Below are positions 1-64,000 of a DNA stretch of 64,000 nucleotides, piece by piece. Both the position numbers and the translations under genes were made by a program. This DNA comes from Verrucomicrobiota bacterium (lineage in GTDB: Bacteria > Verrucomicrobiota > Verrucomicrobiia > Limisphaerales > Pedosphaeraceae): contig JAJPHR010000034.1 of assembly GCA_021325145.1 (NCBI GenBank), forward strand, positions 1 to 64,000, read 5' to 3'. The number at the start of each line of letters is the position of its first letter. Position 1 is the first letter of the stretch. The notes below the pieces were generated by a model, which was given only the letters and a program-made list of their open reading frames with translations, did no database searches and had not been told where the DNA came from.

Positions 1-264
1 AATGGTGGAGTGGGTATTGGTGTTGGTTTTGTTTTTCATATGAACCTTGGTGTAGCGCGATTTCGCTCACCCGCCAATACCCATGCCATCTACCGAGATA
101 GGCTCTTCTTAGCTGGACGGTGGATGGCCGCGAAACGATGCCAACCGTTTTAACGGTTTTTCCACAGGCGCTTACATTCTCAACAGAGGTAGGATGCGCC
201 CGTTCTTGCCATGCTGAACACACCCCGCTTGACCGCAGGCACGGCGTGGAGTCCATTAAAGTAT
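1..264. other. intergenic, nothing recognised
   Basis: No supported gene. The short open frames here lack a recognisable domain or a convincing ribosome binding site. Confidence 0.5.
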
Positions 265-1248
265 ATGCGTGCCATGGTGCTGGAGAAACCGGGGCAGCCC
301 CTCCAACTGCTTGATGTTCCCGTACCCGCGCCCGATCCGGGTCAGGTGTTGGTGCGGGTGCGCGCGTGCGCGGTTTGTCGCACGGACCTTCATGTCGTCG
401 ATGGTGAACTGCCCCATCCGAAACTTCCGCTCATTCCCGGTCATGAAATCGTGGGTACTGTGGCGAAGCGCGGTGAAAGCGCTCATCGTTTTGCGATCGG
501 TGATCGCGTCGGGATTCCCTGGTTGGGCTGGACGGATGGCGTCTGCCGATTTTGCCGGTCGCAACGGGAGAACCTTTGTGAGAATGCGAAGTTTACGGGG
601 TACACGCTCGATGGCGGTTACGCAGAATACACAGTGGCAGATGAACGGTTTTGTTTTCCCATGCCGCCAAAATATTCCGATTCCGAGGCTGCGCCGTTGC
701 TCTGTGCGGGCATGGTTGGGTATCGCTCGCTGACCAAAACTGGCGAGGCGAAGCGACTGGGGATTTACGGCTTCGGCGCGGCTGCGCACATCATTGTCCA
801 AGTCGCCCGTCATCAGGGCCGGAAGATTTTTGCCTTCACACGGCCGGGCGACAAGCAGGGGCAGGAGTTCGCCCGCGAACTCGGCGCGGCCTGGGCAGGC
901 GGCTCCGATGCTTTGCCGCCGGAACCGCTGGATGCGGCCATCATCTTTGCTCCAGTCGGTGCGCTGGTTCCGCCAGCGCTCAAGGCGCTGGACAAAGGCG
1001 GAGTGGTGGTGTGCGGCGGCATCCACATGAGCGACATCCCGTCCTTTCCGTACGAATGGCTTTGGCAGGAGCGCAGCATTTGCTCCGTAGCCAATTTGAC
1101 GCGGCGCGACGGCGAGGAATTTCTCGCCCTGGCGCCCAAAGTGCCGGTGAAAACGACGGTTCAACCCTTCCCGCTTGCCGAGGCCAATGAAGCCTTGAAC
1201 CGCTTGCGTCACGGCAAGATTGAAGGCGCGGCCGTGCTCATGGGCTAA
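265..1248 (+). CDS. zinc-dependent alcohol dehydrogenase
   Basis: Medium-chain dehydrogenase that would oxidise alcohols or reduce aldehydes with NAD(P). The N-terminal catalytic zinc ligands are visible as a Cys in AVCRTDLH and the His-Glu of PGHEIVG. The structural zinc site is the cysteine cluster CRFCRSQRENLC, and the Rossmann turn is GIYGFGAAAH. About 328 residues is typical of the family. I chose the ATG at 265, where the conserved N-terminus begins and a GGAG lies upstream; an in-frame ATG at 211 would add 18 residues of unlikely sequence. Substrate is unknown. It stands alone, upstream of a radical SAM gene. Confidence 0.85.
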   Translation: MRAMVLEKPGQPLQLLDVPVPAPDPGQVLVRVRACAVCRTDLHVVDGELPHPKLPLIPGHEIVGTVAKRGESAHRFAIGDRVGIPWLGWTDGVCRFCRSQRENLCENAKFTGYTLDGGYAEYTVADERFCFPMPPKYSDSEAAPLLCAGMVGYRSLTKTGEAKRLGIYGFGAAAHIIVQVARHQGRKIFAFTRPGDKQGQEFARELGAAWAGGSDALPPEPLDAAIIFAPVGALVPPALKALDKGGVVVCGGIHMSDIPSFPYEWLWQERSICSVANLTRRDGEEFLALAPKVPVKTTVQPFPLAEANEALNRLRHGKIEGAAVLMG

Positions 1249-1345
1249 TGGCCGGCGAGGCTTGAAGTTTGTGTGACGTTCGATCTTTGGGATGGAACGC
1301 GACTTTTTGGTTTCCTTTTCAGAAAACTGGGCATATACTATTCAT

Positions 1346-2407
1346 ATGAATAGTAACGAACGCCCATTGCCCCATCGCGGCGCGGGGAGCAATCCCACAA
1401 ATCGTTTCGAGAAGATTGAACTGGAGCGCGATGTGGATTGGAATCCAGAGGACGATCCGGCGCCGCGCACCCAATTCTACCGGGACAATACCAGCACCAT
1501 CATCAACTATAACGACAGCCCGGACATCGGGTTCGAGGCCAGCATTAATCCGTACCGCGGCTGCGAGCATGGGTGCATTTACTGCTTCGCGCGGCCATTC
1601 CACGAATATCTCGGCTTTTCGTCCGGGCTGGATTTTGAAACCAAAATCATGGTCAAAGACCGCGCGCCGGAGTTGCTGCGCCATGAATTAGCGTCCCCCA
1701 AGTGGAAGCCGCAGGTGATCGCGCTGAGCGGGGTGACGGATTGCTATCAACCCGTGGAACGGCGGATGAAATTGACGCGGCGATGCCTGGAAGTCCTGGC
1801 GGAATTCCGCAACCCGGTCGGCATCGTCACAAAAAATCATCTGGTCACGCGGGACATCGACGTGCTCAGCGAACTGGCCCGGCATCAGGCGGTGGCGGTA
1901 TTTGTCTCGCTGACGACTCTGGACACGAAGTTGCGGCAGGTGATGGAGCCGCGGACCTCACCGCCCGCGAGCCGATTGGCGGCGATCCGCGAACTCTCGC
2001 AGGCCGGAATTCCGACCGGCGTGATGACCGCGCCGGTCATTCCAGGTTTGACCGACCACGAATTGCCCTCGCTCATCGCGGCCGCTGTCGAGGCGGGGGC
2101 TCGATTTGCGGGGCATGTGCCGTTGCGACTGCCGTATGCCGTCGCGCCGCTATTCGAGCAATGGCTGGCGGACCATTTTCCTGATCGCAAGGAAAAAGTG
2201 CTCAACCGGATTCGCGCCATGCGTGGCGGGAAGCTGAACGACCCGCAATTTGGCTCGCGGATGATTGGGCAGGGGATTTTTGGCGAGCAAATCGAGGCCT
2301 TGTTCAACGTGGCGTGCCGAAAGGCAGGCATCGAGAAAAACCGGCTCGGCCTTTCGACCGCTTCATTCCGCCGCGTGGACAAGAACCAGATGTCGTTATT
2401 TGATTGA
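1346..2407 (+). CDS. PA0069-family radical SAM protein
   Basis: Radical SAM enzyme related to the spore photoproduct lyase/PA0069 family. The [4Fe-4S]-binding motif CEHGCIYC lies in NPYRGCEHGCIYCFARPFHEY, about residue 75. This family has the CxxxCxxC spacing but no assigned reaction in most bacteria. I placed the start at ATG 1346, because the upstream extension to 1292 has no family resemblance. The C-terminus ends in QMSLFD, a clamp-binding-like motif, which would fit a DNA-associated role (inference). Confidence 0.85.
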   Translation: MNSNERPLPHRGAGSNPTNRFEKIELERDVDWNPEDDPAPRTQFYRDNTSTIINYNDSPDIGFEASINPYRGCEHGCIYCFARPFHEYLGFSSGLDFETKIMVKDRAPELLRHELASPKWKPQVIALSGVTDCYQPVERRMKLTRRCLEVLAEFRNPVGIVTKNHLVTRDIDVLSELARHQAVAVFVSLTTLDTKLRQVMEPRTSPPASRLAAIRELSQAGIPTGVMTAPVIPGLTDHELPSLIAAAVEAGARFAGHVPLRLPYAVAPLFEQWLADHFPDRKEKVLNRIRAMRGGKLNDPQFGSRMIGQGIFGEQIEALFNVACRKAGIEKNRLGLSTASFRRVDKNQMSLFD

Positions 2408-2536
2408 AAATTCAAACGCTGCGTTTGCCGGCTCGGGCAGAGCGGGAACTCCGCGCTCCGGCGTTGCAAATCAAATTCCTTTTTGAATTGAAATCTTTCC
2501 CGCTGGCGGCAATCGTCACCGGGTCTTAAGGCAGTT

Positions 2537-3529
2537 ATGACTGAAAAACCATTCATTAAAACCGTTGAGCGCCACTTTCTGGAGCGCAAGGGCCGCAATC
2601 CGCACGCCACCACCGAATTTTGCTGGTTGCTGTCCGGCATCACGCTGGCGACGAAAATCATCGCTTCGCAAATCCAGCGGGCCGGGTTGTTGGAGATCGT
2701 GGGTGAAACGGGCAAGGTCAATGTCCAGGGCGAGGAGGTGCAGAAACTCGACGTTATCGCGAACGACACGTTGGTGCGCTGCCTCGGCTATCGCGGCAAC
2801 ATTGGCTTGTTGGTCTCGGAGGAGGATGAGGAGCCGCACGTCATCCAGGACGCCACGGCAGCCGGAAAGTACACGGTGCTGTTCGATCCGCTGGACGGTT
2901 CGAGCAACATCAATGCGAACGTCAACATCGGCACGATTTTTTCCATTCTCCAACACGACCCGAACGCCGGGGGCGACATAATGGCCCACGTTCTGCAGCC
3001 AGGCAGCAAACAGGTCGCCGCGGGTTACGTGATCTATGGCAGCAGCACCGTGCTCGCCTACACCGCCGGTTACGGTGTGCACATGTTCACGCTTGATCCA
3101 TCCATCGGCGCCTTTGTGCTCGCGCAGGAGAATGTCAGGATGCCCACCCTGGGCAAAACTTACAGCGTCAACGAAGCCAACTCGCGCCAATTCCCGTCCG
3201 GCGTCCAAAAGTATCTCGATTGGGTGAAAACGGAAGAGGCCGGTTACAGCTCGCGCTACATCGGCTCCCTCGTGGCGGATTTCCATCGCACCCTGATGCG
3301 CGGCGGCGTCTTCCTTTATCCGCCGACCAAGAAAGCGCCCAGTGGCAAGCTGCGCCTGCTGTATGAAGCCAACCCGCTCGCGTTCGTCGCCGAGCAGGCT
3401 GGCGGCATGGCCAGTGACGGTCAGCAGCGAATTCTCGACAAAAAACCCAAGGCGATGCACGAGCGCACCCCGTTGATCATTGGCAGCCGGGACGAGGTGG
3501 ACCGGGTCCTTTATTTTATGAAGGGGTAA
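2537..3529 (+). CDS. fbp: class 1 fructose-1,6-bisphosphatase
   Basis: Hydrolyses fructose 1,6-bisphosphate to fructose 6-phosphate in gluconeogenesis. The metal and substrate signatures of class 1 FBPase are present: VSEEDEEP near residue 93 and LFDPLDGSSNINANVNIGTIF near residue 115. Length of 330 residues is normal. The N-terminus carries the usual long helix ending in TEFCWLLSGITLATKII. It is monocistronic, about 130 bases downstream of the radical SAM gene. Confidence 0.95.
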   Translation: MTEKPFIKTVERHFLERKGRNPHATTEFCWLLSGITLATKIIASQIQRAGLLEIVGETGKVNVQGEEVQKLDVIANDTLVRCLGYRGNIGLLVSEEDEEPHVIQDATAAGKYTVLFDPLDGSSNINANVNIGTIFSILQHDPNAGGDIMAHVLQPGSKQVAAGYVIYGSSTVLAYTAGYGVHMFTLDPSIGAFVLAQENVRMPTLGKTYSVNEANSRQFPSGVQKYLDWVKTEEAGYSSRYIGSLVADFHRTLMRGGVFLYPPTKKAPSGKLRLLYEANPLAFVAEQAGGMASDGQQRILDKKPKAMHERTPLIIGSRDEVDRVLYFMKG

Positions 3530-3870
3530 GCCGCGCGCAATAGTGTGCTGCCATGGTTTCTCACCTAATTGACAACGGGCGTGGTTCCCAGCCGCGCCGA
3601 ATCGGTCACGGGTGATGCGCCCTGCCGCATAGCTGCACTTCTCCCTCAATTATTCGAGTGGGTTATTCACCCTAGATTTCTCTGACTCTGGCCGATTTGT
3701 GCTTTGTAGGTTATCTTTAGGAAGGTGAGTGCGTTACTCATCAGCGCGATTGATTACGGGTCGGCGGCTTGAATCCTCGAATTCGCCGTCTGACCTTTAC
3801 GCAGATTGATGTCGAGCGCGAATAATCTTTTTTCGTTGCGGGCGCTTTTGCCGAAGGGGACTCCCGGCGT
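3530..3870. other. intergenic, nothing recognised
   Basis: About 340 bases between fbp and the histidine kinase. I see no gene, no strong terminator and no RNA fold that I can defend. Confidence 0.4.
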
Positions 3871-5154
3871 ATGAAGGTGCTGATAGTCGATGACAGTGAG
3901 CAAAACCGTCACCTGCTTCGAGCATTGTTGGAGTCCGAATCCTATCAGTGTGAAACTGCCTTTAACGGCCCCGAAGCGCTGGAGCAACTCCGACACGGCG
4001 AGTTTGATCTGGTAATCACCGGCGTCCTGATGCCCGAGATGGACGGGTTCCAGTTGTGTTATCACATCAAGACTAATGAGCGATTTCGAGCCATTCCGGT
4101 GGTCTTTTACACTGCCACTTATGTGGATTCCAATGATGCTCGATTGGTTTTGAGTCTCGGCGCAGAGGATTGCATCCTCAAGCCAACCCAGCCGGCGGAA
4201 TTCCTTGACAGCGTGCGGCAGATCATGGCCCGGGTCCGGGCGAATGGGAGCCGGAGCATAATGCCCTTGCCGGCGGCGGACGAAGTCAAGTACCTGAGAG
4301 AGTACTCCACTCGTTTGGTGCGGAAGCTCGAAGCGAAGGTCCGGGAGGCGGAGGAAGCCAATCGGCGCCTCGGAGAGTTGAACGCCACGCTCGACGAGCG
4401 GGTGCAGGAACAAACCGCCCAATTGCAGGCGGCCAACCGCGAACTCGAAGCTTTCTCGTACAGTCTCTCCCATGACATGCGGGCGCCCCTGCGCGCCATC
4501 CAGAGTTACGCCTCGATTTTGCTGGGCGACCTGGGCCCGGAAATCAGTGCCGAAGGCCGGTCCTCCGCGGACAAAATCATCAGTTCCGCCCAGCGACTCG
4601 ATCGTTTGATCCGGGATGTTCTGGCCTTGAGCCGCCTTTCCTATCAAACGATTAGAATCCAGCCCCAGAATGTGGATGCCCTGCTTCGGCAAATTCTTTC
4701 TGAACGTCCGGAATTTCAGGAGCCGCAGGCGGACGTGCGTATCAAGGGTTTTCTCCCGCCGGTGTTCGGCCAGGAAACACTGCTCACCCAATGCCTCACG
4801 AACCTGCTCGGCAACGCCGTCAAGTTCGTGAACCGTGGCAGCAAGCCCCACGTTCGCATTTTCAGCGAGCGGCGGGATGACAAAGTCCGAATTGTGGTCG
4901 AAGATAGGGGCATCGGGATTGATACCCATGAACAGCAGCGCCTCTTCCAACTCTTTCAGCAAAACCATCCCAATGTGGAATACGAAGGCACTGGCGTCGG
5001 TCTGGCCATCGTCCGCCGGGCCGTGGAGCGCATGCAAGGCCGGGTCGGCGTCGAATCCGAGCCGGGCAAAGGCAGCCGATTTTGGGTGGAACTGAAAGTG
5101 GCGAATGCATTGATTGAAAACCAACCTGCCAATTCTGCAAGTCGAGGACGATGA
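3871..5154 (+). CDS. receiver-domain histidine kinase with degenerate receiver
   Basis: Hybrid sensor kinase with the receiver first. Residues 1-120 form a CheY-like fold (VLIVDDSEQN at the start, LKP lysine near 110). At the end of strand 3 the sequence reads DLVITGVLMPEMDG, with Gly (codon GGC) where the phosphoacceptor Asp is expected. A coiled coil around residues 140-190 links to HisKA (SLSHDMRAPLRAIQSY, His about 206). HATPase motifs follow: NLLGNAVKFV, VEDRGIGID and GTGVGLAIVRRA. There is no membrane segment, so it is cytoplasmic. Its end overlaps the next response-regulator gene by 41 bases, suggesting a translationally coupled pair. Confidence 0.9.
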   Translation: MKVLIVDDSEQNRHLLRALLESESYQCETAFNGPEALEQLRHGEFDLVITGVLMPEMDGFQLCYHIKTNERFRAIPVVFYTATYVDSNDARLVLSLGAEDCILKPTQPAEFLDSVRQIMARVRANGSRSIMPLPAADEVKYLREYSTRLVRKLEAKVREAEEANRRLGELNATLDERVQEQTAQLQAANRELEAFSYSLSHDMRAPLRAIQSYASILLGDLGPEISAEGRSSADKIISSAQRLDRLIRDVLALSRLSYQTIRIQPQNVDALLRQILSERPEFQEPQADVRIKGFLPPVFGQETLLTQCLTNLLGNAVKFVNRGSKPHVRIFSERRDDKVRIVVEDRGIGIDTHEQQRLFQLFQQNHPNVEYEGTGVGLAIVRRAVERMQGRVGVESEPGKGSRFWVELKVANALIENQPANSASRGR

Positions 5155-5572
5155 CCATGACGTCTTCTTCCTGGCGCACGCCTTCAAAAAGGCGGCGATC
5201 ACCAATCCCGTCCAGGTGGTCCACGATGGCCAGGAAGCCATCGATTACCTCTCCGGCAAGGGGCGGTTTTCCGACCGTTCCAAATTCCCTCTTCCCTGCC
5301 TCATCATCCTGGACTTGAAGATGCCGCGCCGGACGGGGATGGAGGTGCTCGCCTGGCTGCGGCAGGAATCCGACCTGCCGCCATTGCCGGTCATCGTTTT
5401 CTCCTCGTCCGCCCACCGCGATGATGTGGATCGTGCTTTTGTCCTCGGCGCCAATGCGTTTGTGTCGAAACCAAGCTCGGTGGAAGAACGGATCCGCTTC
5501 GCCAAATCGGTCAAGGAATTCTGGCTCTACTTCAACGAAATCCAGGAAGCCCTGCTCCATGCGGTCCGATGA
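5114..5572 (+). CDS. Rcp1-type single-domain response regulator
   Basis: Stand-alone receiver of 152 residues. The acidic pocket is in VEDDDHDVFF, the phosphoacceptor Asp is in LIILDLKMPRRTG, and the conserved Lys is in FVSKPSS. The loop with a serine-rich SSSAH switch and the spacing match the Rcp1 family that partners phytochrome-like kinases. It has no output domain. It overlaps the upstream kinase gene in another frame and is its likely phosphorelay partner. Confidence 0.88.
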   Translation: MKTNLPILQVEDDDHDVFFLAHAFKKAAITNPVQVVHDGQEAIDYLSGKGRFSDRSKFPLPCLIILDLKMPRRTGMEVLAWLRQESDLPPLPVIVFSSSAHRDDVDRAFVLGANAFVSKPSSVEERIRFAKSVKEFWLYFNEIQEALLHAVR

Positions 5573-5587
5573 AGCTTGCTCGCGTTC

Positions 5588-7240
5588 TCACTCCAACGTG
5601 GGATGTTTCAAATGGAATCCGGTTGCGTTCTGGTAGGCCTTGGCCACCGCCAGAGTTTCCGCCTCGCGAAACAGGTTGCCCAGGAAACAGATCGCAGTGG
5701 GCGTTCCATCCTTCGTAAAGCCGTTGGGAACGACCACACACGGATGGCCGGTCAGGTTCGTGATGAGGTGGCATTCACCGGTAAACGGGGGTGAAACAAA
5801 AACATCGATGTTCTGCAACGCGCGCGCGGTTTCCTGGATGAGCACGTAGCGGATGCGGTTGGCCTGAACATATTCGACGGCGGGAACAAAGCGGGCCTCG
5901 CGGAAAATGTTCGGCCAGGAACCGCGAGTCTGCCGCTTCATCAGGTCGTCGCGGCCGCTGCGCGTGAGATCGTCAAACTCGGCGGCGCTTTCCACTTCGA
6001 GGACGAACGAGATGGCTTCACTGGGCAGGTTTGGGAGTTCGATGGGGACGAGTTTCGCGCCCAGTGAGCGCAGCTTGTCCAGCGCCGCCATGGAGTTGGT
6101 GCGGCGCTCGCCTTTCTCCTTTTCGAAATCACTCGCCAGGTAGCCGATGCGGAGCTTTTGCCATTTCAACCGCGCATCGTAGTTGAAGGGAACGTCATAA
6201 AGCGTTTGATCCACTCCGTCCGGGCCGTAGATCGCGTTGAACACGATGGCGCAATCCTCAACCGTGCGCGCAATGGGGCCAAGTTTGTCCATGGAGGAAC
6301 TCAGGGCCATTGCGCCAGTGCGGCTGACGCGGCCATAGGATGGGCGCAGCCCGGTGACGCCGCAACGTTCGCAGGGTGAAACAATGGAGCCATGCGTTTC
6401 CGAACCAATCGCAAACGGGACAAGTCCGGCGGAAGTGGCCGCCGCCGGGCCGGCCGATGAACCGCTGGAGCCTTGCTTGAGGTTCCACGGATTGCGCGTC
6501 ATGCCGCCGTACCAGTACTCGCCCATCGCGAGTTCGCCCAGGGTCAGCTTGGCGACCAGCACCGCGCCGGCGGCATCGAGGCGTTTGATGACGGTGGCGT
6601 CTTCGTCAATCAGCTGGTTCGTGTATGGCGCGGATCCCCAGGTGGTGGGAATTCCCGCGGTGGCGAGCAGATCCTTCACGCCGTAAGGGATTCCATGCAG
6701 CACACCGCGATAATGTCCAGCCGCGATTTCACGGTCGGCGCAGCGGGCCTGTTGCAGCGCGCGTTCTTCGGTAAGCGTGATGACGCATTCCAGCCTGGGC
6801 CCGTATTTTTTCAACCGTTCCAGGTAAAACAAGGTGAGCTTCTCGGAACTGATCTGTCGTGACTTCACCAGGGCGGCGAGTTGTTCGATGGAATAGAAAG
6901 CCAGGTCGTCGAGATTGTCAGGGAGCCGCATTTTCGGAAGCGGGCTGGGCTTGAACTTCCGGCGTTCGGTCTCGAACTTCATCCCCACCGGAATGGGGTT
7001 GAACAGCATCGCGGAAGGAATGGAATTGGAGAGGGGAAATTTGCGGATGGTTTCGAAGCTTTTGAGTTGATCACGCAGCCCGGGAAGCAGCATGTCATTT
7101 TTGTCGTCGGAGAAATCGAGGCCGATCAATTTCTCGGCGTCCGCCACGGCCTCGCGGGTGATGGTATTCGTGTTGGTCTGGGCTGGGAGAGTGGTCCCGA
7201 GCAGCAACGTGAGCAGAGCGGCAGGATAAATCGAGCGCAT
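5588..7240 (-). CDS. secreted amidase-signature hydrolase
   Basis: Amidase-signature family enzyme of 550 residues. The Ser-cisSer-Lys triad elements are the Lys of GIPYGVKDLL, the serine loop GSSGSSAGPAAATSAG and the Ser of IGSETHGSIVSP. The N-terminus (MRSIYPAALLTLLLGTTLPA) is a signal peptide, so it is exported. This argues against the GatA subunit of the tRNA-dependent amidotransferase, which is cytoplasmic. It is convergent with the response regulator, with only 15 bases between stops. Substrate unknown. Confidence 0.85.
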   Translation of the reverse strand: MRSIYPAALLTLLLGTTLPAQTNTNTITREAVADAEKLIGLDFSDDKNDMLLPGLRDQLKSFETIRKFPLSNSIPSAMLFNPIPVGMKFETERRKFKPSPLPKMRLPDNLDDLAFYSIEQLAALVKSRQISSEKLTLFYLERLKKYGPRLECVITLTEERALQQARCADREIAAGHYRGVLHGIPYGVKDLLATAGIPTTWGSAPYTNQLIDEDATVIKRLDAAGAVLVAKLTLGELAMGEYWYGGMTRNPWNLKQGSSGSSAGPAAATSAGLVPFAIGSETHGSIVSPCERCGVTGLRPSYGRVSRTGAMALSSSMDKLGPIARTVEDCAIVFNAIYGPDGVDQTLYDVPFNYDARLKWQKLRIGYLASDFEKEKGERRTNSMAALDKLRSLGAKLVPIELPNLPSEAISFVLEVESAAEFDDLTRSGRDDLMKRQTRGSWPNIFREARFVPAVEYVQANRIRYVLIQETARALQNIDVFVSPPFTGECHLITNLTGHPCVVVPNGFTKDGTPTAICFLGNLFREAETLAVAKAYQNATGFHLKHPTLE

Positions 7241-7331
7241 GCGTGATATTTACCCGGCGCAGGAAGGCTCGCAACAACGATTATGAGTATGGCGTCTCAT
7301 GCGCAAGGCAACACGATTCGACCGGCAACAC

Positions 7332-7371
7332 CCAAAGAGGTTGGAGCCTCCTTACATCGGCTGCTGCGAGG
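7332..7371. repeat. dispersed repeat family B, single arm
   Basis: Copy of a short dispersed sequence with the core GAGCCTCCTTACATCGGCTG. Related copies occur near 18709-18778 (an inverted pair), 31990-32022 and 41529-41555. Confidence 0.7.
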
Positions 7372-7433
7372 GCGTGAATCCAAATTTTTCAGTTCTCTTT
7401 GTGGCAGGTTCATGTTGGAATCGCGCGGGTTTG

Positions 7434-8015
7434 ATGAAAACACGATGTCCATGGGCCAGAAATGAGTGGTCGATTCCTTACCACGATCAGGAATGGGGTG
7501 TGCCCGTGCACGATGACCGCACGTTGTTTGAGTTCCTGATCCTGGAAGGAGCGCAAGCCGGCTTGAGTTGGGACACCGTGCTAAGAAAACGGCAGCGTTA
7601 TCGCGAGGTGTTTGACAACTTCGACCCGGTAAAAGTTGCCGCATACGGAGAGCGCAAAGTAAAACAACTGCTGGCTGACCCGGGCATCATTCGCAACCGG
7701 CTAAAGGTCGCAGCGGCCATTCAGAACGCAAAATGTTTCCTGGCGGTGCAGCGGGAGTTTGGCACCTTTGACGCGTATCTTTGGAAATTCACCAGTGGAA
7801 AGCCGATTCGAAACCAACGGCAATCGCTCAAAGACATCCCCGCTCGCACCACCGAATCCGATGCGATGAGCAAAGACTTGCAACGACGCGGCTTCAAGTT
7901 CGTGGGTTCAACCATTTGTTATGCGATGATGCAGGCGATCGGAATGGTTAATGACCACATGGTCGATTGTTTTCGATATAAAGAAGTTGGAAAGTCAGGA
8001 GCAAAAACCAAATAA
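7434..8015 (+). CDS. tag: DNA-3-methyladenine glycosylase I
   Basis: Removes 3-methyladenine from alkylated DNA to start base excision repair. The Tag zinc site is complete: Cys in MKTRCPW, His in YHDQEWG, and the C-terminal His/Cys of NDHMVDCF. The base-binding region LEGAQAGLSWDTVLRKR is also conserved. The ATG at 7434 puts the first zinc Cys at residue 5, as in the family. The longer frame to 7299 runs through a dispersed repeat and is not credible as protein. Confidence 0.93.
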   Translation: MKTRCPWARNEWSIPYHDQEWGVPVHDDRTLFEFLILEGAQAGLSWDTVLRKRQRYREVFDNFDPVKVAAYGERKVKQLLADPGIIRNRLKVAAAIQNAKCFLAVQREFGTFDAYLWKFTSGKPIRNQRQSLKDIPARTTESDAMSKDLQRRGFKFVGSTICYAMMQAIGMVNDHMVDCFRYKEVGKSGAKTK

Positions 8016-8029
8016 AGAGCGAATTTCTC

Positions 8030-8755
8030 ATGAGTTCTCAACCCCGCCCCGCAAAGCCAACGCTGAATCTGAAACGCCAGCAAGGCATGAAGTACGTCCC
8101 GCTCAACGGGCGGATTTTCCGATACCTGACGGAATGTCGCAGCCACGCATACGACCGCACGCTCGAAGCCTTGCGCGCGGAGACGGTGGCGAAATGGCCG
8201 GATTACGCGCAGATGCAGATTGGCCGGGACCAGGGCTCGTTCATGACGCTGCTGGTGGCGGCCATCGGTGCGCGCCAGGCCATCGAAGTCGGAACCTTCA
8301 CCGGTTATAGTTCCATTTGCATCGCGCGCGGCCTGCCAGGGAATGGACGTTTGCTCTGCCTGGATGTGAGCGACGAGTGGACCAGCATCGCCCGGAAATT
8401 TTGGAAGAAGACCGGCGTGGATCGGAAGATCGAACTGCGGATTGGTCCAGCGATTGATTCGCTCAAGCAACTGCCGAAAAGCGCAAAATTTGATTTTGCA
8501 TTCATCGACGCGCATAAGCCGGAATACGAGGCGTATTACGAATTGGTGTTGCCGCACATTCGGCCGAACGGGTTGATCCTGTTCGACAACATGCTTTGGG
8601 GCGGCCGATTGGGGAAGAAGGGCCGGATAAAGAACCCCGGTGGGCGCGTGATTGATCGATTGAATCGCAAGCTGGCGCGTGATCCGCGGGTGGACTCGGT
8701 GCTGTTGTCGATCGGGGATGGGTTGAGCATTTGCCGGGTGACAGGACGCAAGTGA
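8030..8755 (+). CDS. class I SAM-dependent O-methyltransferase
   Basis: Member of the caffeoyl-CoA/catechol O-methyltransferase family. The SAM-binding motif is EVGTFTGYSSICIARGLP near residue 86, followed by LLCLDVSDEW. The metal-site acidic stretch is FDFAFIDAHKPEYEAYY, and ILFDNMLWGGRL follows. Length 241 is typical. It starts 14 bases after tag and may be cotranscribed. Acceptor substrate unknown. Confidence 0.88.
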   Translation: MSSQPRPAKPTLNLKRQQGMKYVPLNGRIFRYLTECRSHAYDRTLEALRAETVAKWPDYAQMQIGRDQGSFMTLLVAAIGARQAIEVGTFTGYSSICIARGLPGNGRLLCLDVSDEWTSIARKFWKKTGVDRKIELRIGPAIDSLKQLPKSAKFDFAFIDAHKPEYEAYYELVLPHIRPNGLILFDNMLWGGRLGKKGRIKNPGGRVIDRLNRKLARDPRVDSVLLSIGDGLSICRVTGRK

Positions 8756-8841
8756 GTCGCCGAGCAACGGGCGCGGCCGAGGCTTTACTTGGCCGGTCGG
8801 ATGGCATTTAATTTGTCGGACATCAAACCGGAGTATTGCCC

Positions 8842-9933
8842 ATGGAAATCAAGGTCGCTTGCGGTTGTGGGACGAATTATAAATTCGACGTCGAACCGGT
8901 CAACCGACGGATGCCCTGGCCGGTGAATTGTCCTTCCTGCGGCGCGGATGGAACGGCCCAGGCGAACGAGATCATTCAACAAGCTTCGGGCGCAAGCCAG
9001 CAGACGGTCGTTCCAATGGCATCGGTGTCGTCCGCGCCGCCGGCTGGTTTGCGGATCAGCACACCCACTCGACCGACCGCACCCGCAATTCCGGCGATGC
9101 CCTCTGGCGTTCCTGCGCCACCGCCTCCGTCGGCTCCGCCGCCGTTGCGGCCATCCCAGGTTTTTGCGCAAGAGGCGCAGATGGCGCCGGAGAAGCAATC
9201 CTCAACCTGGGCTCGCCTGGGAATCATCCTGCTCACGCTTTTGGTGGCGGCGTCGGTTGGTTATCGCGTGGCGCGAAGAATCGGCCGCCTGGCAAACGTC
9301 GTGTCGGCCATCGCCAATGCGGCGGTGAGCGGCCCGGACGGCGAGGATCGAAAATGGAACCTGACTGCGGACAATCAGGTGATTATTTATCTGCGCCACA
9401 CAAATCATCAGGAGGTGGCCGACGCCTGCGCCGCTTATTTTCATCAACAGTTGCATCGCAACGTGCGGCGCAAAACTCCCGATCAGGACAACAATGAAGG
9501 ACAGGAATTCCTCGTCATGTCGCCGTTTCACGATTACGTGGAGTTCCTGGCCGAATTGGGTTCGCTCAAGGAGCCGGAATTCGCGGGCCTGGCCCAGCAC
9601 CTTTCCGGAAAGTTCAACACGCTCGCGTTCGTGGAGCAGGACGTCGATGCCAGCGGCGCCGCGATCTTCGGGGTGTATGAACAGGGGACGAACCAATTTT
9701 ATGCCCACATGGACGTGACCATGCAAAGCGGCGAACCGGTCGAAAATGTGACGACCCAGGGCGACGACTGGGCCGTGGCGCACGGCTACAAGCCCGGCAC
9801 GAATGGGTTCAAGGAATTCAACATCGAGAACGCCGACGATCTGACCAAGAATTGCGGCATGAAATTTTGGGACCATGACGAGGAAATCACGACCAATGAT
9901 GTGGTCCTGAAGGAATGGGGCGGGCAGAGATAA
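8842..9933 (+). CDS. zinc-ribbon and transmembrane protein of unknown function
   Basis: Not a recognised family. Residues 1-35 look like a small metal-binding ribbon (VACGCGTNYKF, then NCPSCGADG). A Pro/Ala-rich linker to about residue 120 follows, then one membrane segment (GIILLTLLVAASVGYRV). A C-terminal soluble domain of about 200 residues is rich in acidic and aromatic positions. The upstream TTG at 8836 is possible, but ATG 8842 is preferred. Likely an inner-membrane protein. Confidence 0.7.
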   Translation: MEIKVACGCGTNYKFDVEPVNRRMPWPVNCPSCGADGTAQANEIIQQASGASQQTVVPMASVSSAPPAGLRISTPTRPTAPAIPAMPSGVPAPPPPSAPPPLRPSQVFAQEAQMAPEKQSSTWARLGIILLTLLVAASVGYRVARRIGRLANVVSAIANAAVSGPDGEDRKWNLTADNQVIIYLRHTNHQEVADACAAYFHQQLHRNVRRKTPDQDNNEGQEFLVMSPFHDYVEFLAELGSLKEPEFAGLAQHLSGKFNTLAFVEQDVDASGAAIFGVYEQGTNQFYAHMDVTMQSGEPVENVTTQGDDWAVAHGYKPGTNGFKEFNIENADDLTKNCGMKFWDHDEEITTNDVVLKEWGGQR

Positions 9934-9977
9934 ACGCGTGACTCAGTTGATTAAAAACGCACCATCGGTTTGTTGCC

Positions 9978-10268
9978 TCACTTCTGTTTCGCCTTCAACG
10001 TCACAATGGTCGCTCCCCAACCGCTGAACTGCGGATGGTCGAGGGAATAGGAAACCACTTCGGGGTGTTTGGCGAGGAGAGCGTGCACGGTGCGGCGCAG
10101 ATTGCCGATGCCTTTGCCATGGATCAAACGGACTTGGAGAATGCCCTTCTCCTGGCACGCGGCAAGATAGTCCAAAACCAGGTCCTTCACCTCACGCGGT
10201 TGGAAGCTGTGCAAATCAAGAACCCCATCGATGGGCAACTGAATCGGGCCGGTGTCGTTTTCGTCCAT
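9978..10268 (-). CDS. small Smr-domain protein
   Basis: Small MutS-related (Smr) domain of 96 residues with the two family motifs: DLHSFQPREVKDLVLDYL, containing the LDLH-type motif, and the glycine loop LIHGKGIGNLRRTVHALL. Smr domains bind or nick DNA or cleave RNA at stalled ribosomes; which applies here is unknown. It is stand-alone and convergent with the preceding gene. Confidence 0.85.
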   Translation of the reverse strand: MDENDTGPIQLPIDGVLDLHSFQPREVKDLVLDYLAACQEKGILQVRLIHGKGIGNLRRTVHALLAKHPEVVSYSLDHPQFSGWGATIVTLKAKQK

Positions 10269-10391
10269 GTGGCCATTATCGAACGGAAGTAGGCGGCCGG
10301 CAAGGGCCTGAAGGTTGAGAATGGAGGATCAAGGGTGGCGCCATTCGTTTTGCGCTTCAAAGCTGCGTTCATGGCGGGCAGGATATGGTCC

Positions 10392-10871
10392 ATGATTATT
10401 CGCACTGCCATCAAGAGTGACGTGAGCGTCATTGCGGATTTTAATATCCGCCTGGCGCTCGAGACGGAGGCGCTGGAACTGGACCCGGAAATAGTAAGCC
10501 GGGGCGTAGACGCTTTATTGCGGGATCCAAGCAAGGGAATCTATTTCGTGGCGGAAGCGGCTGCATCGGCCGGTCCGAAGTTAGCTGGTCAATTGATGAT
10601 TACGTACGAATGGAGCGATTGGCGGAACGGAAACATTTGGTGGATTCAAAGTGTTTACGTGCGGGCGGAATTCCGGGGCTGCGGGGTTTTCCAGGCGCTG
10701 TTCGAGCATGTGGAGAAACTGGCGCGGGAAACGGAGGACGTGTGCGCGCTGCGGTTGTACATGGACAAGCATAATGAAAAAGCGCGGCGGGCTTACGGGA
10801 AGATGGGCATGACCGAGGGCGCGTATGTGGTGTTTGAGAAGGGATTGCGGGGCAGGGCGGCGGGCGATTGA
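10392..10871 (+). CDS. GNAT-family acetyltransferase
   Basis: N-acetyltransferase fold of about 160 residues. The N-terminal strand-helix is IRTAIKSDVSVIADFN. The acetyl-CoA region is WIQSVYVRAEFRGCGVFQAL, a variant of the R/Q-x-x-G-x-G/A loop, and the C-terminal LYMDKHNEKARRAYGKMGM is typical. ATG 10392 begins at the first conserved strand. Substrate unknown. Confidence 0.85.
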   Translation: MIIRTAIKSDVSVIADFNIRLALETEALELDPEIVSRGVDALLRDPSKGIYFVAEAAASAGPKLAGQLMITYEWSDWRNGNIWWIQSVYVRAEFRGCGVFQALFEHVEKLARETEDVCALRLYMDKHNEKARRAYGKMGMTEGAYVVFEKGLRGRAAGD

Positions 10872-11023
10872 AGCAGGGACAACCCGGGGCTCCTGGTCGG
10901 CTCTTGTGCGCCTTCGCGAGCATTGGTAATGTTTTCGGCGATCCAGGCGAGTTGATTGTGGAAGCGGCTCGCAGATTGATTTGAACAGCCATGGTTCCGA
11001 GACCAAACGATAAGATTACGACT

Positions 11024-12079
11024 ATGATTAAGATTAAGATGACAACGGCGATGTACGGGGCGATTGTTGCGGCTAACCTCGCGCTTCGGTGCGCGGCTGC
11101 GCCGGACCCGGATTGGCTGGATCATGATCGGGACCGGCCGCGTCCGCTGGCCATCAAGCCGGCTACGAGCAGCACCCAGGAACAGGCGGGGCAACCGCCC
11201 TCGGACGCGACGGTGCTGTTCGATGGGAAGGATTTGTCGCAATGGGTCAGCATGGACGGGACCCCGACCAAATGGATCATGGGGAAGGGTTACATGGAAT
11301 GCGTCAAGGGAAGCGGGTACGTGCGCACGTTGCAGAATTTTGGCGATTGCCAATTGCACGTGGAATGGGCGACGCCCACGCCGCCGCACGGCGAAGGGCA
11401 GGGGAGAGGCAACAGCGGCGTGTTCCTGGGGCTCGACCGGTACGAAGTGCAGGTGCTCGATTCCTACGAGGCCAATACGTATGCCGACGGACAGGCGGCG
11501 GCAGTTTACGGGCAGTATCCGCCCCTGGTGAATGCGAGCCGTCCGCCCGGCGAATGGCAGTTTTACGACATTATTTACACCGCGCCGCGGTTTGATGCCG
11601 AAGGCAAGGTGAAGTCACCCGCGCGCTTAACGGTGTTTCACAACGGCGTGTTGGTGCAAAACAACGTGGAATTGACCGGGCCCACTTCTTGGCTGGAACG
11701 CGCGCCGTATCAGCCACATCCCGAGAAGCAGCCGATCTCCTTGCAGGACCATGGCAATCCGGTTCGGTTCCGAAATATTTGGGTGCGCGAACTGGGCAAG
11801 CCCGGGCGGAAGGAGTTTACGCTGGCTGAAAAACTTTTGGATACCTACTGCGGCAAATACGGCAACGGCGACATCGAGGTCTCCCGCGAGGATCGGCAGC
11901 TGGTGGCGAGGAAGAGTGGCGTGCGCTTCGTTATGTTTGCGGAATCGCCGACGAAGTTTTTCGCAAAGACCACTGACTTTCGCCTCGAATTCATGCCGGA
12001 CAGCGATAGCCAGGTGAACAAGGTGATCTGGTCGGTCGGCGAAGGCGCAAACGAGGCGAAGCGGGACGGAAAAAAGTGA
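11024..12079 (+). CDS. secreted DUF1080 protein
   Basis: DUF1080 (3-keto-disaccharide hydrolase/LamG-like fold), common in Verrucomicrobia and Planctomycetes. Visible signatures are VLFDGKDLSQWVSMDG, ECVKGSGYVRTLQNFGDCQL and GNSGVFLGLDRYEVQVLDS. The N-terminus from ATG 11024 is a signal peptide ending near LRCAAA. The last 90 residues form a separate small domain. Likely acts on glycans outside the cytoplasm. Confidence 0.85.
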   Translation: MIKIKMTTAMYGAIVAANLALRCAAAPDPDWLDHDRDRPRPLAIKPATSSTQEQAGQPPSDATVLFDGKDLSQWVSMDGTPTKWIMGKGYMECVKGSGYVRTLQNFGDCQLHVEWATPTPPHGEGQGRGNSGVFLGLDRYEVQVLDSYEANTYADGQAAAVYGQYPPLVNASRPPGEWQFYDIIYTAPRFDAEGKVKSPARLTVFHNGVLVQNNVELTGPTSWLERAPYQPHPEKQPISLQDHGNPVRFRNIWVRELGKPGRKEFTLAEKLLDTYCGKYGNGDIEVSREDRQLVARKSGVRFVMFAESPTKFFAKTTDFRLEFMPDSDSQVNKVIWSVGEGANEAKRDGKK

Positions 12080-12192
12080 CACTGGCTGCAACCAAGGCCA
12101 ATTATTTTTCCAACGCGCCCGACACAACGAGCGCCTTGCCGGCTGAAGCCGGGACTCCATGCCTTTAGCATCCAGAAATCGAAGGTCGTAGA

Positions 12193-14601
<2,409 letters not shown>

Positions 14602-14761
14602 AGCAAGTGGCGGCACTGAAGGAGGCGGATTCCGCCGCTGCCAGATTGGTGGTTTCGACCTGCGCCCGCTAAGGAAAAATGGCTTACAAAAGCTTTGCGC
14701 CGGACGCGAAAGCCCTTATTTATAACCTGGAGCGGTTGCACATCGCTCGTTGCATTAAATT

Positions 14762-16174
14762 ATGGAAACAACGCGCAAGACAGGATTGGCCCGGTTGGTG
14801 GCGCCGTTCATGGAGACGTTTGGTCTTACGCAATTGGCGGCAACCGCCGCCGTGCTGTTTATCACCAGCGTCATACTGTCCGCTTTGTTCTGGTTTTTTC
14901 ATTCCGCGCCGCCCAACACCTTGACCATCAGCGCCGGTCCTCCAGGCAGCATGTTCGAAACCAATGCCATCCGATACCGCGACATTCTGAAGTCCAACGG
15001 CGTCACTTTGAAAATCCTGCCATCCCAGGGTTCGTTCGAGAATCTCCAACGGTTGAGCGATCCCAATGTTCACGTGGATATCGGGTTCGTTCAAAGCGGC
15101 GTGACCAACGCGAGCAACCACGTCAAACTGTTCTCGATTGGGAGCGTTTCGTATCAGCCGCTCCTGGTCTTCACCCGCGATACGAATTCGACCGGGGTGC
15201 TTTCCGAGTTGAAAGGCAAGCGCGTGGCCATCGGAGCCGAAGGCAGTGGAACCCGGACGCTGGCGTTGACGCTGTTGGAGATGAACGGCATCAAGCCCGG
15301 TGAATCGACCACCTTGCTCGACCTGGACGCGGGTGACGCCGCCAAGGCGCTGCTCGAAGGCCGCGCGGATGCCGTGTTCCTGATGGGCGATTCCGCCTCG
15401 CCGCAGGTGATGCTTCAACTTCTCCGGACCAATGTGATCCAGCTTATGGACTTCGCGCAGGCGGACGCGTACACGCGGCGCATCAGCTATCTGAACAAGC
15501 TGGACCTGCCGAAGGGATCGATCGATTTCGGGCGCAACATTCCGACGCATGATGTTCATTTGATCGGCCCCACAGTGGACTTGATCGTGCGGTCCGATTT
15601 GCACCCGGCACTGTCCGACTTGGTGCTGGAAGCAGGCCAGGTGGTGCATGGCACCCCCAGCCTGATGCGCCGCAAGGGCGAGTTTCCGGCGCCCATCGAG
15701 AACAATTTTCCCATCAGCGCGGAAGCGACCCGTTTTTATAAGTCAGGCAAGGGATTCCTTTATCGGTCGCTGCCTTTCTGGCTGGCCAGCTTGGTGAACC
15801 GCATCCTAGTGGCTTTCGTGCCGATCGTTGTGGTGTTGATCCCCGGATTGCGCATGATCCCGGCGGTTTATCGCTGGCGCATGCGGCTGCGGATATACCG
15901 TTGGTACCGCGCGTTGCTCGCGCTGGATCGCGACCTGCTCGGCGAGTTGACCCCGATCAAGCGGCAGGAAATGCTTGGGCGGCTAAACGAGATTGCGGAA
16001 GCGGTGAACAAGATGAAGGTGCCGGCGTCCTTTGCCGACCAGTTTTACGTATTGCGACAGCATATCGATTACGTGCGGATGCTGTTGATGACGGGCACCG
16101 ACGTGAGAGCGGGCCGGGCTGCTTCAAGCGGGCAGGGTGAGTCTGTCTCCCAGGGAGCGGCGTCGCCAGGCTAA
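14762..16174 (+). CDS. TAXI-family solute-binding protein with membrane anchors
   Basis: TRAP-transporter-associated (TAXI) substrate-binding domain: TISAGPPGSMFETNAIRYRD near residue 57, then HVDIGFVQSGVTN. An N-terminal membrane segment lies at about residues 22-45. A second (FVPIVVVLIPGLRMIPAVYR) lies near 350, followed by a basic cytoplasmic helical tail. The two-anchor arrangement suggests a membrane-tethered sensor or binding protein rather than a free periplasmic one. No TRAP permease gene is adjacent. Confidence 0.82.
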   Translation: METTRKTGLARLVAPFMETFGLTQLAATAAVLFITSVILSALFWFFHSAPPNTLTISAGPPGSMFETNAIRYRDILKSNGVTLKILPSQGSFENLQRLSDPNVHVDIGFVQSGVTNASNHVKLFSIGSVSYQPLLVFTRDTNSTGVLSELKGKRVAIGAEGSGTRTLALTLLEMNGIKPGESTTLLDLDAGDAAKALLEGRADAVFLMGDSASPQVMLQLLRTNVIQLMDFAQADAYTRRISYLNKLDLPKGSIDFGRNIPTHDVHLIGPTVDLIVRSDLHPALSDLVLEAGQVVHGTPSLMRRKGEFPAPIENNFPISAEATRFYKSGKGFLYRSLPFWLASLVNRILVAFVPIVVVLIPGLRMIPAVYRWRMRLRIYRWYRALLALDRDLLGELTPIKRQEMLGRLNEIAEAVNKMKVPASFADQFYVLRQHIDYVRMLLMTGTDVRAGRAASSGQGESVSQGAASPG

Positions 16175-16252
16175 ACTGGCGCGGGCGGTAATCCCTTCAT
16201 TGGAAGGTGGAGTCCGGACTGACAGCGAGCCAACTGCGGGCGTTGATTGAAG

Positions 16253-17113
16253 TCAGGGATATTGCGTGGCTCCTGCGGCATGTTGGGCTATCCAAAAGAC
16301 ATCTCGATCACCAGGCAAATTCACGTTCAAGGGAAGCAACTGGCCTTTTATCAGGACGGGCATGGTGCGGCTGTCCAGCCACTTGTGAACTTCTGAATGA
16401 CCGTCCGCAAACGAAAATCCGCCCGCGTTGCCGTGGTAACTTGCGGGATAATCAATTAACTGGTAGAGCGTGTCTGGATCCGTGCCATACCAGCCATCGT
16501 TAATACTGTCCTCACGCTCGTCCAAAAAAACAAACATGAGGGTTGGCGCGACTATTTGGGTGATATTGGAGCAGACCAGGTATTTGCCGCTGGCCCCCGC
16601 CCAGGAACGCGACTCCGTGCCCACGTAGGAGTTCATCGAGACGCTGCGCGCCCGTGGCGCCGTGAAGAGACCGCCAGCCGGCGCGACTGACTTATCCGCC
16701 GGGCACTTGAAGACCGAAGGGGTCTTAACGTACTGGCCCAAGTAGGCGGCATAAGGATAACGCTCATGACTGACCAGCATCTCCGTATTCGTATTATCCG
16801 TGCTGGTACTGAAATCCAGCCAGCCGCCGGCCCAGGATTCGTTGCCCGGGGCTTTGCCGGTGTTGTTTCCGTCCCGGTTGTAAGCCAATTGCCCCCGGTT
16901 GTCGTCCGCGTACATCAGCCAGCCCAGTGCCAGTTGGCGGGTGTTGTTCATGCAATAGATGACCTGGCCTTTTTGCTTGGCCCGGCTAAGGACCGGCAGA
17001 AGTATCGAGGCCAGAATGGCGATGATGGCAATGACAACAAGCAACTCGATCAGGGTAAACGCCAGGCGGGTTCTTCCCGTGAGGCGGTTCGAGGGACGGT
17101 CGATGACTCGCAT
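16253..17113 (-). CDS. type IV prepilin-like protein (H-X9-DG type)
   Basis: Pseudopilin-like secreted protein abundant in Verrucomicrobia. The prepilin cleavage/methylation motif [17 protein letters not shown] begins near residue 20, and the C-terminal [11 protein letters not shown] matches the H-X9-DG ending. ATG 17113 gives a basic leader ([17 protein letters not shown]) before the helix. About 286 residues. It may be processed by a PilD-like peptidase; the pilus ATPases at 60-64 kb could serve it (inference). Confidence 0.88.
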
Positions 17114-17334
17114 AAAACCAGTTTTCGTTGCGGACCACATGCGGCTTATGGGGCAAAATTTGCATTTTACCGGGTTGAAGTCTAGGGGAAAAATTGATGA
17201 CATGTACATGACAAGGCCCCGGTCGTGACGGCTGGCAACTCAACCCAAGCCAGTTATAATTATAAACAGCCTTGAAATTTCTCTCCGCGCTCGGCACTCT
17301 GCCCGCATGCTCATTTCCTGAAACCGCCTTCCGC

Positions 17335-18639
17335 ATGACAGCCACTGCCACACCCGCGTCGGCCAGGTCATCCGCCCCGGCTGGAAGCGCTCAAAGTCCC
17401 GCGCCGCGCGTTGTTTCCATTGATGCGCTGCGAGGATTGGTGATGTTCACGATGATCTATGTGAATGACCTGGCGGGCGCGGGAAAGATTGTGCCGGATT
17501 GGATGGTGCATTTCAGCGACCGCCACCGCCGGGGCAGCGGAATGACGTTCGTCGATCTGGTCTTTCCCGGATTTCTATTCATCGTAGGATTGTCCATCCC
17601 GTTCGCGCTTGGCTCGCGGCTGAAAAAGGGCGAGCCGCTTTGGAAGATTCTGCTGCACGTTGTCATCCGGACGGTGTCCTTGCTGGCGATCGGGATTTTG
17701 ATGGTGAACGAGACTCCGGACTCCGAACAGATGGGCTGGTCCGGCGAGCTTTGGTGTACGCTGATGTATCTTTCGGCCATTTTTGCCTTTTGCACGATTG
17801 CGCCGCGGGGCAAAACCGCCCCGGGCGAACGGGCGAAGGTATTCCGTATCGTCTCACTGGCTTTACAAGTCCTGGGCATTGCCTCACTGGTGTGGCTTGC
17901 CTTCGCCTTCCGCAACAAAAGCGGGCAGGCGATCATTTCCCTGTCTCCCTTTTCCATCCATCGGGAGTGGTATGGCATTCTCGGGCTGATCGGCTGGTCA
18001 TACCTGGTGGGTGCGCTGGTGTTCCTGGTTTTTCGCGGCAACCGCACGGCGCTGCTGGGCTGCTTCGCGTTGTTGCTGTGCCTGTATCCGGCGGATCGGA
18101 AACATGTGTTCGATAACTTCTGGCTCGCCAATTACGTTGGCATCGGCGAGATGCTGGGGGCGCATCCGTCCATCACAATGGCGGGGCTTCTTTTGGCGAG
18201 CATCCTGATCGCCCCGGAGATGGCTTCGATTGGGTCGAAGGCGCGTTTTACGTTGCTGTTCATCGCGGGTTGCGCCGCGGGCGCGCTGTTGTTGAACGGC
18301 CTTTATGGAATCAGCAAGAACAACGCGACGCCTTCCTGGTGTCTTTGGTCCTGCGCCATCACCGCTGCCGTGTGGCTGCCGCTTTATCTCGTCACGGATG
18401 TGCGCCGGGTTGGGTTGGTGGCCGGTCCTTTGGCCGTGGCCGGCCAGAATGTATTGCTGGCGTACCTGATTTCCGAGATGCTTCCTTCCACGCTCGAAGT
18501 TCTGCATCTGGGCGATTGGTATGACGGCCTCGCCGGACCAACCCTGGTGCATGCAGTCGCGCGGTCGATTGGCTGCGCCGCGGCGATTCTGTGTGCCACC
18601 GCCGGACTGAATCGGCTGGGTTTTCGGTTGAAGCTTTAG
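17335..18639 (+). CDS. HGSNAT-like membrane acyltransferase
   Basis: Polytopic membrane protein of the heparan-alpha-glucosaminide N-acetyltransferase-like/DUF5009 group. The signature RVVSIDALRGLVMFTMIYVN near residue 30 and FVDLVFPGFLFIVGLSIPFAL follow the family pattern, then about ten hydrophobic segments. ATG 17335 was chosen over the frame opening at 17272. It probably acetylates or otherwise acylates sugars across the membrane. It lies just upstream of the GH20-like gene, consistent with amino-sugar use. Confidence 0.85.
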   Translation: MTATATPASARSSAPAGSAQSPAPRVVSIDALRGLVMFTMIYVNDLAGAGKIVPDWMVHFSDRHRRGSGMTFVDLVFPGFLFIVGLSIPFALGSRLKKGEPLWKILLHVVIRTVSLLAIGILMVNETPDSEQMGWSGELWCTLMYLSAIFAFCTIAPRGKTAPGERAKVFRIVSLALQVLGIASLVWLAFAFRNKSGQAIISLSPFSIHREWYGILGLIGWSYLVGALVFLVFRGNRTALLGCFALLLCLYPADRKHVFDNFWLANYVGIGEMLGAHPSITMAGLLLASILIAPEMASIGSKARFTLLFIAGCAAGALLLNGLYGISKNNATPSWCLWSCAITAAVWLPLYLVTDVRRVGLVAGPLAVAGQNVLLAYLISEMLPSTLEVLHLGDWYDGLAGPTLVHAVARSIGCAAAILCATAGLNRLGFRLKL

Positions 18640-18664
18640 CTGCCACGTTTTTATTTGCGGCGTT

Positions 18665-19930
18665 ATGAAAATGCAAAACCTTCCAACAGCAGACAATTCA
18701 AAGGACCGCAGCAGCCGACGTAAGGAGGCTCTAATCTCTTTGGAAGGCAGGTCAGAGCCTCCTTGCGTCGGCGGCTACGGCTTGGGTGGAGTCTTGAATT
18801 GGGCCTGCCGCCTGGCATTGATGATGACAGTTTGCGCGCTGACTGCCGGCCACAGCGCCGCGGCTGCGAACGATCTCGACAAGTTAATGCCAGTGCGCGG
18901 ATTTTGCATTGCCGCACCGCGACCAAAACACCTGGAAAGGTTCATTGCCTTCATCAACGACGAACTGGCCCCGCGGCAGGTGAACACCTTGATCTTGCGG
19001 GTCGATTACAATTACCAATACCAAAGCCATCCCGAATTGGCGGAGAATGGGGCGCTTTCCCGCGAGGACGTGAAGAAGTTGGTCAATGCGTGCAGGACAA
19101 ACCATATTCGGCTGATCCCACACATTAATCTGCTCGGCCATCAATCATGGGCGGGCAATACCTACGGTTTGTTGAAGCAATATCCGGAGTTCGACGAAAC
19201 CCCGCTGGTAAAGATGCCGGCCAAGTATGAATGGCCCAACCCGGACGGGCTTTATTGCAAAAGTTACTGCCCGCTCCATCCGAAAGTGCACGACATCGTT
19301 TTTGCGTTGGTGGACGAGCTTTGCGACGCATTCGAGGCTGATACGTTTCATGCCGGAATGGACGAGGTGTTTTACATCGGGGACGACAAGTGCCCGCGTT
19401 GCGCGGGGAAGGACAAGGCCGAATTGTTCGCCGGCGAGGTGCGTGTGATTCACGATCACCTGGCGCAGAAAAGCCGGAGCTTGTGGATTTGGGGCGACCG
19501 ACTGCTCGACGGCAAGACCACGGGGCTGGGAATGTGGGAAGCCAGTTACAACAACACCTGGCGGGCAATCGATTTGATTCCCAAGGACGTGGTCATTTGC
19601 GATTGGCATTACGAACGGCCGGATCAAACCGCAGTTTATTTTGCCATGAAAGGACTCAAGGTGGTGACCTGTCCATACCGCATGCCGCAGGTTGCGGTCA
19701 CCCAGGCGCAGGACATGGTGAAGTTCAGGAAAAGCTCGACGCCGGAGATGCGGGAACGCTTTCAGGGAGTGATGCAGACCGTGTGGTCTGATGCGGGTGG
19801 GTTTCTCGACAGAGATTACCAGGGCAAAGCCACCGGGAAGAACGCCGTGAATAATTCCTGGAATACCTTTCGGGCGATGTTCGACGAGATTGCGAAACTG
19901 AACGAGGCAAAATCCGAGAAGGAAAAGTGA
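18665..19930 (+). CDS. GH20-like beta-hexosaminidase, repeat in N-terminus
   Basis: Catalytic domain resembles family 20 glycoside hydrolases: QVNTLILRVDYNYQYQ near residue 104, and the catalytic Asp-Glu pair in FHAGMDEVFYIG near residue 235, standing for the usual HxGxDE. A Cys pair in DDKCPRCAGK follows. Codons about 15-40 are a dispersed inverted repeat (18709-18778), just before the hydrophobic signal LALMMTVCALTAGHSAAA. Translation may therefore start inside or after the repeat. The adjacent upstream membrane acyltransferase suggests an amino-sugar pathway. Confidence 0.8.
   Translation: MKMQNLPTADNSKDRSSRRKEALISLEGRSEPPCVGGYGLGGVLNWACRLALMMTVCALTAGHSAAAANDLDKLMPVRGFCIAAPRPKHLERFIAFINDELAPRQVNTLILRVDYNYQYQSHPELAENGALSREDVKKLVNACRTNHIRLIPHINLLGHQSWAGNTYGLLKQYPEFDETPLVKMPAKYEWPNPDGLYCKSYCPLHPKVHDIVFALVDELCDAFEADTFHAGMDEVFYIGDDKCPRCAGKDKAELFAGEVRVIHDHLAQKSRSLWIWGDRLLDGKTTGLGMWEASYNNTWRAIDLIPKDVVICDWHYERPDQTAVYFAMKGLKVVTCPYRMPQVAVTQAQDMVKFRKSSTPEMRERFQGVMQTVWSDAGGFLDRDYQGKATGKNAVNNSWNTFRAMFDEIAKLNEAKSEKEK
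18709..18778. repeat. dispersed repeat family B, inverted pair
   Basis: Two arms of about 22 bases (GCAGCCGACGTAAGGAGGCTC and its near complement) flank a 25-base loop. It overlaps the 5' part of the GH20-like frame. Confidence 0.8.
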
Positions 19931-19965
19931 GCGGTGTGTAAGGGGGGCGGCTCCGGCACCGGACG

Positions 19966-21084
19966 TCAGGGCTTGAATATCAATCTTAACCCGTGACACT
20001 CCGTTATTTGCGGCGGTTCCAATTTCTCAAGCAAATGCAGGATTACCTTCTCCGGCACGGGACTTTCCCGGCGACGGTTTCTTTCCAATATCTTTGGCAA
20101 CTTTGGTTCAACATAAACGATTTCGGTGTGCGCGCCATAATCCACAAAAAGATCAATCCAGCGCTTTCGTGTTTGTTGCATCGTATTGGTCGCATTAAAC
20201 GCAAAATCTCTGCCGGCGCGCAGGTGCTCGCGCGCCTTTTCCCTCGCTGCCTGAACGACCTTGCCCTGGTTGTCAGTGGGATCCATGCCCAGGTCCTCGC
20301 GAATTTGGTCCAGCGCCACTACTGGAAGTTCCGGGCGATGTTCCTTTAACCATGTATCTTTGCCTGCTCCCGGCAGGCCCGACATAAGCGTAACCGTGCA
20401 GCGAAAGTCCTGCCGTGGTGTGTAATGCAGACTGCTTAACTCACCGCGATAAAAGAGAAATCGAGCCTGCTCGTTCTTGAAAGCGTAGGGTCTGTCGAAG
20501 CACTGATTTTCCTCTGAAATAATTTTCCAAAAATCCAACTTTTCCTCTGGCCGGTTCGTTTCCTTCGCCTTCCGGCCCCGTGTATCTGCGAGAGCGAAGA
20601 GGTACAGCAAGCGATTGTTGACCAGCCAGGACAACGAAATCACTTCTTTTTCCGGTTGGCTGTTTTCCAGCAAGTATGGTGGACGGCCATGGAAACGCAC
20701 CAGACGGACAATCTCCTCTCGTGTTGGGAGATCAGTCCCCAAATCGCGTAAAACTTTTCGCGCCAACGCCGCGCCGGCGATTGAATGTTTGGGCGACGTC
20801 GTACGTCCAGTCTGCGGTTCAATGGTTGTCGTCTGCGGTTTGCCGGAATCATGCAGCAGAGCGGTGAACAGGAGTTTAATCTGAGCGTCGCGATCCAAAC
20901 TCAGCCATTCCGCAAGCCTTTCGAGCTGCGCGCACACCATCTTGGTATGCGTCCAGACATCGCCTTCGGCGTGCCACTTTGGGTCCTGCTCGCAGGCCGC
21001 CATCGCTGCGGCCCAAGGCTGGCTTTCCGCCCAGGCGATAATCTGCGCGTTCGTCGTGTCTTTGATGTCATTCCAGTTTTTCAT
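19966..21084 (-). CDS. HD domain fused to polynucleotide-kinase-like domain
   Basis: 372 residues in two domains. Residues 35-200 are an HD phosphohydrolase: [12 protein letters not shown], then the HD motif in [13 protein letters not shown] and a later His cluster in [11 protein letters not shown]. Residues 225-372 are a P-loop kinase of the T4 polynucleotide kinase type: Walker [40 protein letters not shown] and [13 protein letters not shown]. The pair would supply end-healing (phosphatase plus 5' kinase) for broken RNA. It overlaps the RNA ligase gene by 4 bases, so the two are coupled. The substrate assignment to tRNA is inference. Confidence 0.87.
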
Positions 21085-21821
21085 CCCCAGATATTCGCTC
21101 CTTGGACCAACAGGTTCGGAATCATGGCCTGATGTTGCCAGTGTTCGCTCTGCTTGACCTTCTCCACAAATTCAGGCCGCACCAGTTTCGCGCGCCCTGT
21201 AACCTTGCCGTCTGCTTCCGCCCTCAAATAAATTCCTTCCATGAGATTGTCGGTCCTGCCCGTCATCGGGTCTTCAAAAACGCTCTGGAACGCAGACACT
21301 CCGATTAATCCCTTCAATTTCTCCGGTGAGGCAGTCCCGCGATGTATCACAGGCACAGTATGAATTCCCGTGTTTTCAAGCTTCTGCAGCCGGTTCCTCA
21401 AGTCTAAAAAACTTCCTGTCTCCTTGTCATAAATATCGAATTCAAAGAAATAGTGCGGCAACGCTTGATAGTGCACCGAATGTTTAGCATAAAGCCATTC
21501 TCCGTATAAAATAAATCGGGTTTCCAGCATCTCCGTAAGGACGCCCCGTTTCATCGAAGTCCACTGCTTAAAGAGGTCGTACTGCGGGTGCATCCCTTCG
21601 CTGATTTCGTGGCCGCGACATTGCAATACCATGCGGCCACTCGCAGTGAAATGAATGCCTACATTGGTCCCGTCGAGCTTCTCCTCGACGATCAACGATG
21701 GATTGGCAATGAATGCCTCGGACTGCTTGCGTCCGAGGTGTTTGTCATCGTCCGTCCCTTTGGATCCGAAAAGGTGCGGCGTCCGAGGATATTTGACGAA
21801 TTCATCACGTGAGGTGCCCAT
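21081..21821 (-). CDS. ATP-dependent RNA ligase (Rnl2-like)
   Basis: Nucleotidyltransferase-type ligase of 246 residues. Motif I (adenylated Lys) is [14 protein letters not shown] near residue 48, motif III is [20 protein letters not shown], motif IV is MEGIYLRAE and motif V is [12 protein letters not shown] 21821 is preferred; the longer frame to 21890 adds a spurious leader. It would seal 3'-OH/5'-phosphate RNA ends made by the upstream-overlapping gene's kinase. The kinase start overlaps this stop by 4 bases on the same strand, with the ligase transcribed first. Confidence 0.88.
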
Positions 21822-21886
21822 ATGCTTCTCCGATCCAATATGAATCCAGACGAGGAGGGCGAACATGGCAACTCGCCCTCCCGTCT

Positions 21887-22282
21887 TCATGTGTCTGTCT
21901 CATTTTTCTTAGGCTGCCCATCCTTGATGGGCACAAACCCCGCCGGCACGCCCATCACCAGCGTGTTCCCCGACCCGTTTCCAGTTGCCGCCGCAATACT
22001 CTGCAACAACCGCAGGTTCATCAAGGCTGGATTGTTCTCCAGCATACGCGCTGCGTTGGCCAGGTTGCGCAATGCCGCGGTTTCGCCGCGGGCGCGTTCC
22101 AGCGCCGCCTGGCCTTCCTTCTGAGCCTTGAGCACCTCAGCAAAGACCTTCTTCAGATCGCCCGGGAACATCACGTCCTTCACCTCGACGGCCTGGACAT
22201 TGATGCCGATGCGTTCCGCTTCCGGCTGCACGAGCGCTAGCAGTTGCTTGCCTGACTCACCCGAGGGGGTAGGGCGCGTCAC
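21887..22282 (-). pseudogene. slipin/SPFH protein fragment cut at a dispersed repeat
   Basis: Only the C-terminal third of an SPFH (band 7/slipin) membrane protein remains: ERIGINVQAVEVKDVMFPGDLKKVF, then a helical AQKEGQAALERARGETAALRNLANAARML and a short tail. The membrane anchor and most of the band 7 core are absent. The first residues are encoded by repeat family A (22270-22339), so a rearrangement at that repeat probably removed the 5' part. Likely non-functional. Confidence 0.75.
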
Positions 22283-22339
22283 TCCGTGCGCGCCGCCTTA
22301 TACCTGCGAGCGACGGCGCGCAGAGGACTGCCCGCCCCA
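22270..22339. repeat. dispersed repeat family A
   Basis: About 70 bases beginning TAGGGCGCGTCACTCCGTGC and ending in CTGCCCGCCC, so the ends are roughly complementary. Near-identical copies are at 23035-23103 and 48421-48475, with a weaker one at 30658-30720. Confidence 0.85.
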
Positions 22340-22383
22340 CCACCAGCTCTGACTCATTCCACTCCGCATTCCGAATTCGTTGG

Positions 22384-22974
22384 TCACGTCTTCGATGTGA
22401 CAAAGAGCTCCCAATCCCGGACGCCGTGGGTGTTGCGAATCAGCGCCGTCACCGGCAACTCCGCGACCGCCTTCGGCTGCTTAAGCAGCCGAAGGCCGGC
22501 TTCATGCGGCAGGCGGTTGCCCTTCTTCGAGTTCACCGCCTTGCTTGACCACACGCAATTCTCCCACGAATCCTTCCCGCCGCGCGACCGCGGCAGGATG
22601 TGATCGATGTTCCCTTCGTCCGGTCGCAACACCGCCCCGGTGTATTGGCACCGATTTCCATCGCGCTCGCGGATCGTACGCGCGCAGAGCTTCGGACGCT
22701 TCTTCGGCACCTTCGCGAAGCTTGCCAGCACAATGACCGTCGGCACGCGAATTTCCCCACGCACGGTGCGCACCACCTGGTCCTGTTCGCGAATCGGCAG
22801 CGTAATCCATTCCGGCCAAGTCACCGGGCGGATATGGTCCTGCCCATCAATCTCCAGGCCGGTTGCGACGCCTGTGGCCATCTGGCAAAACGCCTCGGCT
22901 GGCGTGCGACAATTAATTGCCTGCCAATTCCGGTTCAGCACCAGCACGGTTGCCTTGTTCAATATGTCGTTCAT
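22384..22974 (-). CDS. HNH endonuclease
   Basis: 196-residue protein with an HNH core: RDGNRCQYTGAVL, then GNIDHILPRSRGGKDSWENCV and the trailing NSKKGNRL. The N-terminal 90 residues (ATVLVLNRNWQAINCRTPAEAF) match the stand-alone HNH family common in environmental bacteria. Only one Cys is seen where the zinc-binding CxxC version would have two. Sits between two copies of repeat family A. Target unknown; a mobile or defence role is possible. Confidence 0.85.
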   Translation of the reverse strand: MNDILNKATVLVLNRNWQAINCRTPAEAFCQMATGVATGLEIDGQDHIRPVTWPEWITLPIREQDQVVRTVRGEIRVPTVIVLASFAKVPKKRPKLCARTIRERDGNRCQYTGAVLRPDEGNIDHILPRSRGGKDSWENCVWSSKAVNSKKGNRLPHEAGLRLLKQPKAVAELPVTALIRNTHGVRDWELFVTSKT

Positions 22975-23034
22975 AAAACTTTGGTGTTTGTTCTTTATCG
23001 TAATAACTCCGCAGCAGCCGCTCTGATAGCAGCG

Positions 23035-23103
23035 CGCGCGTCACTCCGTGCGCGCCGCCTTATACTTGCGGGCTCCGGCGTGCAGAGGACCGTCCGCCCT
23101 ATC
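23035..23103. repeat. dispersed repeat family A
   Basis: Second copy, core CGCGTCACTCCGTGCGCGCC, ending GTCCGCCCTAT. Together with the copy at 22270 it brackets the HNH gene in direct orientation. Confidence 0.85.
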
Positions 23104-23203
23104 GCAATCAGGGTTTCCGCAACCGTTGTCGCATCGAATTTTTCGATGGCATCTCCAAATTTATCAATTCGCGCACATTCCATTGGGGTTCTACTGTCGC
23201 GCC

Positions 23204-24973
23204 ATGACTACAAACAATTTGCTGATTGACGCTCGAATTCAAAAACCCGCGGCCACTGAAGGCATTGCCATCTCCCTGGCGAACGAAGCGGACCGGGAAG
23301 AAATCTACCGGATTCGCCATGAGGTCTATGCTCACGAGTTGCGCCAGCATCCGTCGAACAGCGACACCACGCTCCGCGATTCGCTTGATGCCTCGAATGT
23401 GTATCTCGTTGCCAAAGTCACCGGAAAAATAGCCGGGTTCGTCAGTGTCACCCCGCCGGAACTGCAAAACTATTCGGTGGACAAATATTTCGCCCGCGAA
23501 ACCCTGCCGTTCTCTGTCGATGATGGACTCCATGAAATCCGGCTGCTGACCGTCCTCAAAACCCATCGCGGCGGCGACCTGGCGACTTTGCTCATGTATG
23601 CCGCGTTCCGCTGGGTCGAGTCCCACGGCGGTTCACACGTCATGGCGATCGGCCGGCGCGAAATCCTCGAACTTTACCTGAAAGTCGGCTTGCAACGGGC
23701 GGGATATTCCACGCGCTGCGGCTCGGTCATCTACGATCTGCTGCACGCCACTGTTTCTGAAATCAGAACCGCGCTTCTTCCCTTTCGCGGCGCGCTGGCG
23801 CGGTTCCAGGGCAAAGTCCGATGGCAACTTAATTTCAGCTTTCATAAACCCGCGGAGTGTTTCCATGGCGGCGCTTTCTTCAAGGCAATCGGAGAAAATT
23901 TCGGCACCCTGGAACGAAGTACAAGCATTATCAACGCGGACGTGCTGGACGCCTGGTTTCCACCCTCGCCGCTGGTCGCTGCCACACTGCAAACGCATCT
24001 GGATTGGCTGCTCAGAACTTCACCACCGACCGGCTGCGAGGGATTAATTGAAGCCATCGCCCAGGCGCGAGGCGTAAAGGCGATTAACATATTGCCCGGC
24101 GCCGGTTCATCCGACCTGATCTTTCGCGCCTTGCGACATTGGCTCTCGCCCGAATCGCACGCTCTCATCCTGGACCCGACTTACGGCGAGTACGCCCATG
24201 TGTTGGAAGAAGTGATCGGCTGCACGGTGGATCGCCTCCCACTTTTGCGCGAGGACGACTACCGGGTTGATCTCGACCGCCTGCAAAACGCCCTGGCCGA
24301 TGCGTATGATCTGGTGGTGCTCGTAAACCCGAACAGCCCGACCGGCCAACACATTCCTCGCGAAGTTCTCGAGGCCATTTTACGCAAGGCTCCCGCGCGA
24401 ACGCGCGTTTGGGTGGACGAAACGTACGTGGAATACGCCGGTCAAAACCAATCGCTGGAGCGCTTCGCCATCCAAACCGAGAATGTCATCGTCTGCAAAT
24501 CCATGTCCAAGGTGTATGCGCTGAGCGGCGCGCGCGTCGCGTATCTTTGCGCCGGGGCGCATCAATTGGAGGCGTTGCGGTCGATCACGCCGCCGTGGGT
24601 GGTGAGCCTGCCCGCGCAGGTTGCAGCCACGCGCGCGTTGCAGGATCCAAACTATTACGCGGAACGTTACGCCGAAACCCATTCATTGCGCGAGGGGCTG
24701 AGGAGACGATTGGAAACATTGGACTGGCAAATCATCCCAGGCATTGCCAATTTCCTGCTCGCTCATTTGCCGGCGCATGGTCCCACGACGCAACAATTGG
24801 TTCGAGCCTGCCGGCAGCATGAGTTGTTTTTGCGCGACGCCTCGTCCATGGGCGGCAACCTTGGGCCCCGGGCCATCCGCGTTGCGGTCAAAGACGCTGA
24901 AACCAACACTCGTATGGCGGCCATTATCGAAGCCGCGCAGCAAACGCAAAGCAAGGGGAAGTGGATTGGATGA
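23204..24973 (+). CDS. GNAT domain fused to a class I/II aminotransferase
   Basis: Two-domain protein. Residues 1-215 are GNAT-like: AISLANEADREEIYRIRHEVYAHEL, VYLVAKVTGKIAGFVSVTPP and LTVLKTHRGGDLATLLMY. Residues 260-590 are a PLP aminotransferase of the histidinol-phosphate type: LPGAGSSDLIFRAL, VNPNSPTG, VWVDETYVEYAG and the PLP Lys in CKSMSKVYALSG. ATG 23204 lies after repeat family A; the longer frame upstream is repeat-derived. Substrate unknown; the fusion suggests an amino compound handled by both domains. Confidence 0.85.
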   Translation: MTTNNLLIDARIQKPAATEGIAISLANEADREEIYRIRHEVYAHELRQHPSNSDTTLRDSLDASNVYLVAKVTGKIAGFVSVTPPELQNYSVDKYFARETLPFSVDDGLHEIRLLTVLKTHRGGDLATLLMYAAFRWVESHGGSHVMAIGRREILELYLKVGLQRAGYSTRCGSVIYDLLHATVSEIRTALLPFRGALARFQGKVRWQLNFSFHKPAECFHGGAFFKAIGENFGTLERSTSIINADVLDAWFPPSPLVAATLQTHLDWLLRTSPPTGCEGLIEAIAQARGVKAINILPGAGSSDLIFRALRHWLSPESHALILDPTYGEYAHVLEEVIGCTVDRLPLLREDDYRVDLDRLQNALADAYDLVVLVNPNSPTGQHIPREVLEAILRKAPARTRVWVDETYVEYAGQNQSLERFAIQTENVIVCKSMSKVYALSGARVAYLCAGAHQLEALRSITPPWVVSLPAQVAATRALQDPNYYAERYAETHSLREGLRRRLETLDWQIIPGIANFLLAHLPAHGPTTQQLVRACRQHELFLRDASSMGGNLGPRAIRVAVKDAETNTRMAAIIEAAQQTQSKGKWIG

Positions 24974-25055
24974 CTCATCAAGTCCTTCGGCTTGGTTTTA
25001 AGAGCAGACCCCTTGTGAATAACTTTTTCCAAATAGGCTTTGGCTGCCGGCTTCC

Positions 25056-25076
25056 CATACACTAGACTGGTGTATG
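25056..25076. promoter_or_regulatory. palindrome overlapping the polymerase start region
   Basis: CATACAC and GTGTATG form 7-base inverted arms with a 7-base spacer, ending 3 bases before the ATG at 25079. This is a plausible repressor operator, such as an SOS-type site, but the repressor is not identified. Confidence 0.45.
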
Positions 25077-25078
25077 GC

Positions 25079-26431
25079 ATGAGCAACACGAACCGCATTC
25101 TGCACGTTGATGCCGACAGCTTCTTCGCCAGTTGCGAAATCGCCAATAAGCCTGAACTCGAAGGCCGTCCTGTGTGGGTCGGTGGTGGTCGTAATGGCAA
25201 CGGTATCGTGATCGCAGCCAACCGCCTGGCCAAGAAATTCGGAGTTAAAACCGGCATGGCCTGCTTTGAAGCCAAGCGCCTTTGCCATCATGGTGTTCTC
25301 TGCCGGCCGCAATACGAACTTTACCGCGAATGTTCAGAGAAAATGTTCCGCATCCTGGAGGAATATTCGCCAACTCTCGTGCCCATTTCCATTGACGAAG
25401 GCTTTCTCGACTTCACGACCATGGACCAGCATGTCTGGCGAAATACGACGCCGATGGATTACGTCAAAGCCATCGGCGAACGCATTCGGGATGAAGTCGG
25501 GCTGCCCGTGTCCGGCGGCCTGGCCAATTCCTCGCGCCTCGCCAAACTTGCGACCGATGCCGCCAAGCCCGGTTTCATCGAAGTGCCGCCCGGCCAGGAA
25601 AGGGAATTTCTCAAGGACCGGTCATTGCGGGAACTCTCCGGCATCGCCGCACGTCGCGAACGCGCCCTGGCTGGCCTGGAGGCCTGGACGTTCGGTGACG
25701 TCGCGAAACTCCCGTCCATGTTGCTCCGGCAAAAATTCGGCATCTGGGGGCAGCAACTCTGGCTGCTGGCCAACGGACGCTGGAACGAACCGCTGCTGCT
25801 CGAAGTCAAGGACCGCACCACCATCTCCAGCAACACCACGCTGCCGCACGACGAACCCGATTACGAAGCGGCCCTGACCTTCACGTTGAGCGAAGCAACG
25901 CGGTTGACCGGCCAATTGCGGCGCGAACAGCTTCAGGCGCGCGAAATGGGACTGACGATCCGCTTCAATGATTTCACCGAGATCGGCTGCGGCCATCGTT
26001 TCAAGCACCCGCAATTTCAGAACTCCGTCGTCAACGCGGTCCTGGAGGGAATATTCCGCGATTTGATGAGTCGCGCTTATTTGCCGGTGCGGCAAATCCG
26101 CATTTCCTTTTGGAACCTCCTGCGGCTGGATACCCAGCCAACCCTTTGGGGCACGACCCACGCCGAGCGCTGGGGCGCGCTCGACGAAGCCACGCACAAA
26201 CTCAACACCCGATTTGGGCGCGCGGACAAACCCGCCTTGATGACCGGCGCGCAACTGGCGCTCCGCAAACTCGACGACGTGCACCGCAACCCCAAGGCCA
26301 AGTGCCCATTCGTTCCTCAACGCGAGATGATCAAAAAACTTTGGGGTTCGGATGCCGATCCGCTGGCCAACAAAGGCGATTGGGAAAAGCGGCTGGCCAA
26401 AGTCAGCAAGCAAATGCAATTTAACCACTAA
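25079..26431 (+). CDS. Y-family DNA polymerase (DinB-like)
   Basis: Translesion DNA polymerase. The catalytic motifs are ILHVDADSFFASCEI near the start, with the first metal-binding Asp, and VPISIDEGFLDFT near residue 105. The palm/little-finger order is conserved, including a helix-hairpin-helix stretch LRELSGIAARRERALAGL. 451 residues, with a C-terminal extension rich in basic residues. The start at 25079 follows a palindromic candidate operator. Confidence 0.9.
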   Translation: MSNTNRILHVDADSFFASCEIANKPELEGRPVWVGGGRNGNGIVIAANRLAKKFGVKTGMACFEAKRLCHHGVLCRPQYELYRECSEKMFRILEEYSPTLVPISIDEGFLDFTTMDQHVWRNTTPMDYVKAIGERIRDEVGLPVSGGLANSSRLAKLATDAAKPGFIEVPPGQEREFLKDRSLRELSGIAARRERALAGLEAWTFGDVAKLPSMLLRQKFGIWGQQLWLLANGRWNEPLLLEVKDRTTISSNTTLPHDEPDYEAALTFTLSEATRLTGQLRREQLQAREMGLTIRFNDFTEIGCGHRFKHPQFQNSVVNAVLEGIFRDLMSRAYLPVRQIRISFWNLLRLDTQPTLWGTTHAERWGALDEATHKLNTRFGRADKPALMTGAQLALRKLDDVHRNPKAKCPFVPQREMIKKLWGSDADPLANKGDWEKRLAKVSKQMQFNH

Positions 26432-26670
26432 ACCGGGACTATGCAGTCGACAACCACGAATGGACACGAATTAAACGGGAAGTGCCGGCCATGGGTCAGA
26501 TTGGAATCACGCCACTATTCAGTGAAAGTTGTGCTGGCCGCCAAAGGTCTGCATTCGCCGCTCTTCTATTGGTGTCTATTCGTGTCCATTCGTGGTTCAA
26601 CTGCAATGTTCCGGCTAAGTGGTTGCTTTGGAGCCAATCGCAAATCGCCAATCAAAAATCAAAATCTAAT
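26431..26670. repeat. inverted repeat with ACCACGAATGGACACGAA arms
   Basis: Arms near 26450-26475 (ACCACGAATGGACACGAATT) and 26568-26600 (reverse complement, extended by GGTGTCTATT). The rest is AT-rich TCAAAAATC-type spacer. No gene is seen. Confidence 0.6.
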
Positions 26671-26745
26671 TGGCTGCCTCGCCTGGCTTTGCTCCAGGAC
26701 CTCCGGTGTCAGAGACCGGCGCACTGCTGGTTATGCAACGAGGCA
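26671..26745 (-). tRNA. non-canonical tRNA-Gln(CTG)
   Basis: Complete cloverleaf: acceptor TGCCTCG/CGAGGCA, 3-bp D-stem with loop TAACCAGCAG (no GG), anticodon loop CTCTGAC (anticodon CTG), 4-nt variable region, T-stem CCTGG/CCAGG with loop AGCAAAG. Discriminator G and an encoded CCA. The U1-A72 pair and G73 fit glutamine identity. G is at T-loop position 55. Confidence 0.8.
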
Positions 26746-26750
26746 GTTCC

Positions 26751-26830
26751 AATGCGGAATTCGGAATGAGCCGGCGTAATCTCCAACGCCCTCGGGGAAT
26801 TCCGCACTCCGCACTCCTAATTCCGAATCG
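26751..26830. repeat. inter-tRNA spacer repeat (GCGGAATTCGG type)
   Basis: Spacer with GGAATTCGG and CGGAATTCCGCACTCCGCACTCC wording split by a short loop, forming an imperfect hairpin. Similar spacers lie near 30247, 36172, 38849 and 39097. Confidence 0.5.
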
Positions 26831-26834
26831 GAAA

Positions 26835-26908
26835 TGGTCGCCTGGGAAGGTTCTGCCCCCTCGATTTCTGGGTGTAGGCCAGACGTGATGCTATTTCACC
26901 ACCAGGCG
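26835..26908 (-). tRNA. non-canonical tRNA-Val(TAC)
   Basis: Acceptor CGCCTGG/CCAGGCG, D-stem GTGA/TCAC with loop AATAGCA, anticodon loop CCTACAC (anticodon TAC, C at position 33), variable 4 nt, T-stem GAGGG/CCTTC with loop GGCAGAA. Discriminator A and an encoded CCA. A18-G19 in the D-loop faces G55-C56. Confidence 0.8.
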
Positions 26909-27017
26909 TAAATTGCTTTGTGGATGAAGCGCAGAGTTCCAGCTCTGCACGTTGATTCCGATCCCGGTTCAGCCCCACCGTCAATCATCAATCGCAAATC
27001 AAAAATCAAAAATTCGA

Positions 27018-27091
27018 TGGCTGCCGGGGCTGGAATTGCACCAGCATTCGCGCCTTCAAAGGGCGCTGTCCTACGATTGGACGACCCGGCA
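27018..27091 (-). tRNA. non-canonical tRNA-Gln(TTG)
   Basis: Perfect cloverleaf: acceptor TGCCGGG/CCCGGCA, D-stem GTCC/GGAC with loop AATCGTA, anticodon stem GCGCC/GGCGC with loop CTTTGAA (anticodon TTG), variable GAAT, T-stem GCTGG/CCAGC with loop TGCAATT. Discriminator G, CCA encoded. U1-A72 again fits Gln. Confidence 0.85.
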
Positions 27092-27104
27092 ATCGAATTC
27101 GAAA

Positions 27105-27182
27105 TGGTGGAGCCGGAGGTAGTTGCAACCTCACCATGACCCGATTAAAAGTCGGGTGCCGGTCTGCTGTGGCTTCGGCTCC
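27105..27182 (-). tRNA. non-canonical tRNA-Lys(TTT)
   Basis: Acceptor GGAGCCG/CGGCTCC, D-stem GCC/GGC with loop ACAGCAGACC, anticodon loop CTTTTAA (anticodon TTT), 7-nt variable region, T-stem GAGGT/ACCTC with loop TGCAACT. Discriminator A, CCA encoded. Confidence 0.83.
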
Positions 27183-27265
27183 TTTGAAAGATACTTGGCA
27201 CTGCTTGTGCTCATTTTTCACAGGCCGGCTCTCATAAAGGCAAGTTGTGGCGGGCTGAAAAGCAC

Positions 27266-27751
27266 ATGAAATACTGCGTCAATATTCCACTGGGAGAGCC
27301 GCTGGCCTTCCCCCAAATCTGTCCATTCTCGGGCGATCCGTTTTCGAGCGGCACTGTCCGCCTGAAGCAAACCAAGACCTTGATGGTGCTGCCGCTTCCC
27401 GGCGGGATATATAACTCCTACTCGACAACGACATTGCGCGTCCCCGCTTCCGGGAGGATCGCAAAGCTTGCCCTCGGACTTGAAATCATGATCTGGATAT
27501 CCCTGCTTGGAGGCATCGGAATTTGCGTTTTGCTACTGACTCAATCACCGGGCACCCATGAAAGAACCGCGTTGCTGTCCTTGCTGGCGAGCCCGTTTCT
27601 CGCGCTGGGATTCCGGTTCTGGCGCTTTATGATCCTGCGTCCAGTGCGCATCAAACCCGCCCAGGATGGTTATACGGAGATGCAGTTCCAATCTGAGAGC
27701 TATGCCAGGCAGTTCTCAGAACTGAATCGCCTCCAGATGTTTGCGGATTAA
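27266..27751 (+). CDS. small membrane protein inside the tRNA array
   Basis: 161 residues, family not recognised. The first 60 residues contain a polar segment with two cysteines (KYCVN, QICPFSGDPF). Two hydrophobic segments follow: LEIMIWISLLGGIGICVLLL near residue 75 and ALLSLLASPFLALGFRFWRF. The tail is soluble. ATG 27266 gives a natural start. It is transcribed opposite to the flanking tRNA genes. Confidence 0.65.
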   Translation: MKYCVNIPLGEPLAFPQICPFSGDPFSSGTVRLKQTKTLMVLPLPGGIYNSYSTTTLRVPASGRIAKLALGLEIMIWISLLGGIGICVLLLTQSPGTHERTALLSLLASPFLALGFRFWRFMILRPVRIKPAQDGYTEMQFQSESYARQFSELNRLQMFAD

Positions 27752-27766
27752 ATCCGTCGGCCAAAC

Positions 27767-27843
27767 TGGTGCTTGCGGCAGGATTCGCACCTGCACTGGC
27801 GACGTTCTCGGCGTCGTGCCTCTACTGGTTGGGCTACACAAGC
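27767..27843 (-). tRNA. non-canonical tRNA with anticodon GAG (Leu)
   Basis: Acceptor GCTTGTG/CGCAAGC (one G-T pair), D-stem GCC/GGC with loop CAACCAGTAGA, anticodon stem CGACG/CGTCG with loop CCGAGAA (anticodon GAG, C33), 5-nt variable region, T-stem GCAGG/CCTGC with loop TGCGAAT. CCA encoded. A leucine anticodon without the long variable arm usual for bacterial tRNA-Leu. Confidence 0.78.
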
Positions 27844-27850
27844 GAAAGAT

Positions 27851-27937
27851 TCACACCTCCGGCCGGTCTCTTCCACCGGCTTATTCCCGGGTTGCGGGGC
27901 CGTTCGATCTACTTCGCGCTCGGAGGTGTAAAGGAAA
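27851..27937. repeat. inverted repeat, possible decayed tRNA
   Basis: ACACCTCC near 27853 pairs with GGAGGTGT near 27922, and an inner CCGGT/ACCGG hairpin resembles a T-arm. No clear anticodon arm and no CCA, so it is not called as a tRNA. Confidence 0.35.
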
Positions 27938-27940
27938 AAT

Positions 27941-28032
27941 TGGTACGCGCGTCCGGTAACGCTCCGGAACCCGGCACTCGTCCAGTGCGACTCCGCTTAT
28001 AAGGCGGACGGTTCTCTTTGAACTACGCGCGC
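27941..28032 (-). tRNA. non-canonical class II tRNA with anticodon TAT (Ile)
   Basis: Acceptor GCGCGCG/CGCGCGT (G1-T72 wobble), D-stem GTTC/GAAC with 5-nt loop AAAGA, anticodon stem TCCGC/GCGGA with loop CTTATAA (anticodon TAT). A long variable arm (GCACT/AGTGC hairpin) follows, then T-stem TCCGG/CCGGA with loop AGCGTTA. Discriminator A, CCA encoded. A long arm on an Ile anticodon is abnormal. Confidence 0.75.
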
Positions 28033-28051
28033 ATAAATCGCCTCTTTAAAG

Positions 28052-28138
28052 TGGCGGAAGGCCGTGGACTTGCACCACTTGCCAAAGGCATGCACTCGTT
28101 AGCACCGAGGCCCGGCTCGCTTGTCCGGTTGACCTTCC
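28052..28138 (-). tRNA. non-canonical tRNA-Ser(GCT)
   Basis: Acceptor GGAAGGT/GCCTTCC, D-stem CCGG/CCGG with loop ACAAGCGAG, anticodon loop GTGCTAA (anticodon GCT) on a 4-bp stem. Long variable arm with a TGCC/GGCA hairpin, T-loop TGCAAGT. Discriminator G and CCA. Long arm and G73 fit serine. Confidence 0.78.
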
Positions 28139-28155
28139 AAATTGACGATCTAAAA

Positions 28156-28239
28156 TGGTCGGCGTGGGGAGAATTGCACTCCCAAGGCTGGTCGGGTTTG
28201 AGCCGAAACGGTCTGCTGTTCCCGTTGAACCACACGCCG
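28156..28239 (-). tRNA. non-canonical tRNA-Leu(CAA)
   Basis: Acceptor CGGCGTG/CACGCCG, then a 7-nt linker TGGTTCA, inner D-stem ACGG/CCGT with loop GAACAGCAGA, anticodon loop CTCAAAC (anticodon CAA), 7-nt variable CAGCCTT, T-stem GGGAG/CTCCC with loop TGCAATT. Discriminator A, CCA encoded. The displaced D-stem is shared with the next two Leu genes. Confidence 0.78.
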
Positions 28240-28240
28240 G

Positions 28241-28322
28241 TCGACGCCCCGGGAATTGCACCCGGAAGGCTCAGCGATTTTAAGTCGCTGTGGTCTGCTG
28301 TTCCCGATAAAGCCAGGCGTCG
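28241..28322 (-). tRNA. non-canonical tRNA-Leu(TAA)
   Basis: Acceptor CGACGCC/GGCGTCG, linker of about 8 nt, weak D-stem with loop GAACAGCAGA, anticodon stem AGCGA/TCGCT with loop CTTAAAA (anticodon TAA), variable GAGCCTT, T-stem CCGGG/CCCGG with loop TGCAATT. No encoded CCA. Only two bases separate its acceptor from the 5' end of tRNA-Leu(CAA), so the two must be cut from one transcript. Confidence 0.78.
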
Positions 28323-28337
28323 TAAATGGCTTGACGG

Positions 28338-28390
28338 GCCGAAGCTCCCCAGTGTTGGCAACTGCCCAACTGCGCGCTGGTTGCTTCGGC
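28338..28390 (-). tRNA. mini tRNA-like hairpin, D-arm missing
   Basis: 53 bases: closing stem GCCGAAGC/GCTTCGGC, one arm CCAG/TTGG with loop CGCGCAG, and one arm CAGT/ACTG with T-like loop TGCCAAC (G55, C56, A58). There is no D-arm and no adjacent CCA. It may be a degenerate or miniature member of the array. Confidence 0.35.
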
Positions 28391-28427
28391 GCGGCAGCGT
28401 TGCTCTTGCTGCGCCTCGAGCGAAGGC

Positions 28428-28511
28428 TGGTGGGCATGAAGGGAATTGCACCCCCAAGGCTGCCAGATTCTGAGTCTGGACCCTCTGCTATTCGGGTTGA
28501 ACCACATGCCC
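28428..28511 (-). tRNA. non-canonical tRNA-Leu(CAG), copy 1
   Basis: Acceptor GGGCATG/CATGCCC, 7-nt linker TGGTTCA, D-stem ACCC/GGGT with loop GAATAGCAGA directly abutting the anticodon stem CCAGA/TCTGG, loop CTCAGAA (anticodon CAG), variable CAGCCTT, T-stem GGGGG/CCCTT with loop TGCAATT. Discriminator A, CCA encoded. No long variable arm. Confidence 0.8.
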
Positions 28512-28517
28512 GTAAAT

Positions 28518-28568
28518 TGGTGCTGGCACCCGGAGCGCACGGGTTTGCAGTCAAACTGCCAGCCAGCT
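28518..28568 (-). tRNA. mini tRNA-like element, D-arm missing
   Basis: About 51 bases ending in an encoded CCA: short acceptor GCTGGC/GCCAGC, one arm GCAG/CTGC, and T-arm ACCCG/CGGGT with loop TGCGCTC. A D-arm-like CCAG/CTGG can be drawn upstream, but then the acceptor does not pair. Uncertain. Confidence 0.35.
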
Positions 28569-28616
28569 TATCCCCTGGCCTGAACCTGATGCGCCCGGCT
28601 CCGGCTCAGGGCAAAC

Positions 28617-28694
28617 TGGTGCCGCGTGAAGGATTTGCACCCTCAACCTCCCCGTTCTGAGCGGGGCGCCTCTTTCTGGTTGGGCTAACGCGGC
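28617..28694 (-). tRNA. non-canonical tRNA with anticodon CAG (Leu), copy 2
   Basis: Acceptor GCCGCGT/ACGCGGC, D-stem GCC/GGC with loop CAACCAGAAAGA, anticodon stem CCCCG/CGGGG with loop CTCAGAA (anticodon CAG), variable AGGTT, T-stem GAGGG/CCTTC with loop TGCAAAT. Discriminator A, CCA encoded. A class I body unlike copy 1. Confidence 0.8.
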
Positions 28695-28831
28695 TTAAGA
28701 TTTTCAATTGGAAATCGAGGTTCTGAATCTGAAATTCTGCCGTCGCACAGATTCCCGGGAACAAATTCAAGCACCCGGCACTCGCACTTTTGAATAGCTT
28801 GCCGGGTTAACCAGAAAGCACCCGAAACTTT

Positions 28832-30112
28832 GTGGGCATGAATACGTCCGCTCGACGCTCGTTGCTAAGCTGCTTCGTTCGTTCTTTGAAGCGTTTCATA
28901 AGCTTTAAAATTGTAATTGTTGGGATCTTTGCCGGGCTTGATTCAAGTTTGGCCCAGAACTGGACAATCACTTCGGCGCCAGCCACGAATTGGGTATCGG
29001 TCGCATCTTCCGCGGATGGCAATCGTCTCGCGGCGCTTACGTATGATGGCGGCGCAGTTTATATTTCCACGAATGCCGGTGGTTCATGGACCTTAAGCAG
29101 TTCACCCAACGGTTTCGTCCTGGGATCTTCAATCGCGTCGTCAGCCGATGGGAGCATTCTCGCGGCGGCCGGCATCCGAGACGTGACCGGAGAATCCGCC
29201 GGCAACACTTACATGTCCACTAATTCGGGAGCGTCGTGGTTCACAGCCAGCCCATTCAAATCGTGGTCGTCCATCGCTTGCTCCGCCGATGGCGTGCAGT
29301 TGGCCGGAGCATGCTTCCTCCGCCGAAGCTTCGGCGGAGGGATAGTCGTCTCCACGGACGTTGGCCAGTCGTGGACTTTCTCGGGCGCCGCGAATGATGG
29401 CTGGGTTGCCGTCGCCAGTTCCACCGATGGCGTGAAGCTTGTCGCCGCCGATGCGGCAACCGGGCTGGTTTACACCTCCCCGGATGCGGGAAGCACCTGG
29501 ACGGCGGGCTTGCTGCCGGCACAGGCGTTTACCGCGGTAGGAACGTCCGCCGACGGAACGAGATTGATCGCCGCCAGTGGCAACAATGGCTCATTAACAG
29601 GGCCGATCTTCATCTCGACAAATTCCGGAATCAGTTGGACCCAAACTACTGCGCCGCTGACTAATTGGGTGGCGGTGGCCAGCTCAGTGGATGGCTCGAA
29701 ATTGGTCGCCGCCGGGGGAGGTTCAACTGCACTTGGACGAATCTACACTTCCACAAATTCCGGTGTGACCTGGAAGCAGGCGAATGCACCCCTGGCTAAT
29801 TGGACATCCGTGGCATCCTCGGCAGACGGGACAAAACTCGTCGCAACGATCTATGGTGGCCATATCTATACCTTGCATTTGTCCTTATTCACTCTCTCAC
29901 CAGAACTCCAAATCAAGCCACTAACCGGCAATGCCGTCGTTTCATGGCTCGTGCCCTCAATGAAATTCGTGCTGCAGGAAAACCCGGATTTGGCTTCCAC
30001 CAACTGGACAGATGTCACCGGATCGCCTTCGCTAAACCTTACAAATCTGGAGAATGAAGTTAGCGTATCGTTGTCTCCCGGCAGAAGCTATTACCGGCTT
30101 CGTTTCCAATGA
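28832..30112 (+). CDS. secreted beta-propeller-like repeat protein
   Basis: 427 residues: signal peptide (FKIVIVGIFAGLDSSLAQ), then about eight repeats with the consensus NWxxVASSADGxxLVA and internal ISTNSGxSWT, typical of BNR/Asp-box propellers. The C-terminal 60 residues form a separate strand-rich tail (TNWTDVTGSPSLNLTNL). Probably exported and carbohydrate- or surface-associated; no catalytic residues are assigned. It separates two blocks of tRNA genes. Confidence 0.75.
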   Translation: MGMNTSARRSLLSCFVRSLKRFISFKIVIVGIFAGLDSSLAQNWTITSAPATNWVSVASSADGNRLAALTYDGGAVYISTNAGGSWTLSSSPNGFVLGSSIASSADGSILAAAGIRDVTGESAGNTYMSTNSGASWFTASPFKSWSSIACSADGVQLAGACFLRRSFGGGIVVSTDVGQSWTFSGAANDGWVAVASSTDGVKLVAADAATGLVYTSPDAGSTWTAGLLPAQAFTAVGTSADGTRLIAASGNNGSLTGPIFISTNSGISWTQTTAPLTNWVAVASSVDGSKLVAAGGGSTALGRIYTSTNSGVTWKQANAPLANWTSVASSADGTKLVATIYGGHIYTLHLSLFTLSPELQIKPLTGNAVVSWLVPSMKFVLQENPDLASTNWTDVTGSPSLNLTNLENEVSVSLSPGRSYYRLRFQ

Positions 30113-30171
30113 AGCTGGCCAAGTGCAGCCGAATTCCGCCTTTAATCGCAAATCAAAAGTCAAAATGAAAT

Positions 30172-30247
30172 TGGCGCTCCCGGCAGGAATCTCGCCTGCA
30201 ACCTCCGCGTTCGAAGCGCGGCGCTCTATACATTGAGCTACGGAAGC
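30172..30247 (-). tRNA. non-canonical tRNA-Arg(TCG)
   Basis: Acceptor GCTTCCG/CGGGAGC, D-stem GCTC/GAGC with loop AATGTATA, anticodon stem CCGCG/CGCGG with loop CTTCGAA (anticodon TCG), variable AGGTT, T-stem GCAGG/CCTGC with loop CGAGATT. Discriminator G, CCA encoded. Here 56 is A and the D-loop offers T for a T19-A56 pair. Confidence 0.8.
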
Positions 30248-30303
30248 AATTGAATGCGGGATGGAAGACTTGCTTCCGAAGTTCCGCACCCCGCATTCAA
30301 AAG

Positions 30304-30379
30304 TGGTGCTCCGGCGGGGACTTGCACCCCGACCATTCCGCTTAAGAGGCGGACACTCTGCTGCTCGAGTTCCCGGAGC
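30304..30379 (-). tRNA. non-canonical tRNA-Lys(CTT)
   Basis: Acceptor GCTCCGG/CCGGAGC, D-stem ACTC/GAGT with loop GAGCAGCA, anticodon stem TCCGC/GCGGA with loop CTCTTAA (anticodon CTT), variable ATGGT, T-stem CGGGG/CCCCG with loop TGCAAGT. Discriminator A and CCA. All stems are perfect. Confidence 0.85.
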
Positions 30380-30391
30380 GAAAAGAGTGCA

Positions 30392-30458
30392 ACGCGAGAG
30401 TGGAGTTGAACCACCGCAGCCAGGCCTGTGAGGTCCTGACCGGCACCGGTGCTCGCGT
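30392..30458 (-). tRNA. tRNA-Val(CAC)-like with a canonical T-loop
   Basis: Acceptor ACGCGAG/CTCGCGT, D region CACCGGTGCCGGT that contains GG, anticodon loop CTCACAG (anticodon CAC) on an imperfect stem with a bulge, T-arm GGTGG/CCACT with loop TTCAACT. This is the only array member with the usual T54-T55-C56. No encoded CCA. It may be a decayed ordinary tRNA. Confidence 0.5.
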
Positions 30459-30466
30459 CGCGAAAT

Positions 30467-30552
30467 TGGAGCCGATGGAGAGACTTGCACTCCCGTGGGG
30501 CAATGCCCGGCAGTTTACAAAACTGCTGCTGTCGCTGCTGAGCCACATCGGC
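30467..30552 (-). tRNA. non-canonical class II tRNA with anticodon TGT (Thr)
   Basis: Acceptor GCCGATG/CATCGGC, D-stem GCT/AGC with loop CAGCAGCGAC, anticodon stem GCAGT/ACTGC with loop TTTGTAA (anticodon TGT; a one-base shift would read GTA). Long variable arm with GGGC/GCCC hairpin, T-stem GGGAG/CTCTC with loop TGCAAGT. Discriminator T, CCA encoded. Confidence 0.75.
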
Positions 30553-30574
30553 AAAATTGGCGTTGGAGAAAAGA

Positions 30575-30655
30575 AGGCTTGGTGGCTCCTGCGCTTGCGC
30601 CGGGGGAGGAAGCCCGACTCCTGTTCCAAAGCTGGTATGCTGCAACAATCTTGGG
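30575..30655 (-). pseudogene. possible degenerate tRNA
   Basis: Acceptor-like GCTCC/GGAGC ends and a CCA-like end, with TTTGGAA in the anticodon position, but the anticodon and T stems do not pair well. Recorded only as a candidate. Confidence 0.25.
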
Positions 30656-30657
30656 TG

Positions 30658-30720
30658 GAGCGCGTCACTTTGTGCGCGCCGCGTTGCGTTTGCAGGCGGA
30701 CGGCGGGCAGGGGGTTGCCA
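30658..30720. repeat. diverged copy of dispersed repeat family A
   Basis: Begins GCGCGTCACTTTGTGCGCGC and ends GGCGGGCAG, a weaker match to the copies at 22270, 23035 and 48421. Confidence 0.55.
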
Positions 30721-30749
30721 GTCCTACCATCGGGACTCCGCGATCTGAA

Positions 30750-31856
30750 TCACTTCCTGTCCTGAAACAGCAGCGGCGTGAATTGCGCCAGATTGCGACG
30801 CCACACGCGAAAGCTGTGCTGGCCGGGTGTTTTCACCCACTCGTGTTTTACTCCCTTGGAATCAAGCCAGTCGCTGAACTTTTGGTTGGGTGCAAACAAA
30901 CCATCCTGCTCGCCGCAAGCGATCCAAAGGAGGCGCAGTTGCGTATTGGCCTTCTCGTCGAGCGCGGGAAAATTGGCGGAATAGTTGGTGCCAACTCCGC
31001 CCGAACTGAAAGCGCCAATCCACGCGAAGCGATCCAGCGTGTTCAGCCCCACCCGGAGCGACTCTGCGCCGCCCATGGAAAGCCCGGCGATCGCGCGCGA
31101 TTTGCGATCCGCCTGGATGTGGTAATCCCTTTCCGCTTGGGGCAGCACTTCATTCAGGAGCGCCTGGCGGAAGTTTTCGTAGCTGCGTTCCGCGAGCCCG
31201 GGCGTTCGTGTCCGCGCGTGCAGAATCTCCATCGTGCCATAACCGAGCGGCATTACGACGATCATTGGCTTGACCTGGCCGCAAGCGATGAGGTTATCGA
31301 GAATCGTGTTGGCGCAACCGGCCGTGCTCCAAGCCGTGATGTCATCACTGAACCCGTGCAACAAATAAAGCGCCGGATAACGTTTTCTCGACTTTGGATC
31401 GTAACCCGGCGGGGTATAAACCATGAAATCCCGGCGATCTCCCGCCGCCTCTGATTTGTAGAAATGGCGATGCAATTCTCCATGCGGAACATCGTTGACC
31501 TCCCACGGCAGCGTCGCCGGACCCGGCACATGCACCTCGCTGTCCGAGTTCAACAAATTGTACTTCATCAGCGGGTTGGCCAGGTCGAGGGCGCGGACTC
31601 CATCCACGTTAAAGGAATACGTATAAATATCCGGCTCCAACGCATCCGTCGTCAACGACCACACTCCCTGCTCGTCCTTCTGCATTTTGGTTTCTTTGAC
31701 GCCTTCGCAGTGCACGAGCACTTCCCTGGCGTTGGGCGCCTTGAGCCGGAACGTGACCCGGCCGTCCGATTGCACTTCGGGTGAAACGACCGGTTGCGCG
31801 AGTGCCGAGGTGGCCACCGCCAAAGCCAGTCCGAGCGGGAAAATTTGGATACGCAT
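30750..31856 (-). CDS. secreted esterase of the enterochelin-esterase-like family
   Basis: 368 residues: signal peptide (QIFPLGLALAVATSALAQ), an N-terminal E-set/CBM48-like domain (GRVTFRLKAPNAREVLVHCEG), then an alpha/beta hydrolase: YPALYLLHGFSDDITAW, nucleophile elbow AIAGLSMGGAESLRV, and a late His in PGQHSFRVWRRN. This arrangement is common in Verrucomicrobia and usually removes acyl groups from plant polysaccharides (family knowledge). ATG 31856 starts the signal peptide. Confidence 0.88.
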   Translation of the reverse strand: MRIQIFPLGLALAVATSALAQPVVSPEVQSDGRVTFRLKAPNAREVLVHCEGVKETKMQKDEQGVWSLTTDALEPDIYTYSFNVDGVRALDLANPLMKYNLLNSDSEVHVPGPATLPWEVNDVPHGELHRHFYKSEAAGDRRDFMVYTPPGYDPKSRKRYPALYLLHGFSDDITAWSTAGCANTILDNLIACGQVKPMIVVMPLGYGTMEILHARTRTPGLAERSYENFRQALLNEVLPQAERDYHIQADRKSRAIAGLSMGGAESLRVGLNTLDRFAWIGAFSSGGVGTNYSANFPALDEKANTQLRLLWIACGEQDGLFAPNQKFSDWLDSKGVKHEWVKTPGQHSFRVWRRNLAQFTPLLFQDRK

Positions 31857-31989
31857 AGATGGGCTGGCTGTTAAATACTGCCGCGGTTGCTTCGCATCAA
31901 CACAAATGTGCCGAATCGGGCAACTGATCAGAAATCCGCGCAAATCGTAGCGGCCGACGTTAAGAGGCTTTAATCTTTACGGGAAGAAA

Positions 31990-32022
31990 CGTTGGAGCCT
32001 CCGTACGTCGGCTGTTACGTTT
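31990..32022. repeat. dispersed repeat family B, single arm
   Basis: Core GAGCCTCCGTACGTCGGCTG, upstream of the esterase and downstream of the next gene. Confidence 0.65.
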
Positions 32023-32056
32023 TGCTTAATGAGCATGGATAGCCATGCTACTCGCC

Positions 32057-32944
32057 TCACTGCGGAGCAATCATCAATTCGTCCACCGCCCGCGCCAGTT
32101 CAACTAGATAATCGTCCCCCTTCGGATGGTGTGTGAGCGCAACCAGAATGTAATGCCGGCCGGGCCCCGTGATCACCGCTGAATCGTGCAACCAGTCCTC
32201 GTAGGAACCCCATTTCCGGATGATTTGCACCTCCCGCCCCGCCAGGCCGCGAACGAATTTAATGTCGTCGTGCGGAATGTCGGGCGAAGCAAAAATTTCG
32301 CGCATCGTTTTCGAAGCCGCGGGCGAAACCAGCCGCCCCTGTTCCAACAGCAGAAAATATCGCAACAGCTGCCGCACCGTCGCGCCGTGTGAGAAATTGT
32401 GCAGCGGATCGCCGATGCGTTCGTCGCTCCTGCCGTAATGTTTGCCGACCCAGATTCCGCCGCCATGGTTGGTGTCGTAAAAATGCTGGGCGTTGAGCAC
32501 TTCCTGAATTTGTTTGAGCCCCAGTTCCTTCGAGAACTTCGTGGCCATCTCATTGTCCGAAGCCTTGGCCATCAATCCCAACTCGTGCCGCGTCTGCGAG
32601 CTGAGATTGGTCGCCGCTACCGGATGGAGTTGAAAATACGCCAGCAAAATCCCCACCTTCGGAACACTCGCCGCATACTCCATCCGGTCGGGATGGATCA
32701 TGGCGATGCGCAACGTATTCAAGTCCAGCAAGCCCACCGCCGTCTGCTCCGTGGTCATCTCATACTTCGCGCGCAACGCAGCATCGATCGCGGCCAGATT
32801 TGTTTGCAGTCCAGGATCGGCGGGCGTTTCGTAATCCAGCACATAGTCGTTGAATTTGGGCTTGTCCTCCGCGGCCGGGGCGGTGATGCCGAAAGAACTC
32901 AGTATCATGAATAAAAGCAGTGTGGTCGTAACGCGGCCATGCAT
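32057..32944 (-). CDS. class A beta-lactamase-like serine hydrolase
   Basis: 295 residues with a signal peptide (TTLLLFMILSSFGITAPAA). The class A landmarks are the nucleophile SVPK near residue 92, SDN in KASDNEMA and a KWG in RKWGSYEDW in the place of KTG. The omega-loop Glu is not obvious. It is probably a periplasmic serine hydrolase; true beta-lactamase activity is uncertain because the KTG triad is altered. Confidence 0.8.
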   Translation of the reverse strand: MHGRVTTTLLLFMILSSFGITAPAAEDKPKFNDYVLDYETPADPGLQTNLAAIDAALRAKYEMTTEQTAVGLLDLNTLRIAMIHPDRMEYAASVPKVGILLAYFQLHPVAATNLSSQTRHELGLMAKASDNEMATKFSKELGLKQIQEVLNAQHFYDTNHGGGIWVGKHYGRSDERIGDPLHNFSHGATVRQLLRYFLLLEQGRLVSPAASKTMREIFASPDIPHDDIKFVRGLAGREVQIIRKWGSYEDWLHDSAVITGPGRHYILVALTHHPKGDDYLVELARAVDELMIAPQ

Positions 32945-32996
32945 GCCGCGCGGTTTCTTAACAGACTCATGGAACCGGACAAGTCAAATCTCCCGG

Positions 32997-33200
32997 ATGT
33001 GCTTTCGGGGACGCCTGCATTTTCGCGAGCTCGATCATTGTCCGAAAAACACGGAGCGGCTCGGTTGCCGCGCATTCGACGTGTTGCACGTTGCCCTGGC
33101 CCTCGAACTTGAATGCGAAACCTTCCTGACTTCCGACCGAATTCAACGCGCCCTGGCCCGCGCTGAAGGTCTGGATCCCATTATCAGCCCGGAAGAATAA
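32997..33200 (+). pseudogene. C-terminal fragment of a PIN-domain (VapC-like) toxin
   Basis: The stretch RAFDVLHVALALELECETFL followed by TSDRIQRALARAEGL matches the last third of PIN ribonucleases (acidic Asp, then the SD of the final strand). The N-terminal catalytic Asp and most of the core are missing, and no antitoxin gene is adjacent. Confidence 0.6.
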
Positions 33201-33309
33201 TCCAACAGGAAATGGAATCTCGCGCCAAAATTGCGCCAGCCTCTGCGGTTTTAGCAAACCGCCACCTGGGCAGCCGCGCAAGCACATTGGCCAACGGATA
33301 AATTTGAAA

Positions 33310-34209
33310 TCAAGCCTTGTGCACCCGCGCCTTGAGTGCAGCCAGCAAAAAATCCCGCCCGCGCACCGCGTGTGGATTCAATCTCAGCAGCCTTGGGTTC
33401 CACCCGAGCTGATATCGAATCCTCATGCCACTTGAATCCTTCGCCGGCATTTCCATCCGGAGAAACGCCTTGGCGTGATTGTGGGGAGTAAGAAAGTCTG
33501 GCAAAAAGGCAGCCAAAGTTTCTCGATTCAGCGCGGCTTTCGCCTCGATAAAGCTGTTGCAGGCCAGGGCAGGCCGATATTGCGTGGGAAACGATAGTGT
33601 GTCCGCTTCCATTTCTTGGGCTGCGAGAACCAGCCTTAGCCTTTTTTCTTTCAATGCGAGCAGAACCTGGCGCTCGTTCTTGTGCAGTGATTTCGGCGCC
33701 CAAAGGCTTAGTCCCCACGAGCCGAGCTCCGCGAATTGCAACGGGCGGCTCAGGGTCGCGGCGGTAACGACGCCGAAATCAAGGGTGAGATCATGCAAGC
33801 GCCTCTCGATTTCATCGTTGGCCAGTGTTTCCACGGCGTAACGCGCGTTTTGCTGCACAGCCAGGATTGGCAATAGAAATGACTCGATAAATGTGGCACT
33901 GGCGCCGATGCGGAAGACCTGTTCCTCAGCCAAACAGCCGCGCTGAAAGTTCGAAAGTCCCAACATGAAAAAACGCGAGATGCGGGCCAACGCCTTGCCG
34001 TTTTGAGTTAGCCGCACGCCTTTGCCATGGCGCTCGACCAAACGGGTTTGGAAGAAATCCTCCAGTTCCTTGATTTGACGGCTGTACTGGCTTTGCCTGA
34101 CTGGATCGCCGCTGGCGGCTTTGGCGATGCTTCCGGCCGCGCCGACTTCAAGCAGGGAACGCAGTCGATCCAGGGACAGGCCACTTTCGGCAAATAAGCG
34201 CGCAAACAT
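33310..34209 (-). CDS. LysR-type transcriptional regulator
   Basis: 299 residues. The N-terminal winged helix-turn-helix reads LDRLRSLLEVGAAGSIAKAA, then QSQYSRQIKELEDFFQTRLV and LTQNGKAL. The C-terminal effector region is shorter and weakly conserved. Predicted DNA-binding regulator, divergently arranged with the acyl carrier protein gene, whose start is about 100 bases away. Ligand unknown. Confidence 0.82.
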   Translation of the reverse strand: MFARLFAESGLSLDRLRSLLEVGAAGSIAKAASGDPVRQSQYSRQIKELEDFFQTRLVERHGKGVRLTQNGKALARISRFFMLGLSNFQRGCLAEEQVFRIGASATFIESFLLPILAVQQNARYAVETLANDEIERRLHDLTLDFGVVTAATLSRPLQFAELGSWGLSLWAPKSLHKNERQVLLALKEKRLRLVLAAQEMEADTLSFPTQYRPALACNSFIEAKAALNRETLAAFLPDFLTPHNHAKAFLRMEMPAKDSSGMRIRYQLGWNPRLLRLNPHAVRGRDFLLAALKARVHKA

Positions 34210-34313
34210 GACTAAGCAGTACAGTGGATATAATTAATACAACTATCAAGGAAGGAATGCGCTGCTATTTTGTATGCACGGTTATGAAATCCGGACAATG
34301 AACCATCCAAACG

Positions 34314-34580
34314 ATGAATGCCACCCTCTCAACCGAGAACCTTGAAATTGTGAACCACATCCTGATTGAACAACTTAACCTGCAACCCGGGCAGATCACA
34401 TCGGAAGCCAGATTCGGACAGGATCTCGGAGCCGACTCGCTGGACATGGTGGAGATCGGGATGAAACTTGATGAACAGTTCAACCTGACGACCACTGACA
34501 CGGAACTGGACACCAATTCAACCGTTGTTGAACTGTACGCCGCGGTGGCTGAGCGATTGGCGCAGGTCGAAGGCCGTTGA
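34314..34580 (+). CDS. acyl carrier protein
   Basis: 88 residues with the phosphopantetheine Ser in GQDLGADSLDMVEIGMKLDE. Acidic, with the usual four-helix length. It carries acyl intermediates in fatty-acid or polyketide-type synthesis. Not in a fab cluster, so it may be a second, specialised copy. Confidence 0.92.
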   Translation: MNATLSTENLEIVNHILIEQLNLQPGQITSEARFGQDLGADSLDMVEIGMKLDEQFNLTTTDTELDTNSTVVELYAAVAERLAQVEGR

Positions 34581-34822
34581 TGGTTTAAAGCCCGCCCGGT
34601 GGTGCACTCCGACGGTGGGTCCCAGGTTCTTAGTCGAGCATCAAGGCTGCTCTACCGGCCTTTGCAAGCAAGACTTGAGCGTTCCGGATCTACGGTGGGC
34701 TACCAACTTGACGATTTCGCCTACGCTCGGACTGTGGCAATAGCTCATTGCACTCACTCACTGCGCCAACGGCGGCAGAATATCCTTCACCCCCAGCGGA
34801 TGTGTTCGTAGTATCACTCGCT

Positions 34823-35956
34823 ATGATTTCACGAATCTTCAACGTCGCGGCGCTGGCTGGCGACGGCATCGGGCCCGAGGTGATGCGCGAGGGCATTAAG
34901 GTCCTTCGCGCCGTCGAGCAGAAATTCCCCGTCCGGTTCAACCTTACCGAAGCGCCGGTCGGCTGGGCCGGCATGGACGCCGCTGGCAAAGCCTTGCCCG
35001 ACACGACGCTGGCTTTATGCAAAAAGTCAGATGCGATTTTATTTGGCTCGGTTGGTTTGCCGGACCGTGATCCTACGGTTCCCAAGGACGAACGTCCCGA
35101 ACGGGCGGCGCTGTTGCGGCTGCGCCGGGAATTCGAATTGTTTGCCAACTTGCGCCCCGTGCGTTTGTGGACTGAGCTTGCGCATACCTGCCCGCTGATC
35201 CGCGAGCGGCAGGGTGCCGGGATCGATTTGCTTGTGGTGCGCGAGTTGACCGGCGGACTTTATTTCGGGAAGCCGAAAACCACGGAACAGCTTGGCCCTC
35301 ATCAGCGCCGCGCGATTGATACCATGGTTTATACGACCGCCGAGATCGAACGAATCGCCCACATTGCCTTTCGCGCGGCCGGGGGGCGGAGCAAATCCAG
35401 CGGGAAGAGCAAAGGCAAAGTCACCAGCATCGACAAGGCGAATGTGCTGGAGAATGGAATCCTTTGGCGTGAAGTGGTCACGGACATAGGAAGCAAATAC
35501 CCCGACGTGGAACTCGAACACATGCTGGTGGATAACGCGGCGATGCAACTCATGCTGAAACCAGCGCAGTTTGACGTGTTGCTCTGCGAAAATATGTTCG
35601 GTGACATCCTCAGCGACGAGGCCGCCGCGCTGGCCGGGTCGCTGGGCATGCTGCCGAGCGCCAGTCTTGGTGTCGCGGGCGGCGATCGTGTTTTCGGCCT
35701 CTACGAACCCGCCGGCGGGACGGCGCCGGATATTGCCGGCCGGGATATCGCCAACCCGATTGCGCAAATTCTCTCCGCCGCCCTGATGCTGCAGCACAGT
35801 TTCGGGTTAAACGAGGCGCACGATGCGATCGTCTCGGCTGTGGGCAAGGCCATTGCCGCCGGTTATCGAACCGGTGACATTTTTAGCCCTTTGGATCGAT
35901 CCTCCAGAAAAGTAGGGACGCGCGAGATGGGAGACGCGATTGCGGCGGCGCTTTGA
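34823..35956 (+). CDS. leuB: 3-isopropylmalate dehydrogenase
   Basis: Leucine biosynthesis: oxidative decarboxylation of 3-isopropylmalate with NAD. Signatures: VAALAGDGIGPEVM, ELTGGLYFG, KANVLENGILWREVV, and MFGDILSDEAAALAGSLGMLPSAS. ATG 34823 is the correct start; the frame upstream (34748) is spurious. A Lys/Ser/Gly-rich insertion (GGRSKSSGKSKGKV) precedes the KANVL motif. Confidence 0.93.
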   Translation: MISRIFNVAALAGDGIGPEVMREGIKVLRAVEQKFPVRFNLTEAPVGWAGMDAAGKALPDTTLALCKKSDAILFGSVGLPDRDPTVPKDERPERAALLRLRREFELFANLRPVRLWTELAHTCPLIRERQGAGIDLLVVRELTGGLYFGKPKTTEQLGPHQRRAIDTMVYTTAEIERIAHIAFRAAGGRSKSSGKSKGKVTSIDKANVLENGILWREVVTDIGSKYPDVELEHMLVDNAAMQLMLKPAQFDVLLCENMFGDILSDEAAALAGSLGMLPSASLGVAGGDRVFGLYEPAGGTAPDIAGRDIANPIAQILSAALMLQHSFGLNEAHDAIVSAVGKAIAAGYRTGDIFSPLDRSSRKVGTREMGDAIAAAL

Positions 35957-35994
35957 GTGGGATGCCTGACGCAAGTTGGACGTCAGTAACAAAT

Positions 35995-36084
35995 TGGTCG
36001 AGCATCAGGGTATCGCGCCCTATACCCCTGCTTGGAAGGTCCTTGCGGACGGCAAAAGCGTGTGTCTATGAACACCCATACGCG
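35995..36084 (-). tRNA. tRNA-like, probable anticodon GTC (Asp)
   Basis: Acceptor CGCGTAT/ATGCTCG (one mismatch), D-stem GTGT/ACAC with loop TCATAG, possible anticodon loop CCGTCCG, long variable region with CCTT/AGGG, T-stem TAGGG/CCCTG with loop CGCGATA, discriminator A and an encoded CCA. The anticodon assignment is tentative. Confidence 0.5.
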
Positions 36085-36089
36085 GGAAA

Positions 36090-36165
36090 TGGTCAGGGCG
36101 ACGGGAGTTGCACCCGCACAGTCCGCGTCACAGGCGGAGATGCTAACTGTTACATCACGACCCTG
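36090..36165 (-). tRNA. non-canonical tRNA-His(GTG)
   Basis: Acceptor CAGGGTC/CGCCCTG (last pair mismatched), D-stem GATG/CATC with loop TAACAGTTAG, anticodon stem TCCGC/GCGGA with loop CTGTGAC (anticodon GTG), variable CTGT, T-stem GCGGG/CCCGT with loop TGCAACT. Discriminator A, CCA encoded. There is no G at -1 and no C73, the usual histidine identity elements. Confidence 0.8.
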
Positions 36166-36171
36166 ATTTGA

Positions 36172-36243
36172 GTGCGGAATTGGAACCAAGGCAAGCACCC
36201 AAGTGCCTTCCATTCCGCACTCAACACTCCGAACTCCGCACTT
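36172..36243. repeat. inter-tRNA spacer hairpin
   Basis: GAGTGCGGAATTGGAA pairs imperfectly with TTCCATTCCGCACTC across a short loop. Spacer type shared by several tRNA gaps. Confidence 0.55.
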
Positions 36244-36246
36244 AGA

Positions 36247-36324
36247 TGGCGCTCTCACGTGGACTTGCACCACGAACCTCCGCCTTCGCAGAGCGGCGTG
36301 CAGAACTGCTTACACCTTGAGAGC
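36247..36324 (-). tRNA. non-canonical tRNA-Arg(GCG)
   Basis: Acceptor GCTCTCA/TGAGAGC, D-stem GTG/CAC with loop TAAGCAGTTCTG, anticodon stem CCGCT/GGCGG with loop CTGCGAA (anticodon GCG), variable AGGTT, T-stem CGTGG/CCACG with loop TGCAAGT. Discriminator G and CCA. Confidence 0.82.
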
Positions 36325-36463
36325 TGACCGGAAAACACCAACCACCAAGTTTCAAACACCAGAAAACTTCCAATGCCCAAGCTCCAAAGCGCCAGAAAGA
36401 CCGCGCGCCATTGGGATTTGGTGCTTGGCGCTTCTCTGGAGCTTGGAACTTGGTGGTTGGAGG
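36325..36463. repeat. long imperfect inverted repeat
   Basis: CCAACCACCAAGTTTC near 36340 pairs with GGAACTTGGTGGTTGG near 36440, with inner CCAAGCTCCAAAGCGCC/GGCGCTTCTCTGGAGC-type arms. No gene. Confidence 0.6.
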
Positions 36464-37648
36464 TTAGCGCCTGATGGCGCGTGTTTTATACGTGAGGAGC
36501 GGACGCATCGTTGCGATAACCGACACGAGACCCGCATCCACCAGGTCTTGGATCACGGTTTCGATGTTTTTGTACGCCGCGGGCGCTTCCTCGTAGAGCA
36601 GGTCGCGTTCTTCGCAAATCACGCGGCCACCCAGGGGAGTCTGCACCAACTGCGGCTGGCGGAAGCGTTCGCGCATGCGCGAACGGCTTTCGCTGCGGGA
36701 CCATTTGCGGCCGGCGCCGTGAGCCAGCGACCACAGGTTGGTTTCACCATTGCCGAGCGGCAATACGAGATAACTCAACGCGCCGCGACTGCCAGGGATC
36801 ACCACCGGACCGGCCTCCGCCGGGACTGCGCCCTTGCGATGCAGCCAGAGGGGTTCGCCACCGGAGGGCAGGAGAGTGATGCTGTTATGGCAACCATCCC
36901 AGATGCGTTCGCTGGATGCGCCGAGAGCGGACATGAATCGCTTGGCGATGAGCGCACGATTCGTGGCAGCCCAACGCACGGCGATGTCATGGCCCCGAAG
37001 GTATTCTTTGGCAGCGGACGAACCGGCGGCCGTTCCCGCCCCGTGATGCTCGTCCACATGGCCGCGCAGGATGGTTTCACCCAGACCGCGCGAACCACTG
37101 TGAACGAGCACCACCAGTTCCTCTTTCCCCAGACCCCACTGCTTCAGTTTCTTGGCGTCCAAAATTTCCTCGACCGCCTGCAATTCAGCGAAATGATTGC
37201 CGCCGCCGATGGTGCCGAGGGCGGGATCGAAATCCGTCGAGTGCAGGCCGGCCGTCGCAAGGACTTCGCGAGCGTCGCCTTCCCACGGATGTTCCAGATC
37301 GAACGAAAGCGCGGCCCAACGATCGAGCCTGGCCTTGTGGCGCACCAAATTCGTTTTCCACAAGCCCATGCCGCAACCGATGTCTCCGCCGATTAGGTGC
37401 GGATAGAACTTGCCCGCGGTCACAAACGCCGCACCGACCGGCGCGCCCTTGCCTGGATGCAAGTCCGGGAAGCCGACCGCCCGTTGCACACCTTCGAGTC
37501 GCGCGGTGGCATAAAGCTGGCGCACAGCTTCGCCTTCGATCCAGCTTTTCGCTGAGGCGAAGAGGCGGACGGCGGGGAATGGGGCAATGGGTTGCGAATC
37601 GCCAGCAGATTCAACTGGTCCAGCGCATTGGCTTTTGCATGTGATCAT
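36464..37648 (-). CDS. rtcB: RtcB-family RNA ligase inside the tRNA array
   Basis: Joins 2',3'-cyclic-phosphate or 3'-phosphate RNA ends to 5'-OH ends, using GTP and Mn. 394 residues. Metal and active-site motifs are intact: LIGGDIGCGMG (Cys), GTIGGGNHFAELQ (His), VLVHSGSRGLGE (His), DGCHNSITLL (His) and the guanylated His in SLAHGAGRKWSRSE. The size and sequence resemble the short RtcB homologues annotated as release-factor-H-coupled in other bacteria; no prfH gene is seen here. It is on the same strand as all the tRNA genes, between tRNA-Arg(GCG) and tRNA-Phe, so it likely acts on these RNAs (inference). Confidence 0.93.
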   Translation of the reverse strand: MITCKSQCAGPVESAGDSQPIAPFPAVRLFASAKSWIEGEAVRQLYATARLEGVQRAVGFPDLHPGKGAPVGAAFVTAGKFYPHLIGGDIGCGMGLWKTNLVRHKARLDRWAALSFDLEHPWEGDAREVLATAGLHSTDFDPALGTIGGGNHFAELQAVEEILDAKKLKQWGLGKEELVVLVHSGSRGLGETILRGHVDEHHGAGTAAGSSAAKEYLRGHDIAVRWAATNRALIAKRFMSALGASSERIWDGCHNSITLLPSGGEPLWLHRKGAVPAEAGPVVIPGSRGALSYLVLPLGNGETNLWSLAHGAGRKWSRSESRSRMRERFRQPQLVQTPLGGRVICEERDLLYEEAPAAYKNIETVIQDLVDAGLVSVIATMRPLLTYKTRAIRR

Positions 37649-37665
37649 ATCGTTTGTTTGTGAAT

Positions 37666-37741
37666 TGGCCGCTGGAGTCGGAATTGCGCCGACACTTCCT
37701 GTGCTTCAGACAGGCGTGCAGACTGACTACACCATCCAGCG
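37666..37741 (-). tRNA. non-canonical tRNA-Phe(GAA)
   Basis: Acceptor CGCTGGA/TCCAGCG, D-stem GTG/CAC with loop TAGTCAGTCTG, anticodon stem CCTGT/ACAGG with loop CTGAAGC (anticodon GAA), variable AAGT, T-stem GTCGG/CCGAC with loop CGCAATT. Discriminator G, CCA encoded. It ends 18 bases upstream of the rtcB start codon. Confidence 0.83.
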
Positions 37742-38230
37742 ATGTTGTGGTTTGGGCCAACCGACGGGCGCTTCCGCCGGCGGTGGCGTGTGCGACGCCT
37801 CCTGGTTGTCGGGCAGGGAGGGGCGCGCCGGGCGGAACGTGACGCTTGAGGCGTGACGGATAACGCGAACTGATTTGTAGCTCAGTTGAAAGAGCGAGAG
37901 GCCGTGCAGGCGACCGAAGAGTTTCATGGGGTTCCTTTCTTTGCCGGGAGTTGGTTAGTTTCTGGTGCTTGCGTGAGCGAGCCGCACCACAGTGGTGCGG
38001 GCAGGCTTGAACGAGATTCGCAGTGGACGACAGCCGCGCGCCGGCTTGTAGCTGCGACGAATGAGGAGGCGGCTCTGGAAACGAATCGGTACTCGCATAA
38101 TGATCCTTGGGTTGAGTGTTGGACTAAAGCAGCGGCTCGCCGAGCCGTAGCCCGCTTGTGTGAACGGGCGCGGTCCGCCTACGCGCTCTGCGCTTCGGCG
38201 CGACAGCCTTCGCCCGCCGCTTCGCAGAGG
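37742..38230. other. non-coding stretch, possible tRNA remnant
   Basis: About 490 bases without a supported gene. At 37872-37895 a plus-strand TTGTAGCTCAGTTGAAAGAGC resembles a tRNA D-arm, but no acceptor or T-arm follows. A perfect CCGCACCAC/GTGGTGCGG hairpin lies near 37981. GGGCGAAGGCTG-type arms near 38209-38238 pair with CAGCCTTCGCCC. Confidence 0.35.
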
Positions 38231-38238
38231 GCGAAGGC

Positions 38239-38312
38239 TGGTCGTCTCGCAGGGTAACGCTCCCCGGTCTCCCGCTTATCAGGCGGGCGCTCTGCTTTTG
38301 AGCTACGGGACG
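38239..38312 (-). tRNA. non-canonical tRNA-Ile(GAT)
   Basis: Acceptor CGTCCCG/CGAGACG (one mismatch), D-stem GCTC/GAGC with loop AAAAGCA, anticodon stem CCCGC/GCGGG with loop CTGATAA (anticodon GAT), variable AGAC, T-stem CGGGG/CCCTG with loop AGCGTTA. Discriminator A and CCA. Here 54/58 are A and T, the reverse of normal. Confidence 0.8.
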
Positions 38313-38318
38313 GAAAAT

Positions 38319-38405
38319 TGGCGGTTGGGGCAGGACTTGCACCCGCACAGGTGTTACCCTCACTCGGTTTTCGGGACCGGGACAATTCTATTCTGTCACC
38401 CAACC
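38319..38405 (-). tRNA. non-canonical tRNA-Ser(CGA)
   Basis: Acceptor GGTTGGG/CCCAACC, D-stem GACA/TGTC with loop GAATAGAAT, anticodon loop CCCGAAA (anticodon CGA, C33), long variable arm containing AGGGTAACACCT, T-stem GCGGG/CCTGC with loop TGCAAGT. Discriminator G, CCA encoded. Long arm and G73 fit serine. Confidence 0.8.
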
Positions 38406-38422
38406 GGAAATGGAATTGACGA

Positions 38423-38496
38423 TGGCTGCCGGACCTGGACTCGCACCAGGACAAGCGGTTTAACAAACCGCCGTGCTACTTTGACACTATCCGGCA
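38423..38496 (-). tRNA. non-canonical tRNA-Asn(GTT)
   Basis: Acceptor TGCCGGA/TCCGGCA, D-stem GTG/CAC with loop TCAAAGTAG, anticodon stem GCGGT/ACCGC with loop TTGTTAA (anticodon GTT), variable TTGT, T-stem CCTGG/CCAGG with loop TGCGAGT. Discriminator G and CCA. Confidence 0.84.
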
Positions 38497-38497
38497 A

Positions 38498-38574
38498 TGG
38501 CACTGCCGGCAGGATTTGCACCTGCCTGAATTCGTTTAGAAGACGAATGCCTCATCTCGCTCGGCCACGGCAGC
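38498..38574 (-). tRNA. non-canonical tRNA-Arg(TCT)
   Basis: Acceptor GCTGCCG/CGGCAGT, D-stem GCC/GGC with loop GAGCGAGATGA, anticodon stem TTCGT/ACGAA with loop CTTCTAA (anticodon TCT), variable TTCAG, T-stem GCAGG/CCTGC with loop TGCAAAT. Discriminator G, CCA encoded. One base separates its CCA from the 5' end of tRNA-Asn. Confidence 0.83.
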
Positions 38575-38586
38575 AATCAAATAAAG

Positions 38587-38662
38587 TGGTCGGAATGGCA
38601 GGATTTTCACCTGCGGCCTCCCGGTCCCAGGCCGGGCGCTCTAAAGACTGAGCTACACTCCG
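38587..38662 (-). tRNA. non-canonical tRNA-Pro(TGG)
   Basis: Acceptor CGGAGTG/CATTCCG, D-stem GCTC/GAGC with loop AGTCTTTA, anticodon stem CCCGG/CCGGG with loop CCTGGGA (anticodon TGG, C33), variable AGGCC, T-stem GCAGG/CCTGC with loop TGAAAAT. C1-G72 and A73 fit proline. 56 is A and D-loop 19 is T, a compensatory swap. Confidence 0.82.
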
Positions 38663-38763
38663 ATAATAAAATTCTGCCCCGGCCGGTGCACAGGCGGGCG
38701 GCCGGGGACTTGGTTTTGTAGATGCGGGTGATGGCCGTCCTTGGACAGACATTCCGCAGAAGT

Positions 38764-38838
38764 TGGCGCTCCCGGTGGGACCTGCACCCACACTCTTCCC
38801 GCAGACAACGGGTTGCTTTTCTATTCAGCTACGGGAGC
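38764..38838 (-). tRNA. non-canonical tRNA-Asp(GTC)
   Basis: Acceptor GCTCCCG/CGGGAGC, D-stem GCT/AGC with loop GAATAGAAA, anticodon loop TTGTCTG (anticodon GTC) on CCCG/CGGG, variable AGAGT, T-stem GTGGG/CCCAC with loop TGCAGGT. Discriminator G and CCA; G73 fits aspartate. Confidence 0.8.
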
Positions 38839-38906
38839 CCGCTAAGTTTGGAATTCAGAAGGCGGAGTGTTGAATGGAATGAACACTCGGCACTTCGAGC
38901 CAAAGC

Positions 38907-38979
38907 TGGAGGCGGGGGTGGGAGTTGCACCCACGAAAGCTGAGCTTATGAGGCTCGCTTGAATCTCATTCTCCCCGCA
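38907..38979 (-). tRNA. non-canonical tRNA with anticodon CAT (Met), T1/C72 mismatch
   Basis: Acceptor TGCGGGG/CCCCGCC with the first pair mismatched, very small D-hairpin GAAT/ATTC with loop GAG, anticodon loop CTCATAA (anticodon CAT) on GAGC/GCTC, variable of 6 nt, T-stem GTGGG/CCCAC with loop TGCAACT. Discriminator T, CCA encoded. The unpaired 1-72 position is initiator-like. Confidence 0.78.
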
Positions 38980-38995
38980 GTAAATAGGCGAAAGC

Positions 38996-39085
38996 TGGTG
39001 GGAAGTGCTGGTAACGCTCCAGTTCGTCGCTTCCGATTTTGTTTAACGACACCTGATTTACAGTCAGGCAACCGGATCACCGCCC
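38996..39085 (-). tRNA. non-canonical tRNA-Tyr(GTA) with collapsed D region
   Basis: Acceptor GGGCGGT/ACTTCCC (one mismatch, one G-T), only 10 bases (GATCCGGTTG) before the anticodon stem CCTGA/TCAGG, loop CTGTAAA (anticodon GTA). Long variable arm with GTCG/CGAC ends, T-stem ACTGG/CCAGC with loop AGCGTTA. Discriminator A, CCA encoded. No normal D-arm can be drawn. Confidence 0.75.
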
Positions 39086-39161
39086 AATTAAATGTAGAGT
39101 TGAGAATGCGGAGTGCGGAATGGGAAGATCTTCCGCACGGCACGTCATGCCGGGCCAAAGT

Positions 39162-39239
39162 TGGTAGCGGGGATGGGAATCACACCCATCTGAAGGAGTT
39201 TATGAGGCTCCTCTCTGTGCTTTAGTCGAGTTCCCCGCA
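39162..39239 (-). tRNA. non-canonical tRNA with anticodon CAT (Met), T1/T72 mismatch
   Basis: Acceptor TGCGGGG/CCCCGCT with the first pair mismatched, D-stem CTC/GAG with loop GACTAAAGCACA, anticodon loop CTCATAA (anticodon CAT), T-stem GATGGG/CCCATC with loop TGTGATT. Discriminator A and CCA. Here 56 is T and the D-loop offers AA for an A19-T56 pair. Confidence 0.78.
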
Positions 39240-39287
39240 ATGAAAATTAACTTCTCCAAAAATGGCGGTTTGCGAAGGCGTGACCTG

Positions 39288-39341
39288 AAAAGGACATCCG
39301 TCGCGTGGAACCTCGCTTTGCTCGGGTTTCAAGCGACGGAT
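39288..39341. repeat. perfect hairpin between tRNA genes
   Basis: CATCCGTCGC and GCGACGGATG form a 10-bp stem around a loop of about 28 bases that itself contains AACC/GGTT arms. Confidence 0.6.
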
Positions 39342-39414
39342 GGTGCGGTTGCCGGGAATTACACCCGGACATGCTCCGTGGCGGGGAGCCATTCTGTTGT
39401 TAAATCACAACCGC
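39341..39414 (-). tRNA. non-canonical tRNA-Gly(GCC)
   Basis: Acceptor GCGGTTG/CAACCGC, D-stem ATT/AAT with loop TAACAACAG, anticodon stem GCTCC/GGAGC with loop CCGCCAC (anticodon GCC, C33), variable ATGT, T-stem CCGGG/CCCGG with loop TGTAATT. Discriminator A, CCA encoded. 56 is T and 19 is A, a compensatory swap. Confidence 0.82.
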
Positions 39415-39487
39415 AAAATTTGTATTTTGTTGCCATCGCAAATCAATCCACGCACCGTTTTCAACGATTTTGAAAACGATCAAGCAA

Positions 39488-40435
39488 ATGTGGCGCCGCC
39501 TGGTTCCTGTCCTGGCGTTTGCAGGAGGACTGATGATGGCAAACGGCGGTTTGATTCCGAAACAAGTCGCGTTTTCCGATCCACAAGTCGAATCGCTGCT
39601 AAAGGCGGTCGAACAAGTTGACCGAACTTCCCTGGGCTTTACGCAGATCACCACCAACATGGTGTTGACGCTCGAACCTGGAGCTGGCTCCGGCGGACCT
39701 TACGACGTGATGTTGCACGTTTACAGCGATACATCGCGAACGATTGCTTTTCGCAAGACCGGGTCGGGATACCGTTGGATTTCCGAACAGGAAACGTACA
39801 CAGGGCCCAAATGGTATAAGATTGCTGGAGACACCTTTCGAGAATCCATAACCATCGAGTATCAAACCGAAAAGGTGGATGGCATTCCAACCAACGAGCT
39901 CTATATCCGATATACGGGGAATGACACGAATCTAACTCACCGCGCATTGGGTCTGGCTGAAGCCCGAGACATTCTGGAAAAATGGAGGGTAACGCCAGTT
40001 GAGCCGGAGCCGGAAGCGAATGCCGAAGGTTTTGACCTTATTGGGGTATTTGCACTGTGTCTGCTGCTCGTGTTACTGGGCCTTGGCCTGCTGGTCCTGA
40101 TAGCCGGCGCCGCATGCATGGGGGCCGCCAGCATGATGCTGGCGGCGGGGATATTGTCGGCTTCCCTCGTCGTCGGCATTTTACGCCGGAGTTTTTCCGC
40201 GGGCTTTCGGGCTTTGTTCATCCAGGTCGGGGCATTGGCCGGATTCGTTGCGGGCGTCGGGGCGACCGCTTGCATCATTTGGGCCGCAAAGACCGGTTGG
40301 GATTCGTCTATGCGCTGGATTATCGGGATTGCCCTCGGGGCCCTGATTGGGACTCTTTATGGGTGGTGCCTTGGCCTGGTTTGGGGCCGGATTGCGCAGG
40401 CACTGACGCGGCGCGTAGAGAATCAGAGAAAGTAA
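39488..40435 (+). CDS. membrane protein of unknown function
   Basis: 315 residues, family not recognised. Signal or first membrane segment (VPVLAFAGGLMMANGG), then a soluble domain to about residue 180. Four or five membrane segments follow (LIGVFALCLLLVLLGLGLLV, MMLAAGILSASLVVGIL, VGALAGFVAGVGATACIIW, IGIALGALIGTLYGW), ending in a basic tail. ATG 39488 is chosen over an upstream TTG. It is read away from the tRNA array. Confidence 0.7.
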   Translation: MWRRLVPVLAFAGGLMMANGGLIPKQVAFSDPQVESLLKAVEQVDRTSLGFTQITTNMVLTLEPGAGSGGPYDVMLHVYSDTSRTIAFRKTGSGYRWISEQETYTGPKWYKIAGDTFRESITIEYQTEKVDGIPTNELYIRYTGNDTNLTHRALGLAEARDILEKWRVTPVEPEPEANAEGFDLIGVFALCLLLVLLGLGLLVLIAGAACMGAASMMLAAGILSASLVVGILRRSFSAGFRALFIQVGALAGFVAGVGATACIIWAAKTGWDSSMRWIIGIALGALIGTLYGWCLGLVWGRIAQALTRRVENQRK

Positions 40436-40436
40436 A

Positions 40437-40486
40437 GGGCCGGGAGCTGCGTCGGATGTTAGCCGTCCGCAAAGACCTCCCGGCCC
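40437..40486. terminator. GC-rich inverted repeat after the membrane-protein gene
   Basis: GGGCCGGGAG and CTCCCGGCCC arms with a 30-base loop, directly after the stop codon. There is no T-run, so termination is uncertain. Confidence 0.4.
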
Positions 40487-40795
40487 GCGCCATTACAATA
40501 AAGAACAAACACCTCTTGCTATCTTGCGATACCAACCCGCGGTTTCACGGCGGCTGTTTCGGTGTTTGGGGGCACACCTCCTCCGAAGCCCTTAAATTGT
40601 AAAATTCGGGTAAATCGTTCCGGCGGCTTGGCGGGTCGCTCAGGGGCACACCACACCGGTGGCGGGCCAAGGCCCGCCTGCGCCAGATTCAAATTTGCGC
40701 CAGGGGACATCATTTAGATGTCGCGATCTTCTCTTTCACAGTTGATTCACATTTCGTTGTTGTTGTTACAGTCGTTGAGCCATTCTGAGTGATGC
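40487..40795. other. intergenic, nothing recognised
   Basis: About 310 bases without a supported gene; contains TTGTTGTTGTTACAGTCG and other simple stretches. Confidence 0.4.
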
Positions 40796-40838
40796 AGGAA
40801 AACAAAAGACCCTGCTTACTTTCCGGTAAGCAGGGTCT
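40796..40838 (-). terminator. strong rho-independent terminator on the minus strand
   Basis: 13-bp perfect stem AGACCCTGCTTAC/GTAAGCAGGGTCT with a 6-base loop, followed on the minus strand by TTTTGTTTTCC. No protein-coding gene lies immediately upstream on that strand. Confidence 0.75.
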
Positions 40839-41090
40839 AAAATCCTTTAATCGATTCTGGTTACCTGCTTACCTCATGACTATCCAAATTGGCCCCGGGC
40901 CGTTGCACTTTATAAGAGTGGGATAGTCTGAGACTAAACGCACAACCGCGGCCTGGGCGGCTATGACGTGTCGCGCGTGCGACCGGCATCGTCGGCCAAA
41001 TCTTGGTTGATATGTCTAAACAGGTTTTCATCGAACGTCTTCATAATTAAATCAACTCGGTTTAAAATGCAACTAATACTTTCGAGGGCG
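40839..41090 (-). ncRNA. candidate small RNA ending at a terminator
   Basis: A minus-strand transcript ending at 40796-40838 would contain GGTAAGCAGGTAACC (sharing the terminator wording), a 51-base fold at 40878-40928 with stem GACTATCC/GGATAGTC, and a 27-codon frame from ATG 41045 (first residues MKTFDENLFRHINQD). The 51-base fold holds an arm CACT/AGTG with loop CTTATAA, identical to the anticodon loop of the TAT tRNA. Function unknown. Confidence 0.35.
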
Positions 41091-41426
41091 CGAGTATTTT
41101 AAATACTGATATTCGGATGGGTGGATGGGAAGGAGGGAAGCGCCAAACGCGAGGATCCAAACACCAGTAAAGCTCCAATGGGGAAAGCCCCCAAGCGGCT
41201 GCGAGGCGGTTACGAGGCGGATTACGCCTGGAGGGATACTGTTGACAATCTTAAATAAGTGGATAAAACTGCATGGCAGAATGCAAGCCATGATTGGTCA
41301 CAAGAGGGCGCCGGCAGCGCGTTCCCGCCAGATGGCGAGCGCGGGTTGTAGGAATTCCCTCATGGCATTGAGCCGGGTTAAAGCAAAATTAAACCAGAAC
41401 GAACCAACAATTAAACCAAATCCGGG

Positions 41427-41456
41427 TTAGTCCGGGTTAGTCCGGCTTAATCCGAC
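41427..41456. repeat. short tandem repeat GTCCGGGTTA
   Basis: Three imperfect units of TCCGGGTTAG/TCCGGCTTAA, preceded by ATTAAACCA-type direct repeats. Confidence 0.6.
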
Positions 41457-41528
41457 CTCAAAAAAATAGGCGCAAGGCAAACGCGGCAAGTCCAGGCATC
41501 TAGGCCAATTTTAGTTTTTCCCGGAATA

Positions 41529-41555
41529 ACCGAGCCTCCTCACGTCGGCTGCTGC
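41529..41555. repeat. dispersed repeat family B, single arm
   Basis: Core GAGCCTCCTCACGTCGGCTG, about 80 bases upstream of the large fusion gene. Confidence 0.65.
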
Positions 41556-41630
41556 GAATTGAATCCAGCGGGGCGGGGAGTTTTGTGATGGCAAGGAGGC
41601 CGGCAATTCGATACAATGGCCGCATAGCAC

Positions 41631-44600
41631 ATGAACATGAAACGATACTTGAGCCGACTGGTGGTTTGCGCTTTGTGGGCGGGCATTTTAATTGATTCGC
41701 GCAGCGCGGATTTCGTCGTTTATGAGGGCAAGGCGGGCCCGGGGTTGGGGAAGCATGTGGTTTTGATCAGCGGGGACGAGGAATATCGTTCGGAGGAATC
41801 GCTGCCGCAGTTGGGGAAGATTTTGGCGGAACGGCATGGGTTCAAATGCACGGTGTTGTTCGCGATTAATCCGACGAATGGAACCATTGATCCGAACGTG
41901 CGAAACAATTTGCCGGGAGCGGAGGCGTTGGATTCTGCCGATGTGATTGTGATGTTGACTCGGTTTCGAGATTGGCCGGATGCGCAGATGAAGCATTTTG
42001 TGGAGGCGTATCTGGCGGGGAAGCCAATCATTGCGTTGCGGACGAGCACGCACGCGTTCAATTTCGACAGCGGGCCGAGCGCCTATTCCAAGTTTAGTTG
42101 GAACAGCAAGGAATGGCCGGGTGGGTTTGGCAAACAAGTGCTCGGTGAAACGTGGGTGGCGCACCACGGCGAACACAAGAAGGAAGCCACGCGCGGTATC
42201 ATCGAACCTGCGGCGAAGGAGGATCCGATCCTGCGCGGGGTGACCGATTTGTTTGGCAATGCGGATGTGTATGCGGCCAATCCGCCGCCAGACGTGAAAG
42301 TGCTGGTGCGCGGGCAGGTGTTGTCCGGGATGAATCCCGCCGATGCGCCGGTGGTCGGGAAAAAGAACGACCCGATGCAGCCGGTGGTGTGGACGCGGTT
42401 GTACGCGAACGAGGCAGGCAAAACCAACAAGGTGCTTTGCACGACAATGGGCGCGGCGACCGATTTGGAGAATGAGGGGCTGCGGCGGTTGATGGTAAAT
42501 GCAGTCTATTGGGCGGTTGGATTGGATGTGCCTGAGAAGGCAGACGTCACCTGCGTGGGCGAATACAAACCAACGATGTATGGATTCAACGGGTTCATCA
42601 AAGGCGTGAAGCCGGCCCAACTTGAGTACGAAGTAAAAGCTCCGGAACTTAAAAAAAAAGCCGCTGAACACGGAGCCGTAGCCCCGAAGGGGGACGACCT
42701 GTTGAAGCCGCAACCACGTCCGGCGCGCCCGGCGCTGCCGGCGAGCCAGACGCCGCTCGAGTTCATCCCGGGCGAACGCATCGCATTCCTGGGGAATTCG
42801 CTGGCGGAGCGGATGAACCTTTACGGGTATTTCGAGGCGCTGTTGCACTCGCGGTTTCCGAAGCTGGGACTGGTCGTGCGGAACTTTGGACGCCCGGCGG
42901 ACGAAGTGGCGATCCGGCAGCGCTCGAACGATTACACCAAGCTGGATGATCCCCTGGGTGCATTTGGGGCGGACACGTTTTTGTGCTTCTTCGGGTACAA
43001 CGAATCGTTTGCGGGGCCGACGGGCGTGGAGAAGTTCAAGGCGGACTACGAGCAGTTTCTGAAGGATTACCGCCAGCAATATCCGCGTGATGACAGCGGC
43101 GCCGCGCCGCGGTTCGTGCTGATTTCGCCGGTGGCTTTCGAACCGACCGGCGATCCATTGCTGCCGGACGACAAGGTGGAGAACGCGAACCTGAAACTTT
43201 ATGCCGCAGCCGTCGGTGAAGTGGCGAAAAAACACGGGCTGGCGTTCGTCGATTTGTTTACGCCCACGGAGAAGTTGTTCGCACAAAAGGCCGGGCTGCA
43301 ATACACCATCAACGGCTGCCATCTGAATGAAGCGGGTGATCGCGAGGTGTCGCAGTTGCTTGATTTTCGGTTGTTTGGCGGGAGCAATCCGGCGCGGATC
43401 GGCTCGCCCAAGTTCGAGCAGTTGCGCGCGATGGTGAACGACAAGTCGTGGATTCACCGCCAGGACTATCGCATGATCAACGGCTGGTATGTGTATGGGG
43501 GCCGGCGCACCTACGATACCGAGACATTTCCGCGCGAGATTTTGAAAATCCGCGCGATGACCGATGTGCGGGACCGGTTGATCTGGCAGATCGCGCAATC
43601 GAAGGAACTGGTGACCGCGCAGCCCGACGACAGCAAGACCGGCGAACTTTACACGCCGCCGACATTGTTCGGCGCGCGGGAATATTCGGAGCCGAAGGAG
43701 TTGAAGTATCTGACCCCGGAGGAATCGATCGCGGAGATGAAAGTGCCGCCGGGGTTCGAGGTGAATCTGTTTGCGAGCGAGCGCGAGTTTCCGGAACTCG
43801 CCAAGCCGGTGCAACTGAATTTCGACAACAAAGGCCGGTTGTGGGTTTCGTGCATGCCGACTTATCCGCAATGGAAGCCCGGCGATCCGCGCCCAAGCGA
43901 CCGGTTGTTGATTTTGGAAGACACGGACGGTGATGGGAAGGCGGACAAGTGCACGGTGTTTTATAGCAAGCTGCAATGTCCGGTGGGATTTGAGTTCTGG
44001 AACGGCGGGGTGTTTGTGGTGGATCAACCGCACATTTTGTTTCTCAAGGACACCAACCACGACGACAAGGCGGACGTGGTCGAACAGTGGACCGACGGCT
44101 GGGCGACGGACGACACGCATCATTGCGTGAACGCGTGGGAGTGGTCGCCGGGCGGGTTGCTGCACATGCTGGAGGGCGTGAACATGTCCACGACGGTGGA
44201 AACACCGTGGGGTCCGCTGCGCAACCAGGGAAGCCCGGGGGCGTATGTGATCGACCCGCGGACGTTGAAGCTGCGCCATTATGTGACGCCGGGCTACGGG
44301 AACCCGTGGTGCTATGTGTTCAACTGGTGGGGGCAGGGGATCGTGGGCGACGGCACGAGCGCGCAACAACATTGGGACTCGCCGCTGTCGGGCGCGCAAT
44401 TCAACGGGCGGCGTGGATTAAATACTGTGTTTAACAATGAGGGGATGCGCCCGGTGGTGGGCAGCGAGTTTCTTTACAGCCGGCAATTTCCGGAGGAGGT
44501 GCAGGGCCAGTTCATTTACGCCTGCGTCATCAACATGAACGGGCTGACGCGGTTCGAAATCCACGATGACGGCTCCGGTTACTCCGGGCACCGAATGAAG

Positions 44601-45938
44601 AAAACGGTGACGGACGCGCAAGGCCGCGAGAAGGAAGTTCCCGATGATTTGCTCGTGAGCACGGACCGAAATTTCCGGCCCACGGACCCGCAGTTCGGCC
44701 CCGACGGCGCGCTTTATTTCGGCGACTGGTGCAATGCGCTGATCGGCCACATGCAGTATTCGCAACGCGACCCCAACCGTGATCACACTCGCGGGCGGAT
44801 TTATCGCATGACGTACAAAGGCAAGCCGCTGTTGAAGCCGGTGACGCAGTTCGGCAAATCGTCGACGGAATTGCTGGAGCAATTGCGGGAGTACGAGCCG
44901 CGCACGCGTTATCGCGCCCGGCGCGAACTATGGGACCGGCCAACCACCGAAGTGTCCGCCGCGGTGAAGAAGTGGGTGGGCCGGCTTGATCCGACCGACA
45001 AGGATTACGATCGTCTGCTGCTGGAGGCGCTTTGGCAGCAGCAGAGCCATCATATAATCGATCCCGTATTGTTGAAAAAAGTCTTGCGCGCGAAGACGGG
45101 GGAGGCTCGCGCCGGCGCCACGCGGGTGCTGGCGGATGAATGGGAGCGGATTCCGAACGCAATGGAACTCATCAAGGCGCAGGTGACGGACGAGTTTCCA
45201 CGCACGCGGCTGGAAGCGGTGCGCGCGCTGAGCTTTGTCCAGACCCCGGAAGCAGTTGAGACGGCGCTGCTCGCGGCGAATTATCCTCTGGATTATTGGC
45301 TGGAATATACGTTGCAAATGACGGTGGGCGCACTCGAGCCGGTTTGGAAAGGGCCGTTTGAGGCGGGTAAAATGGCGCAGAACAATCCCCGGGGGCGCGA
45401 GTTTCTGGAGACCATGGCAGTCGGGTCAAAACCGGGTGAGGCGGCGGAAAAAATCATCAAACGATTGCTCGCCGGCGGCGTGGCCGAACCTGACCGGAGA
45501 TCGGCGTATGATTCACTGGGCCGGTTGCACGGGAGCGCGAACAACGGCAAGGCGATTTTCAATCGCATCTGCGTGGCGTGTCATCGGATCGATGGACAAG
45601 GAGTGGATTATGGGCCCGATTTGAGCAAGGTGGCTGGGCGCTTGAGCACGCAGGACATCGTCGAGTCCATCATGGATCCAAACGCAAAAGTGGATCCGAA
45701 ATATACGACGACAAACGTCGATACGAAGGACGGGGAAACTTACACCGGATTTGCGATCAGTGAGACGGACGGCGCGCTGACCCTGCGCATTGCGGGCGGC
45801 AAGGATGTGACGTTGAAGAAGACAGAGATCGGACGACGGGAGAACCTGAAGGTGAGCAGCATGCCCGAAGGTTTGGCGGCGGGAATGTCCGCGACGGAGT
45901 TTTTGGACGTGGTGAGCTATTTGGCGGAGAGGAAGTAA
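41631..45938 (+). CDS. ThuA/SGNH/PVC-type dehydrogenase/cytochrome c fusion
   Basis: 1435 residues with a signal peptide. Domains in order: ThuA-like (LGKHVVLISGDEEYRSEES, about 30-290), SGNH/GDSL-like hydrolase (GERIAFLGNSLAERMNLYG near 385, ending with NGCHLNEAGDREVSQLL), a PVC-type membrane-bound dehydrogenase propeller (PPGFEVNLFASEREFPELAKP near 705 to 1060), HEAT-like helices, and a C-terminal cytochrome c with heme motif CVACHRIDGQGVDYGPD near 1313. Typical of Verrucomicrobia/Planctomycetes sugar oxidation systems and exported. Carrying all four modules in one chain is noteworthy. Confidence 0.88.
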   Translation: MNMKRYLSRLVVCALWAGILIDSRSADFVVYEGKAGPGLGKHVVLISGDEEYRSEESLPQLGKILAERHGFKCTVLFAINPTNGTIDPNVRNNLPGAEALDSADVIVMLTRFRDWPDAQMKHFVEAYLAGKPIIALRTSTHAFNFDSGPSAYSKFSWNSKEWPGGFGKQVLGETWVAHHGEHKKEATRGIIEPAAKEDPILRGVTDLFGNADVYAANPPPDVKVLVRGQVLSGMNPADAPVVGKKNDPMQPVVWTRLYANEAGKTNKVLCTTMGAATDLENEGLRRLMVNAVYWAVGLDVPEKADVTCVGEYKPTMYGFNGFIKGVKPAQLEYEVKAPELKKKAAEHGAVAPKGDDLLKPQPRPARPALPASQTPLEFIPGERIAFLGNSLAERMNLYGYFEALLHSRFPKLGLVVRNFGRPADEVAIRQRSNDYTKLDDPLGAFGADTFLCFFGYNESFAGPTGVEKFKADYEQFLKDYRQQYPRDDSGAAPRFVLISPVAFEPTGDPLLPDDKVENANLKLYAAAVGEVAKKHGLAFVDLFTPTEKLFAQKAGLQYTINGCHLNEAGDREVSQLLDFRLFGGSNPARIGSPKFEQLRAMVNDKSWIHRQDYRMINGWYVYGGRRTYDTETFPREILKIRAMTDVRDRLIWQIAQSKELVTAQPDDSKTGELYTPPTLFGAREYSEPKELKYLTPEESIAEMKVPPGFEVNLFASEREFPELAKPVQLNFDNKGRLWVSCMPTYPQWKPGDPRPSDRLLILEDTDGDGKADKCTVFYSKLQCPVGFEFWNGGVFVVDQPHILFLKDTNHDDKADVVEQWTDGWATDDTHHCVNAWEWSPGGLLHMLEGVNMSTTVETPWGPLRNQGSPGAYVIDPRTLKLRHYVTPGYGNPWCYVFNWWGQGIVGDGTSAQQHWDSPLSGAQFNGRRGLNTVFNNEGMRPVVGSEFLYSRQFPEEVQGQFIYACVINMNGLTRFEIHDDGSGYSGHRMKKTVTDAQGREKEVPDDLLVSTDRNFRPTDPQFGPDGALYFGDWCNALIGHMQYSQRDPNRDHTRGRIYRMTYKGKPLLKPVTQFGKSSTELLEQLREYEPRTRYRARRELWDRPTTEVSAAVKKWVGRLDPTDKDYDRLLLEALWQQQSHHIIDPVLLKKVLRAKTGEARAGATRVLADEWERIPNAMELIKAQVTDEFPRTRLEAVRALSFVQTPEAVETALLAANYPLDYWLEYTLQMTVGALEPVWKGPFEAGKMAQNNPRGREFLETMAVGSKPGEAAEKIIKRLLAGGVAEPDRRSAYDSLGRLHGSANNGKAIFNRICVACHRIDGQGVDYGPDLSKVAGRLSTQDIVESIMDPNAKVDPKYTTTNVDTKDGETYTGFAISETDGALTLRIAGGKDVTLKKTEIGRRENLKVSSMPEGLAAGMSATEFLDVVSYLAERK

Positions 45939-46070
45939 CCGATGAGGGCGCAAAATCCGATCGCCGCCAATTGCCAACCTTTCGATTCCTGTCCGTCTGG
46001 GCGTGAATGCCACCGGCGGACAGGAATGTCCGCGCTCCAGGCCCGGCCTGTGAGCGCGTGAGCGGGTTGG

Positions 46071-46787
46071 TTAGGTTGAACTGCTGTTCAATGTTTTCTC
46101 CAACTGCCTGGCTTGGTTCAGATGATCCTGGAGGATCGGCAGCGCCTGTTGGGCGAAGGCTTTCACGTCGGGATCCTGAGAGTTTTGCGCCGCATCCTGG
46201 AAAGTGCGAATGTCGCGCTCGTGATCCCGGATGGAGTCCTTCAAGGCTTTCTCGTCAAAGTCCTTGCCACTCAAGCTTGCCAAATGGTCCAGCTCGCGTT
46301 GACGGTGCATGTCAACGGCCGTGGGCACAGTCACGCCCTTTTGGGTGGCGAGTTGGGTCAGTTGCTGGTTCAGACGGTTATGGTCATCGATCAATCTCTG
46401 GCCATAATCCTTTAGGCTCTGGTTTTGGGCGTTTTGAACGAACAATTGGCCCAACCTGACTTCAGCTTGTCCATGCTCAGCAGCTTGATTAACGAAGGTG
46501 GTGTCGTGCGAGGAAAGCTGTCCGGAAGAGGCGGCGACAGTGCCTCCCTGCTCGTACGGAGCGGGGGCGGGGGCACCCATTGGATTATACTGGGTGGTGC
46601 CATAGCCGGGTTCGTTGACGCCGCCATGGCCAGTCAACGCAGCCGCTCCTGCTCCCTGCTGGTTCGGCGCGACGTATGGGCCGGTGCCGTACGGGTTAGG
46701 GTTGTTGTATGCGGTTTGATCACGGTGGTAACTGGAACAGCCTGCCGCCAAAGCGACGACTGACGTTAGAATCAGTATTTTTTTCAT
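46071..46787 (-). CDS. DUF4142 lipoprotein
   Basis: 238 residues. The lipoprotein signal is MKKILILTSVVALAAGCSS, with the lipobox Cys. A Gly/Pro/Tyr-rich linker to about residue 85 is followed by a four-helix DUF4142 domain (TTFVNQAAEHGQAEVRLGQL, DYGQRLIDDHNRLNQQL). Ferritin-like envelope protein of unknown role. ATG 46787 begins the lipobox signal. Confidence 0.87.
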   Translation of the reverse strand: MKKILILTSVVALAAGCSSYHRDQTAYNNPNPYGTGPYVAPNQQGAGAAALTGHGGVNEPGYGTTQYNPMGAPAPAPYEQGGTVAASSGQLSSHDTTFVNQAAEHGQAEVRLGQLFVQNAQNQSLKDYGQRLIDDHNRLNQQLTQLATQKGVTVPTAVDMHRQRELDHLASLSGKDFDEKALKDSIRDHERDIRTFQDAAQNSQDPDVKAFAQQALPILQDHLNQARQLEKTLNSSST

Positions 46788-46813
46788 AACTTCTTTTGTG
46801 TACGATTTACGCT

Positions 46814-46845
46814 CTAAAAAAACCTCCGACCCGGGCAAAGGTCGG
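46814..46845 (-). terminator. terminator after the porin gene
   Basis: Minus-strand hairpin CCGACC/GGTCGG followed by a run of seven T, located 130 bases past the porin stop codon. Confidence 0.65.
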
Positions 46846-46978
46846 TCAATGGGTTGTGCACCCCACGGTTTTGCCCGAAGCCAACTTGAGGAGGAGCGAA
46901 ATGCAATACGGGGTGTTACACAATTTGACTCCAGGCGCAGACTGGGCAGGAGCAGACGGCCATCTTCCAGCGTTTTGG

Positions 46979-48376
46979 CTACAGGCTCCAGTGAAGGCGC
47001 AGACTGAAAACGTGAACGGGACCGCGGTCCCGGTTGAAGGCGGGATTGCTGATGAATTGGTAATCGAACGCGCCGTGAATGGTTTTCCAGATTTGGAAAT
47101 CGTAGTAAGTTTCGAGAATTTCTTCGGGGTGATAGGACAGCGCCCCGTCACCGGCAAGAATGCCGGTCCCGCCAGCCGCAAAGAACTCGCGATGCACACG
47201 GGACGCGCCGTTAACCAGTCCGGCGATGCCGATGGTGTCATTCGTGCGGCCCCAAAAACCGCCCTGGATGCTGAGCCCCAGGGAAGCGGTATGGTCCACG
47301 TCACTAAACATCCAGGCTTCGTTGCGGCCATCGCTCCAGCCGAGGCGCAGAAACCCGCCAATGCCCTTCACCAGTTCCTGTTCGGCATTCAAGCCGAAGC
47401 CGAATTTGGAACGATAAGCGCGCGTAAAGCTGATGTCCTCGTTGAGGGCTGGATTGGCGAGTGTCTCCGCATAGCTGCCCATGTGGGCCCGGTTCAGGAA
47501 AGCAAGCAGGCGAACCGCGCCCGGATGATCATTGATCGTGTGCCGGTGCTCAAACTCCGTCACCATCGCCCACGCCTTGGTGTAGGCGGGGTCCTGTGCC
47601 GTGGTGTTCGGGTTTCGAGGCACTTGAAAGAAACCGTAACGCAAGACCCATCGCGGCTGGTTCAATTCCATCGCCAGCCCGGTGGTGAAACCGAGGCTGT
47701 CGGCCGGGTAATCCCAGGCTTCGTTGGCCACCAAACCCCAGTTCAGGAATTGCGTGCGGGGATCATTCGCATACGAGTTGACATCGAAAATGTCCTTGGC
47801 GCTGAATCGCCCAATCGTGAACGTGAGGCGCGAAATGTCCTGCCTGCCAGCCAGGTGGAGTTCGTCGTCCTCGACGGTTTCCTGTTCGCCGCCGAATCCG
47901 ATGTTTTGGCGGATGAACATGCGGGTGAAATTCACGTTGGGAACTTTCGTGCCGAGCCGGAAGGCTTCGCCGTTGGGAAATCCCTCGACACCCAGCGTGT
48001 TGTTGAACCCAAATCCCTGCCACATCAGGCCGTCCAGGTGGAACTCGGCTCCGTTCCACAATCTCCGGCCAACCATCAAATCCAGGGAAACAGTTTCCTT
48101 CACTTCATTGACCGCGTGCAGGCTGTTTGGCCCGGAATATTTGGCGGGAAAGCCCGGGTGATATTGGAGTATGTCGGTATTTTGCGCATGCCAGTTCCAG
48201 TTCTGCACCGCCGCGTCGGATGGCGGAGTGGTTGGAGGTTCGGCATGGTCCACGAGTTGCGAGGCAGCGGGTGATTCGGCATCCGGCGCAGGAGCATCCG
48301 CCGCCTTCAGCGAGGCGGCGGCGCTGGCAGTCATGGCAAGCAGCGCGAAGAAAGTCAGTTTGGTTCGAGCTCGCAT
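46979..48376 (-). CDS. OprB-like carbohydrate-selective porin
   Basis: 466 residues with a signal peptide (LTFFALLAMTASAAASLKA), then a periodic beta-strand pattern with aromatic girdles ending in a C-terminal aromatic-rich strand (VHVFSLRLHWSL). Landmarks include WNWHAQNTDILQYHPGFPA and GRFSAKDIFDVNSYANDPR, as in OprB-type porins. Outer-membrane channel for sugars (family knowledge). Confidence 0.82.
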   Translation of the reverse strand: MRARTKLTFFALLAMTASAAASLKAADAPAPDAESPAASQLVDHAEPPTTPPSDAAVQNWNWHAQNTDILQYHPGFPAKYSGPNSLHAVNEVKETVSLDLMVGRRLWNGAEFHLDGLMWQGFGFNNTLGVEGFPNGEAFRLGTKVPNVNFTRMFIRQNIGFGGEQETVEDDELHLAGRQDISRLTFTIGRFSAKDIFDVNSYANDPRTQFLNWGLVANEAWDYPADSLGFTTGLAMELNQPRWVLRYGFFQVPRNPNTTAQDPAYTKAWAMVTEFEHRHTINDHPGAVRLLAFLNRAHMGSYAETLANPALNEDISFTRAYRSKFGFGLNAEQELVKGIGGFLRLGWSDGRNEAWMFSDVDHTASLGLSIQGGFWGRTNDTIGIAGLVNGASRVHREFFAAGGTGILAGDGALSYHPEEILETYYDFQIWKTIHGAFDYQFISNPAFNRDRGPVHVFSLRLHWSL

Positions 48377-48690
48377 GAGCACTCAATCTCCATCATGGCA
48401 GAGCTAAGAGCCTATCTCGGTAGGGCGCGTCACTCCGTGCGCGCCGACGACTGGCAGAGGGCTGCCCGCCCTATCGGGATGGGTTCCAAGCCGCTGTTTA
48501 ATTGCGACACAAAAACATATGCCATGACAAATAAAAATGGCGATGACTGGTTTACGACGTTTCTCTCGGCAGCCATATTGGTGTTGCGGGATTTTGATCG
48601 CCAGAGCGCCGGAACTCTGGAGATGTCGGGAGCTAAAGTCAATAATACGGGCCAACGCCGAAGGCCGGGCTTTGCCGGCACCCGGTTTGT
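48377..48690. other. intergenic with one family A repeat
   Basis: About 310 bases between two minus-strand genes. Apart from repeat family A and a short AT-rich stretch near 48515, nothing is recognised. Confidence 0.5.
48421..48475. repeat. dispersed repeat family A
   Basis: Begins TAGGGCGCGTCACTCCGTGC and ends CTGCCCGCCCTAT; the terminal 7 bases are complementary (TAGGGCG/CGCCCTA). Confidence 0.85.
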
Positions 48691-51600
48691 TCAGGGAAAG
48701 CTCAAGCGGTAGAAACGGCCGTCCGAAGGAAGTGGATCAGTAAATTGGGCCGTCCCAAGGTTGGTTGAGATGGTGACGCTGCCAATGCTCGACCAGGCCG
48801 GACTGGACAGGCTGCCGGCAGCCTGGACGGTGTAAGTGCGGCCGGGCGTGCCGATGAAGGTGAGGACGGCAGCCGAGTTGGTGAGCTGGACGCTGGTGAA
48901 GAAGCTGTTGGGGCCGGGCCGCAGCATGACACTGCGCTGGGTGAGCCGCGGGGCATTGGCCGCACGATACCAGTAGGTGCGAAAATCATAGTGCTGGCCG
49001 GCGATGGCGTTGAAATTCAGGCTGAAGGTTCGATAAAGCGTATTCGTGAACTGGTTGCGGAAGATGCCCTGCGAGGCCAGCACGGCGCTTGTATCCGCGT
49101 TGATGACGTAAAGCGTTGCGACGAGTGAGCTGTCCAAATTGAAATTATCCACCTTCAATTCAAATTCGGCGGAATAGCTGCCGGGCAAGATCTCGCCAGT
49201 CGCGGGGCCTCTGGTAAGATAACCCGAAGCGTTGTCGCGAATCGGGTCGGCTTCCCAGCAATTTTGCCCGTCCAGACGACCAATGTCGTGAACGAGGTTG
49301 GCCGCCGTCCAGTTGTTCAACCCATCGATGGTTACGTCGGTGACGGTGAGCGCGGGTGCTCCGGGGACATCGTTCCAAAACACCCGGAACTCGAGCGGAT
49401 CACCGGCGATGGAATTGGTGAAGAGAAGCCGGAAATCCTGGGGCTGGTTGAGTTCGGCAAACGCGCTCCAAGGGACATCGCCACTGGCAAGGACCGTGCC
49501 GCCATTATTCTCGCGCACATCCAGGTGGACCAGGTTCGCCGTTGAACCGCCCAGCGCGTTGACGGCCATCCGGAAGTGGGCGAAGTGCGTTCCCGTGGGC
49601 AGGGACGCGAGGTAGGGGCCGTACTGCATGTAACCGGTATGCGGCGCGTTCGTGGGATTGCAGGTCCAGGCCAATGCGCCCGCCGGTCCGCCCAAGGCGT
49701 GATCGAACGCCGGGTTGCCGGCGCCTTTCACGAAGACCAGGCCCGGCGTGCTCGGCTCGGCCACGGAACTGATGGGCATCATCGCCGAACTTTGGCGCGC
49801 GGCATCCGCCGAATCGAAAGGGCCGCTCCAGTTCAACCCAAGCTGACTGGAACCGTTGCGGTCGTTGGTCCAGGTGGAATGCGCGTTGCGACGCAGGAAA
49901 GCAAGATACTGGGGTTTGTGCGTTTCGTCGTAGAGATCGTAAAGATAATGGATGAAGATGCCTTTGAATTGGGGAACGTCACCGCCGCCGCAATTTGGCT
50001 CGCACGGCTCGCTCAGGACACCATTTTGATCCACGAGGGTGGTGGTGGCGGCATCGGCAATGGCCATGGCCTGGTTCAAGTAATTGCTGTTTCCGGTGGT
50101 CTTGTAAAGTTCGGTCAACCCGCTGAGGATAACGCCCTGGTTATACGTCCACGTCGTTTGCCCATTGTTGGCGCAGGAACTGGTCAAGCCGTCGTTGATG
50201 AGGTTTTGCGCGTTGATCATTCCACTGGCATTGAACCATGTCCATTCGTTGGTGGCCCAGGTGAAATACGTGGCATCGTTGGGTGTGCGCTGGTGCAACC
50301 GGATGGCGGCGAGCAGGAAAAGCTCATTGGGAATTGCGTTCTTGTAGCCACGCGCCTTGTTCCACCAGAGGCCGCCGCCGCAGGTCGAATCCCAACCGGT
50401 GGTCAAATCAGCAAAGATTGTTTTGGCCATGCTCAAGTAATTCGCATTGCCCGTCAAATCGTAGGCCCGAATCCAGGCGTTCGCCCACCAGCCCTCGTCG
50501 TCATAATAAAAATTGGTGAACAGGGTCGAGGAGTTATGCACAAACGTGTTGCTGAGGACGGTTGGCACCTGGCGGTCGTTGTTGGCGGACAAGTCGTTTA
50601 TGAGCGCTTCCACACAATTGGCCGCATTCCACCAGCCAGTCGAATTCCAGAGGCCGCTGCCGTTGTACCATTGCTGGAGAGTTCCCGTGGACGTGAGGGT
50701 GTCGGCGTTAAAGTCGTCGCCCGCGATGGTGGGCACCGGATAGCCGCCGCTGACGGCGAAGATCACGGCATCGGCTCCGGCGCCGCCGCCCTGAAAGGTG
50801 AGGATGATATTGGTGACCGGGCTCGACACGTTGGCCAGAGTGATGTCCGCGGCGTAAAGCCTTGGGTTGCTGGTATTCAGGGAATCAATCATCTTCGAGG
50901 AGACATTGACTCGACCCGCCGCGCCAAAAACTCCCGGGGCACTGTTAAACCAATCGGGCGAAATGAACGAGTTCGTCTCGGAAGTGCCGTCGGCGTGGTT
51001 GATCACGCAACTGTTGGTGACCGGGCCGTTTCCCGAGGCCGTAAGAAACGACAAAGCGCCGTACGCGCCAGGCGCCGCCAGCGTCAGTGTGGCGCTCGGG
51101 GTGGCGGCACTCAGAAACGCGGCGTTATTCCCGGCGTAAGTCGAAGGCAGCCTGAAATGATGATCGGGGGCGGCCACTGGCGTTAAGGTCGAGTTGGGAG
51201 CGGGAAGACCGCTGCTGGGCGAGGTGGAGACATAACCGGATGCATACCACGTTCGCGCGGTGTTGCCCGTGCCCGTGTCCATCGTTGCCGTGGTGTAGCC
51301 GGTCAGGGCTCCCGGCTTGGGCGCGCTGGCCTCGACAACAATATCCTCGTTGTAGCCGGTCACAGCAATGGGAGTGAAGTTCCCGCCGGTGGAACCGCTT
51401 ACGCCCATGATGGCTCCATGCCCCGTGCCACTGGCATAGTTGAAAGTGATGCTCGTGATCGTGAGCAGCGTGCTCGTGACGTTGATGTCGAGTGAAACAA
51501 GGCGTGGGTCATTGCCATTGACATTGCTGAAGGCGAAGGTGCCGACATCGATCCGGCCATTCGCCACCCAGGCTGCATTGGAACTGGTGAACCAGTCCGG

Positions 51601-52107
51601 AATACTGACGCTGCCGCTCTCGGTCGTCCCGCCCGTGTGATGAATGACATAGTTGAAGATGACGCCATTATGGCCGCCGCTCCCGAGGAACGACAATTTC
51701 GAATAGGCCGCGGGCGTGGCGAACGTGAGGGTGGCATTCGTGATCGTGGAATCAAGCATCACGGCATTGTTCGCGGTGTAGCTCGGTGCCATTCTGTATT
51801 GGTGATCGGAGGCGCTCGCACTGGTGAAGGTGGAACCGGCGGCCGGCAACCCTGTGGTGGGTGCGCTGGTGTTGTAGCCCAGTTCGTACCAACTGGTGGC
51901 CGAATTCGCGGTGCCGTTGTCCATCGAGGCAGTCGTGTAGCCGGACGGTGTGAGCGGGGCAGGGGCGGTGCTCTCGACCACCACATCGGCATTAAAGCTG
52001 GCGGGCGTGAGGAGCAACACATTGAAATCCGCGCGCAGCCCGGGCGCGAAAGCCAGGAAAAGCCATGAGAAAAGAAACCAACGGGTTGGGGTTGAGCGTG
52101 TGCACAT
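48691..52107 (-). CDS. large secreted GH76-like enzyme with duplicated N-terminal domain
   Basis: 1138 residues. Signal peptide [17 protein letters not shown]. Two tandem copies of a domain of about 175 residues follow ([20 protein letters not shown] and [20 protein letters not shown]). A GH76-like alpha-mannanase domain near 490-800 carries the Asp-Asp pair in [19 protein letters not shown] and [18 protein letters not shown]-terminal beta-sandwich modules end with [19 protein letters not shown], a common Verrucomicrobia tail. Exported polysaccharide-degrading enzyme. Confidence 0.82.
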
Positions 52108-52821
52108 GAAAAATTCGTCGTAACAGTGGCGCAAGATCCGGTAATTGGCAAGGTGTGGAAACCTGGTTTCGACAATGCCCTTGCCAAGGTACGGGAAAAC
52201 GTGGCGTGGATCGCAGACTTCCAAGCCTGCTAACCAAATGCGGAGCCGCCGCACCCGAATCGACCCGAATGTTCCGGCAAGAATCCGGCCTCGCCCTTGG
52301 CGGGGACGCTGTGATTTGGCGGCTCTTAACCCGAAAATACGCGAACATACGCGGCTTTTTCAGACACAACAGCTTTGTTTTACTTTGTTCTACTTTGTTT
52401 CGCTTTGTTCCACCGCGTTGCGGCCTGAATCTGCGCCTCCGCGCCAGGGGGGAAAATTTCCCCGGTAAGTGGAAATAAGCGGAAATACCCGAAATAAGTG
52501 GAAATAGGCGTTCATTTTTGGCAAACAGCCGGCCCAATTTCAGCCTTTGGCCTCCAACTGCATGCTGGCTGGCCCATTAAGTTGTCAAAGAACCATTCCG
52601 GCTCCCAATGGAGCGCGGGTAACTGACGCGCGGCACAGTGCCGCCTCTGTCGCGCCCTACTCGGAGCGAAGGCGGATCAAGGATTTTCCCCAACCTTCAC
52701 CGGCGCCGGAAATAGAGCATGCCCCGCCCTCCCACGCAACTTAATTCTGAATATTTCTGTAATACCTCGGTGAGCGGAACGCGTGCTGTGTCCCGCTGAA
52801 CGAGGCGCTGCGGTGGGTCGT
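52108..52821. other. long intergenic region
   Basis: About 710 bases without a supported gene. It contains tandem GGAAATAAGCGGAAATACCC-type repeats near 52470-52510 and TACTTTGTTCTACTTTG repeats near 52380. Confidence 0.45.
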
Positions 52822-52852
52822 ACAAGAAAAGGGGCCGGTATTAAACCGGCCC
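52822..52852 (-). terminator. terminator of the phosphoesterase gene
   Basis: Minus-strand stem GGGCCGGT/ACCGGCCC with 5-base loop followed by TTTTCTTG, about 50 bases past the stop codon. Confidence 0.75.
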
Positions 52853-52903
52853 TTGAGAAACTCCAATCACTCCCGCCAAACCAACCCTGGCGGGGCGAAC
52901 AGC

Positions 52904-54433
52904 TTAAGGCGTTGGCGTGACGGAGAGCACGCGCGTGTCGTAGGTAATGGCGGTGCCGCTCGGGTCGAGGAATTGCAACTTCACCGTCCTGGTTTCGTGA
53001 GGACGCAGGACCGCGTCGTTGTCTCCGTCGCCGATGCGAACTTTGACATACGGGCTGTTGAGCGGCGCGAGGACGGCCACCGATCCGGCTGAGTTGACCA
53101 ACGTTGCGTTTGTGCTGATGTTATCCAGCACGAGGAACAATGGGCCGGCCGCCGGCGTATCGCCGGTGTTGGTGATATGCACGTCCTGCACGATCAGTTG
53201 TGTGTCGTGGTCCAGCCCAAAGTTGCCGCTCACCACAGAGAAGCTTGCGGGCGTCGGAATTGCCCCGGGCACGAACAGGTCGCTCAAGTCATTGACGAGG
53301 GCGACGTTGTTAAATCCGCCGCTGGCGTTCGTCTCGGTCACTGGAATGTGATTGTTGAGCGCCGCCAGGCGAAAGATCTCCTCCATGGTCTTGACGTCTG
53401 AGGAATGGTTCAGGTTGACGCTGCTGGCGTAAGCATTGCCTTTGGCCAGCGGCGAAATGATGATTTCGGGAATGGTGTGGTTCGTGTCATCGCCCCCTTC
53501 GGTTTCGTCCCACCAGATGATGATCACCCCGTTATTTTGATAAGCGGGCGAAGCCATAATTTCCGGGACAATGGTGGCGAGGAAGTTGTCGCCTTGCGCA
53601 ATGGAAGCCTGGTCACCGATGTAATGGACGCCCTGGTAGGTGAACCCGCCGTTCAGCGCGCTGTGGGCGTCGTTAAATTGGTTGGGCGTGATCCAGTTGT
53701 ATTGCCCGACCGTGTTGTTGTTGAGGTCGGCAAAGAACTGGACGAGCGGATAGACGTTCCGCAAGGCCGTGTCGGCGAAGAAGGCCATCGGGTTGTGCTT
53801 GACCGCGTAGTTGAATTGCGTCGTGCCGTAAAAGGGATTGATTGGTCCATTCGTCCCCGAGGCGCTGTGGATTGCGCTCAGGCTCAATTGAACGTCCTCC
53901 TGGTAGTTCTTCCACGAAACACCGGCCGCGTCGAATTGGGCGGTGAGGTGGATGGTCTGGTTGTAGAAGGTGTTGCCGGCGGCGGGCGCGGGATCGGCGT
54001 CGGTGTGCACTCCAAAATCCGTTCCCGCTTCGGCCCAAACGTAGTTGGGTTCGGAGGGATGGACGCCCGTACCGGCGTTGAAGTAAGCCGTGGCAAACGA
54101 AACCTGCGCCGCGTTCGAGTTGCCGGGAGTCATGAGGCTGTTGAGGAACGGCGCAGCCGGGTTGCCGAGAATTTGCTGCGGACTGTTGGTCGGGTTGGGC
54201 TGGACGAGGTTGTGATTTTCCATCGCGATCACAAAGATGTCGCCGATCCGATGTACTCGGTCGCGATCCCGATCCTGATCCGCCGGGGCCGTTTGTGCCG
54301 CCAGCAAAGCGCCTGCGACAGCGCCGCCAAGCAGCGCCGCCTTGCGCCCGAAATTCCCCAGGCGGGAGCCGGAGCATTCGAGGCTGTTGTTTGTACTGTT
54401 TGACTTACCGATCTGTATTTTTTTCATATGCAT
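52904..54433 (-). CDS. secreted phosphoesterase (AcpA/phospholipase C family)
   Basis: 509 residues. Signal/Tat-like leader with LLGGAVAGALLAAQTAPA. The phosphoesterase core is in IGDIFVIAMENHNLVQPNP (metal-binding Glu-Asn), HPSEPNYVWAEAGTDFG and IIIWWDETEGGDDTNHTIPE (Asp/Glu ligands). The C-terminal 130 residues form a beta-sandwich (ITNTGDTPAAGPLFLVLDN). It probably releases phosphate from organic phosphates outside the cytoplasm. The start Met is uncertain by a few codons. Confidence 0.85.
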   Translation of the reverse strand: MHMKKIQIGKSNSTNNSLECSGSRLGNFGRKAALLGGAVAGALLAAQTAPADQDRDRDRVHRIGDIFVIAMENHNLVQPNPTNSPQQILGNPAAPFLNSLMTPGNSNAAQVSFATAYFNAGTGVHPSEPNYVWAEAGTDFGVHTDADPAPAAGNTFYNQTIHLTAQFDAAGVSWKNYQEDVQLSLSAIHSASGTNGPINPFYGTTQFNYAVKHNPMAFFADTALRNVYPLVQFFADLNNNTVGQYNWITPNQFNDAHSALNGGFTYQGVHYIGDQASIAQGDNFLATIVPEIMASPAYQNNGVIIIWWDETEGGDDTNHTIPEIIISPLAKGNAYASSVNLNHSSDVKTMEEIFRLAALNNHIPVTETNASGGFNNVALVNDLSDLFVPGAIPTPASFSVVSGNFGLDHDTQLIVQDVHITNTGDTPAAGPLFLVLDNISTNATLVNSAGSVAVLAPLNSPYVKVRIGDGDNDAVLRPHETRTVKLQFLDPSGTAITYDTRVLSVTPTP

Positions 54434-54878
54434 TTACTTCAAGTTGTCATGCCAGGTCAGTTAGCTTCTCAGCCCGGCTAACCTTAAGCACACCAGGACG
54501 GTGAAAGTAAAAGTGACGATTGTTATAATCCGGTTAAGGATATGGCGGCGAAGTGACAGCGAAGTTACATGTCCGGAAAGTGCCACCGAAAAGAGATCCA
54601 AAGAAAATTCTTGGTTAAATCTCCCGTCTCATTAATCCCTCGTTGAAAGTGCATTGAAAACGAGGGATTAATGAGATGGGCGCGGCCACAAGCTAAAAAC
54701 TGAGTTACACCCAGCTCACAGTAAGACGAGGCACCTTGACTTTCCAGTGAACTTGGTTTAACTATTTCCTCGAATGTTAGTCCGCATCATCAAAACGGTT
54801 CAGTCAGCCCTGAGCGCATCGGGGCCTGGAATCCTTTTGGTGTAAGCGAACGACGTTTCCCGCACTAAATTTCTCCAG
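54434..54878. other. intergenic region preceding a terminator
   Basis: About 440 bases. Contains a GAGGGATTAATGAGA direct/inverted repeat near 54623-54680 (CATTAATCCCTCG and CGAGGGATTAATG). A transcript crossing it would end at the terminator at 54879. Confidence 0.45.
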
Positions 54879-54910
54879 GCCCTGACGCGATCCGTCAGGG
54901 CTTTTTGTTT
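54879..54910 (+). terminator. terminator or attenuator ahead of the EF-G gene
   Basis: 9-bp stem GCCCTGACG/CGTCAGGGC, 5-base loop, then TTTTTGTTTT. It lies 90 bases upstream of the EF-G start, with no plus-strand protein gene before it. Confidence 0.75.
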
Positions 54911-54999
54911 TATCCATTCCCATTCTCCATGGAGAAACGGGAAAACCGCGAAAACAAGTCTTTAACCATGACAAAAAGAATCAGAACACCCGTGTAATT

Positions 55000-57144
55000 A
55001 TGAACAATAACAACAATAGTAGCATCCGACATCGCGAATTCCCGATCTCGCAGTTGCGTAATATCGGTATTGCGGCCCACATCGACGCTGGCAAAACGAC
55101 GTTGACCGAACGCGTGCTGTTCCACACCGGCGCCATCCATCGCGTGGGCGAAGTCCATGACGGCAATACCACCACGGACTTCAACCCCATCGAACAAAGC
55201 AAAGGGATCACCATCTTTGCCGCGGCGGTTTCCTGTACTTGGACTCCGCGTGATGAGTCGGTGCTCGGCATGGCCAAACTCGCCGCCGGCGTGCCGCATC
55301 GATTCAACATCATTGACACACCCGGGCACGTCGATTTCACGGCTGAAGTCGAGCGTTCTCTGCGCGTCCTGGATGGTGCAGTGACCGTGTTCAGTGGCGT
55401 TGAAGGCGTGCAACCCCAAAGCGAAACCGTCTGGCGTCAGGCCGATAAATACCGAGTGCCACGGCTGGCGTTCGTCAACAAGATGGACCGCACTGGCGCG
55501 GACTTTGCGCGGGTCGTAGCCGAGCTGAATGAAAAGCTTGGTGCGAACGCCTGGCCCGTGCTTTGGCCCCTCGGCAGCGAGGACAAGCTCGCCGGTCAAC
55601 TGGACATCATTAATGAAGTCGCGATTCTGTTTCGGGAAGGGCGCGCGGGTGGTTATGCCATTGAGGACGTGCCGCCCGAAGCTCGCGCATTGGTCGCCAG
55701 CCAGCGCGCGGAACTCGTTTCCCGCATTGCGGAGCTGGACGACGAGGTCGCCGCGTTGTGGCTTCAGAACCAACCCGTGTCGGCATTATTGCTGAAGGCT
55801 GCGATACGGCGCGTCACGATTGCGAATCGTTTCGTGCCGGTGGTCGGCGGCAGCGCGTACAAGTTTGTCGGCGTGCAGCCGTTGCTGGACGCGATTGTGG
55901 ATTATCTGCCGGGACCGGCGGATTTGCCCGCGGTCGAAACGCACGGTCTTGACGGCATGGAACGAATCACGGTCGCGGCGGAGGACGCCGGGCCCCTGGC
56001 GGCGCTGGCGTTCAAGATCGCGACTGATCCCACGACCGGCCGGCTCGTGATGGTGCGCGTTTACTCGGGCACGTTGCGCAAGGGCGATCGCGTACTGAAC
56101 CCGCGGACAGGCCGGGAAGATCGCATTGGACGCCTCGTGCGCGTGCATGCCGACCGGCGCGAGGAAATCGCGGCGGCGTTCGCCGGTGAAATCGTGGCCG
56201 TGGCCGGCCTGCGAGGTTTCGGCACGGGCGACACATTATGCGGTGTCGAATACCCGATAATGATGGAACCGCCGGTGTTCCCGGAACCAGTCGTCAGCAT
56301 GGCGATCGAGCCGGCGCGCTCGACGGACAATCAACGCCTCGCCGGGCATCTCCAGATGCTGAGCGAGGACGATCCGACCTTCCGTGTGTCCACACACCCG
56401 GAAACCGGGCAAACGTTGATCGCCGGCATGGGCGAGTTGCACCTGGAAGTTGTGCGCGAACGGTTGCGCACCGAGTTCGGTCTGGAAACTGGCGTGGGCG
56501 CTCCCGAGATCGCCTATCGCGAGACCATCACGGCTGAAGCCGAAGCCGATTATCTGTTGCGCAAACAGAGCGGCGGCTCCGGCATGTATGCCCGCGTGAT
56601 TCTCTCGGTGCGGCCCTCGGGACGCGGCGCGGGAGTCACGATCGAGAACCGGGTGACGGGTGGCAACATCCCCAGCCAGTTCCACAGCGCCGTGCGCAAA
56701 GGCATCGAGGAAGCCGCGCGTGGCGGTGTGCTCGGTTATCCGCTCGTGGATGCGGAAGTGCGCATCCTCGACGGCGCGGCGCACGTGAAGGACTCGAACG
56801 AGCCCGCCTTCCGGTTGGCGGCGGCCGAGGCCATGCGCATGGCGTTGCGGCGCGCCGGCCCGGTGTTGCTGGAACCGATCATGAAGGTCGAACTCAGCAC
56901 GCCGTTGGAGCATCAGGGCGACTTGCTCGCCGATCTGAACCGTCGTCGCGGCAAGGTGCTGGGCATCGAGAACCGCCCGACCGGCGCGGTGGTCAACGCA
57001 GAAGTGCCGTTGGGCGAACTGTGGGGCTACGCCAACGCCATCCGCAGCCTGAGCCGCGGGCGTGCTGCCTACAGCATGACCCCGGCGCACTTCGAGCCAG
57101 TGCCGGACGCTGTGGCCAGTACAGTGTTGAAAGACGCCGCCTGA
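55000..57144 (+). CDS. elongation factor G paralogue
   Basis: Translational GTPase of 714 residues with all five EF-G domains. G1 is NIGIAAHIDAGKTTLTE, switch I is IEQSKGITIFAAAVSC (canonical EF-G has a RERGITI), G3 is IDTPGHVDFTAEVERSLRVL and G4 is NKMD. The domain IV tip region reads ESGGSGMYARVILSV-like (KQSGGSGMYARVIL). The altered switch I and the Asn-rich N-terminus suggest a second EF-G type rather than the main fusA. Not next to ribosomal protein genes, which supports a paralogue. Confidence 0.88.
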   Translation: MNNNNNSSIRHREFPISQLRNIGIAAHIDAGKTTLTERVLFHTGAIHRVGEVHDGNTTTDFNPIEQSKGITIFAAAVSCTWTPRDESVLGMAKLAAGVPHRFNIIDTPGHVDFTAEVERSLRVLDGAVTVFSGVEGVQPQSETVWRQADKYRVPRLAFVNKMDRTGADFARVVAELNEKLGANAWPVLWPLGSEDKLAGQLDIINEVAILFREGRAGGYAIEDVPPEARALVASQRAELVSRIAELDDEVAALWLQNQPVSALLLKAAIRRVTIANRFVPVVGGSAYKFVGVQPLLDAIVDYLPGPADLPAVETHGLDGMERITVAAEDAGPLAALAFKIATDPTTGRLVMVRVYSGTLRKGDRVLNPRTGREDRIGRLVRVHADRREEIAAAFAGEIVAVAGLRGFGTGDTLCGVEYPIMMEPPVFPEPVVSMAIEPARSTDNQRLAGHLQMLSEDDPTFRVSTHPETGQTLIAGMGELHLEVVRERLRTEFGLETGVGAPEIAYRETITAEAEADYLLRKQSGGSGMYARVILSVRPSGRGAGVTIENRVTGGNIPSQFHSAVRKGIEEAARGGVLGYPLVDAEVRILDGAAHVKDSNEPAFRLAAAEAMRMALRRAGPVLLEPIMKVELSTPLEHQGDLLADLNRRRGKVLGIENRPTGAVVNAEVPLGELWGYANAIRSLSRGRAAYSMTPAHFEPVPDAVASTVLKDAA

Positions 57145-57328
57145 TGGAAATGAACAAGCGGAGCCTGTTTCGGCAGGCTCCGCTCTTTTCTCAATTGCCT
57201 CTGCCTTGACACGGCGTAATAATCTCGAAATGGGTAAGCATCCCAACTTCGTGCGCCCGCTGAGTTCGAGACAGCCGAGTTGAAGGAATAAATGCTGCAT
57301 GATTCCTGAACGAGCTGGCGGTTTGAGC

Positions 57329-58138
57329 ATGAATTGGATGTTGATTCCAACCTTGATCCTTGGCTTTGCCGCTTTTGTCGTTGGATACCAATGGGCCAGG
57401 CGAATGTCTGGAAGGGCGATCTTGGTCTCATGGCTGTTAGTAATACTCCTTGCGGCGCCGGGAGTCCTGTACGCAGCTTACTATTCCAGGCTCCTGGGCG
57501 AACCCATCTGGCTATATCAGACACGAACCATGCCCGGGTCCGAGTTGCTGGCTTCGTTTGCGGGATTTGCCGCCGGCTGGTTCCAAGTCCGCGTGATCCC
57601 CGGACTTCGTTTGAGTCGCGCCGGGAAAATGCTGTTGGTGCCAATGCTGCTCGCCTTCGGTTTGATGCTGCCTTATCTCAAGCCGGTTTTTCGACCGTTG
57701 AGACTGTCGAGCCTTCGTGATGAATGGTCGGAGGGAGTCTGTATGCAATCGTCATTCGCGACGTGCGGACCCGCGTCAGCGGCGACGGTTCTGCGGGAGC
57801 TTGGAGTGCAGGCGTCCGAGCGGAAATTGGCGGTCGAGGCGTTCTCATGCGCTTCCGGCACGGAAAATTGGTATTTGGCGCGAGCGCTGCGGCGACGCGG
57901 GCTGACCACAGGATTTCGCCTCGATGAAAACTTGCAAGCTCCGTTGCCCGCCATCGCGGGAGTAAGATTGGTAAACCTCGACAACTCGGGCCACTTTATT
58001 GCCTTGCTGAAGCATGAGGGTGGGGGATTCGTGGTGGCCGATCCAATGGAAGGTCGTTTTACAAATACACTGGTCCAACTCAGGGATAAATATGCTTTCA
58101 CGGGCTTTCTTATGACAGTCAGCCGAAAGAAGAAGTGA
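57329..58138 (+). CDS. membrane-anchored C39-like cysteine peptidase
   Basis: 269 residues. Three membrane segments occupy residues 1-110 (NWMLIPTLILGFAAFVVGY, AILVSWLLVILLAAPGVL, MLLVPMLLAFGLMLPYL). A C39-type papain-like domain follows: catalytic Cys in SSFATCGPASAATVLREL, His in NSGHFIALLKHEGGG, Asp in VVADPMEGRF. The ATG at 57329 follows a weak ribosome site. It is read with the next gene, 9 bases downstream. Confidence 0.82.
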   Translation: MNWMLIPTLILGFAAFVVGYQWARRMSGRAILVSWLLVILLAAPGVLYAAYYSRLLGEPIWLYQTRTMPGSELLASFAGFAAGWFQVRVIPGLRLSRAGKMLLVPMLLAFGLMLPYLKPVFRPLRLSSLRDEWSEGVCMQSSFATCGPASAATVLRELGVQASERKLAVEAFSCASGTENWYLARALRRRGLTTGFRLDENLQAPLPAIAGVRLVNLDNSGHFIALLKHEGGGFVVADPMEGRFTNTLVQLRDKYAFTGFLMTVSRKKK

Positions 58139-58147
58139 GTTACTGAA

Positions 58148-58897
58148 ATGCCTACGTTGCTCCTATCTGCACGGCAATCGGATGACACCCAGAAGCTCTG
58201 GCGAGCCTGCATTGCTTCGGACTGGAAGGTGGAGCGGGTCCATGGCTGGCGTGTGCCGTCAGTTTCGCCCACGGAAGTCGCGGTTTATGGCGAACCGCTG
58301 TTTGCCCGACATGTCTCTCAGACACTCGGATTGCGATTGTTGGAACCGCCCGTTGATTGGCTTGCTTGTCTGCCGTTCAAACATAGCGGTCGTAAGGTGT
58401 CATTGACCACGCTGGCCGGGGCGCGAAAGATCTCTGGACGGTCTTTCATCAAACCAGCCGACGAAAAGTGTTTCGATGCCCGGGTTTATGAGAGTGGCGC
58501 AGAATTGCCCGCCCCAGGATTGCTGCCGGAGGATTTGCCCGTTCTCGTCCAGGAAGTTGTGAAGTGGCAGGTTGAGTTTCGCTGCTTTATCCTTGATCGA
58601 AGGATAGTCGCGATTTCTCCATATTGGCGGGACGGTTCACCGGCGCAAGTTGAAGACGGAACTTGGCGGGCAGGGGAGCGGGAATTGGAGATGGCAAGGG
58701 AGTTCTGCCATTCGGTCTTGAACGATCCGGCGGTGCAGGTCCCGGCAGCGGTTGTGGTGGACGTTGGCATAATCGAGGGAAGGGGTTGGGCCGTGGTGGA
58801 AAGCAATGCCGCATGGGCCGCCGGGATTTATGGATGCGATCCATCAGCAGTCTTGCTGGTCCTCCGGCGCGCATGTCAATCGCATGGCGATGAGTAA
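58148..58897 (+). CDS. ATP-grasp-like protein (DUF4343)
   Basis: 249 residues with an ATP-grasp-like C-terminal half: SFIKPADEKCFDARVYES, VLVQEVVKWQVEFRCFILD, and a metal-binding end VVVDVGIIEGRGWAVVESNAAW. Such proteins ligate peptides or modify small molecules. Tight spacing after the C39-like peptidase gene suggests a pair that makes and trims a peptide (inference). Confidence 0.75.
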   Translation: MPTLLLSARQSDDTQKLWRACIASDWKVERVHGWRVPSVSPTEVAVYGEPLFARHVSQTLGLRLLEPPVDWLACLPFKHSGRKVSLTTLAGARKISGRSFIKPADEKCFDARVYESGAELPAPGLLPEDLPVLVQEVVKWQVEFRCFILDRRIVAISPYWRDGSPAQVEDGTWRAGERELEMAREFCHSVLNDPAVQVPAAVVVDVGIIEGRGWAVVESNAAWAAGIYGCDPSAVLLVLRRACQSHGDE

Positions 58898-58994
58898 GCT
58901 TCGAAGCGATGTTGGCCCTTTGACGGGATGATTGTTTTGGCAGCGGATAGTTGGTGCACACTGAAGTGAAATCCGGCAGGATACTGGAAAACGC

Positions 58995-59237
58995 ATGAGG
59001 CCGAAAAAGCCAGCGAAACAGTCGAAGCCGATACGCCGGGATAAAACATCGATCACCCAGCGTCGGGCTGATCGCTGGGCGCGACGCTTGGCGGAGTCCG
59101 TTCGAGCCGTTCAGGCACGCCACCCGAGCGCGGATGCGGACAACGTCCGCCATACGTTGATACTGCTGGAGCTGCCTCCACTGGAGAGGTTGGGAAGGAG
59201 TCTGCTGCGTGCCGGCGGCAAAGCTAACCGAAAGTGA
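58995..59237 (+). CDS. small basic protein, possible antitoxin-like partner
   Basis: 80 residues, Arg/Lys-rich N-terminus, helical. No family recognised. Its 3' end overlaps the next gene by 29 bases, so the two are coupled. Confidence 0.55.
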   Translation: MRPKKPAKQSKPIRRDKTSITQRRADRWARRLAESVRAVQARHPSADADNVRHTLILLELPPLERLGRSLLRAGGKANRK

Positions 59238-59718
59238 GCTGCGCTTCCTGCGTACTTTGCTGCGACGCAAGGTGAGGTTCATGGTCGTGGGTCTTTCAGC
59301 CGCCGCCTTGCAAGGCGCGCCTGTTGTCACCCAGGATGTGGACTTGTGGTTTGAAGATCTGAACGATCCAGGTTTTCAAAAGGCGGTTCGCGAAGCAGGG
59401 GCCGCGTATGTCCCACCTTTCGACTTGAATCCCCCGATGCTCGCGGGCGCGGGGACGGAGTTGTTCGACATCGTCTTGCGCATGGACGGCTTGGGTCGAT
59501 TTTCAGACGAGCTAAAGCACTGCCTCAACATTCCCCTGGGCCGTTATAGAATGAAGGTGCTCTCCCTTCAGCGCATTCTTGCCAGCAAACGAGCGGCGAA
59601 TCGACCAAAGGACAAACTTGTCATTCCGGTACTCGAAGACTCCATTGAAGCAAAAGAGATTTCAAGTCCATCGAGGCGAAAACCGCGACGAAAACGGGCC
59701 GTACAGAGGCGCCGGTGA
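59209..59718 (+). CDS. nucleotidyltransferase-like protein
   Basis: 169 residues starting at GTG. The fold resembles minimal nucleotidyltransferases: VRFMVVGLSAAALQGAPVVT, then the DVDLWF acidic pair, and a later ELFDIVLRMDGLG. This pattern occurs in toxin-antitoxin and AbiE-like systems. The basic tail SRRKPRRKRAVQRRR may bind nucleic acid. Function unproven. Confidence 0.65.
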   Translation: MPAAKLTESELRFLRTLLRRKVRFMVVGLSAAALQGAPVVTQDVDLWFEDLNDPGFQKAVREAGAAYVPPFDLNPPMLAGAGTELFDIVLRMDGLGRFSDELKHCLNIPLGRYRMKVLSLQRILASKRAANRPKDKLVIPVLEDSIEAKEISSPSRRKPRRKRAVQRRR

Positions 59719-60017
59719 CGTGTCGGATGCCAGCAGGTTTGAACGAATCCCCGCCGGCACGGTCAGAACCAATGACCAAATAATGCGTGAACAAGGATGT
59801 GCAGATTTTCCGTAGCTTTACTGGCAGCTTTTGCGTCCAGCCATGGCCGGTTCGGGCGCGAAAACTGCTGCCTTGCGGTCACGGGTGAAATTTGGTTGAA
59901 TGCGGACGCAAGATTTGAGCGTGGCTGGGTTCGCGTTTGACAGTTTGACTTTGTGGCGATGGCCGGTAGTGTTGCCGGGCATTTCCATGGCTGTGGCGCG
60001 GAAGCAGAAAGGTTACT
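59719..60017. other. intergenic, nothing recognised
   Basis: About 300 bases ahead of the pilus ATPase gene. No gene or strong hairpin. A ribosome binding site (AAAGG) lies just before the GTG at 60018. Confidence 0.4.
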
Positions 60018-61724
60018 GTGGCTGAGAAAGACGATTATTTGGTCGAGATTCTGACGGACCTCGGGTTCGTCACTGCGGAGCAGGTTGCGAATGCCAAAGC
60101 TGAGGCGGCCTCCTCCGGCGTCGGCGTTGTGGACTTCATGGTTGCTAACAAGCTCATCCGCCAGGCGGATGTGGCCCAGGCCAAGGCGGCGCATTTCGGC
60201 GCGGAAGTCGTCAACCTCGCGGAACTCAAACTTACCGACGATGTCATCGCCCTCATTCGGCGGGACATCGCCAAAAAATATCGCGCCATCCCCGTCTCGC
60301 ACCATGGCAACACCATCACCGTGGCGGTGAGCGATCCCTCCGATCTGGATACCATCGACAGCCTGCACCATTTGTTGAAGGCGGACATCGAGTTGAAGGT
60401 GGCGAGCGAGGAAGACATCGAGTCGGCCTTGAGCAAATATTACGGCGGACGGCAAATGGCCGAAGACAGCCGGATGCGCGACGTGATCCAGGAGTTGACC
60501 GAATCGGATGTCACAGCCGTGCTGGGCGCCGATGACGGTGGAGCGGTCGATGCCGACGCGCCGATCATCAAACTGGTCAACCAACTGATCGTCGAGGCTT
60601 TCAAGCTGCGCGCTTCGGACATTCATCTCGAACCGCTGGCCAAGCGGTTCCGCGTGCGCTACCGGATTGACGGCGTGATGCAGGAAATGAAGAGCCCGCC
60701 CAAGCGACTGCAGGCTTCGATCCTCAGCCGCTTGAAGATTCAATCCAACATGTCGATCGCCGAACGGCGCATCCCCCAGGACGGACGCATCCAGTCGAAG
60801 GTCGGTTCAAAGCTGATCGATTTGCGCGTATCGTGCCTGCCCACCAATCATGGCGAAAGCATCGTCATGCGTATTTTGGACAAGGAAGGCTTGCGCTTGG
60901 GCTTGCCGGAATTGGGTTTCTTCACCGACGACCAGCAGACCTTCGAGAAACTCATTGGCCTGCCTGACGGCATCCTGCTCGTGACCGGCCCGACCGGTTC
61001 CGGCAAAACCACCACGCTTTACTCCTGCCTCCATTTCATCAACCGCCCCGACCGCAAGATCATCACCGTGGAAGACCCGGTGGAATATCAATTGGCCGGC
61101 ATCAACCAGGTGCAGGTAAATGAAGTCGTAGGCCTGTCGTTCGCCATGGCTTTGCGAGCCATTCTCCGCCAGGCGCCCAACGTGATCATGCTGGGTGAAA
61201 TTCGCGACCTCGAAACCGCCAGCATTGCCATCAATGCTTCGCTGACCGGTCACCTGGTTTTCTCGACGCTTCACACGAATGACGCGCCCAGCGCTGTCAC
61301 GCGTTTGATTGACATCGGCGTGAAGCCGTTCCTCGTGGCCTCCTCGACGCGCGCTCTCATGGCCCAGCGGCTCGTGCGCAAGATCTGCCGCCAGTGCGCG
61401 CTGCCCCACACGCCGAATGACGCGGAGCTCCGCTCGATCGGAATCGACCCGGGCAACATCGCCAATGCGACCTTCATGAAGGGCAAAGGCTGCGGCAATT
61501 GCAACAACTCCGGCTATCGTGGACGCTTCGGCGTTTTCGAGATCTTCGTGATCGACGACGAAGCCCGCAAACTCATCTACGATAAAGTTCCGTCGTCCGT
61601 TCTTCGCACCCGCGCCCGGGAAATGGGCATGCGTACTCTGCGCGAGGACGGCATCCGCAAAGTTCTGGCCGGGCTGACGACCGCCGAGGAAGTGGTTCGC
61701 GCCACCGTGGGTGATGCGGAATGA
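60018..61724 (+). CDS. type IV pilus/type II secretion assembly ATPase (PilB/GspE-like)
   Basis: 568 residues, GTG start. N-terminal MshEN-type domain (LTDLGFVTAEQVANAKAEA), then the ATPase: Walker [17 protein letters not shown], Asp box IITVEDPVEYQL, Walker B NVIMLGEIRDLETAS and His box LVFSTLHTNDAPS. A four-Cys zinc site is CRQCALPH...GCGNCNNSGYRGR. Hexameric motor that polymerises pilins, possibly for the prepilin-like protein at 16253. Confidence 0.92.
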   Translation: MAEKDDYLVEILTDLGFVTAEQVANAKAEAASSGVGVVDFMVANKLIRQADVAQAKAAHFGAEVVNLAELKLTDDVIALIRRDIAKKYRAIPVSHHGNTITVAVSDPSDLDTIDSLHHLLKADIELKVASEEDIESALSKYYGGRQMAEDSRMRDVIQELTESDVTAVLGADDGGAVDADAPIIKLVNQLIVEAFKLRASDIHLEPLAKRFRVRYRIDGVMQEMKSPPKRLQASILSRLKIQSNMSIAERRIPQDGRIQSKVGSKLIDLRVSCLPTNHGESIVMRILDKEGLRLGLPELGFFTDDQQTFEKLIGLPDGILLVTGPTGSGKTTTLYSCLHFINRPDRKIITVEDPVEYQLAGINQVQVNEVVGLSFAMALRAILRQAPNVIMLGEIRDLETASIAINASLTGHLVFSTLHTNDAPSAVTRLIDIGVKPFLVASSTRALMAQRLVRKICRQCALPHTPNDAELRSIGIDPGNIANATFMKGKGCGNCNNSGYRGRFGVFEIFVIDDEARKLIYDKVPSSVLRTRAREMGMRTLREDGIRKVLAGLTTAEEVVRATVGDAE

Positions 61725-61943
61725 GGAAGTGAGGAATAATCCGTGAGTAACTTCCGAAGCGTTTGTCGAACTTCCATGCCAGTGTCCTGTCATCAGCCGA
61801 TTGCTTCCGCCGGGTGGGTGTATCAACGTATGCCGCGGGGCGAAAACCCGCCTTGTTTGTGCTTTGAAAAACATCCGCTCCGGAGCATACTTGCCCCCGA
61901 AATCATTTTTGAGCCCAGATTTTAGAATATCGAGAAAGTTTCT

Positions 61944-63083
61944 ATGTCGTATTCAATGTCCGATCTCCTGCAACTGGTTGTTTCCGAGGGTTCGTCCGAT
62001 TTGCACTTGCGCGTGGGCGTGCCACCTGTCATTCGCGTCCATGGTATTCTCCATCGCGTGGAGGGGCCGTCACTGGCTCCGGAGGACACTGAGGAATTGA
62101 TGCGCAGCATCACGTCTGAGGACCACATCCAGCACGTGCGCGAGCGCGGCGGGTCCGACTTCGGCTTCGCATTCGGCGAGTTGGCGCGGTTTCGCGTCAG
62201 CGTGTTCAAGGAAAAAGGGAACTTCGGCATGGTGCTGCGGCAGATTCCCACCAAGCTGCTCGAACTGGACAAAATCGGCCTGCCGCCTTCCGTCCGCGAA
62301 CTGCTCTACAAACCCCGCGGTCTTGTCCTCGTGACGGGTCCAACCGGTTCGGGCAAGAGCACCACCCTCGCCTCCATGGTCAACGTGATTAACGAGGAGC
62401 GTGAAGAAGCCCATATCATCACCATCGAGGACCCGATCGAATTTTACCACAAGCACAAGAAGGCCATCGTCACGCAACGCGAGATTCATGTGGACGTTCC
62501 CAGTTTTGCCGAGGCTTTGCGCCGTGCCTTGCGCCAGGACCCGGATGTTATTCTCGTGGGCGAAATGCGCGACCTGGAGACGATCGATGCCGCGATCACG
62601 GCGGCGGAAACCGGTCACTTGGTCTTTGGCACCTTGCACACGACGGGCGCGGCCAAGACGGTTGATCGTATTGTCAACGCCTTTCCCACCAACCAGCAGG
62701 AACAAATCCGCATCCAGCTTTCCACAGTTTTGCAGGCGGTTATCTCCCAGTTGCTCATTCCCCGCATCGACAAGCCGGGACGCGTCGCCGTGTTTGAGAT
62801 CATGGTGAATACACCGTCCATTGCCGCGTTGATCCGCGACAATAAGACCTTCCGTCTCAATTCGGATATTCAGACCGGCGCCAAGTACGGCATGGTGACC
62901 CTGGATAGTTTCCTGCTGGACAAATATCTGGCAGGCATGATCGCCCGTGAGGAAGTGATCACCAAGGCCCAGGATCCGGTGACCATTCAGCAGAAGCTTC
63001 AGGAATTGGAACTCGCCCAGGCGATGGGCGCCACCGGAAGCGAACCGGAATCGCCGGAACCGGCGCCAGTTGGCAAGCCTTAA
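61944..63083 (+). CDS. pilT: twitching-motility retraction ATPase
   Basis: 379 residues. Walker [17 protein letters not shown], Asp box [16 protein letters not shown], Walker [18 protein letters not shown], His box [14 protein letters not shown], and the PilT AIRNLIRE-like region replaced by [15 protein letters not shown]. The tail is Pro/Glu-rich. It drives pilus retraction. Downstream of the PilB-like gene with a gap of about 220 bases. Confidence 0.93.
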
Positions 63084-63092
63084 CCACACACT

Positions 63093-64000
63093 ATGTCCGA
63101 CTCCTCTCTCAGTCCGTTGTTGGCCCTGGTCAAAGAGAAGGGCCTGATTGACGACCTCCAGTACGAGGAAGTGCTCGAAGAACACAAGCGCGGCAACAAG
63201 CCCATGCACCAAATCCTCCAGGATTTCGGGATCATGGACATTGACACGCAACTTCAGCTCATGGCCGAGCACATCGGCACCGAGGTGGTTTCCCTGCGCG
63301 ATCGTCAGTTCAGTCCCGAGGTGATCAAAATCATTCCCTCCAACACGGCGCGGATGTACCAATGCCTGCCCCTGGAAGCGAACGACAACACCGTCCAAGT
63401 GGCGTTTGCCGACCCGCTCGACCCGGTGCGCATCGATGAACTCGGGTTTGTCATCAAAAGGGAAATACACCCGGTGGTCGCCGATCCCACCCAAATTCAG
63501 AAGGCCATCGAACGCCTGTACGGGGACGACGGCGAAAGTTTTTCCGAGATTCTCAAGGAAATTGGAGCCGACAAGAACCTCGCTGATGAAGCCGCCGCCG
63601 CGGAGGACACGGACAACGCCGCCATCCTCGCCGATCTCGCCAACGAAGTGCCCATTGTGCGCTTCGTCAACCTCGTGCTTTTCCAGGCCGTGCAGGACCG
63701 GGCCAGTGACATTCATTTCGAGCCGTTCGAGGATGAATTCAAAATCCGTTACCGGGTGGACGGCGCACTGTATGAAATGGCCCCGCCGCCCAAAAACCTC
63801 GCGCTCCCGGTGGTTTCGCGTATCAAGGTCATGGCGAACCTGAATATTTCCGAGCGCCGCCTCCCGCAAGACGGGCGCATCACCTTCAACCTTGGCGACC
63901 GCACCATCGACTTGCGCGTTTCCACGCTGCCCACGCAGTTCGGTGAATCGGTGGTGTTGCGCGTCCTGGACCGTTCGGCGGTGAACCTCGAGATCGAGAC
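63093..64000 (+). CDS. second PilB/GspE-like ATPase, truncated by the window end
   Basis: At least 302 residues, continuing past 64000. N-terminal MshEN domain (LALVKEKGLIDDLQYEEVLEE), then the start of the ATPase region (RASDIHFEPFEDEFKIRYRVDG, NISERRLPQDGRITFNLGDR). It begins 9 bases after the pilT stop, so it is part of the same operon. A separate paralogue from the gene at 60018. Confidence 0.9.
   Translation, partial: MSDSSLSPLLALVKEKGLIDDLQYEEVLEEHKRGNKPMHQILQDFGIMDIDTQLQLMAEHIGTEVVSLRDRQFSPEVIKIIPSNTARMYQCLPLEANDNTVQVAFADPLDPVRIDELGFVIKREIHPVVADPTQIQKAIERLYGDDGESFSEILKEIGADKNLADEAAAAEDTDNAAILADLANEVPIVRFVNLVLFQAVQDRASDIHFEPFEDEFKIRYRVDGALYEMAPPPKNLALPVVSRIKVMANLNISERRLPQDGRITFNLGDRTIDLRVSTLPTQFGESVVLRVLDRSAVNLEIE

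What the first reader, a model, noticed from the sequence alone, without database searches (positions are those of the whole stretch)
26671..39414. Array of about 29 minus-strand tRNA genes with a non-canonical T-loop
Seen directly: cloverleaf folds with mostly perfect acceptor, anticodon and T stems, nearly all with an encoded CCA. The T-loop is TGCAANT, AGCGTTA or a close variant, not TTCRANY. Position 55, which should be U (pseudouridine), is G in every member but one. A standard tRNA search would probably miss or down-score them. I know of no described bacterial tRNA set like this.
Basis: partly seen in the sequence, partly recalled or inferred. Interest (0 to 1): 0.95.

Follow-up and report, generated by a model that had tools for sequence, protein, structure and literature searches.

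The report
Spare tRNA set with recoded elbow
Beside its ordinary tRNA genes this bacterium carries a second set of 28 tRNA genes in which a normally universal "elbow" letter (U55) is G, usually with a matching change in the facing loop, next to genes predicted to repair RNA; it likely serves as a spare tRNA pool when the ordinary tRNAs are damaged.

Summary
On the minus strand, 39414 to 26671, lie 28 cloverleaf genes; all 28 have G at position 55. The genome has 43 other tRNA matches; the 30 fetched have an ordinary TTC T-loop. The elbow is recoded rather than lost: A18 mostly replaces G18 where G55 replaces U55, and pair 19-56 is often kept by compensating changes. In virus contigs that mix both kinds the switch is nearly complete (G55: A18 in 85 of 91; TT loops: G18 in 260 of 264). 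Charging signals are largely kept (Ala G3-U70 in 12 of 12, against 0 of 330 others). Similar arrays occur in 13 genomes of a 40-genome sample, and compact sets covering 20 amino acids occur in two genomes of the same class. Predicted RNA-repair genes accompany them: here a release-type RtcB inside the array and, downstream, HNH, a slipin remnant, an RNA ligase and an HD-kinase. tRNA arrays with an HNH gene are a known kind, but seven named plasmid and phage examples have ordinary T-loops. I read this as a new variant: a standby translation and RNA-repair island. Function, expression and the damage resisted are inferred.

The parts
39341..39414 (-). tRNA-Gly(GCC), T-loop TGTAATT, D-loop AACAACA (A19 facing U56)
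39162..39239 (-). tRNA-Met(CAT), T-loop TGTGATT
38996..39085 (-). tRNA-Tyr(GTA), long variable arm, T-loop AGCGTTA
   Evidence: read; model E 0.77; T-loop pattern matched
38907..38979 (-). tRNA(CAT), second, short D-arm, T-loop TGCAACT
38764..38838 (-). tRNA-Asp(GTC)
38587..38662 (-). tRNA-Pro(TGG), T-loop TGAAAAT with a U available at 19
38498..38574 (-). tRNA-Arg(TCT)
38423..38496 (-). tRNA-Asn(GTT)
38319..38405 (-). tRNA-Ser(CGA)
38239..38312 (-). tRNA-Ile(GAT), T-loop AGCGTTA
37666..37741 (-). tRNA-Phe(GAA)
36464..37648 (-). RNA ligase RtcB of the release-factor-H-associated type (RtcB2), inside the array
   Evidence: TIGR03073 435 bits (cut-off 271.8) and NF007153 499 bits (cut-off 407)
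36247..36324 (-). tRNA-Arg(GCG)
36090..36165 (-). tRNA-His(GTG), A73, no encoded G-1
   Evidence: sequence
35995..36084 (-). tRNA-Gly(TCC) with an insertion in the anticodon arm; probably broken
30467..30552 (-). tRNA-Thr(TGT)
30304..30379 (-). tRNA-Lys(CTT)
30172..30247 (-). tRNA-Arg(TCG), T-loop CGAGATT
28617..28694 (-). tRNA-Leu(CAG), short variable arm
28428..28511 (-). tRNA-Leu(CAG), second
   Evidence: anticodon read
28240..28322 (-). tRNA-Leu(TAA), no encoded CCA
   Evidence: sequence
28156..28239 (-). tRNA-Leu(CAA)
   Evidence: anticodon read
28052..28138 (-). tRNA-Ser(GCT)
27941..28032 (-). tRNA-Ile(TAT), T-loop AGCGTTA
27767..27843 (-). tRNA-Leu(GAG)
27105..27182 (-). tRNA-Lys(TTT)
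27018..27091 (-). tRNA-Gln(TTG), C18 G19 facing G55 C56
26835..26908 (-). tRNA-Val(TAC), T-loop GGCAGAA
26671..26745 (-). tRNA-Gln(CTG), T-loop AGCAAAG
22384..22974 (-). HNH endonuclease, recurrent companion on the 3' side of these arrays
   Evidence: PF13395 42.9 bits; 67-86% identical in 10 further loci of relatives
21887..22282 (-). C-terminal remnant of a slipin (SPFH/Band 7) gene
   Evidence: PF01145 30.8 bits, profile 119-175 of 176
21081..21890 (-). predicted ATP-dependent RNA ligase
   Evidence: PF09414 120 bits
19966..21084 (-). HD domain plus P-loop kinase; predicted RNA end-healing enzyme
   Evidence: PF01966 40.2 and PF13671 81.7 bits; kinase part E 5.9e-5 to chains 4jst and 4gp7, named metallophosphoesterase there (Pnkp kinase, recalled)

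Best explanation
The stretch is a tRNA array with neighbouring genes predicted to repair RNA; it encodes a second tRNA set with a recoded elbow (G55, mostly with A18, in place of U55 with G18), and it likely acts as a standby translation kit that would be switched on when the ordinary tRNAs are damaged. Shown from sequence: cloverleaves, the coupled 18/55 change, compensating changes at 19-56, largely kept charging signals, isoacceptor-specific conservation across families of the order, and the neighbouring genes. Inferred: the genes are transcribed; the products fold into an L, are processed, charged and used by the ribosome; because they have no U55, seldom G18, and in 7 of 26 genes here no U54, they escape enzymes (TruB; TrmH; where U54 is gone TrmA) and tRNA-cutting toxins that read those letters, while RtcB2 and the ligase/kinase pair mend tRNAs that were cut. 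Untested: what induces it, and which attack it answers.
For: Helices covary (96.6% of cells paired, 0 of 500 shuffles). 18/55 switch, genes with a 7-nt D-loop: virus G55 tRNAs A18 85 of 91, virus TT-loop tRNAs G18 260 of 264, array loci A18 77 of 92 (C18 7, G18 7, U18 1), canonical set 15 of 15 G18-U55; in this window A18 6 and C18 1 of 7. 19-56: of 35 distinct non-C56 cases 20 have a Watson-Crick partner available, permuted mean 10.1, maximum 19 in 2000; by base A56 11 of 18, G56 6 of 11, U56 3 of 6. 54-58 change together: T-A 136, A-T 27, C-A 19, G-G 17 of 216. Charging: Ala G3-U70 12 of 12 against 0 of 330; N73 agrees with the canonical tRNA of the same amino acid in 227 of 295, shuffled mean 107.8, maximum 139 of 5000. 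Two compact arrays (L249, L250) hold 20 amino acids and 59 and 58 of 61 codons if U34 reads four codons, 57 and 52 if it reads two. Conservation: 26 window genes, median 91% identical to the best match in other families of the order, 65% to the best canonical tRNA, which has the same amino acid in 6 of 26. Neighbouring genes. All 9 genomes of 40 with RtcB2 above cut-off also carry G55 tRNAs. Anabaena precedent: a 26-tRNA operon repressed together with rtcB, a slipin and HNH genes and induced by ribosome antibiotics (PMC10272220, passages).
Against: No expression or charging data. 15 of 35 non-C56 cases have no Watson-Crick partner at 19, and for U56 the partner is no commoner (3 of 6) than in C56 tRNAs (100 of 208). 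Trp genes and two of the CAT classes have D-loops of 4 to 6 nt that cannot be placed. Discriminators differ from the canonical set in His (A in 7 of 10, canonical C), Gly (A in 13 of 19, canonical T), Glu (A in 8 of 14, canonical G) and Phe (G in 6 of 14, canonical A). This window's own set lacks Ala, Cys, Glu and Trp, Gly-TCC is disrupted, slipin is truncated, and the genome has no Ro60. HNH-linked arrays with ordinary T-loops exist, so the elbow change is not needed for being an array. Four genomes with G55 arrays (G001, G019, G035, G036) have no RtcB2 above cut-off. No PADLOC match for RtcB2 or the RNA ligase; weak domain-level Cas3, Cas9 and PtuB matches for the HD-kinase and the HNH.
Confidence: 0.5

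Rival explanations
1. Decoys: the set soaks up anticodon nucleases or other tRNA-cutting enzymes and is not used in translation.
For: Neighbouring predicted RNA-repair genes; phage tRNAs are reported to counter tRNA-targeting defence (reference titles seen in PMC12803027).
Against: A decoy need not keep Ala G3-U70, discriminator bases or pair 19-56; the two compact sets cover nearly the whole code.
Confidence: 0.15
2. Independence from modification enzymes: the set is built to work with few modifications (no Psi55; Arg-GCG instead of inosine ACG; Ile-TAT instead of lysidine CAT), for example in a mobile element that enters many hosts or under stress that halts modification.
For: Arg-GCG in 10 array loci plus the virus contig L123, while the own canonical set and the plasmid arrays carry ACG; Ile-TAT in 7 array loci; no U55.
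Against: U34 anticodons still need modification for accuracy (established knowledge); TT-loop virus tRNAs also include Ile-TAT; one array gene (L260, 4579) has Arg-ACG with G55.
Confidence: 0.15
3. Non-ribosomal amino-acid donors (as the elbow-altered tRNA-Gly of staphylococci for cell wall, recalled).
For: Altered D- and T-loops recall those tRNAs.
Against: Several isoacceptors per amino acid (Leu, Arg, Gln, Lys, Ile) and, in the sets counted, 15 to 20 amino acids; 19-56 often kept.
Confidence: 0.05
4. Relic of an integrated phage or plasmid array, drifting without function.
For: G55 tRNAs occur in virus contigs; the array here is interrupted by unrelated genes, and one gene is broken.
Against: Median 91% identity between families, while outside the tRNA genes the part of the comparison that was printed shows only short chance-level hits; compensating changes; largely conserved gene order and recurrent companions.
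Confidence: 0.15

Closest known systems
tRNA array units of mycobacteria, plasmids and phages (PMC5966550, PMC12803027: passages)
   Same: 20 or more tRNA genes in one block covering 19-20 amino acids, largely redundant with the canonical set, with an HNH endonuclease gene as the commonest companion.
   Different: Ordinary T-loops (U55) in seven named plasmid and phage examples read here (Curtobacterium, Rossellomorea, Methylibium, Mycolicibacterium, Pseudarthrobacter, phages Tunturi_5 and S-CBWM1); here G55 throughout, mostly with A18, plus RtcB2, RNA ligase and HD-kinase.
trn operon and TrcR regulon of Anabaena PCC 7120 (PMC10272220: passages)
   Same: Silent 26-tRNA operon co-repressed with rtcB, a slipin gene and HNH genes; induced by ribosome-targeting antibiotics.
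   Different: Dispersed regulon on chromosome and plasmid; T-loops of the Anabaena operon itself not examined here; two Nostoc plasmid arrays are 29 TTC to 2 G55.
rsr-yrlBA-rtcBA RNA-repair operon of Salmonella (PMC7790460: start of abstract and one passage)
   Same: RtcB with Ro60/Rsr; Ro60 lies in 7 related arrays.
   Different: The passage names Y RNAs, no tRNA set; no Ro60 in this genome.
RtcB2-PrfH operon of E. coli ATCC 25922 (PMC9223846: title and start of abstract in a search listing)
   Same: RtcB of the release-associated type (TIGR03073).
   Different: PrfH above cut-off only in G004 of 40 genomes, none in this genome.
Mitochondrial type II tRNAs and tRNA-Pyl (PMC7609411: passages)
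   Same: tRNAs with altered D- and T-loops.
   Different: Those give up or rebuild the D-T contact; here 19-56 is often kept and 18/55 changes as a pair, for a whole set.
T-loop variants selected in suppressor tRNA libraries, G54-G58 (Zagryadskaya 2003, recalled; not held)
   Same: G54 with G58 also occurs here (GGCAGNA loops).
   Different: Laboratory selections on a single tRNA (recalled).

Membership tests
tRNA array unit | 20 or more tRNA genes in one block (the density limit of 2 per kb is recalled) | tested here: met
   28 genes in 12.7 kb, 2.2 per kb
tRNA array unit | HNH endonuclease companion (commonest, not universal) | tested here: met
   window 22384-22974; homologues in 16 further array loci, two of them partial matches
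canonical bacterial tRNA | T-loop TTCRANY with G18 G19 | tested here: not met
   0 of 28 with U55; G18 in 7 of 92 array genes with a 7-nt D-loop
canonical bacterial tRNA | tertiary pair 19-56 | tested here: met
   G available at 19 in 195 of 208 C56 cases; 20 of 35 non-C56 cases compensated, 15 not
Anabaena-type trn operon | induced by translational stress together with rtcB, slipin, HNH | not testable with these tools
   parts list alike; no expression data
RtcB2-PrfH system | RtcB of TIGR03073 | tested here: met
   435 bits
RtcB2-PrfH system | adjacent PrfH | tested here: not met
   no match over cut-off in this genome; present beside RtcB2 in G004
HD-Pnk RNA end healing (Runella type, recalled) | N-terminal HD plus C-terminal polynucleotide kinase | tested here: met
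   HD 43-137, AAA_33 231-358; activity not tested; Pnkp model TIGR04075 only 25.9 bits, far below its cut-off
elbow-less (mitochondrial type II) tRNA | loss of the D-loop to T-loop pair | tested here: not met
   19-56 compensating changes and coupled 18/55; genes with very short D-loops could not be tested

The most novel reading that the evidence does not exclude
A second, parallel tRNA system: a complete tRNA set whose elbow is written in a different code (A18-G55, free 19-56 and 54-58 pairs), shared between Verrucomicrobiota chromosomes and large phages, kept with its own RNA-repair crew and deployed to keep ribosomes running when the universal elbow is under attack.
Probability: 0.4. Interest if true: 0.95.

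Novelty: new variant of a known kind. Interest (0 to 1): 0.85.

Why it matters
The UUC/G18-G19 elbow is among the most conserved features of tRNA. Here is a natural experiment in which whole tRNA sets carry another solution, with hundreds of sequences already in hand to compare. It makes directly testable what Psi55, T54 and G18 are for, which enzymes and toxins read them, and whether cells keep a spare, differently marked tRNA pool. Because general tRNA finders miss or down-score these genes (ARAGORN found 15 of 28), such sets are probably under-annotated. If function is confirmed, the genes would be a source of orthogonal tRNAs.

Tried and rejected
Rejected: (1) degenerate or random hairpins. 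(2) Plain loss of the elbow: against it stand 19-56 and 18/55. (3) The whole feature being the classical plasmid array: those read here carry U55 loops. (4) PrfH as the general partner: only G004 of 40. (5) Ro60 as a part here: absent from this genome, present in 7 related arrays. (6) A recent viral origin of RtcB2: no close relative found in IMG/VR (pattern scan with one protein, finds close relatives only). (7) Solved-structure search for the RNA ligase: nothing. (8) Single AGCGTTA pattern hits in G074, G406 and G267 treated as chance, since no G55 tRNA was found in the 3 kb around them (L215, L216, L218). Led nowhere: named-phage BLAST with virus tRNA stretches returned tRNA genes whose loops I did not read. 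Spread outside this phylum was not surveyed in genomes.

Limits of counts: the cloverleaf scan asks for CCA in most runs, mislabels some long-armed Leu genes (shown as ACT, CGT or CGG) and carries a few false positives (for example L091). 7-nt D-loop counts use only genes with that length (92 of 318, 91 of 238, 264 of 982, 15 of 47). The 19-56 test used 243 distinct D-loop/T-loop combinations whose D-loop length could be placed; in the virus set 5 of 7 non-C56 cases had a partner and 21 of 2000 permutations reached that. The 342 array genes include 24 from the virus contig L123. The 47 canonical tRNAs come from this genome and some relatives. In one search the window anticodon list was edited by hand (TAA, CAA, CAG, GTA added; CGT, ACT removed) and TCT was added to G369 (that gene has G55 but no encoded CCA). 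The count of 33 of 196 genomes is mine, by eye. The output was cut in the middle.

Full report
Observation. The minus strand from 39414 to 26671 holds 28 tRNA genes. Twenty-six come from a cloverleaf scan that needs an encoded CCA, and two more are Leu-TAA and Tyr-GTA (read; weak in the model, E 0.77). All 28 have G55; the unfiltered scan of the stretch finds 26 genes and no other T-loop type. ARAGORN sees 15; Rfam sees 15 in the whole window and 19 in the 18-kb stretch. A model from 18 members gives 26 matches at E <= 0.0087, all on this strand and in this stretch. In the alignment of 18 members, 20 of 21 pairs show changes on both sides and none of 500 shuffles reaches the observed values. 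The same genome has 43 further tRNA matches outside this contig; the 30 loci fetched there each hold a TTC-loop tRNA and no G55 gene.

The elbow is recoded. In tRNA, G18 meets U55 and G19 meets C56 (PMC7912444, passages). In these genes 55 is G and 18 is mostly A. Among G55 tRNAs from the array loci with a 7-nt D-loop, A18 stands in 77 of 92; in this window in 6 of 7. The cleanest test is in virus contigs, whose tRNA clusters mix both types: A18 in 85 of 91 G55 tRNAs, G18 in 260 of 264 TT-loop tRNAs. Pair 19-56 is mostly G-C; where 56 is not C, 20 of 35 distinct cases offer the Watson-Crick partner, against a permuted mean of 10.1 and a maximum of 19 in 2000; 15 do not, and the excess comes from A56 (11 of 18) and G56 (6 of 11), not from U56 (3 of 6). 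Examples within one isoacceptor, with D-loop positions placed by me: Val has GGC with A18 G19 or AGA with A18 U19; Arg-TCT has TGG with A18 C19; Gly has TGT with A18 A19. Positions 54 and 58 also change together: T-A 136, A-T 27, C-A 19, G-G 17 of 216. A laboratory selection found G54-G58 to work (recalled, Zagryadskaya 2003).

They look like working tRNAs. All 12 Ala genes in the array set carry G3-U70 and none of 330 others does (none of the 12 is in this window, which lacks Ala); the discriminator base agrees with the canonical tRNA of the same amino acid in 227 of 295 against 107.8 by shuffling. Against this, His (A73 in 7 of 10), Gly (A73 in 13 of 19), Glu (A73 in 8 of 14) and Phe (G73 in 6 of 14) differ from the canonical set in part. 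Between families of the order the window's genes are a median 91% identical, but only 65% identical to the nearest canonical tRNA; in the printed part of the comparison only short chance-level hits lie between them.

Spread. Loci of 13 genomes in the 40-genome sample hold such genes, in a largely conserved order: Gly Trp Ala Met Asp Pro Asn Arg, Ile Phe, then RtcB2 where present, then Glu Arg Thr His, and so on. A T-loop pattern reaches 10 or more on one strand in 33 of 196 genomes of the order, against 2 of 196 for the reversed pattern (counted by eye; it misses small arrays). In a draw of 387 genomes of the phylum the AGCGTTA pattern occurs in 7 including this one; two, G369 and G138, hold compact sets of 36 scanned genes each with 20 amino acids, G229 a short array of 6, and three only a single match without neighbouring G55 tRNAs. 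In IMG/VR the scan stopped at 120 stretches; 31 of these 120 have three or more G55 genes, 29 of the 31 together with TTC genes. One contig catalogued as viral, L123, has 24 G55 genes and no TTC gene, with an HNH gene at the end; whether it is a true virus was not settled.

The island. Inside this array lies a release-type RtcB. Downstream on the same strand follow an HNH gene, the tail of a slipin gene, an RNA ligase and an HD-kinase. In G007 the same order is HNH, slipin, a second long RtcB, ligase, HD-kinase, so here the long RtcB and half the slipin appear to be missing; ligase and HD-kinase were found next to an array only in this window and G007 among the fetched loci. Seven related arrays carry Ro60 in the middle, G004 carries PrfH beside RtcB2, and G369 and G138 carry HNH followed by a sigma-factor gene. 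All 9 genomes with RtcB2 above its cut-off are among those with G55 arrays; four array genomes have no such RtcB2. Between array and HNH, and within the array, lie unrelated genes (leuB, LysR-like, esterase, DinB-like).

Relation to the known. tRNA array units with an HNH gene are known in mycobacteria, their plasmids and phages (PMC5966550, PMC12803027: passages). Anabaena has a silent 26-tRNA operon under the repressor TrcR together with rtcB, a slipin and HNH genes, induced by ribosome antibiotics (PMC10272220: passages). Named arrays on plasmids and phages that I could read have ordinary loops: Curtobacterium and Rossellomorea (U55 in every ARAGORN gene that the scan also parsed), Methylibium 21 of 21, Mycolicibacterium 24 of 24, Pseudarthrobacter 26 of 26, phages Tunturi_5 22 of 22 and S-CBWM1 27 of 27; two Nostoc plasmids together 29 TTC and 2 G55 (it counted TTC and G55 loops only; of its twelve loci three had no such gene and two had one or two). 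So the recoded elbow is the new element.

How it likely works. I think the island is a standby kit: under tRNA or ribosome damage the array is transcribed, its tRNAs replace the damaged ones, and the ligases mend what was cut. The elbow change would make the spare set unreadable to things that need U55, G18 or (in a quarter of the genes here) U54. Toxins that cut the T-loop between the T and Psi residues exist (one is described in PMC9086364, passage), as do TruB, TrmA and TrmH. The Arg-GCG and Ile-TAT anticodons would also spare two modification steps, with one Arg-ACG exception. Expression, charging, use and the nature of the attack are untested. The main doubts are the incomplete set in this genome (no Ala, Cys, Glu, Trp), one broken gene and the unrelated inserts; this copy may be on its way out even if the family works.

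Noticed in passing
L095-L214 (IMG/VR stretches): Virus tRNA clusters mix ordinary and G55 tRNAs, with AGCGTTA, GGCAGNA and TGCRANT loops; A18 goes with G55.
   Followed up: partly
window 35995-36084: Gly-TCC gene with a hairpin-like insertion in the anticodon arm.
   Followed up: partly
window 36247-36324, 27941-28032 and related arrays: G55 arrays mostly use Arg-GCG, and several Ile-TAT, where the canonical set has Arg-ACG; this would spare inosine and lysidine formation.
   Followed up: partly
window 30388-30458 and 27851-27927: Two weak cloverleaf-like stretches (12.6 and 14 bits), the first with a TTCAACT loop; possible relics.
   Followed up: no
window 25040-26431 and 23048-24973, plus strand: DinB-like polymerase gene and a GNAT-aminotransferase fusion gene between array and HNH.
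   Followed up: no
L269 (Myxococcus phage Mx1): TROVE/Ro60 gene, peptidyl-tRNA hydrolase and the HNH homologue near tRNA genes in a phage.
   Followed up: no
L268 (phage Tunturi_5): HNH, tRNA ligase, ribosomal protein S6 modification and tRNA nucleotidyltransferase genes around ordinary tRNAs, recalling the TrcR regulon.
   Followed up: no
L227 (Curtobacterium plasmid pS16): Ordinary 37-tRNA array that also holds a tmRNA gene and an RNA ligase gene.
   Followed up: no
L249, L250: Sigma-70-like gene downstream of HNH in the compact arrays, a possible dedicated regulator.
   Followed up: no
G031:C84:63695-64846: RtcB2 match in two pieces within one frame; this genome carries a second G55 array with RtcB2 on C25.
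   Followed up: no
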